Assembly: GCA_016218765.1 (NCBI GenBank)
Contig: JACRCZ010000033.1
Location: 1-64,000, forward strand
DNA length: 64,000 nucleotides
Direction of reading: 5' to 3'
Source: Deltaproteobacteria bacterium
Lineage (GTDB): Bacteria; Myxococcota_A; Polyangia; DRWM01; JAAZOP01
Shown: positions 1-64,000 of the stretch, piece after piece
Numbering within the stretch: position 1 is the stretch's first letter
Layout of the letters: the number at the start of each line of letters is the position of its first letter
Notes under the pieces: model-generated
What the model was told of the DNA's origin: nothing
Database searches by the model: none
What the model saw: only the letters and a program-made list of their open reading frames with translations
Position numbers and translations under genes: made by a program

Positions 1-57
1 CGGAAAAGGCCGCGTAATGTTCCCGTTCGAGCCGAATGGCCCCCATTTGCTCTCGCC

Positions 58-1392
58 TCACACGATCGTCAGGTCGTCGGCCGCCGTGCTCGGCTGTCCG
101 AGCAGCGACCGGGTCTCTTCTTCCCTCTCGCGCGCCACCCGGCGCAGCTCCTCGAGCAGCTCCGGGTGCGCCTCCGCCACCCGCAGGAACCGTCCCCGCG
201 GGAGCGTCAGAACGGCGCTATCATACACCATCCGGACCGTCGCGGTTGCGGCTCGTTCGACGACCAGCGACATTTCTCCGAAAACGTCCGCGGGTCCGAG
301 CTCCGCCAGCCGGACGAGCTGCCCCTTCTTCCCCTTCCCCTCGCGCCGCAGCACCTCCGCCTTGCCCGCCACGATGAGGAACAACCCCGGCGACGGCTTC
401 CCCTGCTCCACGGGCTCGTCGCCCGCCCGCAGCATCCGGCGGTCGAACGCCTCCAGCACCTGCGCGCGCTCCGCTTCCGCCCAGCCCGCGAACAGCGGCG
501 ACGTCTCCAGAAGATTGGCGATCATCCGCTGCCGGCAGAACTCGACCAGCTCGTCCGCCAGCGACGACTCCCCCGCCGCGATGGCCTCGATCACGTCGCG
601 CGCCAGCCGTAACGCCATGAGGCCGGTCTCCGACCGCACCGACGCCACCCGCCCCGCCCGCGTCACCAGCGCCACCTCGCCGACCACCCCGCCCGGCCCG
701 ACCCGCCGCAGCGCCTGCTCCTCCCCGCCCCGCGTCCGGCGCACCACTTGCGCCCAGCCGCACAGCACCAGGTAGACCGCGTCGCCTTCCGTCCCCTGCT
801 CGACCAGCAGCTCCCCGGGCGCGACGCGCACCGCCTCGGCCGCCGCCAGCACGCGGCGCAGGTTGTCCGCCGACAGCGTTCCCAGAAGCGGGATCGCCGG
901 CAACGCCGGCGGCTCGACCTCCATCGACCGGTCGAAGGCCAGCCGATCCTGGGCGGCCTTGACCGCGCGCTGCACCAGCGCCAGCACCTCGCCCGCCTCC
1001 GGGCGCGCCGGAGCGTCCGGCAGCTCGCGCGGCAGCGGCGGCGCCAGGTGCAGCGCCGGATCGACGCGCGGCGACCCCCGGTGGTAGTCCCGCACGATCG
1101 ATTCCAGGAGGTCCCCGACCGCCTCCCCGGACTCGCTCAACGCGAACATGCACGACAGCGCCAGCGGCAGGTCGCCGCGCTCGGTCGCCGCTTCCGCGCA
1201 CGACCGCAGCGCCCGGCCACCCTCCGCCTTGCTCTCCAGCTCGAGCAGCGCCCAGCCGCAGAGGGCCAGCGCGTGCAGATCGCCAGGCTCCGCCTTGAGC
1301 AGCGTTCCCGCCGCCCAGGCCCCGCGGACCTTGTCCCCCTTCCACAGCCACTCGCGAACGCTGTCGTAGCCGGCTTCCGACATGCGCGCCAT
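58..1392 (-). CDS. Double cyclic-nucleotide-binding-domain protein
   Basis: A 444-residue cytoplasmic protein with no signal peptide or membrane segment. An alpha-helical N-terminal part (about residues 1-150, TPR-like) is followed by two cyclic-nucleotide-binding (CNB) folds, at about 165-280 and 290-425. Each carries a recognisable phosphate-binding-cassette region (GEVALVTRAGRVASV and GEMSLVVERAATATV). In CNB families these bind cAMP or cGMP, or serve as ligand-less switches. No DNA-binding or enzymatic output domain is visible, so it may act by protein interaction. The frame stays open up to an ATG at 1515, but that extension is Pro-rich and encoded by a low-complexity GA-rich repeat. The ATG at 1392 has GAAGG four bases upstream and is preferred. 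It is divergent from the ROK kinase gene. Family call is firm, function unknown. Confidence 0.85.
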   Translation of the reverse strand: MARMSEAGYDSVREWLWKGDKVRGAWAAGTLLKAEPGDLHALALCGWALLELESKAEGGRALRSCAEAATERGDLPLALSCMFALSESGEAVGDLLESIVRDYHRGSPRVDPALHLAPPLPRELPDAPARPEAGEVLALVQRAVKAAQDRLAFDRSMEVEPPALPAIPLLGTLSADNLRRVLAAAEAVRVAPGELLVEQGTEGDAVYLVLCGWAQVVRRTRGGEEQALRRVGPGGVVGEVALVTRAGRVASVRSETGLMALRLARDVIEAIAAGESSLADELVEFCRQRMIANLLETSPLFAGWAEAERAQVLEAFDRRMLRAGDEPVEQGKPSPGLFLIVAGKAEVLRREGKGKKGQLVRLAELGPADVFGEMSLVVERAATATVRMVYDSAVLTLPRGRFLRVAEAHPELLEELRRVAREREEETRSLLGQPSTAADDLTIV

Positions 1393-1430
1393 TCTGCCTT
1401 CATCCGCCCGCGGAGTCGAGGGGGCTCTGG

Positions 1431-1484
1431 GAAGTGCGGAGGAGTGCGGGGAGTGCGGGAAGAGCGGGAAGGGCGGAAGGGGCG
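1431..1484. repeat. GA/GCGG-rich near-tandem repeat
   Basis: A purine-rich stretch of imperfect 9-mers (AGTGCGGGG, AGAGCGGGA, AGGGCGGAA) lies in the divergent spacer. The same type of sequence recurs at about 54310-54358, where it is inside a coding sequence. No function is evident. Confidence 0.6.
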
Positions 1485-1496
1485 GGTTGTCGGTCG

Positions 1497-1525
1497 TTGG
1501 TCCGAGCCACGACATGATCTAGGCT
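1497..1525 (+). promoter_or_regulatory. Candidate sigma-70 promoter of the ROK gene
   Basis: TTGGTC (1497-1502) is followed after 17 bp by TAGGCT (1520-1525). Only 6 bp separate the -10 from the ATG at 1532, and no Shine-Dalgarno is present, so the transcript would start at or very near the start codon (leaderless). Confidence 0.5.
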
Positions 1526-1531
1526 GCCGGC

Positions 1532-2491
1532 ATGAACGAACACCCGCTACCCGTGATCGCGGTCGACGTCGGAGGCACCAACATGCGCGGCGCCCGCGTC
1601 GCGCCTCACGGCCGCATCCTCGCCCGCGCGCGCGTTTCCACGCCCGTCGCCGACGGCCCGGACGCGATCCTCGGCGCCCTCGCCGGCCTCTGCCGGAACC
1701 TCGCCGGCCGCACCCGGGTCGCCGCGGTCGGCCTGGGCGTGCCCGGCGCCGTTTCCCAGCGACGCGGCGTCGTGTTCTCGTCGCCCAACATCCCCTGCTG
1801 GCACGACGAACCGATCGGACCCCGGCTCGCCCGCCGTCTCGGCCTTCCCGTCCTCGTCGACAACGACGCGAACCTCCATGCCCTCGGCGAACACTGGCTC
1901 GGCGCCGGCAAGGGCGTCCCCAACCTGGTCCTCGCCACGCTCGGCACCGGCATCGGCGGCGGCATCGTGCTCCGCGGCCGCCTGTGGCACGGCGACGCCG
2001 GACGCGCGGGCGAGCTGGGACATACCGTCGTCGACCCCGACGGCCCCCTCTGCGGCTGCGGCGCGACCGGCTGCGTCGAGGCCTACGCCTCCGCCACCGG
2101 CATCCTCCGTGCCTGGCGCTTCGAGAACCGCGTGACGCCTTCCAGCCGCGGAGCGGCGGCGCGCAGGATCCTTCGCGACACCCCGGAGACCATCGCCGCC
2201 CGGGCGCGCCGCGGCGACCCCCGCGCCCTCGCCGTCTTCGCCGAGGCCGGCCGCGCACTCGGCGTCGCCACCGCCTCCTGGCTCCAGGCTCTCGACGTCC
2301 ACACCGTCGTCTTCGGCGGCGGCGTCGCCGGCGCCCTCGACCTCCTCGAACCCCTCGTCCGCATCGAGCTGGACGCCCGCCTGTTCGGCCTCGATGCCCG
2401 CCGCATCCGCATCCTCCGCGCCGCGCTCGGCGACGACGCGGGAATCCTCGGCGCCGCCAAGCTGGCACTCGGAAAGGGGAGCGGCGGCTAG
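1532..2491 (+). CDS. ROK-family sugar kinase (glucokinase-like)
   Basis: A 319-residue protein of normal ROK length. It has the N-terminal ATP phosphate-binding motif DVGGTN (residues 11-16), the catalytic-region VDNDAN, the second phosphate motif GTGIGGGI, and the ROK zinc signature starting at the GELGH histidine and continuing CGCGATGCVE, whose cysteines and histidine bind structural zinc. ROK kinases phosphorylate hexoses such as glucose, N-acetylglucosamine or N-acetylmannosamine with ATP; glucokinase is the most likely role. There is no helix-turn-helix domain, so it is an enzyme and not a ROK repressor. No Shine-Dalgarno precedes the ATG; see the promoter just upstream. It converges on the Cys-rich lipoprotein gene. 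The exact sugar cannot be read from the sequence. Confidence 0.92.
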   Translation: MNEHPLPVIAVDVGGTNMRGARVAPHGRILARARVSTPVADGPDAILGALAGLCRNLAGRTRVAAVGLGVPGAVSQRRGVVFSSPNIPCWHDEPIGPRLARRLGLPVLVDNDANLHALGEHWLGAGKGVPNLVLATLGTGIGGGIVLRGRLWHGDAGRAGELGHTVVDPDGPLCGCGATGCVEAYASATGILRAWRFENRVTPSSRGAAARRILRDTPETIAARARRGDPRALAVFAEAGRALGVATASWLQALDVHTVVFGGGVAGALDLLEPLVRIELDARLFGLDARRIRILRAALGDDAGILGAAKLALGKGSGG

Positions 2492-2492
2492 G

Positions 2493-2525
2493 CCTGCCCC
2501 GAGCGAGCCGAGCGAGTCGAGGGGT
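2493..2525. repeat. Dispersed CCCTTCGA/CTCAGGGC-type repeat, copy A
   Basis: Lies between the convergent ROK and lipoprotein genes. It is a diverged member of the family also seen at 17893, 18754, 35336 and 36119: a C-rich end, a GAGCGAG/CTCGCTC core, then a GTCGAGGGG end. It touches the ROK stop codon. Such 3'-end repeats could act as weak bidirectional terminators or be remnants of a small mobile repeat; this is inference. Confidence 0.5.
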
Positions 2526-2553
2526 AGCTGGTGGCCGGACGAAAAACGACGAA

Positions 2554-3858
2554 CTACGGACCCGGCGGAACCGCCTCGGCCGTGCCCGCGTCGGAGCTGC
2601 CGCCGCCGCCCGAGCCGCCGTCGGCGCTGCCGCCGCGATAGCAATCGCACCAGCCGCTGGGATCGCAGATGCACGTCGAGCCGCGCGGGCAGGAGTAGGG
2701 ATCCGACGGATCGCAGCCCGAGGTCATCGGCATGCATTCGCAGCCGCCGCCGGACGAGCAGACGCACGAGTAGCCGGTCGGGCAGGCCCACGGATCGGAC
2801 GGGTCGCAGCCCGCCACCGCGGCGCACCAGCACCCGTCCTCCATGCAGATGCACTCGGAGCCGTCGGGACACGACCACGGATCACCGGGCGTGCACTCGC
2901 CGCTCGGGGCGCAGTAGCAGCCGCTCCACGGGTCGCAGACGCAGGTCGAGCCCGGAGGGCAGGCGTACGGATCGTCCGGATCGCACCATCCCGGGGTCCA
3001 CGGCACGCATTCGCAGCCGGTCGGGCCGCACTCGCACATCGTGCCGTCCGGGCACGAGCCGGGGACGGAGGGGTCGCAACCCGGCACGCCGCTGGTACAG
3101 CGGCAGCCCGCGGCCGTGCACTCGCACCACTCGCCCGGCGGGCAGGAGTAGGGATCGCCCACGACGCAGTCCTCGATCGGCTGGCACGAGCACGTCGTGC
3201 CGTCGCAGAAGCACGCCTCCCCGGCCGGACACGCTGCCGGATCCGCCGGGTCGCAGCCGGAGACGGGGATGCACGAGCAGTCGCCCCAGACCGTGCACTC
3301 GCAGTACGTCCCGTCCGGGCACGACGTCGGATCGGCCGGATCGCAGCTCGGCGTCGTCGGCTCGCAGTAGCAGCCGCTGTCGGGGTAGCAGACGCACTCC
3401 GAGCCGCGCGGACAGCTGTCCGGCACGCCGGGACGGCAAGGCTCGCTCACCGGCTCGCAGGTGCACTCCCCGCCGCCCAGGCAGCGGCAAGCGAAGCCGT
3501 CCGGGCAGGCGTAGGGATCCGAAGGATCGCACCACGTCGTGACCGGCACGCACGCGCAGTCGCCCGGACCCCAGCACTGGCACTCGTAGCCCGGCGAGCA
3601 CCCCTCCCCCGTCGCCGGATCGCAGATCCAGACGTCGGGCGGCACGTCCGGCCAGACGTCGTCGCTGTAGTCGTCCCGTCTCCCGTCCGGATCGTAGTCC
3701 GGCCACCCATCCGGCACCCCGTCCGGCCGGACGTCGTGGTCCGTGTCGGCCCAGATGTCGCTCGTCGCGTCCGCGTCCTCGGTCCCCGAGCCGGAATCGC
3801 ACGCCGCGCCGAGCGCAAGCGGCAGACATGCAACGACGAGCCAGAAGATCTTCTTCAT
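2554..3858 (-). CDS. Cys-rich tandem-repeat lipoprotein
   Basis: A 434-residue predicted lipoprotein. MKKIFWLVV begins a signal peptide ending in the lipobox LGAAC. An Asp/Pro-rich spacer (about residues 20-75) follows, then eleven consecutive repeats of about 30 residues with the pattern C-DPSDPYxCPxGxxC-x-C-x(4,5)-C-x-C, six cysteines each, probably forming small disulfide-bonded knots outside the cell. A Gly/Ser-rich tail ends the protein. The start is set at the MKK methionine because it begins a normal signal peptide; the frame extends five codons further up. Cys-rich lipoproteins of this style are common in Myxococcota, usually of unknown role (adhesion or matrix contact would fit). I do not recognise a named family. 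Confidence 0.85.
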   Translation of the reverse strand: MKKIFWLVVACLPLALGAACDSGSGTEDADATSDIWADTDHDVRPDGVPDGWPDYDPDGRRDDYSDDVWPDVPPDVWICDPATGEGCSPGYECQCWGPGDCACVPVTTWCDPSDPYACPDGFACRCLGGGECTCEPVSEPCRPGVPDSCPRGSECVCYPDSGCYCEPTTPSCDPADPTSCPDGTYCECTVWGDCSCIPVSGCDPADPAACPAGEACFCDGTTCSCQPIEDCVVGDPYSCPPGEWCECTAAGCRCTSGVPGCDPSVPGSCPDGTMCECGPTGCECVPWTPGWCDPDDPYACPPGSTCVCDPWSGCYCAPSGECTPGDPWSCPDGSECICMEDGCWCAAVAGCDPSDPWACPTGYSCVCSSGGGCECMPMTSGCDPSDPYSCPRGSTCICDPSGWCDCYRGGSADGGSGGGGSSDAGTAEAVPPGP

Positions 3859-3906
3859 GGCCATGCTCCCCATCCCCGGGCATCGACGCCGGCCCGGCGA
3901 GCATCA

Positions 3907-3934
3907 TGGTAGCAGACCCCCCACGATCGGCAAG
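3907..3934 (-). promoter_or_regulatory. Candidate promoter of the Cys-rich lipoprotein gene
   Basis: On the minus strand TTGCCG (3934-3929) and TACCAT (3912-3907) are separated by 16 bp, about 50 bp ahead of the start codon. Plausible sigma-70 elements; no experimental support. Confidence 0.35.
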
Positions 3935-4012
3935 TCCGTTCCTGCCCGTTCCTGCCCCGTTGCCATCCCCCGGCATTTCGCGCTTCTCATCGCATGTCTT
4001 GCCTTTTTCATT

Positions 4013-4056
4013 GAGAGTGAGGCGGGTGGCGTGGAAGCGCCGCCTGCCTCACTCTC
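4013..4056 (-). terminator. Long hairpin over the stop codon of the barrel gene
   Basis: GAGAGTGAGGC (4013-4023) is perfectly complementary to GCCTCACTCTC (4046-4056). The pairing continues inward for eight more pairs, two of them G-U, leaving a six-base loop. The stop codon of the barrel gene (4049-4051) sits inside the stem. No U-tract follows on the minus strand, so this would be an atypical terminator or an mRNA 3'-end stabiliser. Confidence 0.45.
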
Positions 4057-5269
4057 TGCCCCACTGGTAGGCGGCGGAGACGATCGCGTAGAGCGGGGAC
4101 GGCTGGCCCAGGAACGCGGGACCGCTGGTCAGGAAGCTGCCGGTGAAGGCGCCGTCGAACGTGAAGTCGCCGATCTCGAAGCCGACGCCCGCGTGCCAGC
4201 CGAACGTGTACGGGTAGTCGGTCCCGGAGCCCCGCGTCGGATCCGCCGTCCAGTGCACGGCGTACGAGCCGGTCATGCCCGCCCGGAAGTAGAGCCACTC
4301 GAACACCCGGAACTCGCCTGCCAGGTGCACGCCGGGTGCGGTCAGCGTGGTGTCGAAGATGTCGTCGTCCCCCTCGTCCTCCTCGCCCGGCTTGATGTTG
4401 GTGCGCGCCAGGCCGATCGTGAGGTAGGTCGCCAGGAGCGCGTTCTCGCCCAGGCGGATGCGGGGGCCGGCGGCCAGCGAGCCGGTGAACGTCCGCCGCC
4501 GCCACGTCTGCTCGAGCTGCCGATCGGTCTGCACGTAGTCCGCGACGCCGAAGTCGGCCAGGACGCCGATGTCGATCCGCGGCGTGACCTCGAAGAACGC
4601 CCGCGCGTTGATCCCGCCGAAGTACGCCGTCCCGTCGCCGAAGTCCTGCGTCGGCGACGGCTGCGTGTCGGACCGCTCCATCGTGTCCCAGCCGAACTCC
4701 GCCGACACGTCCACGTTCGCCGGGCCGCGGACCGAGTAGCCGGCGGTGAAGCCGAAGTAGCCCTGCATCGAGGTGACCTCGCCTCCCCGGTCGGGGTCGG
4801 GCGAAGTCGTCGTTCCCCCGGCGCCGCCCGTCAGCCTGAGACCGACCAGGTGGACGTCCGCGATGCGCAGTCCGCCGACCAGGTCGGCGACGACCGGCGC
4901 CGCCGGCGGCTCGAAATGCGCCCCCACGCCGTCCCACAACCCGTCGAAGCCGTTCAGTCCCGCCAGGTCCCCGTTCGGCCCGGCGAAGAACGTCCCGGGC
5001 CGCAGCAGATCGCCGCGGTGCACGCCCGCCCCCACGCCCCAGTCCTCGAAGGCCAGCAGGAACATCCCCGCGCCCTGCAGATCGTTCAGGCCGAAGTCGA
5101 AGCCCAGGCGCCCGCCGTGCAGCAGCGTCAGCTCCGGGAAGACCCACACGTCGTCGGGGTCCTCCAGGAGCCGGCTCCCCGCCAGCGCCGTCCGCCGGTC
5201 CGCCCCCGCCGGCGACGCCCACGACAGCGCCACGATGCACCCGATCGCCGCGGCCCGCATGCTTCGCAT
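4049..5269 (-). CDS. Putative outer-membrane beta-barrel protein
   Basis: A 406-residue exported protein. The chosen ATG at 5269 has AAGGAGGAGG just upstream and begins a signal peptide (MRSMRAAAIGCIVALSWAS, cleavage after AGA). The mature part is a run of amphipathic strands with alternating aromatic and polar residues (for example VGLRLTGGAG, ARAFFEVTPRIDIGVL, GPRIRLGENALLATYLTIGL), typical of outer-membrane barrels in delta-type bacteria. It ends in a short hydrophilic QWGRE rather than the classical terminal Phe. No plug or TonB box is seen, so a passive channel or structural barrel is more likely than a TonB receptor. I do not recognise a characterised family. It is divergent from the bactofilin-pyrE genes. 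Confidence 0.7.
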   Translation of the reverse strand: MRSMRAAAIGCIVALSWASPAGADRRTALAGSRLLEDPDDVWVFPELTLLHGGRLGFDFGLNDLQGAGMFLLAFEDWGVGAGVHRGDLLRPGTFFAGPNGDLAGLNGFDGLWDGVGAHFEPPAAPVVADLVGGLRIADVHLVGLRLTGGAGGTTTSPDPDRGGEVTSMQGYFGFTAGYSVRGPANVDVSAEFGWDTMERSDTQPSPTQDFGDGTAYFGGINARAFFEVTPRIDIGVLADFGVADYVQTDRQLEQTWRRRTFTGSLAAGPRIRLGENALLATYLTIGLARTNIKPGEEDEGDDDIFDTTLTAPGVHLAGEFRVFEWLYFRAGMTGSYAVHWTADPTRGSGTDYPYTFGWHAGVGFEIGDFTFDGAFTGSFLTSGPAFLGQPSPLYAIVSAAYQWGRE

Positions 5270-5346
5270 GGTCCTCCTCCTTCCGCCGCCCGCACGATAC
5301 CCCGAGCCAGGCCCGAAGGCCGAATTTCCCGCCGTCCCCGACTCCA

Positions 5347-5376
5347 TTGACATCCCCGGCCCCCGCGCGGTACACG
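5347..5376 (+). promoter_or_regulatory. Weak candidate promoter ahead of bactofilin
   Basis: TTGACA (5347-5352) followed after 18 bp by TACACG (5371-5376), about 18 bp before the bactofilin ATG. The -35 is a perfect match, the -10 poor. Confidence 0.3.
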
Positions 5377-5394
5377 CGCCGCGAGAGTCGGACG

Positions 5395-6084
5395 ATGGCG
5401 GAACAAGCGGAACGGTTCGTGTTGGGCCCCGGAGTGACGATCGTCGGCGACATCGATGCCGGCGGATCGCTGCGCATCGAAGGCTCGGTGCGCGGACGCG
5501 TCTTCGTCCGCGGCACGCTGGAGGTCGCTCCCGGCGCGGTCGTCGAGGGCTTCGTCCAGGCGCTCGAGATCGACGTCTGGGGCCGGCTCTCCGGCGTCGT
5601 GCGCGCCGCGGGCGAGGTCCGGCTCCGCGGGGACGCGAGGATCTCCGGCGACGTCGAGGCGCCCAGGGTGCGGTTCGTGACGGCCGAGGCGCCCCTGGCC
5701 GCGCGGGCCGTGGCGCCCGTCCCCGAGCCGCGTACGCCCGCCGCGGCTCCGCCTCCGCGACCGTTGCCTCCGCCTCCCGCCGTTCCTCCTTCCCCGGCCG
5801 ACGACGAGCCCCTGGCGCTGCCGCCGGCCGCCGCGGGCCAGACCCCGGGCGTGCTGCCGCCGTGGCCGCCCCAGGGCGTCCCGCTCACGCCGCCCGTCTG
5901 GGCGCCCCGCTCCGCGCGTCCCGCGTCCGTGCCGCCGGCGCCCCCCGGGCCGCCGGCGGCTCTCGTACCGCCGGAGCCCGAGACGCCGGTCGCCTTCGGC
6001 GGCGATGCCTCCGCCGACGGGCCGCCGCCTTCGCCTCCCTCGATCACGGGCGGGCGCCGGCAGATCGTCGTCAAGCGCAAGTGA
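5395..6084 (+). CDS. Bactofilin-family cytoskeletal protein
   Basis: A 229-residue protein. Residues about 6-95 form the bactofilin (DUF583) right-handed beta-helix, with the typical rungs VTIVGDIDAGGSLRIEG, SVRGRVFVRGTLEVAPGA and GEVRLRGDARISGDVEAP. Bactofilins polymerise spontaneously into filaments that position envelope or chromosome-associated machinery. After the helix comes a long Pro/Ala-rich tail (about 100-222) and a basic end, VVKRK. The tail is unusually long for a bactofilin and could be a partner-binding linker. The ATG at 5395 is preferred over an upstream TTG in the same frame. It is followed after 8 bp by pyrE, so the two are probably co-transcribed; this pairing looks incidental. 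Confidence 0.85.
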   Translation: MAEQAERFVLGPGVTIVGDIDAGGSLRIEGSVRGRVFVRGTLEVAPGAVVEGFVQALEIDVWGRLSGVVRAAGEVRLRGDARISGDVEAPRVRFVTAEAPLAARAVAPVPEPRTPAAAPPPRPLPPPPAVPPSPADDEPLALPPAAAGQTPGVLPPWPPQGVPLTPPVWAPRSARPASVPPAPPGPPAALVPPEPETPVAFGGDASADGPPPSPPSITGGRRQIVVKRK

Positions 6085-6092
6085 GGAACCCC

Positions 6093-6653
6093 ATGCTGCC
6101 GTCCTTCGACCAGGCGCGCGAGCAGCTCCGCGAGATGCTGCGGCTCCACGCCGTTCGCCACGGCACGTTCACGCTCGCCTCCGGACGGACCAGCGACTTC
6201 TTCGTCGATTGCAAGACGGTGGTCCTCTCCGCCGAAGGCCACCTCTGCGCCGGCGTCACCCTCGGACAACTCGCCCTCTCCTTCTCCCCCGTCCACGCCT
6301 TCGCCGCCGTCCCCCTCGGCGGCTGCCCCCTCGCCTCCGCCGCCTCGTTCGCCTCGTCGCTGGGCGCCCGGCCCGTGCCCGCGATCTACGTGCGCAAGGA
6401 GGCCAAGGACCACGGCACGGGGAAGCGGATCGAAGGCGCCGAGCGCGTCGCCGGCAAGCGCGTCGTGCTGCTGGAGGACGTCGTCACCACCGGCGGATCG
6501 TCCCTGCGCGCCGCGGAGACGCTGCGCGCGGCGGGGTTCGAGGTCGCCGCCGCGGTCTGCATCCTCGACCGCCTCGAGGGCGGCGAGGACGCCTTCCGCA
6601 AGGCGAGCATTCCTCTCTCGGCCCTCTTCACGCGACGCGACTTCCTCCCCTGA
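6093..6653 (+). CDS. pyrE: Orotate phosphoribosyltransferase
   Basis: A 186-residue cytoplasmic enzyme that joins orotate to PRPP to give OMP in pyrimidine synthesis. The type I PRTase PRPP-binding motif VVLLEDVVTTGGSSL is at about residues 127-141, the flexible-loop RKEAKDHGTGKRIEG precedes it, and the N-terminal hood TFTLASGRTSDFFVDCKTV fits PyrE. Slightly short compared with the usual 200-215 residues, but all active-site regions are present. GAGGAA lies five bases before the ATG, and the gene begins 8 bp after the bactofilin stop. Confidence 0.93.
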   Translation: MLPSFDQAREQLREMLRLHAVRHGTFTLASGRTSDFFVDCKTVVLSAEGHLCAGVTLGQLALSFSPVHAFAAVPLGGCPLASAASFASSLGARPVPAIYVRKEAKDHGTGKRIEGAERVAGKRVVLLEDVVTTGGSSLRAAETLRAAGFEVAAAVCILDRLEGGEDAFRKASIPLSALFTRRDFLP

Positions 6654-6666
6654 ACGACCCGTCTCC

Positions 6667-6715
6667 GGACCGGACAAGGAGAGGTGGGGAAATCGGCTGG
6701 GGAGGTGGAGAGGCT
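6667..6715. repeat. GGAGAGGTGG-type dispersed repeat, copy 1
   Basis: A purine-rich 50-mer (CCGGAC, GGAGAGGTGG, CGGCTGGGGAGGTGG) in the spacer after pyrE. It matches the reverse complement of 27329-27379 at roughly four of five positions; a shorter piece occurs at about 17862-17890. Confidence 0.6.
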
Positions 6716-6774
6716 CCGGTTCGGAACCGAGAACCGAAAACCGAAAAACCTCCCTTCTTCCTCTCCCTTGTGCC

Positions 6775-6780
6775 TACAAT
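6775..6780 (+). promoter_or_regulatory. Candidate -10 element TACAAT
   Basis: TACAAT, one base from consensus and unusual in this GC-rich spacer, ends 7 bp before the GTG proposed as start of the next gene. No clear -35 is seen. It fits a leaderless transcript. Confidence 0.4.
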
Positions 6781-6787
6781 CCCGTCT

Positions 6788-7477
6788 GTGGTTGGAACGG
6801 TTCCCTTCCCCTCGTGCTCTCCTCGCCGGCTCCGGCTTGTCCTCTGCGGCTTCGCCCTGGCGTCGTCGTGCGCGGAGGCGCAGGTCAACTTCTCCGAGAC
6901 CCAGACGCACACGTTCCAGCCGTCGGACTACGAGCGCGTGGTGGAGCGGTGGACGAGGGACGAGCAGCTCTACATCCTCGACGGCCTGGACAACGCCCTC
7001 ACGGTTTCCGCCACCTTCGAGTCCTGGGAGTACCGCCAGGCGTACATCGATCGCTACGCCTACGATTTCCGCCTGACGGATCTCGAGCGGCAGGAACTGG
7101 AGTCCGAGCAGCGGGCGGAGCTGGAGACGGCGCACGTCTTCGTGATCGCGGCGTCGAGCACGAAGGTCGAGTGGTCCGACCTGACGGCGGACGCCACGCC
7201 GTGGAAGATCCGGCTGGTCAACGACCAGGGCGACGTGCTCGAGCCCTTCCCCGAGGGGCATGCCCCGCGCGGCATCGAGGAAGTGCGGCGGATCACGCCG
7301 GCGCAGCGGCTGTATTTCCCCTACATCAACGACTTCCGGACGGTGTACGTCCTGCGCTTCCCGCGGACGATGGCCGACGGCACGCCGTTCCTGCGGGCCG
7401 GCGTGGAGGCGTTCACCCTCGAGTTTGCCGGCGTGCTCGGGCGCGCCGAGCTGCGCTGGTCCTCCGCGAGCGAATGA
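6788..7477 (+). CDS. Small secreted or lipid-anchored protein of unknown function
   Basis: About 229 residues. There is no in-frame ATG near a plausible start, so the GTG at 6788 is chosen: it gives a basic n-region (PRRLRL), a hydrophobic core (VLCGFALASS) and either a weak lipobox (LASSC) or a signal-peptidase I site after AEA. The mature part (from QVNFSETQTHTF) alternates acidic and aromatic residues and contains a beta-rich C-terminal half (AHVFVIAASSTKVEW, KIRLVNDQGDV, VYVLRFPRTMADG). I do not recognise the family. Its stop overlaps the uvrC start (ATGA), so the two are translationally coupled, though functionally they look unrelated. Confidence 0.65.
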   Translation: MVGTVPFPSCSPRRLRLVLCGFALASSCAEAQVNFSETQTHTFQPSDYERVVERWTRDEQLYILDGLDNALTVSATFESWEYRQAYIDRYAYDFRLTDLERQELESEQRAELETAHVFVIAASSTKVEWSDLTADATPWKIRLVNDQGDVLEPFPEGHAPRGIEEVRRITPAQRLYFPYINDFRTVYVLRFPRTMADGTPFLRAGVEAFTLEFAGVLGRAELRWSSASE

Positions 7478-9402
7478 ACGAGCGGGTCCGGGAGAAGCTG
7501 GAGCGCCTGCCGCGGGCGCCGGGCGTCTACATCATGCGCGCCGCGGGCGGCGCCGTGCTCTACGTCGGCAAGGCCGCCGACCTGCGCTCCCGGGTGCGCT
7601 CGTACTTCGCCCCGGGCGCGGGGGACCCGCGCTTCTTCGTCGCGCGGCTGGACGACGAGCTGGACGACCTGGAGACGATCGTCACGGCCAACGACCGCGA
7701 GGCGTTCCTGCTCGAGAACTCCCTGATCAAGGAGCTGCACCCGCGCTACAACGTCCGCCTGCGCGACGACAAGGACTACCTCTCGGTCCGCCTCGACGAG
7801 AAGGCCGCTTGGCCGCGCCTGGAGCTGGTGCGCCGGCCGAAACCCGACGGTGCCCGCTACTTCGGCCCGTTCAGCTCGGCCCGCGTCGCGCGCCAGGCCG
7901 TGCGCATCGTGCAGCGCCTCTTCCGCATCCGCCCCTGCCGCGACTCCGTCTTCCGCGGCCGGTCGCGCCCCTGCCTCGTCTACCAGCTCGGCCGCTGCGA
8001 CGGCCCGTGCGTCCTGCCGGTGGACAACGACGCCTACCGCACGGCCGTGCGCCGCGCCGTCGCGCTGCTCGAGGGCCGCCGCGACGCCGTCCTGGACGAA
8101 CTGCGCCGCGAGATGGCCGGGGCGGCCGCGGCGACCGAGTACGAGCGTGCCGGGGAGCTGCGCGACCAGATCGCGGCGGTCGAGCGGGCCTCGTGGGACC
8201 AGGTGCAGGACGTGGTCGAGGTCTCGCGAAAGGACCGCGATGTGGTGGGCCTGCACCGCGACGGCCCGGTCGCCGCCGTCGTCGTCCTCGAGATCCGTTC
8301 CGGCCGCGTGGTCGGCGCGCGCACGTTCGCGTTCGCCGACGTCGAGGTGCCCGACGCGGAGCTCCTGGCGGAGTTCCTCGGGCGGCGCTATGCGGGCGGG
8401 GCGCCCGCGCCGGACGAGGTCCTCCTGCCGCTGGAGATTCCGGATTCGCAGATGCTGGAGGCGTTCCTCGCCGAGGCGCGGGGGCGGAGGGTCCGGGTGC
8501 ACGTTCCGCGGCGGGGTCGGCTGCGCCGATTGCTGGCGCTGGCGCGGGCCAACGCCGAGCAGCGGTTCCGGGAGGAATCGCGCGACCGGGAGAGCGCGGC
8601 GGCGCAGGCCGAGGCGCTGGCCAAGGCGCTGGGGTTGCGGCGGCCGCCGCGTACCGTGGAGTGCGTCGACATCTCGCACTGGGGCGGGCACGCCGAGCAC
8701 GGGGCGACGGTGGGGGCAATTGCCGCCTGGCGCGACGGTCGCATGGACAAGGCGAACTACCGGCATTTCCGGCTGCGCGGCGAGCACGCGGGAGACGACT
8801 ACGCGGCGATGCGCGAAGTGCTGGTGAGACGCTTCGAGCGCGCCCGGGGCGGCGAGCCGCGCTGGGCGGCTCCGGACGTCCTGGTCGTCGACGGCGGGCG
8901 CGGCCAGCTCGCCGTGGCGGCCGCCGTCTTCCGCGACCTGGGGATCCAGGGCACGGCGCTCGCGGCCATCGCCAAACCGGCGGTCGGCCATTCCGATGGT
9001 CGGCAGGGCGGCGGCGAGGAACACGATTCGAGGCTGGACACGGTCTACGTCGCGGGGCGGTCGAACCCGCTCAAGCTGCGGGCGGGTTCGGCGGCGCTGC
9101 ACCTGCTGGTCCGGTTGCGGGACGAGACCCATCGTTTCGCCGTGACCTACCAGGGGAAGGTCCGCGGGCGGCGGCGGCTGTCCGATCGGTTGTCCGGCAT
9201 TCCGGGGGTGGGTCCCGTCACCCGGCGCAGGCTGCTCAAGGCGTTCGGATCGGTCGCTCGGCTGGCGGGGGCGAGTCTGGCGGAGATTGCCGCGGTGGAG
9301 GGTGTGACGGGCGCGCAGGCCGCTGCGATCGTCGGGCAATTGGGGGCGGATCGCAACGAGGAGCCGTCGTTTGCTCCTGGGGCTCCGCGTCCGCCGGAGT
9401 AG
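7474..9402 (+). CDS. uvrC: UvrABC excinuclease subunit C
   Basis: A 642-residue nucleotide-excision-repair nuclease; UvrC makes the two incisions flanking a lesion held by UvrB. In order: GIY-YIG nuclease (GVYIM at 17-21, LYVGKA at 29-34) for the 3' cut; a Cys-containing segment (CRDSVFRGRSRPCLVYQLGRCDGPC); a UVR motif binding UvrB (about 200-235, EYERAGELRDQI); the RNase-H-like 5' nuclease (VECVDISHWGG, and DVLVVDGGRGQL); and a C-terminal helix-hairpin-helix (GIPGVGPVTRRRLLKAFGS). All expected catalytic regions are present and the length is standard. It begins within the stop of the preceding gene (ATGA). Confidence 0.96.
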   Translation: MNERVREKLERLPRAPGVYIMRAAGGAVLYVGKAADLRSRVRSYFAPGAGDPRFFVARLDDELDDLETIVTANDREAFLLENSLIKELHPRYNVRLRDDKDYLSVRLDEKAAWPRLELVRRPKPDGARYFGPFSSARVARQAVRIVQRLFRIRPCRDSVFRGRSRPCLVYQLGRCDGPCVLPVDNDAYRTAVRRAVALLEGRRDAVLDELRREMAGAAAATEYERAGELRDQIAAVERASWDQVQDVVEVSRKDRDVVGLHRDGPVAAVVVLEIRSGRVVGARTFAFADVEVPDAELLAEFLGRRYAGGAPAPDEVLLPLEIPDSQMLEAFLAEARGRRVRVHVPRRGRLRRLLALARANAEQRFREESRDRESAAAQAEALAKALGLRRPPRTVECVDISHWGGHAEHGATVGAIAAWRDGRMDKANYRHFRLRGEHAGDDYAAMREVLVRRFERARGGEPRWAAPDVLVVDGGRGQLAVAAAVFRDLGIQGTALAAIAKPAVGHSDGRQGGGEEHDSRLDTVYVAGRSNPLKLRAGSAALHLLVRLRDETHRFAVTYQGKVRGRRRLSDRLSGIPGVGPVTRRRLLKAFGSVARLAGASLAEIAAVEGVTGAQAAAIVGQLGADRNEEPSFAPGAPRPPE

Positions 9403-9419
9403 CGGCGTCCTCGGGTCGC

Positions 9420-9448
9420 GGGCGGCCGATTCGCGGATCCGCCCTTCT
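9420..9448 (+). terminator. Possible terminator after uvrC
   Basis: GGGCGG-CCG pairs with CGG-(AT bulge)-CCGCCC, followed by TTCT. A modest hairpin 18 bp downstream of the uvrC stop. The rest of the 307-bp spacer to the Ig-repeat gene holds the small palindrome below and no clear gene. Confidence 0.35.
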
Positions 9449-9543
9449 GAAGTAATTGATCCGGGTTGATGTCCTGGCGCCTTCGGGTGCCGGTTGGCGG
9501 GTGTTGGATCCGGCGTTCCGTCACGGATTCGGACGCTCCGTCG

Positions 9544-9559
9544 GGTGTCTCCAGACACC
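9544..9559. promoter_or_regulatory. 16-bp palindrome upstream of the Ig-repeat gene
   Basis: GGTGTCT-CC-AGACACC is a perfect inverted repeat in the 307-bp spacer before the giant lipoprotein gene. Operator-like by shape; no regulator can be assigned. Confidence 0.35.
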
Positions 9560-9709
9560 ACCACGGCAGGACTTCGAGTATCGTCGAACGGACCGCCAGT
9601 CGCCCGGCGGCAGGCTAGAAAGTCGCCACGGCGGGCGAGCCTCGCCATTGGTTTTGGGTTCAGGTTTTTGGACGCGAGGACGTCCGAAGGGAAAGAGGAG
9701 GAGGAGCGT

Positions 9710-12700
9710 ATGCGTACCAAGAGGTTGCTCGGTCTGGCGGCTGCGGTCATCGCGGCAGGGGGTCTTTCGGTAGCAGGCTGCGGGGACGACGCAACGATCC
9801 CCGTGACCCTCGTGAGGGTCGAGGTGACACCGGCGACGGCGACGGTGCACGTCGGCACCACCCAGCAGTACATCGCGACGGCCGTGTACAGCGACGCGAC
9901 GACCGAGGACGTCTCGGCGAACGCGACGTGGGCTTCGGACGACGAGGCGGTCGCGACGATCGACGCGGCGGGCGAGGCGACCGGGGTTTCCGCCGGCACG
10001 GTGGAGATCTCCGCGCTCTTCAACGAGATCACCGGAACGGCGACGTTGACGGTGGAGGACGCGCAGGTCACGCAGGTGATCGTGGAGCCGCCGAACGCGA
10101 CGATCAACGTCGGGGACACGACCGACTTCACCGCGCGGGCGGTGTACGACGACGGGACCGACGAGGACGTCACCGACACGGCGGTCTGGAATTCCTCGGA
10201 CGACGCCATCGCGACGGTGGACGCCGGCACGGTGACGGGCGAGGCGGTCGGCACGGCGACGATCACCGCGGCCTTCGGCGGTGAGACGTCGAACGCGGCG
10301 ACGGTCATCGTGAGCGAGCTTCACACGTTGGACGAGATCCAGATCACGCCGCCCACGGCGACGATTCCGGTCGACGGCGAGCAGCCGTACATCGCGCTCG
10401 GCACCTTCCTGGACGGCACCACCGAGGACATCACGGCCGACGTGACCTGGGATTCCTCGGATCCCGCCGTGGCGACGATTGACGCCGCCGGCGTGGCGAC
10501 CGGCGTGGCGGCAGGCGAGACGACGATCACCGCGGCGATGGACGGCATCACGTCCAACGACGCGACGCTGACTGTGACCGAGGCGCCGCTTGTTTCCGTC
10601 ACGGTCGATCCCGTGACCGGCACGCTGCACGCGGGTTCCGCCGAGACGCTGGCCCTCACGGCCACGGCGAACTACGCCGACGGCTCCTCGGCCGACGTCA
10701 CGACGACGGCGACCTGGGCCTCGAGCGACGACACGATCGCGACGGTGAGCAATGCCGCCGGCACGGAAGGCGTGGTTTCCCCGGACGCCGCCAACATCGG
10801 CGTCGCGCAGATCACGGCGACCTTCGACGGCGTCACCTCCGGCCCGGCGATCATCAACGTGGTCGTCTCCTCGGTCGTGACCGACGTCGAGGTCGCGCCG
10901 GCGACGGCGAGCATCGTCGCGGGCACGACGCAGGCGTTCATGGCCACGGCGACCTTCGAGGACGGCCGCACGTCGGACGTGACGGCCACGGCGACCTGGA
11001 CGAGCAGCGCCCTGGCGATCGCCAGCGTTGCCGTCACGGGCGTGGCCACCGGCCTCACCCCGGGCGCGGCGACCATCACCGCCACCTACACCGGCGTGGC
11101 CGGGACGGCGACGCTGACGGTGACCGACGCGACGATCGTCTCGATCGCGGTCGAGCCCCCGGTGGCGACGATCGCGCGCGGCAACACGCAGGCATTCACC
11201 GCGACGGCCACGTTGACCGACGGGACGACCCGCGACGTCACGGCCTCGGCGACCTGGACCAGCAGCTCGACGGCGACGGCGACCATGGCCGGCGCGACGG
11301 CGACCGGCGTGGCCATCGGCACCGCGACGATCACCGCGACGGCGGGCACGCCCCCCGTCAGCGGCACCGCGCTCCTGAACGTGACCGACCCGGTGCTCAC
11401 CGGCATCAACGTGACCCCGGCGACGTCGACCATCCCGGTGGCCGGCACGGTGACCCTGACGGCGACCGGAACCTACTCGGACGGCTCGACGGCCGACATC
11501 ACGGCGCTGGCGACCTGGACCAGCAGCGCCACCGCCACGGCTTCCGTGGCCGGTGGCCTCGTGACCGGCGTCGCGGCCGGCGGACCCGTCACCATCACGG
11601 CGACCCGCGGGACCATCAGCGGCACCGCCCAGGTGACCGTCTCGGGCGGCATCCTCCAGACCATCTCCATCACCCCGGGCGCGCCGCCGTCGCTGCCGAT
11701 CGGCCGCACGCAGTCCTTCACGGCGACCGGCACGTACTCGGACGGCACCACCGCCGACCTCACGGCGCACGCGAACCTGACGTGGACGACGAGCGTCGGC
11801 ACGGTGGCGAGCGTCTCCAACGCGGCCGGCTCGGACGGCGTGGCCACCGGTCTGGCGGTCGGCGCGACGAACATCGGCTGCTACTACGACGACGGCGTGC
11901 GCCCCCGCGTCACCGCGACGCCCGTGGCCCTCGCGGTCACGACGGCCGTCCTGACCTCGATCGCGGTCACCCCCGCGACGCCGACGCTGCCGGCGACGTT
12001 CTCCCTCCAGTTCACCGCGACCGGGACCTACTCGGACGCCACCACGGCGGACATCACCAATGATCCGCTGATCGTCTGGACCAGCGCCACCACGGCGGTG
12101 GCCACGATGTCGGGTGCGACGAAGGGTCTGGCCACGGCCGTGGCCCCCGGCGCCTCGGTCATCACCGCGGCCGTCGGCTCGGTGTCGGGCAACACGACCC
12201 TCACGGTCAACTCCGCGACGCTCGTGTCGATCTCCATCACCCCGCAGCCGGCGACCGTCCAGGTCGGCGCGACGCGGCAGTTCACGGCGACCGGCAACTT
12301 CAGCGACGGCTCGACGATGCCCCTCACCACGCTGGTGACGTGGGCCTCCGGCGACGTGAGCCGGGCGACGATCTCGAACGCCGCGGGCAGCAACGGCCTG
12401 GCGACGGGCGTTGCCCCGGTCGCGAGCGTTTCGATCACGGCGACGCGTGGCTCGATCGTCGGCGCCGGGACCCTGAGCGTGACCAACCCGCTGACGCTGC
12501 AGAGCATCGCCGTCACGGTCGTTCCGACGACCATCCCGGTCGGCCTCACCGGCCAGGCGACGGCGATCGGGACCTACTCCGACGGCGTCACGACGACCAC
12601 GCAGACGATCACCGACACCGTGACCTGGTACACGTCCTCGGCGGCCATCGCGACGATCAGCAACGCGGCCGGCAGCCGCGGTCTCATCACCGGCGTGGCC

Positions 12701-15700
12701 GGCGGCACCGCCAACATTTCGGCCACGCTGGGCGCGGTCGCCTCCAACATCGTGGCGGTGAACGTCACGACCTGCGCGCTCATCAACCCGATCACGGTCA
12801 CCGCGGCGCCGGCGGGGAACAACATCCCCCGCGGCACCAGCCGGCAGTACCGCGCCGAGGCTGGCTACAACACCGCGGGCGCCTGCAGCGGCCTGGGCGG
12901 GGTCGTGTACGACCTGACGAACGTGGCCACCTGGGCCTCGTCGAACACCGCCAACGCCACGGTCAGCAATGCCGCGGGCACCAAGGGCCTCGTCACGGCC
13001 TCCTCGACGCCGACCGGCTCCCCGGCGACGTCGGACATCTCCGCGACCTACACCGGCGGTCTCACGGGCACGACGACCGTGACGATCAACCCGGCGTGCG
13101 TGCAGACCCTCACCGTGACGCCCGCGACCGTCAGCCTGCCCAAGGGCGGGATCATCTCCCCGCTCACCGCGACCGCGCGGATGAGCGACGGCACCGACGT
13201 CGACTTCACCACCCAGGCGAGCTGGTCGCGGACCGCCGGCACGGCGGCCACGGTCGACGACGCCGCCGGCTTCAAGGGCCTCGTGACGACCGGCGCCACC
13301 GCCGGCTCGGCCACGATGCGGGCGACCGCTCCGGCCGGCACGTTCTGCGGCGCCACGGCGCCGACCGCCGACTCGGTGGTCACCGTCACGGACGCCACGC
13401 TCACCAGCATCAGCGTCACGCCGTCGGCCCCGAGCGTGGTCCGCGGCGGCACGGTCCAGCTCCAGGCCGTCGGCACGTTCAGCGACTCGAGCAACGTCAA
13501 CATCACCCGTTCGGCCTCCTGGACCTCCTCGGTCACCTCCGTCGCGACGGTCAGCGACACGGCTCCCACGAAGGGCCTCGTGACCGGCGTGACCAACGGC
13601 AACTCGATCGTCACGGCCAACTTCATGGCCCGTGCCGGAACCGCGAACGTGGTCGTCAGCGGCAAGACGCTCGTCAGCATCGCCGTCGACGTCGATCCGG
13701 CGTTCGTCTGCCCGCTCGTGACCGCGGGGACGTTCCCGCTCGGCATCACGGTTCCGATGCGCGCGCGCGGCACCTACTCCGACACGTCCGTCGACGACAT
13801 CACCACCTCGGTCACGTGGGCCAGCAGCAGCACCGCGAACGTCACGATCGCGGGCACGGGCGTCGCGACCACCGTCTCCGGCGGCTCGTCGAACATCACG
13901 GCGACCATCGGCTCGGTGGTCTCCCCGGCGTACGTCATGGGCGTCGCCTCGGGCGCGCTGGGCGCGTCGCTGAGCCTCGATCCCCCGAACCTCAACTGGT
14001 GGATCGGAATCGGCCTGACCCGTCAGTTCCACGCCTACGGGACCTTCACCGGCGTCACCACCGGCGGGTGCGACATCACGTCCACCGTCACGTGGACCGC
14101 GACGTCCCTGACGCCTCCGGCCACCCCGCCCCTCCGGCTCTCCATGAGCGCCGCGGGGCTCGGCACGGCCACGACCGTTCCGGCGAACGCCGGTGCCGTT
14201 CGCGTCACGGCCACCCGCGGCGCCTCGAGCGGCACGACCGACGGCTGGGTGACTGCGGCCTGCGTCACGGGCATCACCGTCACGCCGGCCACGGTTTCGC
14301 TGGCTCGCGGCCAGGTCCGCACGCTCGTCGCCAACCGCGTCACGGTCGACGGGACCTCGACCCCGATGGGCGGCGGCGACACCGTCACCTGGACGGGCGC
14401 TACCGGGAACGTCACCCTGGCCGCCGGCACCACCGGGACCAAGGACATCACGGGCGCGACGGCCGGGACGGACACCGTCACGGCCAGCTACAACGCCGCT
14501 GGGGCGACGTGCTTCGGCATGGGCCCGACCTTCCAGGCCACCTCCGACATCACGGTCACCGCCGCGACCCTCACGGGGATCACGGTGACCTGCGTGGAGC
14601 AGGACTGGACGGGCGACACGGTGGCCGACGCCATCCCGGTCGGGATCACCTCCCAGTGCACGGCGACCGGGACCTACTCCGCAGGCGCGCCTCAGAACAT
14701 CACCGACTCGGTGACGTGGGCCTCGACGGCCCCGGCGACCGCGACGGTCAGCGACACGGCGCCGACCAAGGGCCTCGCTCGCGGCCTGGCGGCCGGCAAC
14801 GCCGTCATCTCCGCGACGCAGGGCGCGATCAGCAACTTCACCGTCCTGCACGTCAACGCGGCCGTGCTGCGCACGACCAACCCGATCGTGATCACTCCGG
14901 CAGGACCGGTGAGCCTCCCCGTCGGCTTCACGCAGCTCTTCCGCGCCGACGGCTACTACACGCTCGGCGGTGCCACGAACTCCTACAACATCACGGAGCT
15001 CGCGACGTGGACCTCGAGCACGCCGGCGTTCGCCACCGTGAGCGACGCCGCCGGATCCAAGGGCCGCGCCAACACCGTGGCCATCGGCACCACCACCATC
15101 ACGGCCGGCTACCAGACGCGCACCGGCACGGCCAGCCTGACGGTGAACAACGCCACCCTGGCGTCGATCGCCGTCACCCCGGCCACGACCGCCATCGGTC
15201 TGGGCTTGACCCAGCAGTACCGCGCGGACGGCACCTACACCGACTCCAGCGTGAAGGACATCACCACGTCGGTGACCTGGACCACGAGCGACGCGGCGTA
15301 CGTCACGATCGCGGCCGGCGGCCTGGCCACGGGCGTCCAGGTGACGACGGCGCCGATCACGATCACGGCCACCCAGGGGACGATCAGCGGAACCGCGCAG
15401 CTCAACGTCAACGCCAAGTGCATCAGCAGCCTCGACCTCACGCCGGCGACGAGGACCATCCCGGCCAACGTGCCGATCGTCTTCACCGCGACGGCGAACT
15501 ACTCCGACGGCACCACCGGCAACGTCACCGCCACGGTCGCCTTCAGCAACGGCGGCTCGACGCGCATGGGCGTCCCGGACACCACCGGCTACACCTACTC
15601 CGAACCGACGGCGACGGCCGGCACGGTCACCATCGGCGCCAGCATCGTCGGCTGCTCGGGCACGGCCACCGACACCAGCACGATCACCATCACCAACGCC

Positions 15701-16876
15701 ACGCTGGCCTCCATCGCGGTCACGCCGACCTCGGCGAGCACGCCCGTCAGCACGAGCGGCGCGATCACCGTCTCCTACCAGGCGACCGGCACCTACAGCG
15801 ACAGCTCGTCTGCCGACATCACCCGCCGCGCCAGCTGGAGCACCGGCAACCCGGCGATCGCCACGGTCGGAGCCGCGACGGGCGTCGTGACCGGCGTCGC
15901 CGTGGGCACCACCTCCGTCACCGCCTCCCAGGGCGCCCGGTCGGGCGCGGCCACCGTCGACGTGACGGCGGGCGTCTTGACGGCCCTCAGCGTCGAGGGC
16001 TGGGTCACGCTGGGCGGCTGCGGCACCACCTGGAACGCCACCGGCATTGCCCACCCGATGGGCGGCTACTACACGATGGTCCGCGCGCTGGGTACCTTCA
16101 GCGACGGTCGGACCGGCGTCGACATGACCGAGTCCGTGACGTGGAGCTCCAACCAGCCGACGCGGGCAACGGTGAGCAACACCGCCGGCCAGCGCGGCCT
16201 GGTCACGACGGGGACCGCGGCCGGCGCGGTGGTCGTCACGGCCACCTCCGGCACGATCACCGACACCCTGGCTCTCGACGTCGTCAACGCGACGCCCACC
16301 GTGGTCCAGATCGAAGGCTCCGACCCCGTCGGCGTCAACCTCGGCAACACGGCCCAGCTCACGCTGCGCGCCCGCTTCGGGCTCACCGACTACTACTGCG
16401 CGACCGAGAACGCCACCTGGAGCTGCGGCAACGCCGCCGTCGCCACGGTGAGCAACGTGGCCGGCGATCGCGGCCTCGTGTCCACGGTCTCCGTGGGCAG
16501 CGCCGTCATCACCGGGACCATCGGCACCCTCAGCGATACCGTGACGGTCAACGTCGGCGCCGCAACCCTCTCCTACATCGAGGTGCTCCCGACCACCGTC
16601 TCCCTCTGCCGCTCCTGCACCGCGCAGTTCCGCTCCTGGGGCCACTACAGCGACGGCACGGTCAACGACATCACGGCCAACGTCACGCCGACCGAAACGC
16701 ACTGGTCGATCCAGGGCGCGGCGGGCGGCTGCAGCGTGACCGTGAACGACGGCGCGTCCAAGGGCCTGGTCAACGCCGGCGCGACCGCCTGCACCGGCGC
16801 CCGCATCGAGGCCTGCAACGGCTCGATCTGCGCCAGCGCCGCTCCGGATCGCCGCGGCACCGTCACCGTTCCGTAG
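9710..16876 (+). CDS. Giant lipoprotein with 25 bacterial Ig-like (BIG2) repeats
   Basis: A 2388-residue cell-surface lipoprotein. The ATG at 9710 follows GAGGAGGAGGAG and starts a signal peptide ending in the lipobox SVAGC (Cys24). From residue about 33 to the end I count 25 successive BIG2-type Ig modules of 75-110 residues. Each opens with a strand such as LxSIxVTPATxTIPVGxT, continues QFTATGTYSDGSTxDIT and TWxSSxxxxATVS, and closes with GxATGVAxGTxTITAT. Modules 12, 15-19 and 23-25 are more diverged and carry extra cysteine pairs. BIG2 repeats occur in adhesins and large surface fibres; a stalk-like adhesin role is inferred. The near-repetitive DNA makes it prone to recombination and assembly error. 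It ends just before a strong hairpin terminator. Confidence 0.88.
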   Translation: MRTKRLLGLAAAVIAAGGLSVAGCGDDATIPVTLVRVEVTPATATVHVGTTQQYIATAVYSDATTEDVSANATWASDDEAVATIDAAGEATGVSAGTVEISALFNEITGTATLTVEDAQVTQVIVEPPNATINVGDTTDFTARAVYDDGTDEDVTDTAVWNSSDDAIATVDAGTVTGEAVGTATITAAFGGETSNAATVIVSELHTLDEIQITPPTATIPVDGEQPYIALGTFLDGTTEDITADVTWDSSDPAVATIDAAGVATGVAAGETTITAAMDGITSNDATLTVTEAPLVSVTVDPVTGTLHAGSAETLALTATANYADGSSADVTTTATWASSDDTIATVSNAAGTEGVVSPDAANIGVAQITATFDGVTSGPAIINVVVSSVVTDVEVAPATASIVAGTTQAFMATATFEDGRTSDVTATATWTSSALAIASVAVTGVATGLTPGAATITATYTGVAGTATLTVTDATIVSIAVEPPVATIARGNTQAFTATATLTDGTTRDVTASATWTSSSTATATMAGATATGVAIGTATITATAGTPPVSGTALLNVTDPVLTGINVTPATSTIPVAGTVTLTATGTYSDGSTADITALATWTSSATATASVAGGLVTGVAAGGPVTITATRGTISGTAQVTVSGGILQTISITPGAPPSLPIGRTQSFTATGTYSDGTTADLTAHANLTWTTSVGTVASVSNAAGSDGVATGLAVGATNIGCYYDDGVRPRVTATPVALAVTTAVLTSIAVTPATPTLPATFSLQFTATGTYSDATTADITNDPLIVWTSATTAVATMSGATKGLATAVAPGASVITAAVGSVSGNTTLTVNSATLVSISITPQPATVQVGATRQFTATGNFSDGSTMPLTTLVTWASGDVSRATISNAAGSNGLATGVAPVASVSITATRGSIVGAGTLSVTNPLTLQSIAVTVVPTTIPVGLTGQATAIGTYSDGVTTTTQTITDTVTWYTSSAAIATISNAAGSRGLITGVAGGTANISATLGAVASNIVAVNVTTCALINPITVTAAPAGNNIPRGTSRQYRAEAGYNTAGACSGLGGVVYDLTNVATWASSNTANATVSNAAGTKGLVTASSTPTGSPATSDISATYTGGLTGTTTVTINPACVQTLTVTPATVSLPKGGIISPLTATARMSDGTDVDFTTQASWSRTAGTAATVDDAAGFKGLVTTGATAGSATMRATAPAGTFCGATAPTADSVVTVTDATLTSISVTPSAPSVVRGGTVQLQAVGTFSDSSNVNITRSASWTSSVTSVATVSDTAPTKGLVTGVTNGNSIVTANFMARAGTANVVVSGKTLVSIAVDVDPAFVCPLVTAGTFPLGITVPMRARGTYSDTSVDDITTSVTWASSSTANVTIAGTGVATTVSGGSSNITATIGSVVSPAYVMGVASGALGASLSLDPPNLNWWIGIGLTRQFHAYGTFTGVTTGGCDITSTVTWTATSLTPPATPPLRLSMSAAGLGTATTVPANAGAVRVTATRGASSGTTDGWVTAACVTGITVTPATVSLARGQVRTLVANRVTVDGTSTPMGGGDTVTWTGATGNVTLAAGTTGTKDITGATAGTDTVTASYNAAGATCFGMGPTFQATSDITVTAATLTGITVTCVEQDWTGDTVADAIPVGITSQCTATGTYSAGAPQNITDSVTWASTAPATATVSDTAPTKGLARGLAAGNAVISATQGAISNFTVLHVNAAVLRTTNPIVITPAGPVSLPVGFTQLFRADGYYTLGGATNSYNITELATWTSSTPAFATVSDAAGSKGRANTVAIGTTTITAGYQTRTGTASLTVNNATLASIAVTPATTAIGLGLTQQYRADGTYTDSSVKDITTSVTWTTSDAAYVTIAAGGLATGVQVTTAPITITATQGTISGTAQLNVNAKCISSLDLTPATRTIPANVPIVFTATANYSDGTTGNVTATVAFSNGGSTRMGVPDTTGYTYSEPTATAGTVTIGASIVGCSGTATDTSTITITNATLASIAVTPTSASTPVSTSGAITVSYQATGTYSDSSSADITRRASWSTGNPAIATVGAATGVVTGVAVGTTSVTASQGARSGAATVDVTAGVLTALSVEGWVTLGGCGTTWNATGIAHPMGGYYTMVRALGTFSDGRTGVDMTESVTWSSNQPTRATVSNTAGQRGLVTTGTAAGAVVVTATSGTITDTLALDVVNATPTVVQIEGSDPVGVNLGNTAQLTLRARFGLTDYYCATENATWSCGNAAVATVSNVAGDRGLVSTVSVGSAVITGTIGTLSDTVTVNVGAATLSYIEVLPTTVSLCRSCTAQFRSWGHYSDGTVNDITANVTPTETHWSIQGAAGGCSVTVNDGASKGLVNAGATACTGARIEACNGSICASAAPDRRGTVTVP

Positions 16877-16891
16877 CTCCCACCAAGGACC

Positions 16892-16921
16892 GGGGGAACG
16901 GCGCCTGCCGTTCCCCCCTTC
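16892..16921 (+). terminator. Rho-independent-type terminator of the Ig-repeat gene
   Basis: GGGGGAACGGC (16892-16902), loop GCCT, then GCCGTTCCCCC (16907-16917): an 11-bp perfect stem starting 15 bp after the stop codon, followed by CTTCTTCC. The tail is poor in T but the stem is strong and well placed. Confidence 0.7.
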
Positions 16922-16998
16922 TTCCCCGCCAAACCCAACCCCGCCCCCCGGAGCCGACGTCCGGCCGGGCCGCAGTCCCGGACGCAACGTCCGGAAAA

Positions 16999-17033
16999 GG
17001 TGGATTGACAGTCCACCGCGGATCCGAGAGGAT
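16999..17033 (+). promoter_or_regulatory. Promoter and overlapping palindromic operator of the TetR gene
   Basis: TTGACA (17005-17010), a 17-bp spacer and GAGGAT (17028-17033) form a good sigma-70 promoter. The -35 sits exactly between the arms of a perfect inverted repeat, GGTGGA (16999-17004) and TCCACC (17012-17017). A second small inverted repeat (GATCC/GGATC) covers the -10. This is the layout expected for autorepression by a TetR protein, which is encoded directly downstream. Confidence 0.6.
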
Positions 17034-17054
17034 CCCTGTCACCGGAACGGCAGC

Positions 17055-17078
17055 CGTCGCCGCAACGCAGCGGCGACG
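17055..17078 (+). promoter_or_regulatory. Hairpin in the TetR mRNA leader
   Basis: CGTCGCCGC (17055-17063) and GCGGCGACG (17070-17078) make a 9-bp stem with a six-base loop. It ends just before the Shine-Dalgarno GGAGGGG of the TetR gene, so it may affect translation; function is inferred. Confidence 0.4.
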
Positions 17079-17094
17079 TGGAGGGGAACAGACG

Positions 17095-17826
17095 ATGGCG
17101 CTACGACCGGCACCCGAAGTCGATCCCATTCTGCTCGCCGCGGCGGAGCTGTTCGAGAAGCGCGGGTACGACGACGTCTCCGTCGAGATGATCGCCGACC
17201 GCGCCGGCGTCGGACGGTCCACCGCCTTCGCCCGCTACCTCAGCAAGCAGGGAATCCTGATCGGTCTCGTCGATGCCTTCCTGTACCAGTTCGCGTTCTA
17301 CCTGACCCAGTTCGACCTGACCATCGAGGCCCCGCTCCAGACGCCCGTCGGGCCGCCCGGTCGCCGCCGTTCCGGCCGCGCACCGTCCACGCCGCCGCCG
17401 ACGATCACGCCGCCCGACCGATCGCTGCGCAACGCGCCCGCCCAGGTCCGCCTCCTGCGCGCCCTGCACGAGTTCGGCAGCCAGTGGGGCCCGCTGGCCC
17501 GCGTCGCCCTCACCGCCAAGGACCTGCCCTGGGTCGCTCGCGAGATCTCCGCCGGCAGGGCGGTGTTCCGCAACGCGCTGCGCCTCTACCTGGGGCCCGT
17601 CGCCGGAGAGAAGCTCAACTCCCTCCTCGCCGCCGACCTCCTCAAGTACGCGTGCTGCTCGGAGTGCGCCGGCGAATCCGAACGGCTCGACCCGGCCGCA
17701 ATCGGCAACCTGTTCCAGCTCGCGACCACCGAGCCGCCGAAATTCGGCGCGCCTCGGCCCGCCACCCCCCCGCCGCCCGTCGCTCCCGGAACCGATCCCC
17801 TGCGGCAGACCCCGTTCAGCGGGTGA
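17095..17826 (+). CDS. TetR-family transcriptional regulator
   Basis: A 243-residue cytoplasmic regulator. The N-terminal TetR DNA-binding domain is clear: AAELFEKRGYDDVSVEMIA, then the recognition helix region DRAGVGRSTAFARYLSKQG (about 14-55). A helical ligand-binding domain follows, interrupted by a Pro/Arg-rich segment (about 83-105), and the C-terminus is Pro-rich. Two neighbouring cysteines plus a third (KYACCSEC, about 183-190) stand out and might sense metal or redox state; this is speculative. GGAGGGG lies ten bases before the ATG. A palindrome over its own -35 suggests autorepression. The convergent neighbour is a metal-transporter-like gene, a possible but unproven target. Confidence 0.88.
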   Translation: MALRPAPEVDPILLAAAELFEKRGYDDVSVEMIADRAGVGRSTAFARYLSKQGILIGLVDAFLYQFAFYLTQFDLTIEAPLQTPVGPPGRRRSGRAPSTPPPTITPPDRSLRNAPAQVRLLRALHEFGSQWGPLARVALTAKDLPWVAREISAGRAVFRNALRLYLGPVAGEKLNSLLAADLLKYACCSECAGESERLDPAAIGNLFQLATTEPPKFGAPRPATPPPPVAPGTDPLRQTPFSG

Positions 17827-17892
17827 GTCTCCATCCCACGGCTCGGGAGACGCCACGAGCGTCCGGATCCGGGCGGGGAGAGGTGGAGAGGT

Positions 17893-17917
17893 CCCTTCGA
17901 CTTCGCTCAGGGCAGGC
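17893..17917. repeat. CCCTTCGA/CTCAGGGC dispersed repeat, copy B
   Basis: CCCTTCGACTTCGCTCAGGG followed by CAGGC, lying between the convergent TetR and CDF genes and flanked by GGAGAGGTGG-type purine repeats. Best-formed copy of the family listed at 2493, 18754, 35336 and 36119. Confidence 0.65.
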
Positions 17918-17949
17918 TGGCGGGAGAGGTGGGGAGGGGAACCAGGGGG

Positions 17950-18561
17950 TCAGTCCTCCTCCTCGCCACGCAGCCCCTCGATCCCCTCCCGCACCAGCCA
18001 CGGCACCATGAGCAGCGCGGCGGCCGGGTCGGCCCACCACCAGCCCGCGGCGGCGTTCGCGACCAGGCCCAGGAGCAAGGTGAACGACAGGTAGGAGCAG
18101 GCGAGCGTCTCGTTGGCCTCGGCCCGCAAGGCGGCACTCCCGATCCGCTTCGCCGCCCGGAACTTCCCCCACGCCAACAGCGGCATCAGCACCAGCGAGG
18201 CGCAGGCCAGCACGATCCCCACCACGCTCTCCCCCGGCGCCTCGCGGGTCCACAGCGTCACCACCCCCTCCACCAGCACGTAGAGCGCCAGCGCGAGGAA
18301 CGTCCCGCCCACGACCTGGTGCACCCGCCGCTCGCTCGCCTCCACCCGTTCCCGGTCCGCCCCGCGCGCCTCGACGGAGAGCCGCCACAGGAGCGCCGCC
18401 GCCGCCGCGCATTCGATCACGCTGTCCAGCCCGAACCCGATCAGCGCCACGCTGCCCGCGACGATCCCCGACCACAGCGCCACGCCCGCCTCGACCACGT
18501 TGTACGCCGCCGTGCCCGCGACCAGACGTCTCGCCGTGCGGATGTGGACTGCCTCCGCCAT
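17950..18561 (-). CDS. Cation-diffusion-facilitator-like transporter
   Basis: A 203-residue inner-membrane protein with about six hydrophobic segments, matching the transmembrane part of cation diffusion facilitators (CDF; zinc, cobalt or iron export by proton exchange). The second segment carries GFGLDSVIE and the fifth LRAEANETLACSYLS, the positions where CDF proteins hold their metal-binding Asp/His residues; here the set is altered (LD..E and E..NE..C). The cytoplasmic dimerisation domain typical of CDFs is absent; the protein stops after TM6 with an acidic GEEED tail. The ATG at 18561 is preferred to an upstream TTG. It converges on the TetR gene. Confidence 0.75.
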   Translation of the reverse strand: MAEAVHIRTARRLVAGTAAYNVVEAGVALWSGIVAGSVALIGFGLDSVIECAAAAALLWRLSVEARGADRERVEASERRVHQVVGGTFLALALYVLVEGVVTLWTREAPGESVVGIVLACASLVLMPLLAWGKFRAAKRIGSAALRAEANETLACSYLSFTLLLGLVANAAAGWWWADPAAALLMVPWLVREGIEGLRGEEED

Positions 18562-18664
18562 GCTACGCACCCTGGGCCCGATATCGCACGGAGTCAACCC
18601 ATCCCGGCCTCGCCGTGACGCCGTGCCTTGCCTTGCCCCTGCCTGGTCCTGTCTTGCCCTGGCC

Positions 18665-18747
18665 CTCTCAGCGTTCCTCTCAGCACCCTCAGCGTCTCAG
18701 CGGTGAATCCGGTCTCCGCGCCCTCCCCTCCCCTCCGCGCCCTCCGC
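18665..18747. repeat. CTCAGCGTTCCTCTC repeat, copy 1
   Basis: A pyrimidine-rich block in the 215-bp spacer between the activase and CDF genes, with two CTCAGCG units, then CTCCGCGCCCTCC runs. A copy about 85-90% identical over 60 bp lies at 56065-56145 in the same orientation relative to the flanking minus-strand genes. No coding potential. Confidence 0.65.
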
Positions 18748-18753
18748 CGCAGG

Positions 18754-18775
18754 CGCCCTGAGCTGGTCGAAGGGT
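18754..18775. repeat. CCCTTCGA/CTCAGGGC dispersed repeat, copy C
   Basis: CGCCCTGAGCTGGTCGAAGG plus GT, the inverted orientation of copy B, directly abutting the stop codon of the activase gene at 18777. Confidence 0.55.
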
Positions 18776-18776
18776 C

Positions 18777-21700
18777 TCACGCCCACGCCCCGACGTCGTC
18801 GTGTCCGACGCGCGATTCGTCGCGCACCGAGCGGCCCGGGCGCGGGAGGTTGGCGAGATACGAGGCGATGCGGGCGTTCAGGTCCAGGTCGCCGTCGTAG
18901 AACATGCTGACCATGGGCACGCCCGTCTCCGCCTGGACCTCCTGGAGGCACGACGAGGTCAGCGTGCCGGGCATGCAGCCGAACGGGGCGCAGTTGACGA
19001 CCATGCTCGCCCCCTGCCGCGCGAAGAGCATGGCCCGGCCCATCGTGATGATCGCCTCGCCCGCGAACTCCGGCGGGATGTACTTCGCCCCCACATCGAT
19101 CGCCTGCTCCACGGCCGGCTCGTGCCGGTCCGCCAGGAAGGCGCCGCCCAGCGCGTAGAGCCGCTGCTCCTCGCCGTGCATGTAGCGGTTCTTGAGCAGC
19201 GTCATCGCCAGCTCGATCGGGTTGAACACGTTCGTGCCGTTGAGCGCCTCGTGCTTCGCCATCCAGGACGTGTACAGGATCCACTCGCCGATCGGCGCCA
19301 GCCACGCCTCTCCGCCCGCGGCCTCGATCGCCCGGATCACCTCGCCGTTGGAGTAGGCATTGCACCGGACGTAGATTTCGCCCACGACGCCCACCAGCGG
19401 CCGCGGCGGCCCGTCGCCCCGCAGCGCGGCCAGCGCCTCCACCGCGCGCACCAGCTCCGGCTCCCACCGCCGCCCGCTCTCGATCGCCCGCTCGATCAGC
19501 GTCTGGTGGATCATCGCGGCGCGATCGACCGCTCCCGGCTCGCGCTCGTACGGCCGCGCCTTGCAGACGGCCTTGAACAGCACGTCCGAGGCCACGATGC
19601 CCGACCACATGTCGCGCCGCACCGCCTCGGGAATGCCCTGATACGCGTTGTACGACGACGGGGAGACGATCTCGATGTCGCCCCAGCCGAGGTCCTGGAG
19701 GATCAGCTTGTGCAGCGTGGCGTACTGCCCGAAGCGGCAGGGCCCCTCCGCGGTGGGCATGAAGAACGCCTCGCGCCGCGGGTCGGCGCCCAGCTCGCGC
19801 AGCTTCTTGACCAACGCCCCGATCGTCACCGCCGTCGGCAGGCACTCGGTGCCTCGCGTCAGCCGCCGCCCGATCTCGAACGCCTCGCGATCCTCGACCG
19901 GCAGCGGCGCCGCGTCGATCCCGTGGCGGCGGAAGATCGCCGCCAGGAAACCCGTGCCGTAGGCGTGCATCGGCGGGAACCACGTTCGGCGCTTCTTCCA
20001 CTCCAGTCCCACCCGCTCGCCGTAGGCGCCCGAGGGCGCCGGCGCGGAGCCGCCGGGCAGCAGGCGCCGGGCCGCGGCCAGCGGCCCCCCTCCGCCCGGC
20101 GCGTCCTTCGCGCCCGCCGCGCCTCCCGCCCCCGCTCCGGCCAGCCTCCGCGCCTCGACCTCCCGCACGACGTCGACGAACGCCTCGACCCTCGTCACGT
20201 AGCCCGCGTCCGCGGCGTGTTCGTCCAGCTCCAGGATGAGCATCGGCTTGCGGCCGTTGATCCGCTCGGCATAGGTCAGGTTGAACGAGTCGGGGCCGCA
20301 GGAGAAGTTCGTGAGGCAGATGGGGTAGAGGTGCGGGGAGCGCGTGAGGCGTTGGACACCCGCCAGGGCGCGTTGGGCGAAGTTCCAGTACGTGTTGTGG
20401 TACACGGGGTCGATGTCGGCCTCGCGGAAGCCCAGGCCGTCCAGCGGGATGATCGGCAGCCCGTGTTCCGCGATCTTCCGGGGCAGGCCCACGTTGAGGC
20501 CGCCGTCGTAGAGGTTGTACGGCCGTCCGACGAGCACGAACGCCGGCTTGTCCTCCGCGGCGAGCCGCTCCAGCTCTCGATGGGTGGCCGTCTGCACCTG
20601 CCGCGTGAACTCCGCCTGCGCCTCGTTGCCCCGGCGCCACGCCTCGGCCACGCGCCGGGCGTCGGCCCCCAGCACCGGGCCGACCGCGCGGAGGAGGTGC
20701 CGGACGATCGCCTTCTCGGGCATGCGCTCGTCGACGACCGGCGAGAGCACCTTGGTCTCGTCGAGCCCGGCGCGGCGCAGCGCCGCGCGCAGGACGCCGG
20801 GAATCCCCTGCACATAGGGGCAGAACTGCGCGTCGGTCGTCGCGCGGTTGCGCTTGCCGGCGATGCGGTGCGGCAGGAAGACGAAGTCCACGTCGCGCCG
20901 CGCGAGGAGCTGCGCCACGTGGCCGTGCACGACCTTCACCGGGTAGCAGAACTCGGAGGCCACCAGCTCGGTCGTCGACTTCCGGATGGCCGCGTCGGTC
21001 TCGCGGCTCAGGGCCACCCGTGCGCCGAGCGACTCGAAGAACGCGCGCCAGCGCGGCAGCTCGTCGAACAGGTGCAGCGCCCGCGGGAGCCCGATCGTGA
21101 GCCCCGTCGGATGCACGCCCTGCTGCGCGCCGAGCGTCCGCCACAACATCTGCCGCTGCTCGAACAGCTCGTACGTCGTCAGCTTCCGCACCTTCTTCTC
21201 TTCGGGGTCGCGCCCGCACAGGTAGCCCCACGAGAGCGCGTCCTCCAGGCGCGGGCTCCGGGCGAAGGTGATGGCGCACTTGTTCTGGCACAGCTCGCAG
21301 CGTTCCTGGCGGATCTCGATCGCCCCGTCCAGGCAGTCCAGTCCGCGGAACGCGCTCGGCCCCGCCCCCACGCGCTGCCGCCGCGCCAGGCAGGCCACGC
21401 CCTTGGCCCCCATCACGTGGCACACCGGCGAGATCACCACCTCCACGCCCAGCTCCTGCTCGAACGCCGCGACGAGCCCGCGGTTGCGCGCCGTCGCCCC
21501 CATGAACGCGATCTTCTCCCGCGCCACCGGCCGCCGCCCCACGACCTTCGTGAGGTAGTTGCGCACGACCGAGCGCATGACGCCGGCCAGCGCCTCCTCC
21601 CGCGAATAGCCCTGCCGCAGGAGCTTCAGGACGTCCTGCTCCATGAACACCGTGCAGCGGTCGCTCGTGAGCGGCGGACTGATCCCCTCGACCGCCGGTC

Positions 21701-23168
21701 CCACGTCCTGCACCTTGTACCCCAGCTTCGTCGCCTGCTCCTCGACGAACGAGCCCGTCCCCGCCGCGCAGACGTAGTTCATGTTCGCGTCGCAGGCGTG
21801 CCCGTCGCGCAGGCGGATGTACTTCGAGTCCTGCCCGCCGATCTCGAAGATCGTCTCGACGTCCGGGTCGTCCGTGAGCGCGCCCGCCGCGTGCGCCGTG
21901 ATCTCGTTGATGATCGCGTCCGCGCCCAGCAGCATGCCGATGAGCTTGCGGCCCGAGCCCGTCGTCCCCACGGCGAGCGGCTCCAGACGCTTGCCCCCCT
22001 TCGCCAGCGCCTCGCCCAACGCACCCAGAAGCTTGCGCGTCGCGCCGATCGGGTCGCCCTGCGTCCGGCGGTAGATGTCCAGCAGGACCTTCTCCCGTTC
22101 GTCGACCAGCACGCACTTGGTCGACGTCGAGCCCACGTCGACGCCGACCGCCGCCCGCACGACCTCACCCGCCGGCCAGCCATGCACCCGCACCTCGTCG
22201 CCGTTCCCCGTGACCCACGACTCGGCCACCGCGAACGACGGGTACTTCGTCCGCTCGAGCAGGAGCGGCCGTCCCTGCGGCACCAGCGAGGTTCCCCGCG
22301 ACGGCCGCGGCGTCGTCCGCCGCCCGCTGCCGTCCTCCCGGAACGCGCCCGCCCCGGTCGCCGCCGAGAGGTCGGAAAGCAGGTCCGGCCACGGCCGGCC
22401 GAACCCTTCCTCGCGAGCCGCCAGGGCCGCCCCGAGCGCCGTCGCGAAGTGCCCCTTCCCCTCCGGCTCCACCCGCACGTCGGCCCCGGAAAGCTGCCGG
22501 ATCCACCGCACGACGTCCCGGTTGCGCGACACCCCGCCGACGACGAGTACGGCGCCCTCCACCGGCCGCCCCTTGAACAGCGTCTGGAGCAGCGTCGAAG
22601 CCAGGCCCTGGCACAGCCCGGACCACATCGCCTCGCGCGAGTGGCCCTCCTGCTGCCGGTGGATGAGGTCGCTCTTGGCAAACACCGCGCAGCGCGAGGC
22701 GATCGACGGCGGGTTGTCCACCGGCTCCATCGCCGCAATCGCGTCGTAGTCGAGCTGCAGGCGCCGCGCCTGCTCATCGAGGAACGAGCCGGTCCCCGCG
22801 GCACAGACCGAGTTGCTGGCAAACGAAAGGAACCGCCCCTCGGCGTCCAGCTCGATCGCGGTCAGCGAGCCGCCTCCCACGTCGATCACCCACCGCACGC
22901 CGGCAGCCAGCTTCCCCGCCCCCACGACCGTGGCCCGCACCGTGTCGAACCCGAACGCCCCGGCGACGTTCTCCAGAATCTCCCGGTGCAGCCCCGTCAC
23001 ACCCAGTCCGATGTCGCCGCCGAACTCGACCCCCGCGAGCCACTCGCCAAGCTGCTTCCTCGGATCACCATGGTGCCGCTCGACCCAGGAACGCTCGACC
23101 TCACCCTTCGCATCCAACAGCACGGCCTTGGTGAACAGCGCACCGACATCCAACCCCAGGTACCTCAT
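18777..23168 (-). CDS. Two-module acyl-CoA dehydratase activase (BcrAD/BadFG-type, with DUF2229 and HgdB-like part)
   Basis: A 1463-residue cytoplasmic iron-sulfur protein. Module 1 (about 1-250) and module 2 (about 341-575) are both ASKHA ATPases of the 2-hydroxyacyl-CoA dehydratase activator family: GLDVGALFTKAVLLD and GVDVGSTSTKCVLVD, GGQDSKY in module 2, and cluster-ligand cysteines in SVCAAGTGSF (C122, C467) and RCAVF/RCTVF (C160, C505). A Cys-rich segment C624-x2-C627-x3-C631 with C651 suggests another cluster. Then come a DUF2229 region (about 690-900) and a long dehydratase-subunit-like C-terminus. Family members use ATP to drive an electron to a dehydratase or reductase at very low potential. 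No separate substrate dehydratase is adjacent. GGGAG precedes the ATG, and a strong promoter with a palindrome lies upstream. Confidence 0.88.
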   Translation of the reverse strand: MRYLGLDVGALFTKAVLLDAKGEVERSWVERHHGDPRKQLGEWLAGVEFGGDIGLGVTGLHREILENVAGAFGFDTVRATVVGAGKLAAGVRWVIDVGGGSLTAIELDAEGRFLSFASNSVCAAGTGSFLDEQARRLQLDYDAIAAMEPVDNPPSIASRCAVFAKSDLIHRQQEGHSREAMWSGLCQGLASTLLQTLFKGRPVEGAVLVVGGVSRNRDVVRWIRQLSGADVRVEPEGKGHFATALGAALAAREEGFGRPWPDLLSDLSAATGAGAFREDGSGRRTTPRPSRGTSLVPQGRPLLLERTKYPSFAVAESWVTGNGDEVRVHGWPAGEVVRAAVGVDVGSTSTKCVLVDEREKVLLDIYRRTQGDPIGATRKLLGALGEALAKGGKRLEPLAVGTTGSGRKLIGMLLGADAIINEITAHAAGALTDDPDVETIFEIGGQDSKYIRLRDGHACDANMNYVCAAGTGSFVEEQATKLGYKVQDVGPAVEGISPPLTSDRCTVFMEQDVLKLLRQGYSREEALAGVMRSVVRNYLTKVVGRRPVAREKIAFMGATARNRGLVAAFEQELGVEVVISPVCHVMGAKGVACLARRQRVGAGPSAFRGLDCLDGAIEIRQERCELCQNKCAITFARSPRLEDALSWGYLCGRDPEEKKVRKLTTYELFEQRQMLWRTLGAQQGVHPTGLTIGLPRALHLFDELPRWRAFFESLGARVALSRETDAAIRKSTTELVASEFCYPVKVVHGHVAQLLARRDVDFVFLPHRIAGKRNRATTDAQFCPYVQGIPGVLRAALRRAGLDETKVLSPVVDERMPEKAIVRHLLRAVGPVLGADARRVAEAWRRGNEAQAEFTRQVQTATHRELERLAAEDKPAFVLVGRPYNLYDGGLNVGLPRKIAEHGLPIIPLDGLGFREADIDPVYHNTYWNFAQRALAGVQRLTRSPHLYPICLTNFSCGPDSFNLTYAERINGRKPMLILELDEHAADAGYVTRVEAFVDVVREVEARRLAGAGAGGAAGAKDAPGGGGPLAAARRLLPGGSAPAPSGAYGERVGLEWKKRRTWFPPMHAYGTGFLAAIFRRHGIDAAPLPVEDREAFEIGRRLTRGTECLPTAVTIGALVKKLRELGADPRREAFFMPTAEGPCRFGQYATLHKLILQDLGWGDIEIVSPSSYNAYQGIPEAVRRDMWSGIVASDVLFKAVCKARPYEREPGAVDRAAMIHQTLIERAIESGRRWEPELVRAVEALAALRGDGPPRPLVGVVGEIYVRCNAYSNGEVIRAIEAAGGEAWLAPIGEWILYTSWMAKHEALNGTNVFNPIELAMTLLKNRYMHGEEQRLYALGGAFLADRHEPAVEQAIDVGAKYIPPEFAGEAIITMGRAMLFARQGASMVVNCAPFGCMPGTLTSSCLQEVQAETGVPMVSMFYDGDLDLNARIASYLANLPRPGRSVRDESRVGHDDVGAWA

Positions 23169-23227
23169 CTCGACGATCTCCCTTGGTCGCGGCTGCTGAT
23201 CGCGCCGCACCGCAACGCGCCCGACCG

Positions 23228-23259
23228 TAGTTCTAACAGGAACTAGAATGACGTGTCAA
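23228..23259 (-). promoter_or_regulatory. Promoter and palindromic operator of the activase gene
   Basis: On the minus strand a perfect TTGACA (23259-23254) is followed after 18 bp by TAGAAC (23235-23230). The perfect palindrome TAGTTC-TAACAG-GAACTA (23228-23245) covers the -10 and part of the spacer, as a repressor operator would. The start codon is 62 bp downstream. Confidence 0.65.
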
Positions 23260-23324
23260 CTCACGGAAACTCCGATCAGCAACTATTGGAATGTGTTGCA
23301 TAAACATGGAATGGGCCGCTGTCT

Positions 23325-23358
23325 GGCCAGAACCGAACCGCGCCCTTCAGGGCGCGGC
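23325..23358. repeat. 34-bp hairpin repeat, copy 1
   Basis: Contains GAACCGAACC then the perfect stem CCGCGCCC-TTCA-GGGCGCGG. A second copy with 30 of 34 identical bases is at 61334-61367. Both lie in spacers between divergent genes. The rest of this 355-bp divergent spacer (23169-23523) holds the activase promoter and no gene. Confidence 0.65.
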
Positions 23359-23523
23359 GCTGCTGGCTATGGCCGTCGCGGGCGGAGAGCGCTCGAGGAC
23401 AGCCGCGGCGGCGAGGTCTGGCGGGCGCCCGGACATGGCGCGTAGGATGGGCTTCCGGGTGAACGAGGTGTGGGGCTGGTTCGACCAATGACGCGGCGGG
23501 CGGCGAAGGAGAAGGAGAACGTC

Positions 23524-24156
23524 ATGGGACGACGGACACTGCCCGGAGAACGTGAGGGTGGAGGCCGGACGGGGGCGCTTTCGGCGTCACGGACAACCGT
23601 TGTGGGGGGGCGGGCGCTGGCGACCGGGCTGGCGCTCCTGGCCACGTCGTGCGGGGCCGCGGCGTCGACCGGCGGGCTGACGCCGTCGCAGCCATGGCTG
23701 GACTCGCTGGGTGACGTCTTCGACGACGGGTTCGACTTCGTGGCGCCGCTGCGGTCGATCCTCGGGACGCCGTGGTTCGACGAGTACGGCGCGCAGCTCG
23801 AGCGGCGGCTCGACGAGTCCGACGTGGTCGCGGTGGTCGCGCTGCGTTCGATCGTCCCGCCGGCCGAGCGGGGGTTCGGCGCGGTCGAGGTCGAGGTTGT
23901 GGAGCCTTTGATCGGCGGCATCGAACGCGGCGCGGTGTTGCACCTGGACGTCGTCGCCGGTTCGGCGGCGGCAGACCGCATCGTCGAAGAGCGTCCGCAC
24001 ATCGAGGCGACGAGCCGCTTCGTGGCGTACGTGCGGCTCTACGCCGACGAGCTGAGCGCCACGCGCACGCACTGGCACCTCTCGCCGGATGATCCGGATC
24101 TCGTGAATACGATCCGGCGCGCGGTTGGGCCGGCAAGGCAAGAGGGGGGAATGTAA
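23524..24156 (+). CDS. Putative lipoprotein of unknown function
   Basis: 210 residues. The ATG at 23524 is chosen because AAGGAGAAC lies immediately upstream. A long, basic n-region leads to the hydrophobic segment ALATGLALLA and a lipobox-like TSC, followed by a small, acidic mature domain (about 60-200). Strand patterns VVAVVALRSI, GAVEVEVVEPL, GAVLHLDVVAGS and RFVAYVRLYADE suggest a compact beta-sandwich. No family recognised. It lies between the activase (divergent) and the LarA-like gene (same strand, 203 bp away). Confidence 0.65.
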   Translation: MGRRTLPGEREGGGRTGALSASRTTVVGGRALATGLALLATSCGAAASTGGLTPSQPWLDSLGDVFDDGFDFVAPLRSILGTPWFDEYGAQLERRLDESDVVAVVALRSIVPPAERGFGAVEVEVVEPLIGGIERGAVLHLDVVAGSAAADRIVEERPHIEATSRFVAYVRLYADELSATRTHWHLSPDDPDLVNTIRRAVGPARQEGGM

Positions 24157-24345
24157 ATGCCGACCCTCCGATTCCCCTTCTGCCTTTCCCGTCTTCAATC
24201 CGCCATTGCCGCCGAGCCCACCCGTTTCCGGCTTGTAATCGCATGTTTCAGCATTTGCATTTCCCTCGCTCCCCCTCATCGCGCCCTCGCCCCCTCCCGT
24301 TGCGTCCTCTTCCTCATCTCGCCTCGCCTGCCCCCCTCGATCGTG

Positions 24346-24351
24346 TAAGAT
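24346..24351 (+). promoter_or_regulatory. Candidate -10 element of the LarA-like gene
   Basis: TAAGAT ends 8 bp before the ATG at 24360, which has no Shine-Dalgarno. No convincing -35. Consistent with a leaderless mRNA. Confidence 0.4.
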
Positions 24352-24359
24352 GCCGCCCC

Positions 24360-25742
24360 ATGAACCGGACCTCCGTGAGTCTCATCTATGGTGCCGCACG
24401 AAAGACGTTGACCTTCCCCGATGCTTTCCTGGCGGGCAATCCCATCGCGCCTCGCGCGCTCGCGGGGGCGCGACCGCCGGCCGAGGCGTTCGCCGAGGCT
24501 CTTGCGCATCCCGACGGGACGCCGCCGTTGCGCGAGCTGGCGGCGGGTCGGCGCGTGGCGATCGTCTCCGCGGACGAGTTCCGTGCGGGTCTCCAGAAGG
24601 AGATCATGGACGTGCTCATGGGCGAGGTCGTGGCGGGCAAGCCGGCGTCGGTGACGCTGTTGTTCGCCACCGGCTCGCACAATCCGGCCATCTACACGCG
24701 CAATCTCGCTCCCGCGGCCGAGGAGCTGGCGCGGAGGCACGGCGTGAACATGCGGGTGCACGGGCACGACTGCGACAAGTCGCCGCACCGCGAGCTCGGC
24801 ACGACCCCGATGGGCTCTCCCGTGTTCATGGACGAGCTGCTCCTCGCGGCCGACCTGCGCGTGTACGGGCACGAGTCGAAGCACCACTACATGTGCGGCT
24901 ACTCGAACATCGACAAGCTCGTGCTGCCGGGCGTCGCCGGACGGCGCTCGATCGAGGCCAATCACAAGCGCGCGCTCGACCCCGACAGCCGCGGCGGCCG
25001 CGCGGTCTACCATCCCGATCCGAAGCGGCGGAGCAACCCGTTCGCGGAGGACGCGCACGACGCGCGGCTCCTGTCGGAGAGGTTCCGGCTCGAGGGCGAC
25101 CGGCTGATCGAGGCCCCGGTCGCGACGTTCGCGCTGGACATGATCTCCGAGGGCGGCAAGGTGCAGTGGTGCGCCGCGGGCAAGCCGGAGGCGCTTCAGC
25201 CGAGGATGGCGGTGGCGGTCGATGAGGCGGGCGGGTTCGAGGTCGACCGCGCGAAGTACGTCGTGCTTTCACCCGGCGGCCCGCCGGCCAGCCAGACGTT
25301 GTACAGCGTCCAGAACTGCTTCGACATGGCGCTCTTGGGCGCGATCCGTCCGGGGGGCGAGGCACTGGTCGTCGCGCCGTGCGACGGCCGTCCGGACGTT
25401 CCGCCCGAGGTGCGCGGCCTGGCGCCCGACGCCAACTCCAAGGGGCTGTTCTACGACGGGCTCGTCAAGCTCCTGGCCTTGCCGTTCGCCGAGGCCGAGG
25501 CGTGGATCCGCGACCATTTCGAGCTGTACCTGTGGAAGACGCACCGCGTGCTGCGCCTGCTCAAGGTGGACGGCGTCAAGCTCTGCTTGCACTCGGAGCT
25601 GGCGCCGGAGAAGGTTGCCGCCGCCGGCATCATCCCCGTCGCCGACCCGCAGGCGTGGATCGATGAGCGCGCCGCGCGGGGCGACGGCACGTGCCGCGTC
25701 GTCGACAACGGCAACCGGCTGTTCATCTCCGGGAGAGAATGA
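24360..25742 (+). CDS. LarA-family (lactate racemase-like) protein
   Basis: A 460-residue protein of the LarA (DUF2088) family, whose founding member racemises lactate with a nickel-pincer nucleotide cofactor; other members act on other 2-hydroxyacids. Recognisable are the substrate/cofactor segment TLLFATGSHNP (about 99-109), the second-domain segment GHESKHHYMCGYSNIDK (about 170-186) and LVLPGVAGRRSIEANH, in which the His and Lys residues correspond to the metal-pincer ligands. The C-terminal domain has YVVLSPGGPP and the long-helix region of LarA. The cofactor-making genes larB, larC and larE are not in the window. The substrate is open. The queC-queE gene follows after a 10-bp tandem repeat. 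Confidence 0.82.
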   Translation: MNRTSVSLIYGAARKTLTFPDAFLAGNPIAPRALAGARPPAEAFAEALAHPDGTPPLRELAAGRRVAIVSADEFRAGLQKEIMDVLMGEVVAGKPASVTLLFATGSHNPAIYTRNLAPAAEELARRHGVNMRVHGHDCDKSPHRELGTTPMGSPVFMDELLLAADLRVYGHESKHHYMCGYSNIDKLVLPGVAGRRSIEANHKRALDPDSRGGRAVYHPDPKRRSNPFAEDAHDARLLSERFRLEGDRLIEAPVATFALDMISEGGKVQWCAAGKPEALQPRMAVAVDEAGGFEVDRAKYVVLSPGGPPASQTLYSVQNCFDMALLGAIRPGGEALVVAPCDGRPDVPPEVRGLAPDANSKGLFYDGLVKLLALPFAEAEAWIRDHFELYLWKTHRVLRLLKVDGVKLCLHSELAPEKVAAAGIIPVADPQAWIDERAARGDGTCRVVDNGNRLFISGRE

Positions 25743-25743
25743 A

Positions 25744-25773
25744 ACCACCGATGGACACCGATGGACACCGATG
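25744..25773. repeat. 10-bp tandem repeat ATGGACACCG supplying a start codon
   Basis: Two exact copies of ATGGACACCG plus flanking partial copies. The unit is 10 bp, so the three ATGs fall in three different frames; the middle one (25761) opens the queC-queE frame. A related block is at 34721-34750. Confidence 0.75.
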
Positions 25774-27290
25774 AGGACAGGCTCGCCCCGCGGCCCGTGA
25801 CCAGAAACCAGGCGCCGGGTGCGGTCGGGCAGCCGAAGGCCGTCGTCCTGTTGTCGGGCGGGATGGACTCGACGGTGTGTGCCGCGATGGCGCGTGCGGA
25901 CGGTTTCGAGGTCCATGCGCTCACGGCGCGCTACGGCCAGCGCCACGGGGTGGAGGTGGATGCGGCACGGCGCGTCGTCCAGGCGCTCGGCCTCGCCTCC
26001 CACACCGTCGTCGACCTCGACCTTCGCGCCATCGGCGGCTCCGCCCTTACCGCCGACATCCCCGTGCCCAAGACCGCCGAAGCGGCGCCCTCTCCCGCTT
26101 CTCCGCTCGCCGTTCCCGACGCACGACCCATGACTCCCGCCTCCCCGCTCGCAACCCACAGCTCGCAGCTCGCAGCCTCTTCCATCCCCGCCACCTACGT
26201 CCCCGCGCGCAACACCATCCTCCTCGGACTGGCGCTGGGCCACGCGGAGGCGCTCGGAGCGAGCGACATCTACATCGGCGTGTCGTCGGTCGACTATTCG
26301 GGTTACCCGGACTGCCGTCCCGCGTTCATCGAGACGTTCGAGCGGCTGGCGCGGGTGGCCACCAGGGCCGGCGTCGAGGGCGCTCCGCTGCGCATCCACG
26401 CTCCGCTCCAGCACCTCACCAAGGCCGAGACCATCCGCCGCGGGCGGGATCTGGGCGTGGATTTCTCGCTGACCCACACCTGCTACGACCCATCACCCGA
26501 CGGGGCCGCCTGCGGCGCCTGCGACGCCTGCCGCCTCCGCCGGGAAGGCTTCGCCGCCGCCGGTGTCCCCGACCCCACCCGCTATGCACCAGCCGGAAAC
26601 GGAACCGGTTCGGATGGGCAGGCAAGAGTCGATGGCCAAGAACTCCCCTCCCTTCGGGTCCTGGAGATCTACCGCACGATCCAGGGCGAGACGACCTTCG
26701 CCGGCGAGCCGTGCGTCATCGTGCGCCTCGCCGGCTGCCCCCTGCGCTGTTCGTACTGCGACACGGCGTACGCGCGCGAAGCCGAAGGCATGGAGTTGTC
26801 GCTCGACGAGGTCGTCCGAACGGTCCGCGAGCTGGGACCCGGGATCGTCGGCCTGACCGGAGGCGAGCCGCTGGCGCAGGCGTGCGGCGCCGAGCTGGCC
26901 CGTGCGCTCGCGGACGACGGACGTACCGTGCTCCTGGAGACGTCGGGGGCCTTCGACACGTCGGCGGTCGACCCGCGCGTGCGCCGCATCCTCGACGTCA
27001 AGACGCCCGGCTCCGGCATGGAGGCGAAGAACCTCCCGCAGAACCTTGCCGCGCTGCGTCCGATCGACGAGGCGAAGTTCGTGCTGGTCGACCGGGCCGA
27101 CTACGACTGGGCGCGGGAGCTCGTGCGACGGGAACGGCTGGCGGAGAAATGCACCGTCCTGTTTTCCCCGGTTAAGGCGAAGCTGCCGCCCGCCGACCTG
27201 GCGAAGTGGATCATCGACGACGCGCTGCCGGTGCGGCTGCAGGTGCAGCTGCACCGGGTGATCTGGCCGGAGAGGGACCGGGGAGTGTAG
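25761..27290 (+). CDS. queC: Fused QueC-QueE: 7-cyano-7-deazaguanine synthase and 7-carboxy-7-deazaguanine synthase
   Basis: One 509-codon frame encodes two steps of the preQ0 (queuosine precursor) pathway. Residues about 26-275 are QueC: PP-loop LLSGGMDST (30-38), TYVPARNTI, DYSGYPDCRP and the zinc site C241/C251/C254/C257 (CGACDAC). Residues about 297-509 are QueE, a radical-SAM enzyme with the shortened cluster motif CPLRCSYCDT (C326, C330, C333) and TGGEPL. A linker of about 20 residues joins them without any in-frame stop or ATG. Within QueC, about 40 extra residues rich in Pro/Ala/Ser (104-143) interrupt the segment before TYVPARN. The start is uncertain: ATG 25761 lies in a tandem repeat; GTG 25797 is the alternative. 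Both enzymes look intact. Confidence 0.9.
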   Translation: MDTDEDRLAPRPVTRNQAPGAVGQPKAVVLLSGGMDSTVCAAMARADGFEVHALTARYGQRHGVEVDAARRVVQALGLASHTVVDLDLRAIGGSALTADIPVPKTAEAAPSPASPLAVPDARPMTPASPLATHSSQLAASSIPATYVPARNTILLGLALGHAEALGASDIYIGVSSVDYSGYPDCRPAFIETFERLARVATRAGVEGAPLRIHAPLQHLTKAETIRRGRDLGVDFSLTHTCYDPSPDGAACGACDACRLRREGFAAAGVPDPTRYAPAGNGTGSDGQARVDGQELPSLRVLEIYRTIQGETTFAGEPCVIVRLAGCPLRCSYCDTAYAREAEGMELSLDEVVRTVRELGPGIVGLTGGEPLAQACGAELARALADDGRTVLLETSGAFDTSAVDPRVRRILDVKTPGSGMEAKNLPQNLAALRPIDEAKFVLVDRADYDWARELVRRERLAEKCTVLFSPVKAKLPPADLAKWIIDDALPVRLQVQLHRVIWPERDRGV

Positions 27291-27328
27291 GGGCACGCAA
27301 GCGCCGCGCCAGGGCATCTGCACACCGC

Positions 27329-27379
27329 GACCTCCCCACCTCCCCAGCCGGCCTCTCCACCTCTCCACGTCCGGTTCCG
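27329..27379. repeat. GGAGAGGTGG-type dispersed repeat, copy 2 (inverted)
   Basis: Reverse-complement partner of 6667-6715, sitting between the convergent queC-queE and murG genes. The 129-bp spacer holds nothing else recognisable. Confidence 0.6.
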
Positions 27380-27419
27380 ATCAGGCTGACGCGTCGTCAC
27401 CGGCCGTGCGATCCAACGT

Positions 27420-28613
27420 CTAGGGCCTGACACCCCCGAGCAGCCCCTCAATCTCCTCCACAATGCGCTCCGCGGCGCCCGGCACGTGCAACCCGCGAAT
27501 CGTCGCGCCCATCGCACTGCGGGCCGCCTCGTCGCGGCGCAGATCAAGGACGGTGCGGGCCAGGGCCTGGGGATCGATCGCGGCGATGCGGCCGAGCGTC
27601 GGGTCGTCCTCGTCCCGCTCCGGAACGACCTTCGCGGCGCCGCTCGTCTCGAGCGATTTCGCGTTCGCCGTCTGATGGTCGCCGGGCAGGCCCTTCTTGG
27701 GGACGATGATCGCGGGGAGGCCGCAGGCCTGAACCTCGGACAGCGTCCCGGCGCCCGCACGGCAGATGACGACGTCGGCGGCGGCGTAGGCGACGCCGAT
27801 GGGGTCGAGGAAGTCGGCGGGGCGGTAGCGGGACAGGCGTTCCGGGGACAGGGCGTGGCGTGCCACGGCACGGGCGGTGTCGTCCTGCGGGTCGTAGTCC
27901 GCACCCGAGTAGCGCCCCGTGCCGTGGAGAACGAACACGCCGGGCTCGGCGAGAAGCGCGGGCAGGGCGGCGGCGACGCCGCGGTTGATGGTGCGGGCAC
28001 CGAGCGACCCGCCGAAGGCGAGGAGCACGAAGGCATCCCGCGGCAAATCGAGCTTCCGGCGGGCGTCGGAACGGTCGATGCCGCCGATCTGCGCGCGCAG
28101 GGGATAGCCGGAGTGGAAGGCGCGGGAGGACGGGAAGAACCGCAGCGACTCGGGGAAGGTGGCGGCGACGCGGTCGACGCGGCGGCCGACGAGGCGGTTG
28201 AGCTTGCCGGGCACGGCGTTCTGCTCGTGGACGAGCGTCGCGGGGCGCTTCTCGCGCGAGCGCGGGAAGACGGCTCCCACGGCGGCGAGCAGAACGGGAG
28301 CGGACGCGTAGCCGCCGGTGCCGATCACGGCGTCGGGGACAAACTCGTCGAGGATCCTGCCGGCCGCGCGGACGCCGGCGCCCAGGGTCCAGGCGAACCT
28401 CGCCATCCCAACGACGTCGTGCAGCGGCGGCATGCCCGTGGCGGGCACGAAGCGCAACTCGTACCCCAGGGCCGGGACGATCTTCTCCTCGGCCCGCCCG
28501 CGGATGCCGGCGAAGACCAGACGAACGCCGGGCCAGCGCCGGCGCAGCGCCTCGGCGATGGCGACCGCGGGGTACACATGCCCCCCGGTTCCGCCGCCGG
28601 AAAGGAGGATCAC
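27420..28613 (-). CDS. murG: UDP-GlcNAc:undecaprenyl-PP-MurNAc-pentapeptide GlcNAc transferase
   Basis: A 397-residue GT28 glycosyltransferase on the inner face of the cytoplasmic membrane, converting lipid I to lipid II in peptidoglycan synthesis. N-terminal glycine loop GGGTGGHVYPA (residues 6-16), GTGGYASAPVLLAA, the HEQNAVPGKLNRL segment and the C-terminal UDP-GlcNAc site FGGSLGARTINR and CRAGAGTLSE are all diagnostic. The insertion RYSGADYDPQDD and the segment that follows are unusual. It lies alone, away from other cell-wall genes of the dcw cluster, which is atypical. The start is GTG with no clear Shine-Dalgarno, directly before the ILLSGGG strand, and 28 bp downstream of a lipoprotein gene on the same strand. 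Confidence 0.92.
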   Translation of the reverse strand: MILLSGGGTGGHVYPAVAIAEALRRRWPGVRLVFAGIRGRAEEKIVPALGYELRFVPATGMPPLHDVVGMARFAWTLGAGVRAAGRILDEFVPDAVIGTGGYASAPVLLAAVGAVFPRSREKRPATLVHEQNAVPGKLNRLVGRRVDRVAATFPESLRFFPSSRAFHSGYPLRAQIGGIDRSDARRKLDLPRDAFVLLAFGGSLGARTINRGVAAALPALLAEPGVFVLHGTGRYSGADYDPQDDTARAVARHALSPERLSRYRPADFLDPIGVAYAAADVVICRAGAGTLSEVQACGLPAIIVPKKGLPGDHQTANAKSLETSGAAKVVPERDEDDPTLGRIAAIDPQALARTVLDLRRDEAARSAMGATIRGLHVPGAAERIVEEIEGLLGGVRP

Positions 28614-28641
28614 ACGCGGGGAAGTGGGCTCGGGCGTGGGA

Positions 28642-29295
28642 TCAGGCGTCGCCGGTGGCGACCGGCGGAGCGCAGAACGTCTCCGGGAAGATGACGAAGT
28701 TGGTGCAGATATAGCCTTCGTCCGTGCGGCAGTCGGCGGCCGCGGTCGCTTCGGTGCAGCTCTTCATGCAGCCGCGAGGCGCGCCGAAGGCCGAGCCGTC
28801 CATGCAGTACCCTTCAGGCCCACACTCGCCGCCCGCCGCCGTGCACTCGGAGGTGCAGTAGCCGCCGGGGAACGTGATCGTGCCGACGACCGGGACGGTG
28901 ATGTCGGTGATGCACATGGCGCCGGGGCCCGTGCAATCGGCCGACGACGCGCAGGACGCGCCCGTGTTGCGGGCGCCGCCATCGCCGCCGCCGTCGCCGC
29001 GGTCGCCCTCGGTGCCCATGCCGTCGCCGTCGGAAACCGCCTCGGCCTCCTCGACCACCTCGGCCTCTTCGACCACCTCGGCCTCCTCGGCGGCCTCGGC
29101 CTCGGCGTCCGCTTCGGTCACCGTCTCGCCGTCCGCGTCCGCGCCGGGCACCTGGCAGAGCCCATCGATGCACACCGCGGGCGCGGTGCAGGCCGGGTTG
29201 CAGTCCGCGGACGACGTATCGTCGCCGCAGTGGACGGCGGCGTAACCCACGAACATGACGCATGCCACGAGCATCAGGAACCGTGAAAGCTTCAT
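28642..29295 (-). CDS. Cys-rich lipoprotein with acidic linker
   Basis: 217 residues. GAGGAGGAG precedes the ATG. A signal peptide (MKLSRFLMLVACVMFVGYAAV) ends at a possible lipid-attachment Cys (VHCGDD). A small Cys-rich knot (about 30-50, CNPACTAPAVCIDGLC) is followed by an Ala/Glu-rich linker with the exact repeat EEAEVV (about 55-95), a Gly-rich hinge, then a second Cys-rich domain with ten cysteines (about 112-210). Knots of the form CxxxxDCxxxxxxC are typical of myxobacterial extracellular proteins. No function can be assigned. It may share a transcript with murG downstream. Confidence 0.78.
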   Translation of the reverse strand: MKLSRFLMLVACVMFVGYAAVHCGDDTSSADCNPACTAPAVCIDGLCQVPGADADGETVTEADAEAEAAEEAEVVEEAEVVEEAEAVSDGDGMGTEGDRGDGGGDGGARNTGASCASSADCTGPGAMCITDITVPVVGTITFPGGYCTSECTAAGGECGPEGYCMDGSAFGAPRGCMKSCTEATAAADCRTDEGYICTNFVIFPETFCAPPVATGDA

Positions 29296-29355
29296 CTTCT
29301 CCTCCTCGTCCCGACCGTCGGGGGGCCGGCCACCGCTCGGTCCAATTGACGGCGC

Positions 29356-29383
29356 ATCCTAGCACCATCGCCGGGACGTGCAA
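29356..29383 (-). promoter_or_regulatory. Candidate promoter of the Cys-rich lipoprotein gene
   Basis: Minus strand TTGCAC (29383-29378) and TAGGAT (29361-29356), 16 bp apart, about 60 bp before the ATG at 29295. Confidence 0.4.
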
Positions 29384-29433
29384 GTTCCGATGAACACCTG
29401 CCTCCCGCCTGCCCACTAAGGCCCCGATGCCGC

Positions 29434-29462
29434 TGGCAGATCCGCGAGACGTGTGGTAGAAA
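29434..29462 (+). promoter_or_regulatory. Candidate promoter of the polysaccharide tyrosine-kinase gene
   Basis: TGGCAG (29434-29439), a 17-bp spacer and TAGAAA (29457-29462), 44 bp before the preferred ATG at 29507. The -10 is identical to that of the clear promoter at 38194-38222. Confidence 0.45.
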
Positions 29463-29506
29463 AGCGTGGTTCGCGGCACGGGACGAGCGGATTCGGGCGG
29501 AAGAGC

Positions 29507-31231
29507 ATGCAGACCCCGCAAGATCAGATCGCCGAAACCGCCGCCGCCGGCGGCGAACCCCAGAAATCATTCGACATCTGGGCCTACCTCCAGGTCGTCC
29601 GCAAGCGCAAGTGGCACGCGCTCTTCTTCCTGGTCGCCGTCGTCGGCCTCGTCACCTTCTACACCCTCCGCCAGCCCAAGGTGTTCCGCGCCACCGCTAC
29701 CGTCCAGATCGACCCCCAGGCCCCGCGCGTCCTCGGCGAGAAGGTCGAGGCCGTGTCGGAGATGGGCACCGGCTCGTACTGGTCCAACCAGGAGTACTAC
29801 GAGACCCAGTACCACATCGTCCGCAGCTACGAGGTCGCTTCGCGGGTCGTCGCGCTCCACGCCCTCGGCTCCAACCGCACCTTCCTCGGCGTGCCCGAGG
29901 ACGCGGAGGTGTTCCAGCCGGTGTCGGACGACCTGGCCACGGAGATGCTGCGCGGGATGATCGTCGTCGACCCGGTCAAGGACAGCCGTCTGGTCCAGAT
30001 CTCCGTCGACCACACCGACACCAAGCTCGCCCGGCTCCTGGCCAACGCCGTGGCCGACGCCTACGTCGAGTACAACAAGGACGTCGCGCTGGAGTCGACC
30101 GTCAACGCCCGCGACTGGCTGCTCAAGCAGGCCGAGGCGTGGGCCAAGACGCTGCGCGACGCCGAGCAGAAGGTCGTCGATTTCCGGAAGATCAACAACC
30201 TGCTCTCCGTCGCGCTGGAGGACCAGCGCAACCAGCTTGCCAACGAGATGGACTGGATCGCCCAGCGCCTCTCGGAGACCCGCTCCCGCCGCCTGCAGCT
30301 CGAGGCGAAGAAGGCGCAGATCGATGAGCAGGTGGAGAAGCGCGGCGTCCTGGCGCTCTCGATCGGCGAGGTGCTGGACAGCGCCGTCATCCAGACGATG
30401 AAGTCACGGCTGTTCGAGAAGACGCTGGAGCGCGACGCGCTGGCGGAAATCGCGGCGGCGAACTGGCCGGAGCTGAAGCAGCGCGAGGCGGAGCTGGACA
30501 CGATCCGCGCCGGCATCCGCGGCGAGATCCAGACCATCATCCGCTCGGTCGAGGCCGACCTCACCGAGACGCTGCAGCTCGAGGGCCAGCTCCAGGCGCG
30601 CATCGACGAGCTGCAGACCCAGGCGATCGCCCTGGGCGGCAAGGAGCTGACGCACACGCAGCTCATCCGCGAAAAGGACAACGCGGAGAAGATCTACTCC
30701 CTCATCCAGCAGCGCTCGGAGGAGACGAACCTCGCCACCGAGCTGTCGCAGATCAACAACGTCCGGGTGCTGGACGCGGCGATGGAGCCGTCCATCCCCG
30801 TTCGTCCGCGCGTCAAGCTGAACCTCGCCCTGGCCATCGTGATCGGGCTCCTGGGCGGCATCGGCCTGGCGTTCCTGCTCGAGGCGCTGGACACGAGCGT
30901 CAAGACGCAGGAGGACGTGGAGAAGGGCCTGGGGCTGGCGTTCCTGGGGATCATCCCGACATTCACGCCGGGGGGCGTGTCGCGCAGCCGGCGGCGGCGC
31001 AAGCGCCACCGCCGGCAGGGCGGGCCGGAAATCCGGGCGGGGTCGCACCCCGATCTGTTCTGCCACGACAATCCCAAGTCGTCCGCGGCGGAATGCTGCC
31101 GTTCGATCCGCACCAACATCCTGTTCATGTCGCCCGATCACCCCCCGCGCAAGCTGCTCGTCACCAGCGCCAGCCCGCAGGAGGGCAAGACCACCGTCGC
31201 CATCAGCCTCGCGATCACCATGGCCCAGTAG
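29507..31231 (+). CDS. Wzz/Wzc-type chain-length regulator and BY-kinase, N-terminal part ended by in-frame TAG
   Basis: 574 residues to the TAG at 31229-31231. It is the polysaccharide co-polymerase (Wzz domain) plus the start of a bacterial tyrosine kinase. TM1 (HALFFLVAVVGLVTFYTL, about 35-52), a long periplasmic coiled coil (about 180-400), the proline-rich PSIPVRPRVK before TM2 (about 438-460), then a basic juxtamembrane segment (SRRRRKRHRRQ) and the kinase domain with Walker A SASPQEGKTT. Reading stops 14 residues after Walker A, at ATG GCC CAG TAG GGC. The same frame continues after the TAG as the rest of a normal BY-kinase. Intact Wzc-like proteins control export and chain length with Wza. 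Nonsense mutation, sequencing error or readthrough are possible. Confidence 0.9.
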   Translation: MQTPQDQIAETAAAGGEPQKSFDIWAYLQVVRKRKWHALFFLVAVVGLVTFYTLRQPKVFRATATVQIDPQAPRVLGEKVEAVSEMGTGSYWSNQEYYETQYHIVRSYEVASRVVALHALGSNRTFLGVPEDAEVFQPVSDDLATEMLRGMIVVDPVKDSRLVQISVDHTDTKLARLLANAVADAYVEYNKDVALESTVNARDWLLKQAEAWAKTLRDAEQKVVDFRKINNLLSVALEDQRNQLANEMDWIAQRLSETRSRRLQLEAKKAQIDEQVEKRGVLALSIGEVLDSAVIQTMKSRLFEKTLERDALAEIAAANWPELKQREAELDTIRAGIRGEIQTIIRSVEADLTETLQLEGQLQARIDELQTQAIALGGKELTHTQLIREKDNAEKIYSLIQQRSEETNLATELSQINNVRVLDAAMEPSIPVRPRVKLNLALAIVIGLLGGIGLAFLLEALDTSVKTQEDVEKGLGLAFLGIIPTFTPGGVSRSRRRRKRHRRQGGPEIRAGSHPDLFCHDNPKSSAAECCRSIRTNILFMSPDHPPRKLLVTSASPQEGKTTVAISLAITMAQ

Positions 31232-31240
31232 GGCAGCCGG

Positions 31241-31846
31241 GTGGTGATCGTCGATTCGGACATGCGCCGCCCGCGGGTACACACCGCGTTCGGCATGGAG
31301 AACGACGAAGGCCTCTCCAACGCAGTGCTCGGCACCCGCAAGGTCGAGGAGCTGGTGCGGCCGACGCAGGTCCCGGGGCTGGACGTTCTGCCCTGCGGCC
31401 CGATCCCGCCCAACCCGGCGGAGCTGATCCACACGGAACGCTTCCGGGACGTCGTGGCGCAGCTTGCGCGCCTGTACGACCGGGTGGTTTTCGACAGCCC
31501 GCCCGTCATCGCCGTCACCGACCCGGTCGTGCTGTCGCGGTACGTCGATGGCGCGGTGATGGTGATCAAGAGCCTGGTCACCAACCGCCGCGCGGCGAGA
31601 TTCGCGGTCAAGCAGATGCGCGACGTCGGCGCCAACCTGCTCGGCGCCGTGCTCAACGACCTCGACCTGGAGAACCGCGAGTACGGCTACTACCACTACT
31701 ACTACTATCGCAAGTACGGGTACTACTACGGGTCGAAGGATGACGAAGCCAAGAAGCCGGCCGCGGAGACGACGTCGGCGGACGAGGGCACCGGGGGGAC
31801 GGGGAACGGCGATCGGCCGACCGAGCAGGCGCCGCCCGGAGCGTAG
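31241..31846 (+). pseudogene. C-terminal part of the BY-kinase, same frame after the TAG
   Basis: Continues the upstream frame without a shift. It carries Walker A' (VVIVDSDMRRPR), Walker B (DRVVFDSPPV) and the Tyr-rich autophosphorylation tail around YGYYHYYYYRKYGYYYG, then a Glu/Thr/Gly-rich end; 201 residues if started at this GTG. The bases AGTAGGGC, which include the stop codon, lie about 8 nt before GTG 31238 and could serve as a weak Shine-Dalgarno for restart. Split here, the nucleotide site would be divided between two polypeptides, unlike the CapA/CapB split in Gram-positives, which leaves the whole kinase domain together. I therefore treat it as the downstream half of an interrupted gene. 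Confidence 0.8.
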
Positions 31847-31867
31847 CGCGGCGCCACGGACACGGGT

Positions 31868-34672
31868 GTGAGAAGGATCGACCTCGAGGCCTGGCACGGC
31901 CGTTGTCTCTTCGTGCTCTTCGCGTGGGCGGCGCTCGCCATCGGCTCCGCGCGCCCTTTCGCCGTCGCCGTCACGACAATCCTCGCGGCGGTCACCTTCA
32001 CCGTCGGACGCCTGGAGCGCGGGGTCGCACGCCACGGCTCCCGCCTGGACGGCGTGTCCATCGTCCTGCTCCTGCTCACCGCCTTCACGTTCCTCCAGCT
32101 CGTCCCGCTCCCCCCCTCGACGGTCCGCTTCCTCTCGCCGCGGGCCTTCGAGCTGCACGATGCGGCGCTGGTGCCCCTCGGCGTGCCCCATCGCGACGGC
32201 TGGTTTCCCTTGTCCCTCGACCCGCCCGCCACCGCGCTTGCCGCGCTCGCCATGCTCGCCGTCTCGCTCACCTATCTTACGGTGCGGCAGCGCCTGCGCT
32301 CCCACGGAGGGCGCTCGGTGCTCGGCCCGATCGTCGCCGCCGGGGTGGCCGTGGCGATCGTGTTCTTCCTGCACCGCCTGGCGGGATGGACGAAGGTCTA
32401 CGACGAGTACCTGCCGCGCTACGCACCCGCCGCGCCGCTGGCGGCGCCGTTCCTCAACCCCAATCACCTCGCCGGCGCCCTCGGCTTCGCCGCTACGCTG
32501 TCCTTCGGTCTCGCCCTGTCCTCGGTCGATCGCTTCCGCCGGTTGACGCTGATCACCGCGGGGGCGATGACCGGCGGCGCGTGCCTGTTGACGCTTTCCC
32601 GCGGGGGGGTCATCGGCTTCGTCGCCGGGCAGCTCCTGTTCGTCGTGCTGCGCTTCGCTGCACGGCGCAGCGAGGGCCGGGAGGAGGCCCGAGCCGCGGC
32701 CGAGCGATCGCGGAGCGGGGTCCGGGCGGCGACATCGTCCGTCGCACCCGCCGCGGAGGGCGTGCCGGGGGAGAATGCGTCCGCACGGGAGGCCGTGGCG
32801 ACCGGAACCGAGGCCGGGACGGGAAACTCCGGCGCGAGCGGCGCCGGGCGGGAGGATGAGTCCGGCGGCCGGCGACGGCACTCCCCGCGCGAGAGCCGCG
32901 ACCTGCACCTGGCCTGGGCCTCGCTGGGCGCAGTGCTCGCCATCGTCGCCGGCTCCTACGTCGCCTACGGCGCGATCCGTGCGGAGTTCGAGCACGGGGA
33001 CGCGTCGAAGCTCGAGATCGCGCGCGACGCGCTGACGATGACCGGCGACTACCCCGTGGCCGGGATTGGCCGCGGGGCCTTCCTCGCCGCCTACCCGCCG
33101 TACCAGACGCAGGACGACCGTTGGACGTACACGCACCCCGAGAACATCGTGGCGCAGTACGTGGTCGAGTGGGGCGTTCCGCTCGGGGGTTTGGCCCTCC
33201 TCGGCCTCCTGTTCGTCCTCGGCCGGGCGGCGATGCGTCCGCCGCTCAAGGCGCACAATGCGGCCGCCATCGCCGCCGTATTCGCCCTGCTGTTGCAGAA
33301 TGTGGTCGATTTCGGCCTCGAGCTGCTCGGCCTGGCGCTGCCGTTCGTGGCCGCCCTGGCCGTGGTGCGCGAGACCGGGGCGGTGGGCGACGCCCGCCGG
33401 ACGCAGCGCCCCAGCCACCCGCGGCTGCGCCTCCCCGGCCCCGCATGGATGGCCGCCGTCGCCGGCACGATTGCCGCGGTGGCCCTCCTGTATCCCTGGG
33501 CGGCGGCGAATGACCTGGCCGTGGAGTCGGACCGCTTCCGCCTCTACGCCGCCGACAAGCAGTACCACCCGGGGATGCTCGACGACGCGCGCGAGGCGTT
33601 CGCGCGGCATCCGGCGGACTACTACCTCCCGTTCCTCGCCGGCATCCACCTTGCCCGCGCCGGCCACGGCTCGCCGATCGCCTTCTGGAACCAGGCGCTG
33701 CGGCTTCGCCCCTGCTCGTCGATGGCGCACTTCGCCGTCGCCTCGTACCTGTCCCGGATGCCCGCCCACCGTTCGCAGTCGATCGAGGAGTACGGCCAGG
33801 CCGTGCGTTGCCGTCCCGGCGCGCTCGAACAGGCGACCGCCGCCGTGGCCCGCCTGACGACCGGCCTGCCCGGCATCGACGGATCCACCGACAACGACGC
33901 CTTCGTGCGCCTCGCCGCCGGCGACCCCGGCCCTTACGCCGGGGCGTCCGAAGCGGCAACGGACTTCGAGCGGCGTCGGGTCGAGGTCTGGGACGCGATG
34001 GGGAGCGCCTACGAGCGAATCGGGAAGGGGGCAGCGGCCGCCGTGGTCGACGCCCGGCTGCTGGAACGCGATGCCGGCCATGCCGCCGCTCGCTTCCGCC
34101 GCGCACGCGCCGCGCTCGATGCCGGCGACGCGCAAGGTGCGCTCGCACAGCTCGCGCGCATTCCCGACGATGCCGCCGCGTCGAGCTCCGCCTGGTATCT
34201 GCTCCAGGCCCGTGCCCGGCAGGATCAGGGCCGGATCGCGGAAGCCGTCGCCGTGCTGGAAGACGGGTTGGGCGCGTTGCGGACCCCGGACATCCCGGTC
34301 GCGCTGTCGGAGCTGTACGCGGGGACCGGCGACTACGAGGCGGCGGCTCGCGCCCTCTCCGCACTCGAGACGCGGGCCCGGACGCAGCAGGAGCGTTCGG
34401 ACGCGGTGGCACGACGCGTCCAGCTCCTCATCCGCGCCGGACATCCTGCCGACGCACTCCAGCAGACCCGCCGCGCCCTCGGTATCGACCCCGGACGCCT
34501 CGATCTGTGGCGTCTGGCCGCCGATCTCGCCGAGCAGCTCGGCGACACCCCCGGCGCCGTCTGGGCGCTGCGCGAGCTGGTGCGGCGGAACCCGCAGGAC
34601 GGTGGGTTGCGCGACCGGCTGCGCGAGGCGGAGACCCACGCGACGCAGGTCCGGCTCCTCAGCCCTCCGTAG
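31868..34672 (+). CDS. O-antigen ligase/polymerase (Wzy/WaaL-like) with C-terminal TPR domain
   Basis: 934 residues, GTG start 21 bp after the kinase gene. The N-terminal half (about 1-505) has around ten to twelve membrane segments and the Wzy_C-family signature LNPNHLAG (196-203) with LTLSRGG and GRGAFLAAYPPYQ in the periplasmic loops. Such proteins polymerise or ligate undecaprenyl-linked glycans on the periplasmic side. A charged, low-complexity insertion (about 260-345) separates two membrane blocks. The C-terminal part (about 540-925) is a soluble TPR array (for example RAALDAGDAQGALAQLARIP), expected in the periplasm and probably contacting export partners. TPR fusions of this kind are known in the ligase family. 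Which polymer it acts on cannot be read here. Confidence 0.87.
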   Translation: MRRIDLEAWHGRCLFVLFAWAALAIGSARPFAVAVTTILAAVTFTVGRLERGVARHGSRLDGVSIVLLLLTAFTFLQLVPLPPSTVRFLSPRAFELHDAALVPLGVPHRDGWFPLSLDPPATALAALAMLAVSLTYLTVRQRLRSHGGRSVLGPIVAAGVAVAIVFFLHRLAGWTKVYDEYLPRYAPAAPLAAPFLNPNHLAGALGFAATLSFGLALSSVDRFRRLTLITAGAMTGGACLLTLSRGGVIGFVAGQLLFVVLRFAARRSEGREEARAAAERSRSGVRAATSSVAPAAEGVPGENASAREAVATGTEAGTGNSGASGAGREDESGGRRRHSPRESRDLHLAWASLGAVLAIVAGSYVAYGAIRAEFEHGDASKLEIARDALTMTGDYPVAGIGRGAFLAAYPPYQTQDDRWTYTHPENIVAQYVVEWGVPLGGLALLGLLFVLGRAAMRPPLKAHNAAAIAAVFALLLQNVVDFGLELLGLALPFVAALAVVRETGAVGDARRTQRPSHPRLRLPGPAWMAAVAGTIAAVALLYPWAAANDLAVESDRFRLYAADKQYHPGMLDDAREAFARHPADYYLPFLAGIHLARAGHGSPIAFWNQALRLRPCSSMAHFAVASYLSRMPAHRSQSIEEYGQAVRCRPGALEQATAAVARLTTGLPGIDGSTDNDAFVRLAAGDPGPYAGASEAATDFERRRVEVWDAMGSAYERIGKGAAAAVVDARLLERDAGHAAARFRRARAALDAGDAQGALAQLARIPDDAAASSSAWYLLQARARQDQGRIAEAVAVLEDGLGALRTPDIPVALSELYAGTGDYEAAARALSALETRARTQQERSDAVARRVQLLIRAGHPADALQQTRRALGIDPGRLDLWRLAADLAEQLGDTPGAVWALRELVRRNPQDGGLRDRLREAETHATQVRLLSPP

Positions 34673-34720
34673 GGGGGGATGGCCCGCTCCATCCATCGGC
34701 CGCACCGGATCGGCAGCAAA

Positions 34721-34750
34721 CCCCGGATGAACACGGATGGACACGGATGG
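34721..34750. repeat. 10-bp tandem repeat GGATGGACAC
   Basis: Three imperfect 10-bp units (GGATGAACAC, GGATGGACAC, GGATGG). Related to 25744-25773 and preceded by the same AAACC. It sits in the 141-bp spacer between the polymerase and the NusG-like gene. Confidence 0.65.
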
Positions 34751-34777
34751 CTCCGCCCATCCGCCGAAGGCTCGGCC

Positions 34778-34807
34778 TTGCGGTCTGCGGTCGGCGGCGC
34801 GTAGATT
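34778..34807 (+). promoter_or_regulatory. Candidate promoter of the NusG-like gene
   Basis: TTGCGG (34778-34783), an 18-bp spacer and TAGATT (34802-34807). The GTG start is only 6 bp after the -10 and has no Shine-Dalgarno: a leaderless arrangement, and a sign that this gene has its own promoter inside the locus. Confidence 0.5.
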
Positions 34808-34813
34808 CGGCTC

Positions 34814-35311
34814 GTGGCCTGGTACGCGATCCACGTGCGGTCGAATTTCGAGCGGCAGGTGGTTCTGTTCCTGCAGGCCCGTCACGGACCGGAGACGTTC
34901 CTGCCGACGTACCGGACGAGATCGCGGCGGGCCGGTGCGACGGAACCGGTCGAGCGTCCGCTCTTTCCCGGCTATCTCTTCGTCCGGCTGGAGGCGCTGG
35001 ACGCCCCGCGCGTCTCCGTGCTGCAGGCGCCGGGAGTCGTGCGGCTGGTCGAGTTCGGCGGGCGCCCGGCCGTGGTCGACGACGAGATCGTCGGCTCGCT
35101 GCGCATCATCGTCGCAGGTCCGGCGGAGGCCCGGCCGCATCCGATGCTGCGCGAGGGCCAACTCGTGCGGGTCGTGGGCGGTCCCTTCGCCGGTGCGGTC
35201 GGCCGGTTGGTCCGCGGGCGTGGACGCAAGCCGCGCCTGGTCGTGTCCATCGACATCCTCGGCCGCGCCGCCGCCGTCCCCGTCCTCCTGGTCGACGTCG
35301 AGCCGACGTGA
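34814..35311 (+). CDS. NusG/RfaH-family specialised transcription elongation factor
   Basis: 165 residues: an NGN domain (AWYAIHVRSNFERQVVLFLQ, PLFPGYLFVRLE, VLQAPGVVRLVEFGGRPAVV; about 1-100) and a C-terminal KOW domain (LREGQLVRVVGGPFAGAVGRLV, about 110-165). NusG binds RNA polymerase and, through KOW, Rho or the ribosome; paralogs such as RfaH, UpxY and LoaP are dedicated antiterminators of polysaccharide operons. The location between a polysaccharide polymerase and an export lipoprotein, and away from secE and rplK where housekeeping nusG normally sits, indicates such a paralog. GTG start with a close -10. It is convergent with the Wza-like gene, with inverted repeat D between them. Confidence 0.88.
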   Translation: MAWYAIHVRSNFERQVVLFLQARHGPETFLPTYRTRSRRAGATEPVERPLFPGYLFVRLEALDAPRVSVLQAPGVVRLVEFGGRPAVVDDEIVGSLRIIVAGPAEARPHPMLREGQLVRVVGGPFAGAVGRLVRGRGRKPRLVVSIDILGRAAAVPVLLVDVEPT

Positions 35312-35325
35312 GAGGGGGTGCGGGG

Positions 35326-35374
35326 GAGCGGTGGTGCCCTTCGGCGAGGCTCAGGGCAGGCGGCAGAGCGGTGG
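35326..35374. repeat. Inverted-repeat partner D (left of the Wza-like gene)
   Basis: GAGCGGTGG, then the CCCTTCGGCG...GGCTCAGGGCAGGCGG core, then AGAGCGGTGG. Reverse complement of 36107-36158 with about three mismatches in 47. Contains dispersed-repeat copy D (35336-35363). Confidence 0.75.
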
Positions 35375-35411
35375 TCGCACCGGAAGGCAGCGAGAACCTG
35401 GCGGACCTTCG

Positions 35412-36110
35412 TCAGTAGAACCGTTGCGGGACGGAGATGCGGTCGTTGGGCTGGAGGAGGATGTCGGGCTGCCGGCCCTCTTCGATCTCCTCGACCGGGA
35501 CCAGGACGCTGACCTCTTCGCCCTCCCGGGTGACGCGGGTGAGCTGGGTCTGGTTGCGATCGGCGAGCGGGCCGAAGCCGCCCGCCAGGGCGATCGCCTG
35601 GATGATCGTCACGCCCTCCTCCCAGTCGAAGGTGCCCGGGTGCTGGACCTGCCCGAGAACGGAGATCTTCTTCGAGCGGTACTGCGTGACGAGCACGGTG
35701 ACCTGGGGGTCGCGCAGGAACTCGAGGTCGATGAGGGCCTGCCGGATCGCCTGCGAGATCTCCTGCGGCTGGCGTCCCGCGACGAGGATGCGACCGACGA
35801 GGGGGAAATCGATCGTCCCGTCGCTGGCGACCTGGAACGGCCCGGAGAGCTGCTCCTGGCCCATGACGCGGACCTCGAACTCGTCCGTCGGTCCGACACT
35901 CGTGTCGACCAGGATCGGCGGCAGGTTGGTCGGCATCGGGGGCGGAGGAGGGCAGCCCGTCGCGACGAGCGATGCCAGGGCCAGGGTCGGAAAACCCAGC
36001 CGGCACAGGAAGGCCCACGGCTTCCGCTCGCCGGCCCCCGGCCCACGCTTCGAGGCGATTCGGTCGCTCGCGGCTGCCTGGCGCCCGTGCTTTCGGGACG
36101 ACCGCTCCAC
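35412..36110 (-). CDS. Wza-like polysaccharide export lipoprotein
   Basis: 232 residues from a GTG. A long basic n-region leads to the lipobox LVATGC (Cys about 53), then a Pro-rich stretch and the Poly_export domain (about 70-150: VGPTDEFEVRVMGQEQLSG, DGTIDFPLVGRILVAGRQPQEI) and one SLBB domain (KISVLGQVQHPGTFDWEEGVTIIQAIALAGGF). It is smaller than E. coli Wza (379 residues) and has no C-terminal amphipathic helix, so it may form only the periplasmic ring and use the barrel encoded just upstream as its outer-membrane port; that pairing is inferred. The start is uncertain: the GTG lies inside inverted repeat E, and no better in-frame start is visible before the signal peptide. Confidence 0.85.
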   Translation of the reverse strand: MERSSRKHGRQAAASDRIASKRGPGAGERKPWAFLCRLGFPTLALASLVATGCPPPPPMPTNLPPILVDTSVGPTDEFEVRVMGQEQLSGPFQVASDGTIDFPLVGRILVAGRQPQEISQAIRQALIDLEFLRDPQVTVLVTQYRSKKISVLGQVQHPGTFDWEEGVTIIQAIALAGGFGPLADRNQTQLTRVTREGEEVSVLVPVEEIEEGRQPDILLQPNDRISVPQRFY

Positions 36111-36158
36111 CGCTCTACCGCCTGCCCTGAGCCCCGCCGAAGGGCTCCACCGCTCTAG
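36107..36158. repeat. Inverted-repeat partner E (right of the Wza-like gene)
   Basis: CCACCGCTCTACCGCCTGCC, then CTGAGCCCCGCCGAAGGG, then CTCCACCGCTCTAG. It overlaps both the GTG start of the Wza-like gene and the TAG stop of the upstream barrel gene. Contains dispersed-repeat copy E. Confidence 0.75.
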
Positions 36159-37522
36159 TAGATGACCCGCGCCCCGGCCAGTGCCGTCAGCTTCCAGTAC
36201 TCCTCGGAGGTGCGCCCATCCGGAACGGTGCTGTCCCCCGAGGCGAAATCGGTGAAGTTCTGCTCGTAGGACACCGTGGCGTTGAACCCGAGCCAGTCCT
36301 TCAGGCGATACTCGGCGAAGAGCGAGCCGCGCAATCGCACGTCATTGCGCTGGTTGTGGCTCACCCAGCGGGGGCTGACGACCGTCCCGTCTTCCTGGTA
36401 CGTCGCCGCGTACTGGTCGTAGCTGACGCCGACCTTCGTCCCGATGAGGAAGACGCCCGCAAACAGGTGGTCCCAGCCGACGTAACCCTCGTTGCGGACG
36501 TAGAAGTTCGAGAAGTAGGAATCGACGAAGTCGCGAATGAAGCCCAGCTTCAGGCGGCCGGAACCGCCGATGATGAAGTCGATCTCGGCCTGACCGATGA
36601 CGCTCTCGAAATCCTCCCCCAGATCGTAGAAGCCGGCGCCGTAGCCCACGCGGAGCTGCGTGGCGATGATCGGCGTCCACTGGCCGTTCATGCCGATCCA
36701 GGTGCGGAGGGGGTACGAGGAGCTGACGGCCATGCCCCAGTCGTCTTGGCCGTTGTCGCGGAGCACGGGCGAAAACGTGGTCTGGAACGTGAGCGCGGTA
36801 TTGGGGAAGAAACGCCACCGCCCGACCAGATCGACCCGGGGCGAGAGGTAGTCGCCCCGAAGGCTGACGTCACCGCCCGTCTCGTAGAGGTTGAAAGCGA
36901 AACCGGCCAGCAGGTTCAGCTCGAGCGTTCCGCCGCCCGGCGCCCAGCCGACACCGATCTGCGCATCATTCATGTCGTGGTTGAAGTTGTAGGGCGCGGA
37001 GTTGTTGCCCGGGTCGATGGTGCGGGTGTACGTGTCGCGCAGGAGAAAACTCCAGGTGCGGCGCGGAAAAACGACCAGGTCGAGCGTCGTCTGGATACCC
37101 ACGTCGCTCTGGTCCATGACCGCCGAATCGGCGCTCAGGTACTGGTTGTACGGCGCCGCGATCTGGAGGCGGAAGTCGACCGAAGGATTGGTCGTCGTGG
37201 TCGAGCCGTCCGGGTTCTCGATGCGTTGCGGCGGCAGCGTCGCCAGACCGACCTGCGGCGTAATGCGCAGACGTCCGGCCCCGGCCGGAGAGACCTCGGA
37301 TGGCGCGTAGAACACGTTCGTGTCGTAGCCGCCTTCCACCGCGATGCCCGCATGGAACACGACGCTGTCCGAGAGCATGATTCCCGGACCCTCGGAAGCC
37401 CGCCGGTCGCGCAGCCATTCCTGCGCCGCGGCGCCGGCCGGCACGAGACACAACACGACCGCCGTCAGGATGATCCGGCCGAACGAGCGATGAGCCGCGT
37501 GAGCGCTCCCCCTGACCTGCAT
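36155..37522 (-). CDS. Outer-membrane beta-barrel of a polysaccharide export locus
   Basis: 455 residues from the ATG at 37522 (GGAGAG upstream; the frame also opens at a GTG five codons earlier). Signal peptide with cleavage near GAAAQ-EW. The mature protein is a large all-beta barrel of about 400 residues: VEGGYDTNVFY near the N-terminus and long alternating strands such as LELNLLAGFAFNLYETG, WRFFPNTALTFQTTFSP, EIDFIIGGSGRLKLGFIRD. It ends in ALAGARVIY with a C-terminal aromatic, as outer-membrane proteins do. The GYDTNVF opening resembles the BBP2-type barrels found with exosortase or exopolysaccharide loci. Between the helical periplasmic gene and the Wza-like gene, it probably provides the outer-membrane passage for the polymer. 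Confidence 0.82.
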   Translation of the reverse strand: MQVRGSAHAAHRSFGRIILTAVVLCLVPAGAAAQEWLRDRRASEGPGIMLSDSVVFHAGIAVEGGYDTNVFYAPSEVSPAGAGRLRITPQVGLATLPPQRIENPDGSTTTTNPSVDFRLQIAAPYNQYLSADSAVMDQSDVGIQTTLDLVVFPRRTWSFLLRDTYTRTIDPGNNSAPYNFNHDMNDAQIGVGWAPGGGTLELNLLAGFAFNLYETGGDVSLRGDYLSPRVDLVGRWRFFPNTALTFQTTFSPVLRDNGQDDWGMAVSSSYPLRTWIGMNGQWTPIIATQLRVGYGAGFYDLGEDFESVIGQAEIDFIIGGSGRLKLGFIRDFVDSYFSNFYVRNEGYVGWDHLFAGVFLIGTKVGVSYDQYAATYQEDGTVVSPRWVSHNQRNDVRLRGSLFAEYRLKDWLGFNATVSYEQNFTDFASGDSTVPDGRTSEEYWKLTALAGARVIY

Positions 37523-37571
37523 CCGAAATCTCTCCACCGGGCGGGTCGCGACCCGCCGTCCCGCATGAGTA

Positions 37572-38165
37572 CTAGATCGTGGGGCTGGCGTGCGGCGGCC
37601 GGTCCAACATCAGATCCGGAATATCCAGATCCGTCAGGTCTTCCGGCGTCAACCCGGGATCGCGAATCACCGTGACATCGGCGCCATCCCCGACGGGTCC
37701 CGTCGAGCCGATGCACTGCTCCACTTCCATCCGCAACGTCTGGATCTTCTGGTAGACGACGACCAGCACACGATACTCGTGCCGGCGCCGGTCCTCGTCG
37801 TTGAGATTGATGGCCTCGCGCAAGGAAGTGCGCCGATCGTCAAACGACTGGATCTGCGCGTTGATTTCCATCAGCTTGTTGTTCAGGCAGTTGATGCGGA
37901 CGATGTCCGGACGGTCTTCCTGCCGGGCCGACGCCAGGAGCCGCGAGGCGTACTCCTGCGTCTGCACGATCACGTCGTATTTCTCGTCGGCCCACCCGAG
38001 CTGCTCCTGCGGGGTCAGGTTGGCCTCCTGCTCGAACGACATCTGCGCCTCGGCACCCGAGGTGGAACCCGCAGGACCTTCCTGGGCCGTGGCGGTGAAG
38101 CCAGCCGCAAGGGCGGCACCCATCGCAACGGACGCCAGAACCAACCACTTTGACGCGATCCCCAT
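37572..38165 (-). CDS. Secreted helical protein of the export operon
   Basis: 197 residues. Clear signal peptide (MGIASKWLVLASVAMGAALAAG, cut near ATAQ). The mature part is mostly charged alpha helix, likely coiled coil: SFEQEANLTPQEQLGWADEK, then ASARQEDRPDIVRINCLNN, then DRRTSLREAINLNDEDRRRH. Two cysteines (NCLN, EQCIG) could pair. It ends in an Asp/Leu/Pro-rich tail. First gene of the operon with the barrel and the Wza-like protein, directly behind the best promoter of the window. A periplasmic scaffold or spacer is inferred; I know no characterised homologue. Confidence 0.75.
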   Translation of the reverse strand: MGIASKWLVLASVAMGAALAAGFTATAQEGPAGSTSGAEAQMSFEQEANLTPQEQLGWADEKYDVIVQTQEYASRLLASARQEDRPDIVRINCLNNKLMEINAQIQSFDDRRTSLREAINLNDEDRRRHEYRVLVVVYQKIQTLRMEVEQCIGSTGPVGDGADVTVIRDPGLTPEDLTDLDIPDLMLDRPPHASPTI

Positions 38166-38193
38166 AGCCGCCTCCCCGATGAGCGACAGACGG

Positions 38194-38222
38194 TTTCTAG
38201 TCGATACCGCCCATCAAGTCAA
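38194..38222 (-). promoter_or_regulatory. Near-consensus promoter of the export operon
   Basis: Minus strand TTGACT (38222-38217), exactly 17 bp, then TAGAAA (38199-38194). The ATG is 28 bp downstream with GGGGAGG in between. This is the clearest sigma-70 promoter in the window. Confidence 0.75.
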
Positions 38223-38343
38223 CCCCCGTTGCTACGCCCAGAACCATGCGGAATCAGCGACGGTTCTGGACTCGCGGTCGGGGCACACTCCATGACGGCC
38301 CGTTGGGTGCGCGGAGGGGCGTTCTCGTTCACGGGACTAGCGT

Positions 38344-39993
38344 CTACGGGGCGATGAAGCTGATCGGCAGGCGGACGCGGAAATCGCCGCCCTCGGGCGG
38401 GCTCGCCGTAAAGTTGAGCGACCGGAGCCGCCCGGAAATGCAGCTCGTGACGCCCGCGGCGTTCAACGCCGAGTCGTCGCTCGCGACCTCGACGCTCACG
38501 CTGCCCTGCTGGTTGATCACGATGATGAAGGTCAGGTCGCCCGAGAGCGTGGGGTCGCGCGACAACGCGTTGTTGTAGCAGGCCTCGATGGCGCCGCGCT
38601 TCTGCTGCAGTTTCTGCTGGAAGACGCTGCCGCTCATGCGGCCCGAGCCGCCGGCCGGCGAGCCGCCGCTGGTGCGGACCTTGCCCTTCTTGATCTCCTT
38701 GGTCTCGACCTTCGCCACCTCGGTGTGGACCGGCACCACCGCGGGTCCGGTCCCGGCAGCACCCTCGGTCCCGGTGCCCCCGATCTCGCCCACCGCGGGG
38801 CCCGAGGCGATGAAGTTGCCCGGAGTGGTGGAGTAGCCGCCGGCGCCGCCGCCCTCGGTCGTGCCGGCCGCCCCCTCCATCGCTCCCATCAGGTCGGTCA
38901 CGGCGCCGCCGACGCCGCCGAACTCCGTGCCGATGCCCATCACCGGGCCCGTGCCGTCGCCGCCGCCGAGGAGATTCTCGAGGTTGAGGCTGTTCTCGAC
39001 CTTGGCACCGATCGAGGCGATCTGGCCCTGGGTCAGCGACTCCCCGCCGATACTGACTCGGTTGGGATCCGGGCCGCGGCGCGTCGGGCCGGTCTCGGGC
39101 TTGACCTCGGTCACCGCGGCCTCGGGCGCCACCTCGCCGGTGTCGCCCGTCGTGGGCGTCTCCTCTCCGGTCTGTTCCCCCTCCCCCGGCTTCGTCTCCC
39201 CCTCGTCGCTCTCGTCGTCCTCGGGCTCCACTTCGGAAGCCGTCACGACCTGGATGTTGACCGGGGAGAAGTCCCCGGCGAGGATCTCGTCGAGCGTCGG
39301 CTTGGGCCACTCGGGGATCATCACGCCGCAGAACAGGCCGACGTGGATCGCGAAGGCGGCGCCCAGCGAGTACATGAAGCCGCCGTCCAGGCGGGCGATC
39401 CAGCCGCCGCGGACGGAAGCCGGGAGCTGCGGCCGGGGCTGGATGGGGGGCGGGACGACGAACTGGAACAGCATCGTCGTGTCGCCGATGACCACCTTGC
39501 CCTTGCAGTCCTCGGTCAGCGCCACCTGCGTGCCGCGGGAACCGGGGAGCGCCTTCTTGGAGGCACGGATCGCGGCGAGGTCCATCACCCCGCCGTCGGC
39601 GGCGGGGAACGCGACGCGCCCGGACATCTCCGGCGCGATCGTGAGGAAGTACTGATCGCCCTTGGGGCCGCCCGGACGCAGCTCGAAGAGCGGGAAACGG
39701 CCGGGCACGGAGGCGTGCGGAGTGACGAAGTGGTTCTTCTCCGACTGGCCGACGGTGACCGTCTCGCGCAGGCGGATGATCCGCTCCTCGATGATGCGCG
39801 CGCCCTGGATGACGCCGATGCGCAGGACCTTCGGGACGTTGGCCTGCAACGCGGCCATGGCGGCGGCGCCGCGGCGGATCACCCGCGGCTTGCCGTCCGG
39901 CCCGCGAACGACGCGGATCGGCTTGGGACGCTTGGCCATGCCGGGTGCGGCCGGGCCACCCTTCGCAACGGGCTGTACGCTTGGCTTGTTCAT
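38344..39993 (-). CDS. AgmX/PglI C-terminal-domain protein with FHA-like N-domain (GltG-like)
   Basis: 549 residues. The cytoplasmic N-terminal part includes an FHA-like beta domain (about 54-182: VLRIGVIQGARIIEERIIR, TVTVGQSEKNHFVT), then a single membrane segment (about 205-227). In the periplasm follow an acidic linker, a Gly-rich spacer and a TonB-like AgmX/PglI domain (about 455-549: RGAIEACYNNALSRDPTLSG, LTFIIVINQQGSVSVEV, paired cysteines, SLNFTASPPEGGDFRVRLP). The same layout is known in GltG/GltJ of the Myxococcus gliding machine, where the protein links the Agl motor to outer-membrane parts. It is the last gene after ExbB-ExbD-ExbD. The identification with GltG is by architecture and context, not by alignment. 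Confidence 0.82.
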   Translation of the reverse strand: MNKPSVQPVAKGGPAAPGMAKRPKPIRVVRGPDGKPRVIRRGAAAMAALQANVPKVLRIGVIQGARIIEERIIRLRETVTVGQSEKNHFVTPHASVPGRFPLFELRPGGPKGDQYFLTIAPEMSGRVAFPAADGGVMDLAAIRASKKALPGSRGTQVALTEDCKGKVVIGDTTMLFQFVVPPPIQPRPQLPASVRGGWIARLDGGFMYSLGAAFAIHVGLFCGVMIPEWPKPTLDEILAGDFSPVNIQVVTASEVEPEDDESDEGETKPGEGEQTGEETPTTGDTGEVAPEAAVTEVKPETGPTRRGPDPNRVSIGGESLTQGQIASIGAKVENSLNLENLLGGGDGTGPVMGIGTEFGGVGGAVTDLMGAMEGAAGTTEGGGAGGYSTTPGNFIASGPAVGEIGGTGTEGAAGTGPAVVPVHTEVAKVETKEIKKGKVRTSGGSPAGGSGRMSGSVFQQKLQQKRGAIEACYNNALSRDPTLSGDLTFIIVINQQGSVSVEVASDDSALNAAGVTSCISGRLRSLNFTASPPEGGDFRVRLPISFIAP

Positions 39994-40075
39994 CGTGTTT
40001 CGGCCCCCTGTCGTGCCGTGACCGGCGAGGTTGCGGGGTCCGTACGAGCGGAAAGGTTCGCGGGATCTCTCCGGA

Positions 40076-40693
40076 CTAGTCCTTCATCGCCGTGACCGTC
40101 CGGACGATCGCGAACATGTACCGCTGGTACCCCGCCTCCTTGGCCGTGTACAGCACCTCCTTGATGATCCGGACGGGCGTGTGAATGTCCGCGACGATGA
40201 GCAGCCAATCCTTCGTCGAGTACGCCCGCCCGGTCCGACGCTCGACCTCGCCCAGCTGCTGCTTGTACGCATCAAGCTGCGCCCGGAGGTCCTCGATGAG
40301 GTAGCTCGACTTGCCGCCGGCCTTCGCCTTCTCATCGACCGTCCGGACCCCGTTCTCCTCGCGCAGCAGCGCCGAGCGCTGCTGGTTGCAGTAGATCGCA
40401 TCCGCTTGGATCTCGACGCGGGCCGCACCTTGGATCTCGAGCTTGCTGGAGGAGAATGCGACCTGGAGCTTGTCGTTCTGGTTGATGCTGATGGGCTCCA
40501 TCGCGTAGTTGGACATGAGGAAGGAGAGGATGATGGTCATGGCGTCCATCAGCGACGTGATCGCCAGGCCGACCGGGGGAAGGTCCGAGTGGCCCTTCTT
40601 CTGCTTCTTCTTGGCCAGATAAGCGGCATCGAGCTGGATCCCCTGCTCGACTTCGGGAGGCGGTTGATTCGGCGGCTGCTGCTCGTAGCTCAT
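40076..40693 (-). CDS. ExbD/TolR-family motor subunit (Asp-containing)
   Basis: 205 residues. A Pro/Gln-rich cytoplasmic N-terminus with a basic patch (AKKKQKK), one TM helix (about 40-62, AITSLMDAMTIILSFLMS) and a periplasmic domain with a coiled-coil part (SSYLIEDLRAQLDAYKQQLGEVE) and the ExbD-like end DWLLIVADIHTPVRIIKEVLYTAKEAGY. The protonatable Asp of the ExbD/TolR/MotB family is present in the helix (D50). Works as the peg of a proton-driven motor with the ExbB/TolQ channel protein. AglS/AglQ-like by context. The ATG at 40693 (GGAGGG upstream) is preferred to a TTG three codons earlier. Confidence 0.9.
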   Translation of the reverse strand: MSYEQQPPNQPPPEVEQGIQLDAAYLAKKKQKKGHSDLPPVGLAITSLMDAMTIILSFLMSNYAMEPISINQNDKLQVAFSSSKLEIQGAARVEIQADAIYCNQQRSALLREENGVRTVDEKAKAGGKSSYLIEDLRAQLDAYKQQLGEVERRTGRAYSTKDWLLIVADIHTPVRIIKEVLYTAKEAGYQRYMFAIVRTVTAMKD

Positions 40694-40719
40694 CGGTCCC
40701 AAACCCTCCGCCGAGCCCC

Positions 40720-40740
40720 GGCGATCCTTGGAGGATCGCC
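40720..40740 (-). other. Intercistronic hairpin between the two exbD-like genes
   Basis: GGCGATCC-TTGGA-GGATCGCC, an 8-bp perfect stem with a five-base loop in the 100-bp gap. No U-tract. It could stabilise or process the mRNA and set different levels of the two subunits; inferred. Confidence 0.5.
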
Positions 40741-40793
40741 CTGAAGCCCGGCTTGGTACTCCCCCGGCGCCGGAGGTTCCCGAGCGCGGGAGA

Positions 40794-41576
40794 TTAATTC
40801 ACGAACCCGACCACCGGGAAAAGCAGCTCCTTCTTCATGGCGTCCTTCCAGGTCTTCGGATCCAGGAACGGGTCGGTCACGCCACCCTCGATCGCTTCCT
40901 TGACTTCGGTGATGAACGCCTCGTCCTTCTGCCAGTCGTAATCGAACGCGCGGAACCTGGAAAAGTCCATGAGTCCGACGAGTTGGCAGTACGGGATGTC
41001 ATCCTCGGACTTGATGTTGATCTGGTCCTTGTCGTCGAGCTGATCACCGAACGCCTGCGCCACCCGGTCCTTGATGTTGCGCAGGTTGATGTTGAACCCC
41101 TTCAGGTCCGGGATCTTGACCTGTCCGGCCGGGTTCTTCCAGCAGATGCTGACGAACTTCTCCAGGTACCCCCAGTAGGCGCAGTCATTGAACTCCCGGG
41201 GATCGGCGGGCGGCTGGCACTTGGAACCCTCGCTGCGGATCTCGTCCAGCGACATCGCCTTGTGCGCCAGGTCGACGCGGCCTTTCGTGCCGGTCGAAAC
41301 GTCCTCCGGCATCACGTCCTGGGCGACGTCCCGGCCCGCCATGAGGGTGATCGAGCCCTTCGTGAGGATCGCCACCAGACGGAGCCTCTTCTGCTCCTCC
41401 GACTGGCGCCCCTTGGACGTCCCGCCCTCGGCTCCGCGCAGGACCGTGATCTGGCCGAAGGTGACCCACGTCGTGACCCAGAGCATGAGCGGGATCAAGA
41501 CGCAGACCAGGTTCATGACGGGGACCAGATCCGGATCCTCGTACCCGCCGACGTCCTTCTTCATCTTGCCTGCCAT
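40794..41576 (-). CDS. ExbD/TolR-family motor subunit (Asn in place of Asp)
   Basis: 260 residues. Short cytoplasmic N-terminus, one TM helix (about 17-38: LVPVMNLVCVLIPLMLWVTT) and a large periplasmic domain with several cysteines (SKCQPPADPREFNDCAYWG, SICWKN, PYCQL). At the position where ExbD/TolR/MotB proteins carry the proton-accepting Asp, this protein has Asn (N22, codon AAC). A hetero-pair with the Asp-bearing subunit encoded next to it is likely, as in AglQ/AglS, with only one proton-carrying residue per pair. GGAGG lies eight bases before the ATG. Confidence 0.85.
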   Translation of the reverse strand: MAGKMKKDVGGYEDPDLVPVMNLVCVLIPLMLWVTTWVTFGQITVLRGAEGGTSKGRQSEEQKRLRLVAILTKGSITLMAGRDVAQDVMPEDVSTGTKGRVDLAHKAMSLDEIRSEGSKCQPPADPREFNDCAYWGYLEKFVSICWKNPAGQVKIPDLKGFNINLRNIKDRVAQAFGDQLDDKDQINIKSEDDIPYCQLVGLMDFSRFRAFDYDWQKDEAFITEVKEAIEGGVTDPFLDPKTWKDAMKKELLFPVVGFVN

Positions 41577-41709
41577 CGCCGAACCTCCTCGCGCCGACTT
41601 CGCCTTGCGGGCTTCGTCGGCCAGGGCTGCCGTGTCACGATCGACTCCGGCAAGCCCGGCCCGCCTTTGCCCTCACGGGCGACGGCGGGCCATCGCACGG
41701 CGCGGGCCG

Positions 41710-42363
41710 CTACTGCTGCGGCGCGCCCAACTGGCCGTGCGCGCGCGCCACCAGGAGGTTCTCGAGCTTGGTCGAGTACTGGTCGATCTCGTCGAGAATC
41801 TTCTTGGTGACGCCGGCGAGCACGAGGTACGCGGCCAGCGTCGGGATGGCGATGATCAGCCCGAACGCGGTCGTGTTCATGGCGACGGCGATGCCCTGCA
41901 TCAGCAGGGTCGAGCGCTCTTCCTGGCTCGCGACCTTGGACGCGGCGAACGCGAGGATGAGGCCCGTGATCGTTCCCAGCAGGCCCATCAGGGTGGCGAT
42001 GGAGGCGACCGGCGGCAGGGAGCCGGTGCGCTTCTGGACCATCGGCACGACCTCGAGCTGCGCCTCGGACAGCGCGTTCGAGATCTCCACCTCGCCCTTG
42101 TTGGCCCGCATCAGGCCGGCCTTGAGCACGCGCGCCAGCGCGGCGTTCGGCGCGGCGTTGCACAGCTTGATCGCGCGGTCGATGTTGTTCGCCATGACCA
42201 GCTTCTGGATCTGCGCCCAGAACTGCGTGGCGTTGATGTTGAAGCGGAAGAGCAGGAAGATGGTGCGCTCGATGATCAGCGCGACCGCTGCGACGGACGG
42301 AAGGATGATCAGCCACATCCAGATCGCGCCCTGCCCTTGGAATGCACCCTTGATGTAATCCAT
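41710..42363 (-). CDS. MotA/TolQ/ExbB-family proton channel (AglR-like)
   Basis: 217 residues with three TM helices (about 13-35, 120-142, 155-180). The family core LPPVASIATLMGLLGTITGL and the conserved MNTTAFGLIIAIPTLAAYL give the Thr/Gly/Pro positions of the ExbB proton path. With ExbD-like subunits it makes a proton-driven force generator in the inner membrane. GAGGAGG precedes the ATG at 42363. Followed by two exbD-like genes and a GltG-like gene, the order of the myxobacterial Agl motor; it could equally serve an Nfs-type spore-coat machine or an unassigned envelope motor. Confidence 0.93.
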   Translation of the reverse strand: MDYIKGAFQGQGAIWMWLIILPSVAAVALIIERTIFLLFRFNINATQFWAQIQKLVMANNIDRAIKLCNAAPNAALARVLKAGLMRANKGEVEISNALSEAQLEVVPMVQKRTGSLPPVASIATLMGLLGTITGLILAFAASKVASQEERSTLLMQGIAVAMNTTAFGLIIAIPTLAAYLVLAGVTKKILDEIDQYSTKLENLLVARAHGQLGAPQQ

Positions 42364-42460
42364 CGGTTCCTCCTCAGCCGAAACCTCGACCGGCCGTCCC
42401 CGGCCTTGTTTCCGTCGCGGCCCTGTTCTCCCGGGGCCTATCCCGCGCACGGTGGCCCGG

Positions 42461-42490
42461 ATTCTAAGCGAGCGCTCCGACGTCAAGCAA
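42461..42490 (-). promoter_or_regulatory. Candidate promoter ahead of the motor genes
   Basis: Minus strand TAGAAT (42466-42461) preceded after 18 bp by TTGCTT (42490-42485), or after 14 bp by TTGACG (42486-42481). It lies about 100 bp before the ExbB-like ATG, directly after a run of eight T that follows the upstream stop codon. Suggests that the motor genes can be transcribed separately from the TPR genes. Confidence 0.45.
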
Positions 42491-42499
42491 CAAAAAAAA

Positions 42500-42766
42500 T
42501 CAGAAGGGATCTCCCTCGACGCTGCGCAGGATGTCCTGCAGGAACGACTGCCGCAGCTCGAGCAGCCGGATGCCGAGCGGCTCGCGGCTGAACGTCACCA
42601 TCACGATGTTGCGCAGCGTGCCGTGGATCTCGATCGTGCCGCACACCAGGTACCCGTCCGCACCCATGTGGCAGGCGTCGGAGTCGGGCGTCTGCGCCGC
42701 GGCCGGGGAGACGAAGCTGGCCGCTGCGAGCAGGGCCGCGAGCGCCAACCACGATCTGCATCTCAT
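42500..42766 (-). CDS. Small secreted protein next to the motor genes
   Basis: 88 residues. GGAGGAGG precedes the ATG at 42766. Signal peptide MRCRSWLALAALLAAASFVS with cleavage near PAAAQ. The short mature part has two cysteines (DACHMGADGYLVCG) and a C-terminal half VMVTFSREPLGIRLLELRQSF that looks like a strand followed by an amphipathic helix. Sitting between the TPR lipoprotein and the ExbB-like gene, it is probably a periplasmic accessory of the machine. No characterised family recognised. Confidence 0.75.
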   Translation of the reverse strand: MRCRSWLALAALLAAASFVSPAAAQTPDSDACHMGADGYLVCGTIEIHGTLRNIVMVTFSREPLGIRLLELRQSFLQDILRSVEGDPF

Positions 42767-42789
42767 CGGTGTCAACCTCCTCCCGAAAA

Positions 42790-44400
42790 CTACCAACCGC
42801 CCCCACCCCATTCGTCACCGCCGCCGCCTTCCGTCGTACCGCCCTCGGTGCCCCCACCCTCCGTCGTGCCGCCCTCGGTCGCTCCCCCGCCCTCGTCCCA
42901 GCCGCCGCCCCAGCCGTCGCCGCCTTCCGTGGTGCCGCCCTCGGTGCCGCCGCCTTCCTCGCCCCAGCCGCCGGCCGCGGGGATCTCGGGAGGAGGCGCG
43001 GTGGCGAAGTCGTAGTCCGCCTGCGCGGCCGCGATCAGCGCGGCCAGCTCGGTGTCGGCGCCGGCGCCGCCCATCCCCTGCGCCCTGCGGAACGCGTCCA
43101 GCGCGCTCTGGTCCGCCTGCGCCCGGTCCAGCCCCTCGAAGGTCTGCGTCCGCGCATCGTAGTACACCATCCCGATGCCGATCGGGACCTCGGGCGACGA
43201 GGGATACAGGCGCTCGGCCTCGCGCAGCGCCGTCATCGCATCGGCGTACCGCCCCAGGCCGCGGTAGGCGTTGCCCAGACCGACCAGCACCGGCAGCCAG
43301 GACGGCGCGACCTTGCGCGCCTCCTCGAGGTTCTCCGTCGCGGGCGCGAGCTGGCCGGCGTCGAGCTGGAAGCCGGCGACCAGCACGCGCGCCTCGACGA
43401 ACGTCGGGTCGGCGTCGATCGCCTCCTCGTAGTACCGCTTCGCCTCGACCTTGCGCCCCTCCGACGCCGCGATCTGGCCGTAGGTGAACTTGACGTAGGA
43501 CCACAACCGGCACTTGGCGCGGTCCTCCGGGGTGCCGCCGCCCGAGCAATTCTCGAACGGCACGGTCTCCGTGAGCTTGTCGGCAATACGCTTCAGGAGC
43601 TCGAGCGTCAGCGCCGTCTGCTCGTCCTCGATGCTGGCCCGCAGGAGGATGCGGAACGCCTCCATGCTGTTGGCGTCGGCGATCAGCATGCGGCGCGCGA
43701 TCACGACGCCCTCGTTCGCCCGCCCCGCCGCGATGTAGGCCTCCGCCAGGATCGCCTGCATCTCGTTGTCCCCGGGAAACGCCGCGGCGCGGCTCTGCAC
43801 CTGCGAGAGGCCCTCGGACGCGCGACCCAGACGGTCGAGCAGCCGGAACAGGGCACGCAACGCCGTCGGATAATCGGGCTTGATGTCCAGCGCCCGCTGG
43901 TAGTTGAGGATCGCCTCGCGGTTGTCCCCGCCGCGCTCCGCCAGGTAGCCCAGGTTGTAGGCCGCGCGATAGGCGGTGGGGTTCGAGACCAGGACGGCTT
44001 CGAACGCGGAGCGCGCCGCGTTCGCGTCGCCGCGCTGCTCGAACGCCTCCACCCCCTGCTGGAAGCTGGAGGACTCGGACGCCGACAGCGGGATCAGCTC
44101 GCGGCCCGTCGTGGAGGCTCCCGACCCGGCGGCGAGCGCCTCGTCCACTCCCGCCTCCAGCGGCGAGTCGGGGGGAGGCGGGGGCGTGGTCGCCGTCGAT
44201 CCGCCCGCGCCGGACGTGGCACCGCCGGAGGTGCCTTCGGTCCCGGTCCCCCCGCCGGTGGTCGTCCCGCCCGAGGAGCCGCTGCCCGAGCCTCCGGGGC
44301 CCGGGGTCGGCGTCGTGGTCGGATGGTCGTCACCGCAGGCCGGTCCGAACGCGGCCGAAAGGAAGAAAGCGAGAGGGATCGCGATGTTTCTCGTACTCAT
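42790..44400 (-). CDS. TPR-repeat lipoprotein with Gly/Thr/Glu-rich tail
   Basis: 536 residues from the ATG at 44400 (GGAGG upstream; 60 further codons upstream are open but lack signal-peptide features). Signal peptide with a lipid Cys in FGPACGDD, a Gly/Ser/Thr-rich spacer, then about seven TPR units (about 115-460, for example AYRAAYNLGYLAERGGDNREAI written in parts as AYRAAYNLGYLAER and GDNREAILNYQRALDIKPDY). The C-terminal 60 residues are repeats of GGGTEGGTTEGG type with Trp. Likely on the periplasmic side of the outer membrane as an assembly scaffold, comparable to TPR lipoproteins of the Glt complex; specific identity not claimed. Confidence 0.85.
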   Translation of the reverse strand: MSTRNIAIPLAFFLSAAFGPACGDDHPTTTPTPGPGGSGSGSSGGTTTGGGTGTEGTSGGATSGAGGSTATTPPPPPDSPLEAGVDEALAAGSGASTTGRELIPLSASESSSFQQGVEAFEQRGDANAARSAFEAVLVSNPTAYRAAYNLGYLAERGGDNREAILNYQRALDIKPDYPTALRALFRLLDRLGRASEGLSQVQSRAAAFPGDNEMQAILAEAYIAAGRANEGVVIARRMLIADANSMEAFRILLRASIEDEQTALTLELLKRIADKLTETVPFENCSGGGTPEDRAKCRLWSYVKFTYGQIAASEGRKVEAKRYYEEAIDADPTFVEARVLVAGFQLDAGQLAPATENLEEARKVAPSWLPVLVGLGNAYRGLGRYADAMTALREAERLYPSSPEVPIGIGMVYYDARTQTFEGLDRAQADQSALDAFRRAQGMGGAGADTELAALIAAAQADYDFATAPPPEIPAAGGWGEEGGGTEGGTTEGGDGWGGGWDEGGGATEGGTTEGGGTEGGTTEGGGGDEWGGGGW

Positions 44401-44444
44401 GACGGCACCTCCGGCCGCGCGCGACGGCCGCGGGATCCTACGAA

Positions 44445-47400
44445 TCACTGGGCGATAGGATCGAGCCCACCTCCCAACGCCTCGCCGGTCACCTCCGGAA
44501 GGCGCCCGTTCGCGAACAGCTGGCTCGGATCGTCGGTGAGGCTCAGCGTCCGCACCAGATCGATGGCCGAGCGCACCCATTCGTTGGATACTCCCGTCGC
44601 ACGGGCGTAGACGACCGCGCCGACGATCGACCGCGGCGGGGGCTCGGTGCCGTCGCCGATGAGGTACAGCCGGATCATCTCGTCAATCGTGACGCCGTTC
44701 TCGACGACGACGCTGCGGATTCCGGCCGCCAGCTCGTCGAGCAGGTCGCGCAACGTGAGGCCGCTCGGGAGCTGGAGGTCCAGCCACTCGGCCCGGAGGC
44801 GCTGTTCGAGCGTGGCGAGGCGCAGGACGAGGCGGTTCCAGACGAGCGAGATGCGGTAGCGCGCGGCGGTGCCCCAGGTCGGGGCGACGGGGTAGTCGCG
44901 GATGACGGCGAGATAGGCGACGGTCAGCTCCTTGGCCTGGGTGACGAGCTTGTCCTTGTAGGCACCGAGGTCGTCGCCGAACGTCCGGAGGGTGCGCGGC
45001 TCGAACTGGAGCCGATCGTAGGTGTTGAACCTGGCCTCGAGCGCCTGGAAGCGCGGCTCGCCGAGGATCTCCTCGACCTCGATGACGAGCTGCGCCTCGG
45101 CGGCGTCGAAGCCGGCGCCGACGACGGCCTTCTGCGTGGGGGAGAGCCGGTTGTAGGCGTCCTCCAGGAGCCCGATGGCGCGTTCCTCCGCGCGGCGGTC
45201 GCTCTGGCGCTCCGCGTCCTTGTAGAGGATCCAGCGCACGCGCAGGATGTCCATGACGTGGGCCGAGTCGCCCTGGAACTGGCTCAGGTAGGCGTCGGCG
45301 GCGCGCCGCATGTCGCTCCAGGCGGATGCGCGGCGGTAGTAGTCGATGACGTCCATGCGCATCGCCGTGGCTTCCTGGGTCGAGCGCGTGTAGCCCTCGT
45401 TGAGGATGCGCTCGGTGAGTCGGCCCGCCTCGTTCCAGTTGCCCTGGAGCCGGCGGATGTCGGCCTGCGCGCGCTCGGACTCGGCCGTGTACTCGGCGTC
45501 GGAGCAGGGCCGGCGAGCGTCGGAGATGCACTCCGAGACGGGGCGGAGCCGCTCGCCGCGGACCGGTCGGCCGGCCGCGCGCTCGAGCGCCGCGAAGTTC
45601 TGCGCGGCCTCGTCGAGGTCGTAGGTCTGCATCGCGTTGAACGCGATGTAGAAGTAGGCCTCGGGCAGGCGCACGCGGTTGGGATCGTCGGGGCCATCGC
45701 CCTCGCACGCGTCGACGTGGGGTCCCGAAGGCGAGCAGAACTCGACCAGCTTCTTCCACGTCTCGACCGCCTGGATGGGCTCGCGGGCCTGGCCGTACGC
45801 GACCGCGGCGATGCGGATGGCCGCCGGAGAGTCCTCGTGCTCGGGGTGCGCCGCGACGACCTGGAGCAGCGCCACGGCGGCCCGGCGGTACGCGTCCGGC
45901 TCGCCGCTTTCCCGGGCGGCGTCGTACTCGTTCCAGGCCGCTTCGAACTCCTCGCCCAGTCGCTGCAGGATGATGCCGCAGCGGATGCGCTCGCCCGGAT
46001 CTTCGATGTCCTCGCAGTTGCCGGTGGGGGGCGGCTGGACGGGTCCGGTTCCGCCGCCGGCTTCGAAGCAGGTGCCTGCCTCGGCGGCGTCGCGGAGCTG
46101 CTCGATCCGCTCGCGATCCTGGGCGTAGCCGGCCAGCGTGCTCAGGATCTGCCACGATTCCAGGGCCAGGGAGCGTTGCGCCGCATTGCCGCAATACTCG
46201 TTGAACAGCTCCTCGTACAACCGCTGGGCCTCCGGCCAGTGGCCCAGGAAGAAGAGCTGGCCGGCGATGCTGCGGCGGTAGCCGAGCGACTCGGGGTCGT
46301 CCGGGTAGCGCTGGACCCAGCGCTCCATCGCCTCGTGCAGGCCCGCGACCACGGCCGGGATCGGCATCGGGTCGGCGATGGTCCGCTCCGTCCCGTCCTC
46401 CGCGACCTCGACGTGCGAAGGCGGCTCCTCCGGGATGACGTGCGCCATCGTCGCGAACTGGTTGCCCAGAATCGTGATCTGGTTGGCCAGCGCGTCGCGC
46501 TGGTGCGAGGTGGCCAGGGTCGATTGCTCGACGGTCCGGTACTGCGCCAGCGCCTCGTCGGTCCGCCCGAGGAAGTAGTAGCAGGTGGCGAGGTTGAACA
46601 TGTTGTCGTAGGTGAAGGCCGACGACGGGTATTCGGTGAGGAGCTGCCGGTAGGCCTCGATCGCCAGCTCGAACATCCGGTCCTTGATGATGCAGCTTTC
46701 CTCGGCGCCGGCATCGCAGTTGGCCTGGTGCGTCTCCGCGGCGGCGTGGTACTGGGCCGCCGCGTCCTGCAACGCGCCCTCGGCCTGCTCCTCCGCCTCC
46801 TGGATCAGCTCCGGGTTGTCGCGGTTCTCGTCCCACCAGCGCTGGCCGACCGCGGGGTCGGGGCACAGCGGATTGCCGTGGGCGGCGCCGACCGGCGAGG
46901 CAACGACGGCGCCCGTCCCGGGCCCGCCGCTCTGGCGGAACATCGCCAGGCACTCGATCGCCTCCAGCATCTCCTGCCGCGCCGCGGGATCCTCCCCCGC
47001 GTTCTCGCGGTACAGGTCGACCAGCTTGCGCAGGATCTGCGGAATCTTGGGGTGCAGCGGGAAGCGCTTGACGAAGAGGCGGTACACGCCCGCCTTCTTC
47101 TGCCACGTGTCGCACTTGCTGTTCGGCTCCTCGCAGCACTCGTCGATCAGCGTCTCCAGGAGCTCCTGGTAATACGGCGCGTCCTGCGGCACGACCTGGG
47201 CGTCCGCGACGCGCTCCGCCGGGGTCTGCGAGTGGCGGGCGCCGAGCCAGTAGTCGTAGATCAGGTTGGCCGCGATGCCGATGAGGACGTTGATCTTCTG
47301 GCGGTCGGCCGTCGACTGGTAGTCGCTGAACTCCCCGCCGAAGAGCTTGGCCAGGAACAGGCGGTACGCCTCCATCGCCTCGTCGTAGCGGTTCATGCCC

Positions 47401-48698
47401 GACAGGGCATGGCCGATCTCGGCGATGGCGATGGCGTAGTAGGGGTTGTCGGCGGGTCCGGCGTCGAGCACGCGGCGGTAGGCGGAGATGGCCCACTCGA
47501 TGTTCTCGTCGTTGAACTCCATGGCGTAGCGGCCCTGGAAGCTCTTGGCGATGACGAACCAGGTCGGGGCGTTGAACTTGCTCTGCGCAACGATCGGACG
47601 GCAGTCGCGGAAATAGTCGCGCATCCCCGTGTTCGGATCGGTCAGATCGCGGTACTCCTCGAAAACCGGCGGCGGCGCCGCGCGGGCCGCCAGCACCGGA
47701 TCCACCACGGGCGGCGGCAGCCAGTCGGGCGCCGCCCCCGCGACCCGGTGCGGACCGGCCACCGCGCCGCGGTAGGGCGGGTAGTGGACGCGGTTCGCGC
47801 AGACCGACGACAGGAAGGCGGCGACCGCCTCCTCCTTGTTGGGGTCGATCGGCGAGGCGACGCCGAGCGCCGGCTCCTGGTCGAAAAACCCGGGCGTCAT
47901 CGTCTCGTTGAGCGAGAAGCCCAGCACGTAGTACACGCCGTCGCGGCGGTCGAAGCCGGGATACGAAGTGAGCAGGCGCTTGTAGATCTCGATCGTCTTC
48001 GTGAACTCGCGGGCGCGCATCTCGCGCCCCGCCATCTCGTCCTCGTCCTCCCAGTACAGGTCGCCCAGGCGGTACATCGCCTCGGGCGAATACGTCGCAT
48101 TGTCCGGATGCTCCCGCAGGAACTGCTCGAGATAGTAGATCGCCGCGCGGCGCGAACGGCGCCGCAGGTCCATCTCGGTCGACGACTGCTGGCGGAACGT
48201 GCGGTACACGTCCCGCTCGCGCCGGCGGTACCAGTCCAGCGCGAACTGGTCCATGTAGCGCTGGAAGTCGCCCACCAGACGCACGAACGCGTCGCGATCG
48301 TCGTTCACGTCGGACAGCGCCGCGGTCTCCGCGGCGCCGGGCGGGTTGTTCACGATCGCCGCCAGGCCGGCGTGGTACATCGGCTCGTCGCGGAAGAGCT
48401 GTCCGAACGCCGCGCCGTCGACCGTCGCCGGTCCCGTCGCCGCCGGCGGCGGCTCGACCGGCCCCGTCGGCGGCAACAACGGCTCGGACGGCGGCAAGAG
48501 CGGCCCCGCCCCGGGCTCCGTGCCCGTGCCCGGCTCGGCCCCCGGCTCGGCCCCCGGCTCCGCCGGCTCCCCAAGCCCCGTCGCCCCCAGGTCGCCCGAC
48601 GGCGGCGGCTCGGCCGGCCCCGGCTGCGCACCGGCGACGCCGGCCAGACCCACGAGCAGCACGACGAGCGCGAAAACCCGCATCCTGCCGCCCCGCAT
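44445..48698 (-). CDS. Very large periplasmic TPR protein
   Basis: 1417 residues. The ATG at 48698 has GAGGAGCG upstream. Signal peptide (VFALVVLLVGLAGVAGAQ), a Pro/Glu/Gly-rich spacer (about 25-95), then TPR and TPR-like helices over nearly the whole length (for example EAMYRLGDLYWEDEDE, AIAEIGHALSGMNRYDEAM, TYDNMFNLATCYYFLGRTDEAL, AVALLQVVAAHPEHEDSPA). It belongs to the type of long TPR proteins found with Agl/Glt motors (AgmU/GltD and PglI/GltI are the known examples); which one it matches cannot be settled by eye. It starts 10 bp after the stop of the preceding TPR gene, so one transcript is likely. Confidence 0.85.
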   Translation of the reverse strand: MRGGRMRVFALVVLLVGLAGVAGAQPGPAEPPPSGDLGATGLGEPAEPGAEPGAEPGTGTEPGAGPLLPPSEPLLPPTGPVEPPPAATGPATVDGAAFGQLFRDEPMYHAGLAAIVNNPPGAAETAALSDVNDDRDAFVRLVGDFQRYMDQFALDWYRRRERDVYRTFRQQSSTEMDLRRRSRRAAIYYLEQFLREHPDNATYSPEAMYRLGDLYWEDEDEMAGREMRAREFTKTIEIYKRLLTSYPGFDRRDGVYYVLGFSLNETMTPGFFDQEPALGVASPIDPNKEEAVAAFLSSVCANRVHYPPYRGAVAGPHRVAGAAPDWLPPPVVDPVLAARAAPPPVFEEYRDLTDPNTGMRDYFRDCRPIVAQSKFNAPTWFVIAKSFQGRYAMEFNDENIEWAISAYRRVLDAGPADNPYYAIAIAEIGHALSGMNRYDEAMEAYRLFLAKLFGGEFSDYQSTADRQKINVLIGIAANLIYDYWLGARHSQTPAERVADAQVVPQDAPYYQELLETLIDECCEEPNSKCDTWQKKAGVYRLFVKRFPLHPKIPQILRKLVDLYRENAGEDPAARQEMLEAIECLAMFRQSGGPGTGAVVASPVGAAHGNPLCPDPAVGQRWWDENRDNPELIQEAEEQAEGALQDAAAQYHAAAETHQANCDAGAEESCIIKDRMFELAIEAYRQLLTEYPSSAFTYDNMFNLATCYYFLGRTDEALAQYRTVEQSTLATSHQRDALANQITILGNQFATMAHVIPEEPPSHVEVAEDGTERTIADPMPIPAVVAGLHEAMERWVQRYPDDPESLGYRRSIAGQLFFLGHWPEAQRLYEELFNEYCGNAAQRSLALESWQILSTLAGYAQDRERIEQLRDAAEAGTCFEAGGGTGPVQPPPTGNCEDIEDPGERIRCGIILQRLGEEFEAAWNEYDAARESGEPDAYRRAAVALLQVVAAHPEHEDSPAAIRIAAVAYGQAREPIQAVETWKKLVEFCSPSGPHVDACEGDGPDDPNRVRLPEAYFYIAFNAMQTYDLDEAAQNFAALERAAGRPVRGERLRPVSECISDARRPCSDAEYTAESERAQADIRRLQGNWNEAGRLTERILNEGYTRSTQEATAMRMDVIDYYRRASAWSDMRRAADAYLSQFQGDSAHVMDILRVRWILYKDAERQSDRRAEERAIGLLEDAYNRLSPTQKAVVGAGFDAAEAQLVIEVEEILGEPRFQALEARFNTYDRLQFEPRTLRTFGDDLGAYKDKLVTQAKELTVAYLAVIRDYPVAPTWGTAARYRISLVWNRLVLRLATLEQRLRAEWLDLQLPSGLTLRDLLDELAAGIRSVVVENGVTIDEMIRLYLIGDGTEPPPRSIVGAVVYARATGVSNEWVRSAIDLVRTLSLTDDPSQLFANGRLPEVTGEALGGGLDPIAQ

Positions 48699-48708
48699 TG
48701 CCCGCTCC

Positions 48709-51111
48709 TCACTGTCCCAGCAGGTCATCGTATTCCATCCGGATGGATTCCAGGTCGCGGTCGCGCTGCTGGCCCATCTGCATCACGCGCCGCCGGTGCT
48801 CCTCGGACATCGTCCACGCGCTGTCCGCGAGCCCGACGTCGGAGCGCAGGATGAGGTCCTCGAACCGCCCCGCGATCTGCTCGAAGTTCTCGAAGGCATA
48901 GCCGCCCACCACGTCCGCCGCCGTGTCTTCGACCAGGTCGAGCCGCCGGCGGTAGCCGTCGAGCTTGCCGCGCTCCTCCTGGACGGCCGCCAGGAGCACG
49001 CGGCTGCGGTCGGAGGCCTGGCCTTCCAGCGTCGCGAGCACGCGGTCGAGATCGGCCTCGACCCGGCCGAGATCGGCGAGCGCTCCGGCGACGCCGGCCA
49101 CGGCGCCCCCGGCGGACGCGCCGCCCAGCGCCGCGATCTCACGGGCCACGGCCTCGCGATGGCGGTCGCGGATGTCCTGCGCCTGCTCGGCCGAGATCTC
49201 CCCGACCTGCACCTGGGCGCGCAGCACGTCGACCTGCTGGCGCATCGCCACGGCCTGGTCACGGTAGTGCCCCACCGCGCCGCGGATCAGCCGCAGCTCC
49301 GCCTGGATCGCCTCGACCTCCGCCGCCGTCAGGTTGCCCCAGTTCTCCGGACGGGAGAGGTACTCGTCCAGCGCCGTGGACATCGAGTGCACGAGCTCGA
49401 CCAGATGCGCCGTCTCGGTCAGCGTGTGGGACAGCTCGTCGATCGCGTCGCGCTGCGTCTGGTACTCCGACGACATCGCCTCGGCGTCCACCGGGAGCCG
49501 CGCGACCTGCGCGTCGAGCTGCCGGCGCTCCTCGCGGGCCTGCGCCGCGGCGCCCGCGGGCGCGGCCACGCGGTCCAGCTCGGCGGCGAGCGACGCGCGA
49601 ATGCGCGCGCAGCGGTTCGCCACCTGGATCGCCTCGTCCCGGACCTCGCGGAACTCGGCGAACGCCCCCATCGCACTGTCGCCGGAGAGGATCGCCTCGA
49701 GCTGCGCCGCCAGCCGCTCCGTCTCCCCCATGTAGCGGCGGATGGTGGCCAGGCCGTCGAGCACGCCCTGCACGCGCGCGATGCTCTCGTTCTCCTCGTA
49801 CCAGGCACGCGCCTCCGGCGGCAGGAGGTTCGTCGCCGCCACCGCCTCGGCCCCCGTCCGAACCATGTCCGCGAAGTACGTGCGGAGCTGCTCGCGCGAG
49901 GACATCGACTCCTCGATCTGCGAGTAGACGGGGCCGTAGTCGGTCTTGACCGAGCGGAAGGCATCGACGGAGAAGTTGGTGGTCGCCGAACCCTCGCCCG
50001 GCTGCGCCGTCGTGCACTCCGCCGGCAGCGCCGGCAGCGCGGCGGCATCCTGCCCCGCCGCCTCGGCCATCCGCCGCTCCGCGTCCAGCAGGAAACACTC
50101 CTCGCTCAGCACCACCCGCCCCTCCCGGAGGAGGATGTTGCCCAGGAGAAGCTTGGCCTCGGGCGCATGGCGGCTCTCGGGGTCGTAGATGACGAGCATC
50201 TCGAGCGACCGGCGGGCCTTGGTCGTGTCGCCGCGGGCCAGGTGCACCCAGGAAACCTCGTACAGCGCCTCGTCGAAGAACTCCGAATCGGTCGAGATGT
50301 GCTGGTAGGCGTCGATCGCCTCGTCCTCGCGCTGCAGCTCGTACTGCACCCGGCCGATGGCCAGGTAGGTGAGGTCGACCGTCTGCTCGTCCTCGTCGGT
50401 GGTCGCGGGCGAGACCAGAACGCCCTGGAAGGCCTCGAGCGCGCGCGGCAGATCGCCGCGCTTGACGTAGACGACGCCCAGGAAGTAGCGCGCGCGCAGC
50501 GTGAACTCCGCGTTGTCCGGCACCAGGAGGAACGAGCGTTCCGCCTCGGCCAGGTTGCCGCGGAAGAAGTAGTACTTGCCGCGGAAGTAGGGCGTGATCG
50601 CGGCCACGTCGGCCGCCGGCAGCCGGTTCAGCTCGGCGAAATAGCGCTCGATGCCCTCGAAGTCCTCCATCCGGATCGCGATCTCGATGAGGCGGCCCAG
50701 CGCATCCTGCACGTAGGGCCGGAAACGCATCTGCCCCGACTGCTGCAAGAGCCGCTCGAAGTACTCGCGCGCCCCGTACGGGTCGTCGCTCTCGTACAGC
50801 GACTCGGCGAGGTGGAACAGGGCGTCGGCATAGGCCGTCTGGTCCGGGTAGTTCTCGACGATGTCGAGATAGAGGATGCTGGCCTCCTCGTAGAAGGCGA
50901 GCCGGAAGAACATGTCCGCGTCGGCCAGCTTCTCCTCGACGTATTGCGTGCGGTCCTCGCCGACACGCACGTTGGCCTCGCGCGCCAGGTTGGCCACGTC
51001 GGTCGCGGCGTCCTGGATCCGGCCCTGCGTCGCGGCCAGATCCGCGACGGCGGGTCCCGCCGCCAGCGTGGCGAGGAGAACGGCCCCCGCGAGGGCCGCG
51101 GAGCGGAACAT
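48709..51111 (-). CDS. Periplasmic TPR and coiled-coil protein
   Basis: 800 residues. Signal peptide MFRSAALAGAVLLATLAAG ending near AVADL. The N-terminal half (about 45-340) is TPR-like: KLADADMFFRLAFYEEASIL, ADALFHLAESLYESDDPYGA, ARYFLGVVYVKRGDLPRALE. The C-terminal half (about 390-800) is long coiled coil with many Arg/Glu heptads and ends EYDDLLGQ. The ATG overlaps the stop of the upstream gene (TGATG), so translation is coupled. Together with the 1417-residue TPR protein it probably forms the periplasmic scaffold of the trans-envelope machine. Confidence 0.83.
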   Translation of the reverse strand: MFRSAALAGAVLLATLAAGPAVADLAATQGRIQDAATDVANLAREANVRVGEDRTQYVEEKLADADMFFRLAFYEEASILYLDIVENYPDQTAYADALFHLAESLYESDDPYGAREYFERLLQQSGQMRFRPYVQDALGRLIEIAIRMEDFEGIERYFAELNRLPAADVAAITPYFRGKYYFFRGNLAEAERSFLLVPDNAEFTLRARYFLGVVYVKRGDLPRALEAFQGVLVSPATTDEDEQTVDLTYLAIGRVQYELQREDEAIDAYQHISTDSEFFDEALYEVSWVHLARGDTTKARRSLEMLVIYDPESRHAPEAKLLLGNILLREGRVVLSEECFLLDAERRMAEAAGQDAAALPALPAECTTAQPGEGSATTNFSVDAFRSVKTDYGPVYSQIEESMSSREQLRTYFADMVRTGAEAVAATNLLPPEARAWYEENESIARVQGVLDGLATIRRYMGETERLAAQLEAILSGDSAMGAFAEFREVRDEAIQVANRCARIRASLAAELDRVAAPAGAAAQAREERRQLDAQVARLPVDAEAMSSEYQTQRDAIDELSHTLTETAHLVELVHSMSTALDEYLSRPENWGNLTAAEVEAIQAELRLIRGAVGHYRDQAVAMRQQVDVLRAQVQVGEISAEQAQDIRDRHREAVAREIAALGGASAGGAVAGVAGALADLGRVEADLDRVLATLEGQASDRSRVLLAAVQEERGKLDGYRRRLDLVEDTAADVVGGYAFENFEQIAGRFEDLILRSDVGLADSAWTMSEEHRRRVMQMGQQRDRDLESIRMEYDDLLGQ

Positions 51112-51950
51112 CACTCCCCTCCGCCCGTCGCCGACGCGGCGAGGTCCCGGATCTGCTCGGTGAAGCGGATGGTCGGCCGCTCCTCGATCGCCGTCAGCGG
51201 ATCCCCCTGCTCGAAGCCGATGCCCTCGATCACCACTTCCTTGCCCCCCGCGATCGTGATCGTGTGGCTCGAGTTGACGCGGAAGCGGTAGCCCTGGAGG
51301 TAGGAGAAGATGCCGTGGCCGTAGCCGCGGTACTCGATCTCCACCGCGACCGTGTGGTCGCCCGGCGCGATGATCGACTCGTAGACGTTGATCTCCTCGA
51401 GATCCCCCAGCTCGCCGCTGTCGTCGACCTGCTGGTAGACCGGGCTGTTGTCCAGCAGGTAGACCAGCTTGACGAGCTGGAACGTCCCGCTCATCTCGTT
51501 CTTGTGGATGATCTTGATCTTGGAGCGGCCCGAGGCGCTGCCCTGGATCACCGTCTCGGCGAGCTGCGCGAGCCGGGCCTTGGAGCGGAACACCTCCTGC
51601 TTGAGCTGGTTGATCCGCTGCTCCAGCTCGCGAAGCTGCAGCGCGTACGAAGCGACCGCCTGATCCTCGCCCTCGCGCACCGCCTGCACGGTCGTCCCCG
51701 GCGGGCTGCCGGGCGGCGTGGTCGGCCCCGTCGTCGCCGGCATCGTGGCCGGAGGCGTCGCCTCGGGCGGCGTCGTCGGAGGAGGAGGCGTCGCCGGCGT
51801 CGTCTCGCCCGCCGGAGGCAGCGCGTCGGGGTAGGCGGGAGTCGCACCCGGACCCGTGGGGGCCGGGTCGGCCGGCTGCGCGCCGGCCGCGGTCGAAACC
51901 GCCGTCATCAGGAGGAGAACGAAGGAAATCCTCGAGACCGTGTTCGCCAT
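51111..51950 (-). CDS. Periplasmic protein with Pro/Thr-rich linker and beta-domain
   Basis: 279 residues from the ATG at 51950 (GGGGAG upstream). Signal peptide ending STAAGAQ, a Pro/Thr/Ala-rich linker (about 25-88), a short coiled coil (QLRELEQRINQLKQEVFRSK, about 105-135) and a beta-rich C-terminal domain (KIKIIHKNEMSGTFQLVKLV, HTVAVEIEYRGYGHGIF). Pro/Ala linkers like this can be mistaken for dihydrolipoamide acyltransferase linkers; no lipoyl or acyltransferase motif is present. Coupled to the TPR gene downstream through TGATG. Probably a periplasmic accessory of the Glt-like machine; I cannot name a characterised homologue. Confidence 0.75.
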   Translation of the reverse strand: MANTVSRISFVLLLMTAVSTAAGAQPADPAPTGPGATPAYPDALPPAGETTPATPPPPTTPPEATPPATMPATTGPTTPPGSPPGTTVQAVREGEDQAVASYALQLRELEQRINQLKQEVFRSKARLAQLAETVIQGSASGRSKIKIIHKNEMSGTFQLVKLVYLLDNSPVYQQVDDSGELGDLEEINVYESIIAPGDHTVAVEIEYRGYGHGIFSYLQGYRFRVNSSHTITIAGGKEVVIEGIGFEQGDPLTAIEERPTIRFTEQIRDLAASATGGGE

Positions 51951-52105
51951 GGACCGCTCCCCTGCATCCCGGCCTTCTTCGCGATCATTTCGGGGGCCCC
52001 GACCCGACTCCTTCCGGCAACCGAGCACAGGCCCCCCGGGAGGATCGCACTGCGCCAGGATCTCGCGGATTCATACACTCGACGGGCGGAAGGCGCAAGC
52101 CCCCA

Positions 52106-54397
52106 CTACGGCCAGTTGTCGGAGACCGTGAAGTCGGCCAGGTCGACCCGGATCAGCCCGTCGCTGGAGGAGTCCACGACCAGGAGGGCCGGGCCGGTGC
52201 CCGTCGTGACGTCCAGGGCCTCCGCGACCGGGAGCGAGCCGGTCTCGACCGACAACGCCGCGAAACCACCGGTCGCGTCCAGCTCCCAGCGCATCCCCCG
52301 CGGCGTCGCCACGGTCCCCGCGTCCATCGTGAAACAGAGGAAGGGGTTCTTGTGGATCACGCCGTCGGTCGCGCGGCCGTCGTGCAGGCAGCGCACGTCC
52401 ACCGGCTCCGTCGTGCAGTTCTCGTACGGCGTGCAGATCGCGTCGTCCGGGAACTCGATGCACAAGCCGGGCACGTCGTCCGTCGGATCCGGGTCCTCGC
52501 CCACCGTCACGTGGTGCTGGAACCCGGTCGCCTCGCCCCGCACCAGCCACCGCCCCCCGACCCGGACCTCGTAGCGCACCGCCCAGGGGAAGCACTCGCG
52601 CGTCGGCAAGGGATCCGTGTTGCCGTCGGCCCCGACGACGGTTTCGAGCAACAACCGGTCGGCCCGCGCCTCGACGATCCGGTACTCGAGCTCCGCCTCC
52701 TGGCCGACGGCGCCCCAAGCCGAGCAATCGGTCGCTTCGGAGAGCGGGTCCGGGCCGTCCTTGATGATCAGGATGTCGCCGGCCAGGACGCCGCGGGCGC
52801 AGAACGGCATCGCGCGGTCCCTGAACCAGCCGGCGTCGCCGACCTGTCCGCCATTCCCGTCGGTCCACGGAACGACGCCCTCGTACTCCACGATCCACGT
52901 CTGGCTGACCGCGCGGCGGGGGTGCACGGTGTCGAAGAGGACGCCCCAGGTGGGGTCGCCCTCGGCGGTTTCCCCGCCGAAGTCGTGGAAGCGGGGGTAC
53001 TCGTCGGGCGGCGCGCCCGAGTACGACAGGGCCGCGCCGCTAGCCTGGAAAAGCGACGGCGGCTCGTCGGACCAGCGCGGCCCCTCGGCACCGGCGATGC
53101 CGTTGCGCAGGACGTGGCGGGGACAGGCGGACTCGACGTAGCTGCCCTCGCCCGCCGCGGCGCCGTCCCAGCACGCGGCGTTGCCGTGGTCCTCGACGTC
53201 GACCGCGAAAACCTCGCCGAACGACGAGACGACGAACCCGAACGTGCCGTGCATCACCTCCGGCTCGGGATCGGCCGGGTCCGGCACGGGATCCTGCGCG
53301 ATCCGGCCGAGGAGCACGTCCTGCGCCAGGCCGGGAACGATGAGCTCGTTGCGCCACTCCAGCGGGTCGCCGGTGGACATATCGATGGCGGCCAGGGTCT
53401 CGGCGTCGAGGACCATCACGCCGCGCGAGCTGCCGTCGACGGCGTAGATCCAGCGGCCGGGCTCGTCGCCCGCCGGACCCCTCCCCGGGGGCTCGATCGC
53501 CATCGCGACGGACGGTCCGGGAAGCTGGAACGGGTCGGGAGCGTGGGCGGCCACCGTGAGGGCGAACGCGTCGTCCCAGGTCAGCACGGCCAGCCAGGGA
53601 GCGGCGCGGTCGCCGACGACCAGCCGGCCGCGGACGTCGTCGACCAGGATCGACCAGGGCACGCCCAGACCGGGCAACGGGTCGCCCTCGGGGTCCAACA
53701 GCGGGAAGGGGTCGAGCACGACCGGGGGCCCGACGACCGGGGTTTCCCCGAGCGTCACGACCGCGACGGCGGAGAGCCCGGGCAGCGTCACGACGACATG
53801 GGTGGCATCGAGATAGGCGACGTTGGAGGCCGGGACGGGGAGCGGGACGCGCGAAAGGAAGGGACGGCCGGCGTCCAGCGAGATGCGCGGGAGGAGGTTG
53901 GCCGGGTTGACGATCGACAGGAACGGCACGCCGTCGGGGTTGGTCGGGTCGTCGCCGGGCCGGGGGTCGCCGAGGTTGGCGACGGCGAGCGAGGAGCCGT
54001 CGGGGGCCGCGGCAATGGCGTTGGGGAGGGGGCCGACGACGACGGGCGAGGAGAGGGGCTGGCGAAGGTCGAGGTCGAGCAGGCGGCGGTCGCGCAGGTT
54101 CACGGCCGCCAGCTCGCCGCGGTAGCGCTGGACGACGAAGGCGAAGAGGTCGCCGTCGAGGTCCTTGGCGCACTGATCCATCGTCGTGCCGGCCCAGGTG
54201 GTCGTCCCGTCCTCGTGCCGCGTCTCCAGGGCGCAGAGCAGCGCGACGTCCGAGGCGCTGTCCATCTGCCGCGTCGTGGTCTCGACGGCCGCGCTCTCGC
54301 AGCCGCACCAGAGCAGAGCGGAAAGAGCGGGAAGAGCGGCGAGTGCGGGGAGCCGGACGGGATCCGCTGCGAGCGTGCGCGGCATCGTCCTACTCAT
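52106..54397 (-). CDS. Large beta-propeller-like lipoprotein
   Basis: 763 residues. Lipoprotein signal (PALAALPALSALLWCGC), encoded by a GA-rich simple repeat of the kind seen at 1431-1484. The N-terminal 430 residues show propeller blades of YVTN/NHL type (LPNAIAAAPDGSSLAVANLG, WSILVDDVRGRLVVGDRAA, RWIYAVDGSSRGVMVLDAE); the rest has paired cysteines (CTPYENCTTEPVDVRC) and strands of unknown fold. Its ATG overlaps the stop of the upstream lipoprotein by 8 bp, so the pair is translationally coupled. Function unknown; outer-membrane surface or periplasmic face expected. Confidence 0.78.
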   Translation of the reverse strand: MSRTMPRTLAADPVRLPALAALPALSALLWCGCESAAVETTTRQMDSASDVALLCALETRHEDGTTTWAGTTMDQCAKDLDGDLFAFVVQRYRGELAAVNLRDRRLLDLDLRQPLSSPVVVGPLPNAIAAAPDGSSLAVANLGDPRPGDDPTNPDGVPFLSIVNPANLLPRISLDAGRPFLSRVPLPVPASNVAYLDATHVVVTLPGLSAVAVVTLGETPVVGPPVVLDPFPLLDPEGDPLPGLGVPWSILVDDVRGRLVVGDRAAPWLAVLTWDDAFALTVAAHAPDPFQLPGPSVAMAIEPPGRGPAGDEPGRWIYAVDGSSRGVMVLDAETLAAIDMSTGDPLEWRNELIVPGLAQDVLLGRIAQDPVPDPADPEPEVMHGTFGFVVSSFGEVFAVDVEDHGNAACWDGAAAGEGSYVESACPRHVLRNGIAGAEGPRWSDEPPSLFQASGAALSYSGAPPDEYPRFHDFGGETAEGDPTWGVLFDTVHPRRAVSQTWIVEYEGVVPWTDGNGGQVGDAGWFRDRAMPFCARGVLAGDILIIKDGPDPLSEATDCSAWGAVGQEAELEYRIVEARADRLLLETVVGADGNTDPLPTRECFPWAVRYEVRVGGRWLVRGEATGFQHHVTVGEDPDPTDDVPGLCIEFPDDAICTPYENCTTEPVDVRCLHDGRATDGVIHKNPFLCFTMDAGTVATPRGMRWELDATGGFAALSVETGSLPVAEALDVTTGTGPALLVVDSSSDGLIRVDLADFTVSDNWP

Positions 54398-55757
54398 GGC
54401 TCGTCGGCGGCTCCGGCGTCCCGATTTCCAGGACGGTCCGGGCGAAGTCGGCGCCGCCCGGGGTGAAGTCGAGGACCCACACCGTGGATTCGCCGAAGTT
54501 GCCGAGGTACGCGCGCCCGCGCGCGGGATCGGGGACGATGGCGTGCGGGCCCATGCCCGTGCGGAAGACGTCCACGACCGCCAACAGGTCGGGGTCGATG
54601 ACGAAGACCTCCTCGGCGTCGAAACACACGACCAGGACGACGTACTCGCCGTCCGCCAGGGGCAGCATGACGAGCCGGGACGGGCCGCCGCCCAGGTCCA
54701 GCGTGGCCAGCGTGGAGCCGTCGACCGAGCCGTCCTCGCGCAACGTCGTGTCCAGGACGACCACGCTGGGCGGCTCGCGGTTGGCCACGAAGGCGCGCGT
54801 GCCGTCCGGACTGAAGGCGAGCGAGCGGGAGTCGGTGCCGGGATCGTTCGAGTCGACGGCGATGCTGGGGCCGGTCGAAACGGCCGGACCCTCGCCCGCC
54901 TGCCGGCTCTCCATGCTCATGAGGAACGGATAGAGCCGCGTGGAATAGCGGCTGACGAGCCAGTACCAGGCGGGATCCTGGGATTCGTCGCGCGGGGTGC
55001 CCGGATCGTCCAGCCGCGGCTGCCGCGCGAAGCCGTTGACGCCCTCGGGGAAGACGTCCAGCACCCGGACCAGGCTCGGGTCACCGCCTTCCCGGACGTC
55101 GAAGACCGCGACGTCCCCGGAGTCGACGTGGCCGGTGAACACCCAGTCGCGGTCGACCAGCAGCGCGTAGGGCTCCGTCGGCAGCCACAAGTCGCCGTTG
55201 CGGATGACCTCGTGCCCGCCATCGCACCGCCGAAGGCCGGGGCTCGGGTCGCCGAAGCACGACAGCACGCGCGCCCCCGACGCGGCGTCCTCGTCCAGGT
55301 CGAACCAGGTGAGTGAGGCGTTGCCGCGGACCGCGGCGTAGGCGCGCCGCCCGTCCGGGGCGATCGCCAGATCGGTCACCTGCGAGCCGATGATCACGGT
55401 GTGGCGCCCGGCGCTCTCGTTGCGCTCGTCCAGGGTCGGGGCCGCCGGATCGTACCCGGCGAAGAACTGCGCCTCGTCCCGCGGCCCGCGACAGCGGCCG
55501 AGGCAGCTCTCGATCTCGGCATCGACCACGGCCAGGTCGATGACGTCGACGGTGCCGGAGTTGTACCGCAAGTCGAAGTTGGAGTTCGCGACCAGGAGGT
55601 ACCGCCCGCCGGGGCTGAGGGCGAGGCCCGTGGGGTAGAAGAAGCGGTGCCCGGGCGGATCGATCCCGCCCGAACCGAAGCAGCCCGCAAGCGCAGCCGC
55701 GGCGGCCGACGCCGCGAGCGCGAAACGGACGGATCGACGGGCCTTCCCCGGTCGCAT
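54390..55757 (-). CDS. YVTN-type beta-propeller lipoprotein
   Basis: 455 residues. Lipobox ALAGC (Cys26). Repeating blades of YVTN type: GHRFFYPTGLALSPGGRYLL, DLAIAPDGRRAYAAVRGN, SLAFSPDGTRAFVANREPPS, GPHAIVPDPARGRAYLGNFG. Several cysteines (SCLGRC, SCFGDP) may be disulfide-bonded. Seven blades would fit the length. Propellers of this type are protein- or glycan-binding platforms; no catalytic residues are evident. It overlaps the next lipoprotein gene and lies 29 bp after fliQ. Confidence 0.82.
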   Translation of the reverse strand: MRPGKARRSVRFALAASAAAAALAGCFGSGGIDPPGHRFFYPTGLALSPGGRYLLVANSNFDLRYNSGTVDVIDLAVVDAEIESCLGRCRGPRDEAQFFAGYDPAAPTLDERNESAGRHTVIIGSQVTDLAIAPDGRRAYAAVRGNASLTWFDLDEDAASGARVLSCFGDPSPGLRRCDGGHEVIRNGDLWLPTEPYALLVDRDWVFTGHVDSGDVAVFDVREGGDPSLVRVLDVFPEGVNGFARQPRLDDPGTPRDESQDPAWYWLVSRYSTRLYPFLMSMESRQAGEGPAVSTGPSIAVDSNDPGTDSRSLAFSPDGTRAFVANREPPSVVVLDTTLREDGSVDGSTLATLDLGGGPSRLVMLPLADGEYVVLVVCFDAEEVFVIDPDLLAVVDVFRTGMGPHAIVPDPARGRAYLGNFGESTVWVLDFTPGGADFARTVLEIGTPEPPTSHE

Positions 55758-55786
55758 GGCGGCGGGACTCTACGCGAGCCGGCCGG

Positions 55787-56032
55787 CTACGGCAAGTGGG
55801 AGAAAAGACGGGACGCGAGACGGACGATCTCGCCGCCCATCCACGCACCGGACACGGCGAGCGCCACCGAGACGGCAAGGATCTTGGGCACGAACGACAA
55901 GGCATGATCCTGGATCTGCGTCACCGCCTGCAGGAACGACACCACCAGCCCCACCAGCAGGCTCGCCGCCAGCACCGGCAACGACAGCACCAGCGACAAC
56001 ACCAGCGCGTCCCGAGCCAACTGAAGGACCAT
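55787..56032 (-). CDS. fliQ: FliQ/SctS-family export-gate subunit, orphan
   Basis: 81 residues, two TM helices with the central motif of FliQ: QAVTQIQDHALSFVPKILAV and the end SGAWMGGEIVRLASRLFSHLP. In flagellar and type III secretion systems four FliQ subunits wrap the FliP-FliR core of the export gate. The LSFVPK form is closer to FliQ than to SctS. GGGGGAAA precedes the ATG. None of fliP, fliR, flhA, flhB or any needle or rod gene is in the window. The gene lies inside a long minus-strand array of Glt/Agl-like genes, between a GltJ-like gene and a propeller lipoprotein. Either the rest of a gate is encoded elsewhere, or this is a repurposed FliQ. Confidence 0.9.
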   Translation of the reverse strand: MVLQLARDALVLSLVLSLPVLAASLLVGLVVSFLQAVTQIQDHALSFVPKILAVSVALAVSGAWMGGEIVRLASRLFSHLP

Positions 56033-56064
56033 CCCTGTTTCCCCCTTCCCCTTCCCCCTCCCCC

Positions 56065-56145
56065 TTCTCAGCGTTCCTCTCGGCGCCCTCAGTGCCTCAG
56101 CGGTAAGTCGGATCTCCGCGCCCTCCCCCCCCTCCGCGCGCCCTC
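56065..56145. repeat. CTCAGCGTTCCTCTC repeat, copy 2
   Basis: Same orientation and about 85-90% identical over 60 bp to 18665-18747, continuing into CTCCGCGCCCTCC runs. It fills the 129-bp gap between the GltJ-like and fliQ genes. Confidence 0.65.
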
Positions 56146-56161
56146 CCCCCCGTCCGCGCCC

Positions 56162-57658
56162 TCACCTCTCATGGAACCCGAAAGGCAGCACGAGGCGCGT
56201 GGTCGCGCCCGCGCGCGGGAACTGCCAGGCCCGTACCTTGCCCACGATGCAGCTCTCGAGGTCGCCCGTGATGTAGTCCTCGCTGGCGATGGTGGCGCTG
56301 CGCACGGAGCCGTCGGGCGAGATCTCGAGCGTGAGGCGGAGCGCGAGGTCGCCGATGAAGTCGCGCTGGCGCGCCTGGGCGTAGCAGTGCTCGATCCCGC
56401 CCTTGCCGGCCGAGACGACCGGGAGGATCTGGTCGGTGCCGAGCGGTCGCGGCTGGTCCCCGCCGCCCGCGGCGAGCGGCCCGCCGCCGGTGCGGATCTG
56501 GCCGCCGACACCGATGTCGCGCCCCGGGAGGAAGGGCGGCGTCCCGGAGGAGCCGGACGTGCCCGAGGAGCCGGTGCGGCCGCCGTCGCCTCCCGAGGGA
56601 CGGGGGCGCGAGCCGGTCGAGCCGCCGGAGGAGGGCGTGGTCCCGGGCGTCCCCGGCTGGGCCGGGTTGACCTCCTCCTCGGCGACGATCGTGGGGTTGG
56701 TGAGCTGGATCGTGAGCGATCCGGAGCGGATGGTCGGCAGATTCGCCTCGACCGTTCCGGCCTCCTCGGCCGCGGCGATGCCGACGACGCCCTGCGTGTC
56801 GGCGGCGGCGGGGCTCGCGGCGCCGCCGGAGACGAGGTACATGAAGACCATGCCGAGGGCGAAGGCGATGACGGCGACGAGGCCGTGGACGAGCCAGCGG
56901 TTCCAGCCCGGGGTCGGCGGCACCAGGCTGGCGGACGTCGCGGTGGTGACCTTGGCGCCCGCCATCGGCGGGAGCTCGAAGACCGAGCCGCGCCAGGGCG
57001 CCCCGTCGGCGGCCGCGCCCTTCTTCGACGCGGCCTCGGCCAGGTAGCCCAGGTCGCGCACCTGGCCCAGCGGACGCCACTCGTCGAAGCCTTCGCGCCA
57101 GACCAGCGAGTTCAGCCCGACCTCGCCGTTGTCGATGTGACGCCGGATGGCTTCCTCGCTCATCGGGCCCATCGGCTGGTTGCGGATGGAGACGTGCCAG
57201 CGGGCGAGCTTGCGGGAGACCTCCTGCTTGACGGCCTCCTTGGCGGCGTCGCCCAGGAACGGGCTGGCGATGATGTGCGTGGCGTCGTCGGAGTCGGGCA
57301 GGGCCGCGGCGGGAGCCGCGGTGGGGGGTGCGGCTGCCGCGGCCAGGAGCGCCAGCTTTCCCGGCGCGGGGGTCTTCCCGGCGCCCTCGAACGCTTTCTG
57401 GAAGCGCTCGCCCAAGGCCCCGGCGGCCGCGGCGGGCGGGGACGAGTCGGCGGACTTGGCCAGGGGCGTCGCGATGCGCTCGCGGGGCCGCGCCGCGGGC
57501 GGCGGCGGCAGCGACGGCTGCGAGCCCGCGGGCAGGTTGGGATCGCGGACCTCGAGCACGTTGCCGCAGCCGCGACAACGGATCTTGACCGCCTTGCCGC
57601 GCAGACGCGCCTCGTCGATGTCGTACTTGGCCTTGCACCGGTCGCAAACGAATTGCAT
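56162..57658 (-). CDS. Zinc-ribbon/GYF/TM/AgmX-domain protein (GltJ-like)
   Basis: 498 residues. N-terminal zinc ribbon MQFVCDRC...CRGC (C5, C8, C28, C31), a Pro/Ala-rich linker, a GYF-type domain (about 153-200: WHVSIRNQPMGPMSEEAI, SLVWREGFDEWRPLG), one TM helix (about 254-277) and, in the periplasm, a Gly/Ser-rich linker and the AgmX/PglI TonB-like domain (about 400-498: GIEHCYAQARQRDFIGDLAL, SPDGSVRSATIASEDY, CIVGKVRAWQFP). This domain order is that of AgmX/GltJ of Myxococcus, the regulated switch linking cytoplasmic polarity proteins to the gliding machine. Next to a receiver-domain gene (18 bp gap), which suggests a signal input. Confidence 0.87.
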   Translation of the reverse strand: MQFVCDRCKAKYDIDEARLRGKAVKIRCRGCGNVLEVRDPNLPAGSQPSLPPPPAARPRERIATPLAKSADSSPPAAAAGALGERFQKAFEGAGKTPAPGKLALLAAAAAPPTAAPAAALPDSDDATHIIASPFLGDAAKEAVKQEVSRKLARWHVSIRNQPMGPMSEEAIRRHIDNGEVGLNSLVWREGFDEWRPLGQVRDLGYLAEAASKKGAAADGAPWRGSVFELPPMAGAKVTTATSASLVPPTPGWNRWLVHGLVAVIAFALGMVFMYLVSGGAASPAAADTQGVVGIAAAEEAGTVEANLPTIRSGSLTIQLTNPTIVAEEEVNPAQPGTPGTTPSSGGSTGSRPRPSGGDGGRTGSSGTSGSSGTPPFLPGRDIGVGGQIRTGGGPLAAGGGDQPRPLGTDQILPVVSAGKGGIEHCYAQARQRDFIGDLALRLTLEISPDGSVRSATIASEDYITGDLESCIVGKVRAWQFPRAGATTRLVLPFGFHER

Positions 57659-57676
57659 GTCAGGTCCAACCGTCCG

Positions 57677-59305
57677 TCATAGCAACTTGAGCAGGTGCTC
57701 CTTGATCGAGGAACGCGCGGCCTCGTCGGTGGAGGCGTTCGCGGCCCGCTCCCACATTTCGACGGCCTTGAGCGGGAATCCCGCGTGCTCGTACAGCTGC
57801 CCGAGTCCGCGCAGCGTGCCGAAGTCGCCCGGCTCGAGTTCCAGCGCCCGCTCCAGCTCCTGGATGGCCTGGTAGATCCGGCCCTGGCGGCCGTAGAGGA
57901 TGCCGAGCTGGTAATGGAGCTGGTGCGACTGCGGGTCGGCGTCGACGCCGCGCACCAGGTGCACGACGGCACCCTCCAGGTCGCCGTCGCGATACTTGCG
58001 GATCCCCGCCGCCAGCTCCGCCTGCGCCTGCGCGCTCGGCTCGCGCGCGGCGACGGCGGCGGCGGGGGCGCCCGAGAGGATCTGCTCGACCTTCTCCGCC
58101 AGCTCGCCGATCTTGAACGGCTTCTCCATGAAGTGATCGACGCCGTAGGACTTCTTGAGGTCGGTCGCGAAACGCCAGCCGCGGTAGATGGCGCTGATCA
58201 TGATCACGGGGATGTGCGCGTAGCGGGTGGATTGCTTGAGCCGGCGGCACACGTCGAAGCCGTGGATCTCGGGGAGCATCGCGTCCAGGACGAGCAGGTC
58301 GGGCGGCTGCGCCTGGACCATGCGCAGCGCCTCCGCGCCATGACTCGCCTCGGTCACCTCGAACCCGCGGTCGCGCAGGACCCGCACCACGAGCTGCCGG
58401 ATGTCCGCCTCGTCGTCGACCACCAGCACGCGCCGGGGACGCGGCTCGCGGGACTCGGACGCTGCCGCGACCGGCGGCGTCGGAAGGCCCATCGCCTCCA
58501 GATCGATCGGCAGCACCGTGACGGGCGAGCGGGCAAGGTCGCCGGCGGCGGGCGACGCGCCGTGGGCGAAGACGATCGCCTGCTCGAGCCGCTCGGGCGG
58601 CGCCGCACCGGGCATGGCGTAGGTCCGATCCCCGGCGGCACGGCCGCGGTAGCAGGCGTCGAGGAAACGGCGGAGCTGGGAGTGGGGGGCGACGTGCGGC
58701 ACCAGCCGCAGGCCGGAGACGAACTCCAGCTCGTCCAGCGTCCGCTTCTGGCCGGGGTCGGCGACCGCCACCAGCAGGCGGTCGTCGCGCACCGCGAACG
58801 GCAGGATCAAGGAGCGCATCGCGATGTCCCGCGGCAGGAGGTCCAGCGTGGAGAGGTCGAACGTGACGCGGTCCAGGTCGACGGCCGGCACGCCGGTGTC
58901 GGCGGCCAGCGTCCGCAGGAACGCCGCCTTCGTGCCCTCGGACCGATCGCCCGTGTCCTCCTCGACCGCGTCCTCGGTCGCCGGCTCCGCGACGTCGATC
59001 CCGACGACGTCCACCTCGAGATCGAGCGAGCTCGGCGGGGGCGCGGACGCCACGGACGAGGCGAAGGGCAGCTCCGGGGGCGGCGCGGAGTCGGCCGCGG
59101 ACGGCGGCGGCGCGGAGGACGACGAGGAGTTGGCAGGTCCGAACGTCTCGTCGAACGAGCGGTCGAACGCCTCGTCGATATCCAGCCCGCCGCCCGAAGG
59201 CTCGCCCGTCGCACGCGGAGCGCCCGGCGACGCCGGCGCGGCCGGGGCGGCGCGGCGCCGCAACGTGATCTTGGCAAGCTGATGCTTGTCGCGAGAATCG
59301 GACAT
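57677..59305 (-). CDS. GspE-N-like/receiver/TPR regulator
   Basis: 542 residues, cytoplasmic. A disordered acidic start (1-120) is followed by a GspE N-terminal (MshEN-like) domain (about 125-220: AAFLRTLAADTGVPAVDLDR, LPFAVRDDRLLVAVADPGQKRT). Then come a complete response-regulator receiver (about 291-411) with acidic pocket D297/D298, phospho-acceptor D341 in VLDAMLP, S371 and K395 (EKPF), and a C-terminal TPR pair (about 430-542). No DNA-binding output, so it works by protein contact, probably on the GltJ-like protein encoded 18 bp downstream. The full MshEN c-di-GMP loop is not evident. No histidine kinase is in the window. GGGAGG lies nine bases before the ATG. Confidence 0.87.
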   Translation of the reverse strand: MSDSRDKHQLAKITLRRRAAPAAPASPGAPRATGEPSGGGLDIDEAFDRSFDETFGPANSSSSSAPPPSAADSAPPPELPFASSVASAPPPSSLDLEVDVVGIDVAEPATEDAVEEDTGDRSEGTKAAFLRTLAADTGVPAVDLDRVTFDLSTLDLLPRDIAMRSLILPFAVRDDRLLVAVADPGQKRTLDELEFVSGLRLVPHVAPHSQLRRFLDACYRGRAAGDRTYAMPGAAPPERLEQAIVFAHGASPAAGDLARSPVTVLPIDLEAMGLPTPPVAAASESREPRPRRVLVVDDEADIRQLVVRVLRDRGFEVTEASHGAEALRMVQAQPPDLLVLDAMLPEIHGFDVCRRLKQSTRYAHIPVIMISAIYRGWRFATDLKKSYGVDHFMEKPFKIGELAEKVEQILSGAPAAAVAAREPSAQAQAELAAGIRKYRDGDLEGAVVHLVRGVDADPQSHQLHYQLGILYGRQGRIYQAIQELERALELEPGDFGTLRGLGQLYEHAGFPLKAVEMWERAANASTDEAARSSIKEHLLKLL

Positions 59306-59407
59306 CCGGGCGCCTCCCGCGCGCCACCCCGCTCGCAGTCATCTTATCCCCGCCGGCCGAGGGCGATCAACCTCGGCGGCGATCGGCCGCTCCCGGTTCC
59401 GGGGATC

Positions 59408-61252
59408 TCAGTCCAGCGCGTCGATCCAGGCGCGCGGGGCGAGCGCCTCGCCCGTCGATTGCCGCACCAGCTCGTCCCAGCGGATCGAGTGGCCCGCGGC
59501 GAAGACCTTGTCGATGAGGAACCGGCCGGCCTCCGGCTTGTCGGCGAAGACGACGTCGTGCACGGCGGCGCCGCCGTACACGTCGCGCGCGATGGCCTCC
59601 TCGAGCTGCGCGGAGAACATCTCGCCCATGAGGTAGTTGTGGTAGTAGACCGGCACCGTCGCGACGTGGATCTTCGTCGCCCAGTCGGGCGCGTTGCGCC
59701 CGTCGGGCCGCGTGACCTTCTGGAACTTCTCCACGAAACCCCACCACAGCGCGTTCAGGTCCTGCTCCGGATCACGGTACAGCTCGCGCTCGAAGTTGAG
59801 CATCACCAGGCTCCAGCGCGCGAAGATGAGCTGCCCGAGCTTCGCCTCGACCTTCGCCGCATCCGCCACCGCCGCCGCCTGCTCGGCCGGCACGCCGAGC
59901 ATCGCCTGCATCCACTTCGCGTTCTTGGTCAGCCCGCCCATCATCTCCGCCACGGCCTCGGTCGTGATGGCGTGGCTCTCGCGCAGCAGGTACGGCAGGT
60001 CGGTCTGGTCCGTGTACCAGAAGTACACCCCGTGCCCCAGCTCGTGCAGCAGCGTCTCCGCCCAGTTCTCGTTGGACTTGAGGTTGAGCAGCGAGCGGAC
60101 GTCGCCCAGACGGTCGGCGTCCATGCAGTAGGCGTGCTGCTCCTTGGCCGGCTTCTCGTACAGGTCGCTGGCGGCGAGGATGGGCGTCACGTCCATGCCC
60201 GCGGCGGCGTAGAACTTCTCGGCCAGGGCGACGAGGTTGGAGCCGTCGGGGGCGGCGGGGTCGGGGTTCTTGTAGAACTGGTCGAAGTCGATCTCGCCGG
60301 TCTGCGGCGCCGACTGGCAGAACGGGTCGGCACAGTGCCACGGCCGGAGCTGCTCGACCGTCACGCCGTAGCGCGCCGCCAACGTCTGGTCCAGCTTCGC
60401 CTTCTCCGTCGTGTACGGCTCCTCGGTCAGCGCCGCCACCTGCTCGAACAGCGCGACGATGTCCTCGGGCTTCATCTCCTGGGCCGTCATCATCATCACC
60501 CAGAAGTTGTCGAACCCCAGCGTCCTCGCCCCCTCGTTGCGCAGCCGCGCCAGCTCCCGTACCTGGGCCTCGACCGCCGGCCCGATCTGCTTGAGCGCCT
60601 CCCAGGCCGCCTGCCGGCGCGCCGAGTCGGTCTCCTCGTCAAGTACCTTGCGCAGGTCGTTGTCGCTCGCCTCCCCACCCTCGAACTGCGCGCGGAAGTT
60701 GTTGAACGCCTTCTCCACGGCGTTGATCAGGTCCGTCTGCTTCTTCAGCATCTCCTCGGGAAGCTGGTTGGGCAGGAACGCGAGATAGAGCAGCTCGATC
60801 TGCCGCTTGAGCAGCGGGTCGCGCAGCTCGGGCGACTCGCGCAACCGCTTCAGCTCCGCGAACCGCTCCGGGTCCGCGTGCAGCTTCTTCCAGGCCAGCT
60901 CCAGCTCGGCCTTCTTCGCGTACTCGCGCTCCGACTCCTCCTTGCTCGAGGCGTTGGTCGCGCGCCAGTAGGCGAGCTGGGCGAGCTTGTCCAGGCGCAT
61001 GCGCTGGTCGAGGAAGGAGAACAGGAACGCCCGCGCCTCCAGCTCGGCCTGTTTCGCGGAATCCGCGGCCGGCGCCGGCACCAGCGTCATGGCGACCGGC
61101 ACGTCCGGCTCCGGACACGGCGCGCACGCCGCCGCGGCCGCGGCCGGCGCCGCCGGAGTCGAGGACTCCGGGCAGGTCAGCTTCTCCGCCTTCTTGCACC
61201 CGACGGCCATCGAACACAGGATGAGCAGCATCAACCCCGGACGCAACTTCAT
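59408..61252 (-). CDS. M2-family dipeptidyl carboxypeptidase (ACE-like) lipoprotein
   Basis: 614 residues from the ATG at 61252. Lipobox AVGC (Cys19), a short Ala/Pro spacer, then the all-helical M2 peptidase fold. Zinc site H403-E404-x2-H407 in LLHELGHGVYF with third ligand E432 in HAITTEAVAEMMG, one residue further away than in angiotensin-converting enzyme (TDQTDLP replaces YKDLP). These enzymes remove C-terminal dipeptides; here probably periplasmic, in peptide scavenging. Family length is normal. It heads the minus-strand array but a functional link to the Glt-like genes is not evident. A candidate promoter lies upstream. Confidence 0.92.
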   Translation of the reverse strand: MKLRPGLMLLILCSMAVGCKKAEKLTCPESSTPAAPAAAAAACAPCPEPDVPVAMTLVPAPAADSAKQAELEARAFLFSFLDQRMRLDKLAQLAYWRATNASSKEESEREYAKKAELELAWKKLHADPERFAELKRLRESPELRDPLLKRQIELLYLAFLPNQLPEEMLKKQTDLINAVEKAFNNFRAQFEGGEASDNDLRKVLDEETDSARRQAAWEALKQIGPAVEAQVRELARLRNEGARTLGFDNFWVMMMTAQEMKPEDIVALFEQVAALTEEPYTTEKAKLDQTLAARYGVTVEQLRPWHCADPFCQSAPQTGEIDFDQFYKNPDPAAPDGSNLVALAEKFYAAAGMDVTPILAASDLYEKPAKEQHAYCMDADRLGDVRSLLNLKSNENWAETLLHELGHGVYFWYTDQTDLPYLLRESHAITTEAVAEMMGGLTKNAKWMQAMLGVPAEQAAAVADAAKVEAKLGQLIFARWSLVMLNFERELYRDPEQDLNALWWGFVEKFQKVTRPDGRNAPDWATKIHVATVPVYYHNYLMGEMFSAQLEEAIARDVYGGAAVHDVVFADKPEAGRFLIDKVFAAGHSIRWDELVRQSTGEALAPRAWIDALD

Positions 61253-61284
61253 GTCTCTGGACTCCCTTCCCCCCGGCTGGCCGT

Positions 61285-61313
61285 CGTATAGCGAGTCGTG
61301 CAGCGAGGAGCAA
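61285..61313 (-). promoter_or_regulatory. Candidate promoter of the M2 peptidase gene
   Basis: Minus strand TTGCTC (61313-61308), 17 bp, TATACG (61290-61285), 33 bp before the ATG at 61252. Confidence 0.5.
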
Positions 61314-61333
61314 GGGCGAAGGATCCGGTGACT

Positions 61334-61367
61334 TGCCGGAACCGAACCCCGTCCTTCAGGGCGCGGC
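61334..61367. repeat. 34-bp hairpin repeat, copy 2
   Basis: GGAACCGAACCCCGTCCTTC then AGGGCGCGGC. 30 of 34 bases match 23325-23358. The stem around TTCA keeps all but one pair (one G-U). It lies in the 242-bp spacer between the divergent M2 peptidase and xseB genes. Confidence 0.65.
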
Positions 61368-61494
61368 CGAATCGGCGGGGCCAGCCGGGGGCTCAAGCCC
61401 GCGGTTCGGATACGGGAGTCCGGCGAAAGCGAAGGTCGTCGTACTTGTCCGGCACGCGGCCGCCGATGATAGGATGCGCGCGGAGCGAGGAGCC

Positions 61495-61824
61495 ATGGGC
61501 AAGAACGAAGGAAAACGGACCGCGGTGACCAAGGCGTTCGAGGGCAAGAGCTTCGAAGAGGTGCTGCGGCGACTCGAGGAGATCGTCGAGTCGCTGGAGT
61601 CGGGCGAGCTGACCGTGGAAAAGTCGCTCGGACTGTTCGAGGAGGGCGTGGGGCTTGCCCGCGAGGGCCACCGGCGACTCGACGCGGCCGAGAAGCGGAT
61701 CACCGAGCTGCTCGAGGACGGGTCGGAGAAGCCGCTGGCCTCCGGGGACGTCGAAGCGCAACATGACGGGACCAAGGACAAGGACGACGATGGCGATCCG
61801 GACGACGACGACGATGACACGTAG
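61495..61824 (+). CDS. xseB: Exodeoxyribonuclease VII small subunit
   Basis: 109 residues. The XseB core FEEVLRRLEEIVESLESGEL and GLFEEGVGLAREGHRRLDAA (about 18-75) forms the helical hairpin that binds the large subunit XseA; the enzyme degrades single-stranded DNA. The last 25 residues are an Asp-rich tail (DKDDDGDPDDDDDDT), longer and more acidic than usual. AGGAG lies just before the ATG. xseA is not adjacent. Its end overlaps the next gene by 11 bp. Confidence 0.92.
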   Translation: MGKNEGKRTAVTKAFEGKSFEEVLRRLEEIVESLESGELTVEKSLGLFEEGVGLAREGHRRLDAAEKRITELLEDGSEKPLASGDVEAQHDGTKDKDDDGDPDDDDDDT

Positions 61825-64000
61825 GACCGGGGGCGGGCACCGGCGAGGCACGGCCGGCGCGGCGGTCCTGACCGTCGCCGTCCTGCTGGCCGCGTTCTGC
61901 GCGGGTCGCGAGCCCGGGGTCGGCGGCCCGCCGGCGCCGGCAGCACCCGGGACGGCCGCCCCGCCCGCGACGGCCGACGCGGCGGCCGGGCCGGCGACGG
62001 CGATGGACGCGACGCCGGAGGGCGCGGGCGATGCGGCCGGCGCACCGGGAGCGGCGGGTGCCCCGGAAGCGACGCCGGGCGCCCCGGAGGCGGCCGGCGA
62101 CGCCGAGCCGGAAGCGCTCACGGCGTACGACCTCGTGCACGAATCCGGCCTGGCCGAGCTGGTCGCGCCGGCCCTGCGCCTCGATTTCGGGGCGGGGCAG
62201 GTCGTGGGCCCGATGCTGGGCCGCTGGCGCACCGCGTGGGGCCGCGACGGGGAGGACGAGGGCCGCACCGTCACCCTGGCCGGGCGCTCGCCCGTCCGTC
62301 TCTACCTGCCGGCCGACGCGATCCGCGGCACGGTGATGCGCGTCACCGCCAAGGCGCTCGGGGGCCGCCGGATCAGCGCCGACATCGATGGCCAGTCGCT
62401 CGGCGACGCCACGGGCTCGACCGTGTCCTACGCCGCGGCGGACTTCGACGTGCCCGAGGCGCTGGAAGGCAACGTGACGCTCAAGCTGACGTTCCGCGGA
62501 TCGGGCCGCCACGCGACCCTGGGCCGCGGCGTCGCGCTGGTCGACCGGATCGACTTCCTCACGCCGGAACAGGCCGCCGCACCGGCCCCGCCGGAGACGC
62601 CGGCCCCGCCGCCCGGCGGGACGGCGGACCCGTCCCCGACGGGAACGCCGGATGCCGCCGCGGAGACCGCGGGCGGAGCGACCGCCGTACCGGACGAAGC
62701 GAGCGATCCGACTCCCGGATTCTCGATCGTCCCCGCGACCGCGGAAACGGCCGCCACGCTGCTCCAGGAACCCTCGACCACGATCCGCTTCCACGCGTAC
62801 GTGCCGTCCGGGGCGCGCCTGCTGGTCGGGGCCGCGGCGGCGACGGGGACGGCGACCGCGGCAGTCCGCGCCGTGCTGGACGGCGAGGCCCCGGTGGACC
62901 TGCTGCCGCCGCGAGCATTCGGCCCGGAGGCCGAGGCGCTGGATCTCGACCTGTCCGCGCAGGCGGGCCGCGCCGTTCGGCTGGAGCTCTCGGTCGCGGA
63001 GGGCGGCGCCCTGGCGTGGACCGCCCCGCGGATCGTCGTGCCGGATCGCGGGCGGCCGTCGGCCCCCGCGCGCACGGCGCGCAACCTGATCATCCTGCTG
63101 GTCGACACGCTTCGCGCGGACAAGCTGAGCCGCATCGATGGCACAAGCGAGGTGCAGGCGGAGAACGTCCAGCGCTGGGCGGCCGAAGGCGTGAGCTTCA
63201 CGCGGGCGATCGCGCAGGAGAACTGGACCAAGCCGTCCGTCGCAACGCTGCTGACCGGGCTCTTCCCCTCGTCCCACGCGGCACAGAGCGAGCGATCGGT
63301 GTTGCCGCCCGAGGCGGTCCTGATCTCGGAGACGCTGCAGCAGGAGGGATTCGCGACGGGCTGCGTGATCGCCAACGGCTACGTCTCGGACGCCTTCGGC
63401 TTCCGGCGCGGGTGGGACATGTACCGCAACTACGTGCGCAGCGGCCTCCCCAACCGCGCCCTGAACGTGTTCACGGACGCCGCGGCGTGGATCGGCGAGC
63501 AGACCGCCGACAAGCGGTTCTTCCTCTACATCCAGACGATCGATCCGCACGTGCCGTACATCCCCCCGCGGGAATACGCCGAGATGTACGACCCGGAGGC
63601 GTACGACGGTCCGGTCAAGGCCAGCGAGACCTCGACCCTGCTGGAACGCGTCAAGGCGGGGCAGGTGACGCTCAACGCCCGCGACCGCAAGCACCTGGAG
63701 GCCCTGTACGACGGGGAGATCAGCTACCACGACGCGCAGGCCCCGCTCCTGTGGGACGCGCTGGCCGAGCACGGCTTCCTGGACGACACGCTGGTCGTGG
63801 TCGCGGCGGACCACGGCGAGGAGTTCTTCGAACACGGCTCGGTCGGCCACGGCCACTCGCTGTACGAGGAGCTGCTGCACGTGCCGCTGTTCTTCCGGCT
63901 GCCCGGGGTCTTCGAGGGCGGCGGCACGATCGACACCGTGGTGGGGCTGGTCGACGTCCTGCCGACGGCCTTCGAGACCCTCGGCCTGCCGGTGCCGGAG
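61814..64000 (+). CDS. Sulfatase/alkaline-phosphatase-fold hydrolase, cut by the window edge
   Basis: At least 729 residues; the 3' end lies outside. The ATG at 61814 overlaps the xseB end by 11 bp. A hydrophobic segment (AAVLTVAVLLAAFCAG) suggests export. Residues about 30-100 are Ala/Pro-rich, 100-420 hold two beta-sandwich-like parts, and from about 425 the sulfatase-type fold begins: NLIILLVDTLRADKLS (metal Asp431), NWTKPSVATLLTG, AADHGEEFFEHGSVGHGHS (metal Asp/His). At the catalytic position the formylglycine motif C/S-x-P-x-R is replaced by T472-K-P-S-V. It is therefore unlikely to be a classical formylglycine sulfatase; a Thr nucleophile, as in alkaline-phosphatase-superfamily phosphotransferases, is possible. 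Substrate unknown. Confidence 0.85.
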   Translation, partial: MTRRTGGGHRRGTAGAAVLTVAVLLAAFCAGREPGVGGPPAPAAPGTAAPPATADAAAGPATAMDATPEGAGDAAGAPGAAGAPEATPGAPEAAGDAEPEALTAYDLVHESGLAELVAPALRLDFGAGQVVGPMLGRWRTAWGRDGEDEGRTVTLAGRSPVRLYLPADAIRGTVMRVTAKALGGRRISADIDGQSLGDATGSTVSYAAADFDVPEALEGNVTLKLTFRGSGRHATLGRGVALVDRIDFLTPEQAAAPAPPETPAPPPGGTADPSPTGTPDAAAETAGGATAVPDEASDPTPGFSIVPATAETAATLLQEPSTTIRFHAYVPSGARLLVGAAAATGTATAAVRAVLDGEAPVDLLPPRAFGPEAEALDLDLSAQAGRAVRLELSVAEGGALAWTAPRIVVPDRGRPSAPARTARNLIILLVDTLRADKLSRIDGTSEVQAENVQRWAAEGVSFTRAIAQENWTKPSVATLLTGLFPSSHAAQSERSVLPPEAVLISETLQQEGFATGCVIANGYVSDAFGFRRGWDMYRNYVRSGLPNRALNVFTDAAAWIGEQTADKRFFLYIQTIDPHVPYIPPREYAEMYDPEAYDGPVKASETSTLLERVKAGQVTLNARDRKHLEALYDGEISYHDAQAPLLWDALAEHGFLDDTLVVVAADHGEEFFEHGSVGHGHSLYEELLHVPLFFRLPGVFEGGGTIDTVVGLVDVLPTAFETLGLPVPE

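Follow-up and report, generated by a model that had tools for sequence, protein, structure and literature searches.

A conserved motor and exporter array in Polyangia hints at a possible cargo of the ancestral gliding motor

A gene array in a metagenome-assembled genome (MAG) of a Deltaproteobacteria bacterium (GCA_016218765.1, contig JACRCZ010000033.1; genome 79.6% complete) suggests polysaccharide as the cargo of the gliding motor's ancestor, since a proton-driven envelope motor, akin to the gliding motor of Myxococcus, and an outer-membrane exporter lie in one conserved array and the FliQ gene found beside them belongs to another system. The window, the whole stretch of DNA analyzed, comprises 64,000 nucleotides. 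It is somewhat probable that the array splits into two neighbouring machines, a type III station (module B, 59305-52106) and a motor with an exporter (module A, 52028-35412). We infer that the motor transports polysaccharide. The genes are as follows.

57677..59305, minus strand: regulator with MshEN, receiver and TPR domains, module B (Pfam; orthologue beside GltJ/FliQ in families f9 and f15)
56162..57658, minus strand: GltJ-like zinc-ribbon/GYF/TM/AgmX protein, module B (NF033761, 1e-32, 114 bits, cut-off 450; NF033768; one TM segment)
55787..56032, minus strand: FliQ/SctS export-gate subunit, module B (PF01313, 2e-26; only copy in a genome search)
54390..55757, minus strand: propeller lipoprotein 1, module B, in the genus only (Lactonase, 2e-7; lipobox LAGC; follows FliQ in G001, G002 and G003)
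52106..54397, minus strand: propeller-like protein 2, module B, in the genus only (marginal NF038117, 0.0017; kept in G002 and G003)
51111..52028, minus strand: Pro-rich/coiled-coil secreted protein (Ppro), module A (orthologues come first in the motor operon of f9, among other families; start may be internal)
48709..51114, minus strand: GltC-like TPR protein, module A (NF033756, 1.7e-15)
44445..48728, minus strand: 1427-aa TPR protein in GltD position, module A (TPR_6, 2.5e-11)
42790..44580, minus strand: GltE-like TPR protein, module A (NF033758, 6e-28; N-terminus probably starts too early)
42500..42811, minus strand: small secreted protein in GltF position, module A (C-terminal motif, LRxSF ... 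SV, common to 11 loci)
41710..42486, minus strand: ExbB/AglR-like channel subunit, module A (PF01618, 4e-21; three TM segments; listed TTG start probably too early)
40794..41576, minus strand: ExbD1, Asn for the proton-carrying Asp, module A (PF02472, 3e-4; TM alignments)
40076..40702, minus strand: ExbD2, Asp retained, module A (PF02472, 4e-9; TM alignments)
38344..39993, minus strand: GltG-like FHA/TM/AgmX coupling protein, module A (NF033760, 4e-20; NF033768, 3e-15; FHA fold)
37572..38165, minus strand: orf197, secreted, no recognised family, module A
36155..37537, minus strand: outer-membrane beta-barrel, about 18 strands predicted, module A (AlphaFold model; PDB barrels, E about 1e-6)
35412..36110, minus strand: short periplasmic OPX, D1D2 type, module A (PF02563, 1.5e-20; SLBB; PDB 9n9a, E 2.6e-40)
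34814..35311, plus strand: NusG-like gene, linked (PF02357, 8e-17; adjoins OPX in loci L140 and L141)
31868..34672, plus strand: Wzy-like polymerase/ligase with TPR, linked (PF04932, 1e-11; near OPX in L140, L141, L161 and L164)
29453..31846, plus strand: PCP/tyrosine-kinase-like gene, linked (GNVR, 9e-13; Wzz, 4e-6; interrupted by an in-frame TAG)

A preliminary description of this DNA had listed the genes from 59305 to 38344, and their identity, order and strand were borne out by open reading frames and domain matches: all lie on the minus strand, with high GC3 and a spacing of -136 to +178 bp. The receiver, TPR, zinc ribbon, GYF, AgmX, FliQ, ExbB and two ExbD domains named there were recovered (in the GltJ-like protein, zinc ribbon with 5e-11, GYF_2 with 8e-16 and the AgmX tail NF033768 with 5.5e-13), whereas the second propeller remained marginal at 0.0017; an MshEN domain in the regulator (PF05157, 4e-20) had not been noted before. 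The FHA-like region proposed for the GltG-like protein gave no Pfam match, but the best PDB neighbours of its AlphaFold model, which is of low confidence (mean pLDDT 55), are FHA domains (5yyx, E 2.7e-3, probability 1.0). The conserved unit continues for three genes past 38344, namely orf197 (no match in Pfam or NCBIfam), the beta-barrel and the short OPX. A tRNA search and an Rfam search gave no match.

The similarity to Glt proteins that had been postulated was found in HMM searches (GltJ 1e-32, GltG 4e-20, GltE 6e-28, GltC 2e-15). With 56.8 bits against a curated NCBIfam cut-off of 450 for GltC, 98 against 225 for GltE, 72 against 650 for GltG and 114 against 450 for GltJ, all far below the cut-offs, these proteins are, as judged by profile scores, relatives of the Glt equivalogs and not members. 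The genes whose single cluster defines the core complex, gltC, D, E, G and aglRQS, are together here, GltD being assigned solely from its place in the order and its TPR content; the long 1427-aa protein had no match to the GltD profile. Among the unknown proteins of the array GltA, GltB, GltH, GltI and GltK were not recognised, and models may not exist for all of them.

The compact combination of motor and Glt-like genes proposed earlier was confirmed, and the order of module A recurs across Polyangia families: Ppro-GltC-GltD-GltE-ExbB-ExbD1-ExbD2-GltG-orf197-barrel-OPX is present in f1 and f9 and partly in f2. Counted over Myxococcota loci long enough to show the respective gene, GltG co-occurs with GltC in 27/30, GltD in 29/33, GltE in 31/36, orf197 in 28/36, the barrel in 29/35 and OPX in 23/33 loci. 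Of the 36 loci with sufficient upstream sequence, only 8 have the motor trio at this position. G003 retains the complete array, one gene after another, and G002 and G001 retain segments of it, so the arrangement is not a product of chance. Modules A and B adjoin only in this genus, where they are contiguous on the same strand, which could mean co-regulation. In f9, f2 and f15 (L073-L079) the receiver-GltJ-FliQ module occurs without motor genes nearby; in f9 and f2 a different contig carries the motor. The contig scan covered 46 loci, and no FliQ or GltJ-like gene appeared within the flanks of any of them; the FliQ of L140, from the same genus, would fall beyond the flank.

TM alignments revealed that Asn replaces the proton-carrying Asp of ExbD1 in 28 of 29 orthologues, whereas 25 of the 26 rows aligned for ExbD2 retain the Asp. 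In the AglRQS motor, by contrast, each of the two ExbD-type subunits, AglQ and AglS, is said to carry a protonatable Asp (PMC9389320). A single-sequence search with ExbD1 gave matches in 25 of 116 genomes. Strong matches in an alignment search came from f1, f2, f8, f9, f16, f19 and f21, but weaker ExbD relatives appeared nearly everywhere, so that this search is unfit for counting motors.

The last two genes of module A agree with the composite polysaccharide translocon described in PMC9601211, which has an OPX of at most 280 aa, no C-terminal helix and a coupled barrel. The OPX has 232 aa, terminates after the SLBB (second) domain and adjoins the barrel, whose AlphaFold model, of low confidence (mean pLDDT 61), shows about 18 strands and has CymA and OmpG as best PDB matches, with AlgE lower. 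The EpsY/EpsX, ExoA/ExoB and WzaB/WzpB translocons (PMC9601211) likewise combine a short OPX without membrane helix and an adjoining predicted barrel, which in this translocon type is 18-stranded, elliptical and AlgE-like; the barrel modelled here may share the strand number. Unlike these, the pair described here closes a motor operon, and in many cases no recognised synthesis genes adjoin it. PCP and/or Wzy genes occur near the OPX in L140, L141, L161, L164 and L170, and were not found beside it in family f9. The preliminary description had missed this outer-membrane translocon at the array end.

The proposal that FliQ is a novel motor part was not supported. It is the only FliQ of the genome (G000), and FliP, FliR, FlhA, FlhB, an SctJ-type lipoprotein and an SctN-type ATPase are encoded on other contigs. 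One FliQ and six type III partner genes indicate that FliQ belongs to a machine of its own; the preferred reading is that it is the SctS of a non-flagellar type III apparatus whose genes are spread across seven contigs. The components of such an apparatus, SctRSTUV, SctJ and SctN, are all present, and FlhB retains NPTH. A flagellar origin of FliQ was rejected: SctJ is a 257-aa lipoprotein and not FliF, and FliP of the genus falls outside the flagellar clade in the tree (support 100/100). Instead of the clustered FliPQR of a flagellum, FliP, FliQ and FliR lie on three contigs of this incomplete MAG; the type III genes are far apart too in G074 and G114, both few-contig assemblies. In f12 (G060, G074, G110, G114) the neighbours of FliQ resemble phosphatidylglycerophosphate-synthase-type and class-II tRNA-synthetase-type genes, named by reading translations and, for the tRNA-synthetase type, via Pfam on a related protein. 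No GltJ-like gene was seen beside this FliQ, and the GltJ-FliQ link is therefore not universal. The apparatus shares a non-flagellar gate, an SctJ-type protein and an SctN ATPase with the Myxococcus T3SS* (PMC12075869), in which secretin and needle are absent, and with the 'Myxo' group (PMC3459982). In contrast to these relatives, its genes are scattered over the genome and not in one locus, and SctS is tied to the receiver/GltJ pair.

Compactness, presented earlier as the novelty of this locus, is not new. The core complex 'Group B' has gltC, D, E, G and aglRQS in one cluster (Luciano 2011, PMC3169522), and a single-cluster core was already described in gammaproteobacteria, Geobacter and Fibrobacter; its function was called unknown in 2011 (PMC3169522). 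Module A resembles this core in its ExbB, two ExbD, TPR proteins C-D-E and FHA/TM/AgmX protein in one cluster, and in the small secreted protein after GltE. In contrast to the core, the array terminates with a barrel gene followed by one for a short OPX, and polysaccharide export is absent from the main text of PMC3169522. With the Agl-Nfs spore-coat machine (PMC3858216), in which the Agl motor acts on surface polysaccharide, the array has in common a single cluster without GltI, J and K. Agl-Nfs has its motor genes at a distance from nfs, and a separate Exo system exports its polymer, whereas motor and exporter are both part of the array here. Among the titles and abstracts listed in literature searches, none gave an earlier report of an Agl/Glt-OPX link or of type III genes dispersed in this way in Polyangia.

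In the proposed mechanism, the proton path would lead through the ExbB ring and a heterodimer of ExbD1 and ExbD2, of which only ExbD2 has a protonatable Asp. The GltG-like protein may relay the movement via the TPR proteins of the periplasm to the barrel/OPX translocon, where it would serve to shift or lay out, on the cell surface, a polysaccharide synthesised by a Wzx/Wzy-type pathway, in analogy to Agl-Nfs moving spore-coat polymer in Myxococcus. Module B would be the SctS (FliQ) station of the scattered export apparatus, with the receiver/MshEN regulator and the GltJ-like membrane protein. Tentatively, the ancestral Agl/Glt core may have been a motor-driven polysaccharide exporter or distributor, here with an asymmetric ExbD heterodimer, one arm of which is fixed as an Asn protonation mimic.

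The preliminary description had joined both AgmX-type switches and FliQ in a single machine, with FliQ, receiver, GltJ-like protein and propeller lipoproteins as working motor parts. The genes are indeed contiguous on one strand with short gaps or overlaps. G003 retains them all, as does G002 within the reach of its contigs, and the GltG of G002 is 67% identical. This reading was nevertheless rejected once the FliQ module turned up away from the motor in f9, f2 and f15, and with six type III partners of FliQ elsewhere in the genome it is quite improbable. For module B only, one might regard the scattered type III genes including FliQ as decaying relics: the genes are unlinked, the best match of FlhA to its profile spans positions 1-402 of 657, and FliR was not found in G002. 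Open, stop-free FliP, FliQ and FlhB in 4/4 genus members, an FlhB that retains NPTH and the recurrence of this gene set in distant families make this highly improbable.

Relatives of GltC, GltE and GltG, the AglRQS layout and the derivation of the gliding machine from this core (Luciano 2011, PMC3169522) would agree with module A being a gliding motor in these bacteria. This is unlikely, however: the core alone is considered unlikely to drive motility (PMC3169522), GltA, GltB, GltH, GltI and GltK were not recognised in the array, and the GltJ-like protein sits in module B. General envelope maintenance or other cargo, Tol-Pal-like, with barrel and OPX as mere neighbours, would be consistent with the variable presence of both motor trio and OPX and with PCP/Wzy not being found beside the OPX in f9, but is doubtful, as barrel and OPX come after GltG-orf197 in most loci across several families.

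The scattered type III set, with a gate gene adjoining another machine, is a warning against inferring a machine from one locus. The Asn/Asp pair of ExbD subunits bears on the unsettled question of AglQ/AglS homo- or heterodimers (PMC9389320), in that an ExbD1 homodimer should carry no protons; if true, the asymmetric heterodimer would be a natural answer on whether AglQ/AglS-type subunits heterodimerise. For the core behind gliding and spore-coat assembly, an outer-membrane polysaccharide translocon that is conserved beside it points to a concrete, testable cargo.

The array lies in the first 64 kb of the 72.5-kb contig C140 of the source genome G000, a 5.9-Mb assembly that is 79.6% complete and consists of 154 contigs. 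At this locus the groundwater MAG NC_groundwater_1657 is the closest relative with a name, its GltG being 94% identical. All genes named in the preliminary description were found on the minus strand and in the order stated, and the first protein, the receiver/TPR regulator, additionally contains a MshEN domain. The proposed limits, 38344-59305, were correct for the genes within them, but three more genes belong to the array beyond 38344:

37572-38165, minus strand, orf197, unknown secreted protein
36155-37537, minus strand, predicted beta-barrel
35412-36110, minus strand, polysaccharide-export protein (OPX)

PCP/kinase-like, Wzy-like and NusG-like genes are located on the plus strand, convergent with the array. 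The PCP/tyrosine-kinase-like gene (29453-31846) contains an in-frame TAG at 31229-31231, a position with a sense codon in the close relative G003 (L140); it is a nonsense mutation or an assembly error. Short minus-strand ORFs with high GC3, in a row at 10672-16386, may be shadow ORFs of a large gene encoded on the opposite strand.

The loci of relatives divide the array into two modules, module B (regulator, GltJ-like protein, FliQ and two propeller proteins) and module A (motor genes to OPX). Within the genus, G003 carries the entire array, and pieces of it are present on short contigs of G002 and G001. Three genomes of family f9 (G050, G063, G084) contain the full motor operon with barrel and OPX at its end, and the GltJ-FliQ module with the receiver gene is located on a different contig; there FliQ is followed by FliR, and in G063 by BamA next after FliR. 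The GltJ-FliQ pair was also identified in G011, with no receiver gene called beside it, and in G096, and receiver, GltJ-like gene and FliQ stand together in G047 (family f15). In G004, from the same order, GltJ-FliQ adjoins glycolytic genes and secG (neighbours named from translations), and the motor genes are on a separate contig. Using a profile search of the GltG-selected loci, FliQ and the GltJ-like gene were detected in none of those long enough to judge; weak matches of the receiver gene (52-56 bits) occurred in L143 and L174. The adjacency of modules B and A, separated by 77 bp (52106 to 52028), is likely accidental.

FliQ is a single-copy gene in G000, as are FliP, FliR and FlhB; FlhA gave two matches, with a location listed for one of them. 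FliP, FliR, FlhB and FlhA are spread over contigs C9, C107, C42 and C22; C144 encodes a SctJ-type lipoprotein and C98 a SctN-type ATPase, so that the core type III genes lie one per contig (C9, C22, C42, C98, C107, C140, C144). The same gate genes are also dispersed in G074 and G114, which are assembled in about 20 and about 5 contigs, respectively; where such genes share a contig, over 150 kb lies between them. The scattering is thus not an effect of the assembly. SctJ lacks the FliF part, and the genus's FliP is excluded from the flagellar clade with a support of 100/100, with long-branch warnings on its placement among the others. This fits a non-flagellar, perhaps needleless, apparatus resembling the Myxococcus T3SS* (PMC12075869). 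We infer a role of the GltJ-like and receiver proteins at FliQ. A MshEN-domain protein adjoins FliP in G000 and G001, much as the MshEN-receiver protein lies close to FliQ; binding of c-di-GMP is putative. The genes beside FliP in the genus are:

L080:8575-10329, MshEN-domain protein
L087:1968-3662, MshEN-domain protein

The motor proteins of module A showed clear but distant relationships to NCBIfam families (GltE 6e-28, GltG 4e-20, GltC 2e-15). Position and TPR content are the only grounds for calling the 1427-aa protein GltD-like, and the small secreted protein at the GltF position has a C-terminal motif common to 11 loci. In the GltG-like protein, the predicted fold of the N-terminal domain resembles FHA, in a model of overall low confidence. 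Where E. coli ExbD and TolR have their Asp, the alignment shows Asn in 28 of the 29 ExbD1 orthologues, with the outlier L182 as the exception; for ExbD2, 25 of the 26 rows aligned retain Asp, and the remaining row is a long, badly aligned protein. An Asp-to-Asn exchange in MotB mimics protonation, and for AglQ/AglS the question of homo- versus heterodimers is not settled (PMC9389320). Gene content, gene order and residue patterns were observed directly; the two ExbD proteins may form a heterodimer, and module A would transmit force. Paralogues of ExbD1 occur elsewhere in G000 at C122:9922-10674 (60% identity) and C111:149122-149784 (48%), the latter in a long frame that is also ExbD2-like.

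Searching genome contigs with the GltG alignment yielded 46 loci from MAGs titled Myxococcota, Polyangiaceae, Sandaracinaceae, Myxococcales, Deltaproteobacteria and a few less precise names. Neighbours were counted with profiles built in this analysis, only in loci long enough, and the counts are conditional on GltG, by which the loci had been selected: GltC 27/30, GltD 29/33, GltE 31/36, orf197 28/36, barrel 29/35 and OPX 23/33. Of the 36 loci that include 3 kb or more of upstream sequence, 8 have the complete ExbB-ExbD-ExbD trio in its place; in the other 28 it is absent from that place as a complete trio. Three inspected arrays of the latter type encode a single protein, about 200 aa long, at this position, which in L143 is at best a marginal ExbB match (E 0.01):

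L143:9181-9765, lone protein
L158:9103-9693, lone protein
L164:9171-9800, lone protein

A giant BcrAD/BadFG-type activase gene is located at 18777-23210, with the motor operon some 12 kb away, and genes like it in size and start lie near the operon in two f9 genomes (L218:3893-8146, L219:1-4250). A gene for a sigma-70-type factor (L218:1919-2518, assigned by Pfam; L219:5498-6097, by similar start) adjoins the operon in two f9 genomes and is a possible regulator of it there.

The OPX protein is 232 aa long, with nothing beyond its second periplasmic domain, and is similar to a 186-aa export protein of known structure (9n9a, E 2.6e-40). The model predicted for the barrel (mean pLDDT 61) shows about 18 strands and is similar to outer-membrane barrels. 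A short OPX beside a predicted barrel resembles the composite translocon, in which a short OPX is coupled to a barrel (PMC9601211). PCP, Wzy or both are encoded near OPX in L140, L141, L161, L164 and L170, and part of a kinase in L180; neither PCP nor Wzy was found near OPX in the f9 loci. By analogy with Agl-Nfs, which moves spore-coat glycan in M. xanthus (PMC3858216) and is a precedent for a motor acting on surface polysaccharide, the cargo of the motor may be a surface polysaccharide.

Follow-up and report, generated by a model that had tools for sequence, protein, structure and literature searches.

An isolated FliQ-family gene beside a GltJ-like gene is most likely the SctS of a secretin-less myxobacterial type III secretion system with dispersed core genes

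To our knowledge, type III genes almost always stand in clusters. In Myxococcus xanthus, a "needleless" type III secretion system (T3SS*, mxan_2434-2464) works together with the Kil/Tad pilus in prey lysis (PMC12075869), and a second such system in this bacterium has no part in prey killing (PMC12403147). Abby and Rocha described clustered long and short "Myxo" non-flagellar systems (NF-T3SS) in Cystobacterineae as a flagella-injectisome intermediate (PMC3459982), and the Bradymonadia are said to have T3SS* as well (PMC11509652). GltJ (AgmX), a member of another envelope apparatus that is relevant here, is part of the M. xanthus gliding machinery (PMC3169522).

The window, that is the whole stretch of 64,000 nucleotides that was analysed, belongs to genome bin G000, whose draft assembly of 5.9 Mb comprises 154 contigs (completeness 79.6%, contamination 1.6%). 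An earlier note on this DNA had reported a complete FliQ-family gene at 55787-56032 on the reverse strand, and this proved correct, as the 81-residue product matches Bac_export_3 (Pfam PF01313) over almost its full length with an E value of 2.1e-26. The protein scores 80.8 bits with the NCBIfam SctS model (TIGR01403), which is above the cut-off of 76.5, and 84.9 bits with the flagellar FliQ model, which is below the cut-off of 88.9. The genome bin has no second FliQ-family gene, and no further type III genes were seen among the gene calls of the whole window; these calls were made with a simple purpose-made codon-usage model, and thus start codons are approximate. Hereafter, we call this gene SctS, after one of the five subunits (SctRSTUV) that make up the export gate in the inner membrane. 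Three more genomes (G001, G002 and G003) represent the same genus, which makes four genus members in all. Between G000 and G003 the SctS protein is 100% identical, with a dN/dS of about 0.015, while across the genus dN/dS lies between 0.015 and 0.24. As the protein has stayed identical despite a pS of 0.30, SctS is a live gene, and it is confirmed to be real and under strong purifying selection.

The same-strand flanks named in the earlier note were found as described. Directly upstream of SctS lies a GltJ-like gene (56162-57658, reverse strand), whose product carries Zn_ribbon_4 and GYF_2 domains, one hydrophobic stretch and an AgmX/PglI C-terminal tail. We considered whether this might be a true GltJ and rejected this idea, as it reaches 114 bits against an NCBIfam GltJ cut-off of 450. 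Downstream of SctS there is a gene for a propeller (Lactonase-like) lipoprotein (54390-55757, reverse strand), a position that is kept within the genus. The first gene of the trio that ends with SctS is located at 57677-59305, also on the reverse strand, and encodes an MshEN-REC-TPR protein (Pfam MshEN, 4e-20; Response_reg, 4.3e-24; TPR). The order MshEN-REC-TPR, GltJ-like, SctS and propeller lipoprotein is that of the genus, the G002 contig stopping inside the GltJ-like gene. From the GltJ-like stop to the SctS start there are 4 bases in G003, 14 in G001, 11 in G002 and 129 in G000, and in other species the distance is 4-26 bases. The 129-base spacer (56033-56161, reverse strand), which is of low complexity and G/A-rich on the coding strand, is a peculiarity of G000, its sister genomes having 4-14 bases at this place. 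SctS is probably co-transcribed with the GltJ-like and MshEN-REC-TPR genes, the three forming an apparent operon.

Outside the genus, a GltJ-like gene stands directly before SctS in G004 (family f2), in G047 (f15) and in G019 and G027 (f9, with SctT close by). The position beside gltJ-like genes, which the earlier note had suggested to check for conservation, was assessed in a locus set that includes a draw of 40 further loci from the class. A zinc-ribbon/GYF/AgmX-tail gene is located directly upstream in 20 of the 43 SctS loci without a neighbouring SctR, and these come from seven families (f1, 4/4; f2, 1/1; f9, 8/8; f15, 4/5; f22, 1/2, with the GYF/zinc part only; f25, 1/4; f27, 1/1). No such neighbour was found at stand-alone SctS genes of f12 (0/14), f16, f18, f26 and f28, and since f12, a Polyangiaceae-like family, lacks it at all 14 loci, systems of this kind can exist without the GltJ-like link. 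Where SctR stands beside SctS (class clusters, flagella and injectisomes), none of the 49 loci has a GltJ-like gene before SctS. An MshEN gene precedes the GltJ-like gene in 15 of the 20 loci, and several of the remaining loci stop at a contig edge. The 3.7 Mb of sequence that was fetched contains 15 GltJ-like ORFs of full length, and every one stands directly before SctS. This count is biased, as the profiles were built from SctS-adjacent genes, but they should also have matched paralogues with the same domains. As the counted loci are related and not independent draws, no p-value is attached to these figures. Judged from this comparison of sequences, the GltJ-like flank of SctS is not coincidental. 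Elsewhere in the window, a TolQ/ExbB-like gene, two small membrane-protein genes and a GltG-like gene with an AgmX tail occupy 38344-42363; this Glt/Agl-like set remains far under the curated Glt cut-offs.

SctS had also been called an orphan. This is true locally only, because the window holds no type III neighbour of SctS, while homologues of FliP, FliR, FlhA and FlhB are located on other contigs of the same genome. One copy of each was found, namely FliP/SctR on contig C9, FliR/SctT on C107, FlhA/SctV on C22 and FlhB/SctU on C42. To these are added one YscJ_FliF lipoprotein of SctJ size (C144), whose best NCBIfam model is SctJ, one FliI/SctN ATPase over the subfamily cut-off (C98) and one SctQ with two SpoA matches (C148). 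SctR, S, T, U, V, J, N and Q are thus present as single copies on eight contigs, so that the SctRSTUV export gate is complete and is accompanied by SctN, SctJ and SctQ, as is characteristic of an NF-T3SS. A machine consisting of the export gate only had been considered, and was rejected once the latter three genes were found. SctL was not identified in G000. NCBIfam family scores lean towards Sct over Fli, with several subunits below the equivalog cut-offs. The NPTH motif of SctU and the Walker A motif of SctN (AGSGVGKS) are intact, and dN/dS is below 0.5 in all eight core genes within the genus (range 0.015-0.48).

Some neighbours of these genes deserve a mention. An ORF 33 bases before SctQ (L225 8400-8996, on C148) has a weak FliK/Flg_hook match (E = 0.0056) and is a possible SctP, which would be odd for a needleless machine. 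In the genus, the gene directly after SctJ encodes a protein of 879 residues that weakly matches an ion channel (L062 5947-8586, on C144; also L065 and L081). A DnaJ gene adjoins SctN in two families (L063 9443-10585, on C98; L075 10883-11992, in G016). Finally, an MshEN-domain gene directly follows SctR in all four genus members (L007 16176-17930, on C9; L045, L121 and L125), and as MshEN genes stand beside both SctR and SctS, two scattered gate genes adjoin putative c-di-GMP-binding proteins.

The dispersal of the core genes was judged from the contigs of a draft genome, in which exact distances between genes are not readable. In G003, whose contigs are longer, SctR, SctS, SctU, SctV, SctN and SctQ are spread over six contigs, and one contig carries both SctJ and SctT, about 11 kb from each other. 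The layout and the neighbours of the core genes are the same in the four genus members, G003 agreeing with G000, and G001 and G002 as far as their contigs reach. In other members of the class, SctR-S-T-U often form one cluster, 3' of rpsM-rpsK-rpsD-rpoA-rplQ and 5' of galU-priA-fmt, with SctV, SctJ, SctN-SctL and SctQ each located away from it. Examples are loci L051, L053, L055, L057 and L058, with the alpha ribosomal operon (rplQ) on one side of SctR-S-T-U and galU-priA-fmt on the other; L055 and L131 have a small FliO-like ORF before SctR. In the genus of the window SctU adjoins priA (L010, L043), and this adjacency is a relic of the rplQ / SctR-S-T-U / priA order; the housekeeping neighbours (rplQ, priA and others) were named from a reading of their translations.

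A type III secretin (SctC) over the cut-off was found in none of 59 genomes. G000, which therefore shows no SctC by which an injectisome could be recognised, has two secretins only, PilQ in a PilMNOPQ locus and GspD in a Gsp locus. No Tad/Kil-type secretin was found in G000, and since there is no third secretin, a Kil-pilus route is doubtful in this genome. We built a main tree from concatenated SctRSTUV (35 rows, 1601 columns), and a quick tree likewise gave a non-flagellar branching. In the concatenated tree flagella are split from the remaining systems (support 100/100), the genus has G004, from the same order, as its partner (100/98), and both join G016, G040 and the compact (second) Archangium system (99/99). 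Three Myxococcia loci, called predation-type by their clustered gene content and not by comparison with M. xanthus itself, group with injectisomes (93/99), and the systems of the class form a grade outside this clade of predation-type T3SS* and injectisomes. The flagellar split is reproduced by the SctV-only tree, in which the genus is placed near the non-flagellar base (modest support, 88), apart from G004, G016 and G040. Because the inner placement differs there, we rely only on the flagellar/non-flagellar split and on the exclusion from the injectisome/predation-T3SS* clade. The SctS-only tree also gives a non-flagellar branching (91/84), from a short alignment of 97 columns that is too short for resolution. 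In the SctV-only tree G016, a member of the window's class, falls together with records of Labilithrix and Polyangiaceae, whose SctV neighbourhood it shares, and the class is therefore probably Polyangia. G004 and Deltaproteobacteria bacterium isolate Meg19_46_Bin_197 (JAFDER010000095.1) have identical SctV proteins (L126, L207).

From these observations, we consider it highly probable that the gene at 55787-56032 is the SctS of a secretin-less myxobacterial NF-T3SS whose eight core genes are scattered singly round the genome. Several other explanations were weighed against this one. The dispersal might be an artefact of assembly or binning, produced by contig breaks or mixed genomes, as G000 is a bin of 154 contigs with 1.6% contamination and both SctR and SctJ lie near contig ends. 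However, the genes have the same neighbours in G001, G002 and G003, and parts also lie far apart in better assemblies of the class, namely at about five places in G046 (20 contigs) and about seven in G040 (30 contigs), which makes an artefact extremely unlikely. Even less credence, close to none, can be given to a flagellar FliQ of a split flagellar system, despite a score that is barely under the FliQ cut-off. No FliF of flagellar size was found in the four genus members, each genus genome has one SpoA protein or none (many flagellated members of the class have three), and in the trees the export genes group with non-flagellar systems. On the same grounds, the proposal of the earlier note that the gene may be a leftover of a split flagellar operon is not supported; a full flagellar set elsewhere in the genome, combined with a place of the 55787-56032 copy among flagellar FliQ proteins, was looked for, and this is not what we found.

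It is also plausible to ask whether any machine works here at all, as a flagellar or T3SS operon might have been split and its pieces might now be in the course of being lost. The genes no longer form an operon, the secretin and the flagellar parts are absent, and similar M. xanthus loci have earlier been termed relics (PMC3459982). A decaying relic is nevertheless very unlikely given the purifying selection and the identity of SctS at a pS of 0.30: all eight core genes are intact, their motifs included, and they have been kept, again singly, by other members of the genus and by further families. Somewhat less remote, though still unlikely, is the idea that SctS, no longer part of the type III gate, has become a membrane subunit of an envelope machine of the GltJ-like/TolQR type, with a separate complex formed by the remaining gate genes. 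Its adjacency to the GltJ-like gene, conserved over seven families, fits this idea, as do the TolQ/ExbB-like and GltG-like genes of the window. On the other hand, there is no other SctS in the genome, and a gate without SctS would have to be postulated, yet SctR, SctT, SctU and SctV have all been retained under constraint; moreover, in f9 SctS shares its operon with a downstream SctT, and this binds SctS to the gate. The suggestion of the earlier note that the gene serves as a subunit of the envelope machine therefore stands in part only. The protein is most likely the SctS of a dispersed NF-T3SS, and a link between SctS and the GltJ-like gene is likely, because their adjacency is conserved over so many families.

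If the dispersed NF-T3SS is accepted as the best explanation, a possible mode of action can be outlined. In known type III systems SctR, SctS and SctT make up the pore, SctU switches substrates, and SctV and SctN feed them. Proteins from the dispersed loci would then assemble into an SctN-driven SctRSTUV gate, which may export substrates across the inner membrane only or pass them to another outer-membrane route. REC domains are phosphate acceptors, and the MshEN domains of other proteins have c-di-GMP as their ligand. By analogy with GltJ, the GltJ-like and MshEN-REC-TPR pair might set where or when the gate assembles, acting via SctS of the SctR-S-T pore, and the cue could be a contact site, c-di-GMP or a phosphorelay signal. 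We put forward only tentatively, as a possibility that we hold to be rather doubtful, that the trio is a signal-driven module timing or placing gate assembly via SctS and that the dispersed systems are living descendants of the earliest NF-T3SS, dating from a time when secretins had not yet been recruited. Were the control-module reading true, a protein-export machine would be run by gliding-type spatial switches.

Literature searches that covered few subscription papers yielded no earlier account of a Polyangia T3SS in dispersed form, of the trio with SctS and the GltJ-like gene, or of a GltJ with a GYF domain. Each core gene stands singly among housekeeping genes, yet is conserved. The "Myxo" intermediate is widened from a few Cystobacterineae to many families near the non-flagellar base, and the order of events (gate first, secretin later) thus becomes testable. 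The SctS/GltJ-like/MshEN trio ties a type III gate to a gliding-type envelope protein family, and it offers an entry point for finding what secretin-less machines export.

The system of the window resembles the needleless Myxo T3SS* in having a non-flagellar gate, SctJ, SctN and SctQ, in lacking a secretin, in its occurrence in Myxococcota and in its deep position on the non-flagellar side. The needleless systems are, however, encoded by clustered loci (here L138, L146, L149 and L187), whereas the eight core genes of the window system stand apart, and the predation-type T3SS* branches with injectisomes, with the window system outside. The T3SS of Chlamydiales (PMC3459982) is likewise non-flagellar and spread over several loci, and it is functional there; it has a secretin and a needle and occupies a few multi-gene loci, in contrast to the single core genes and the missing secretin of the window system. 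As for the neighbour of SctS, it shares with GltJ (PMC3169522) a zinc ribbon, a GYF domain and an AgmX/PglI tail, but differs from it in its score, which falls far under the GltJ cut-off, and in standing in an apparent operon with the MshEN-REC-TPR gene and SctS.
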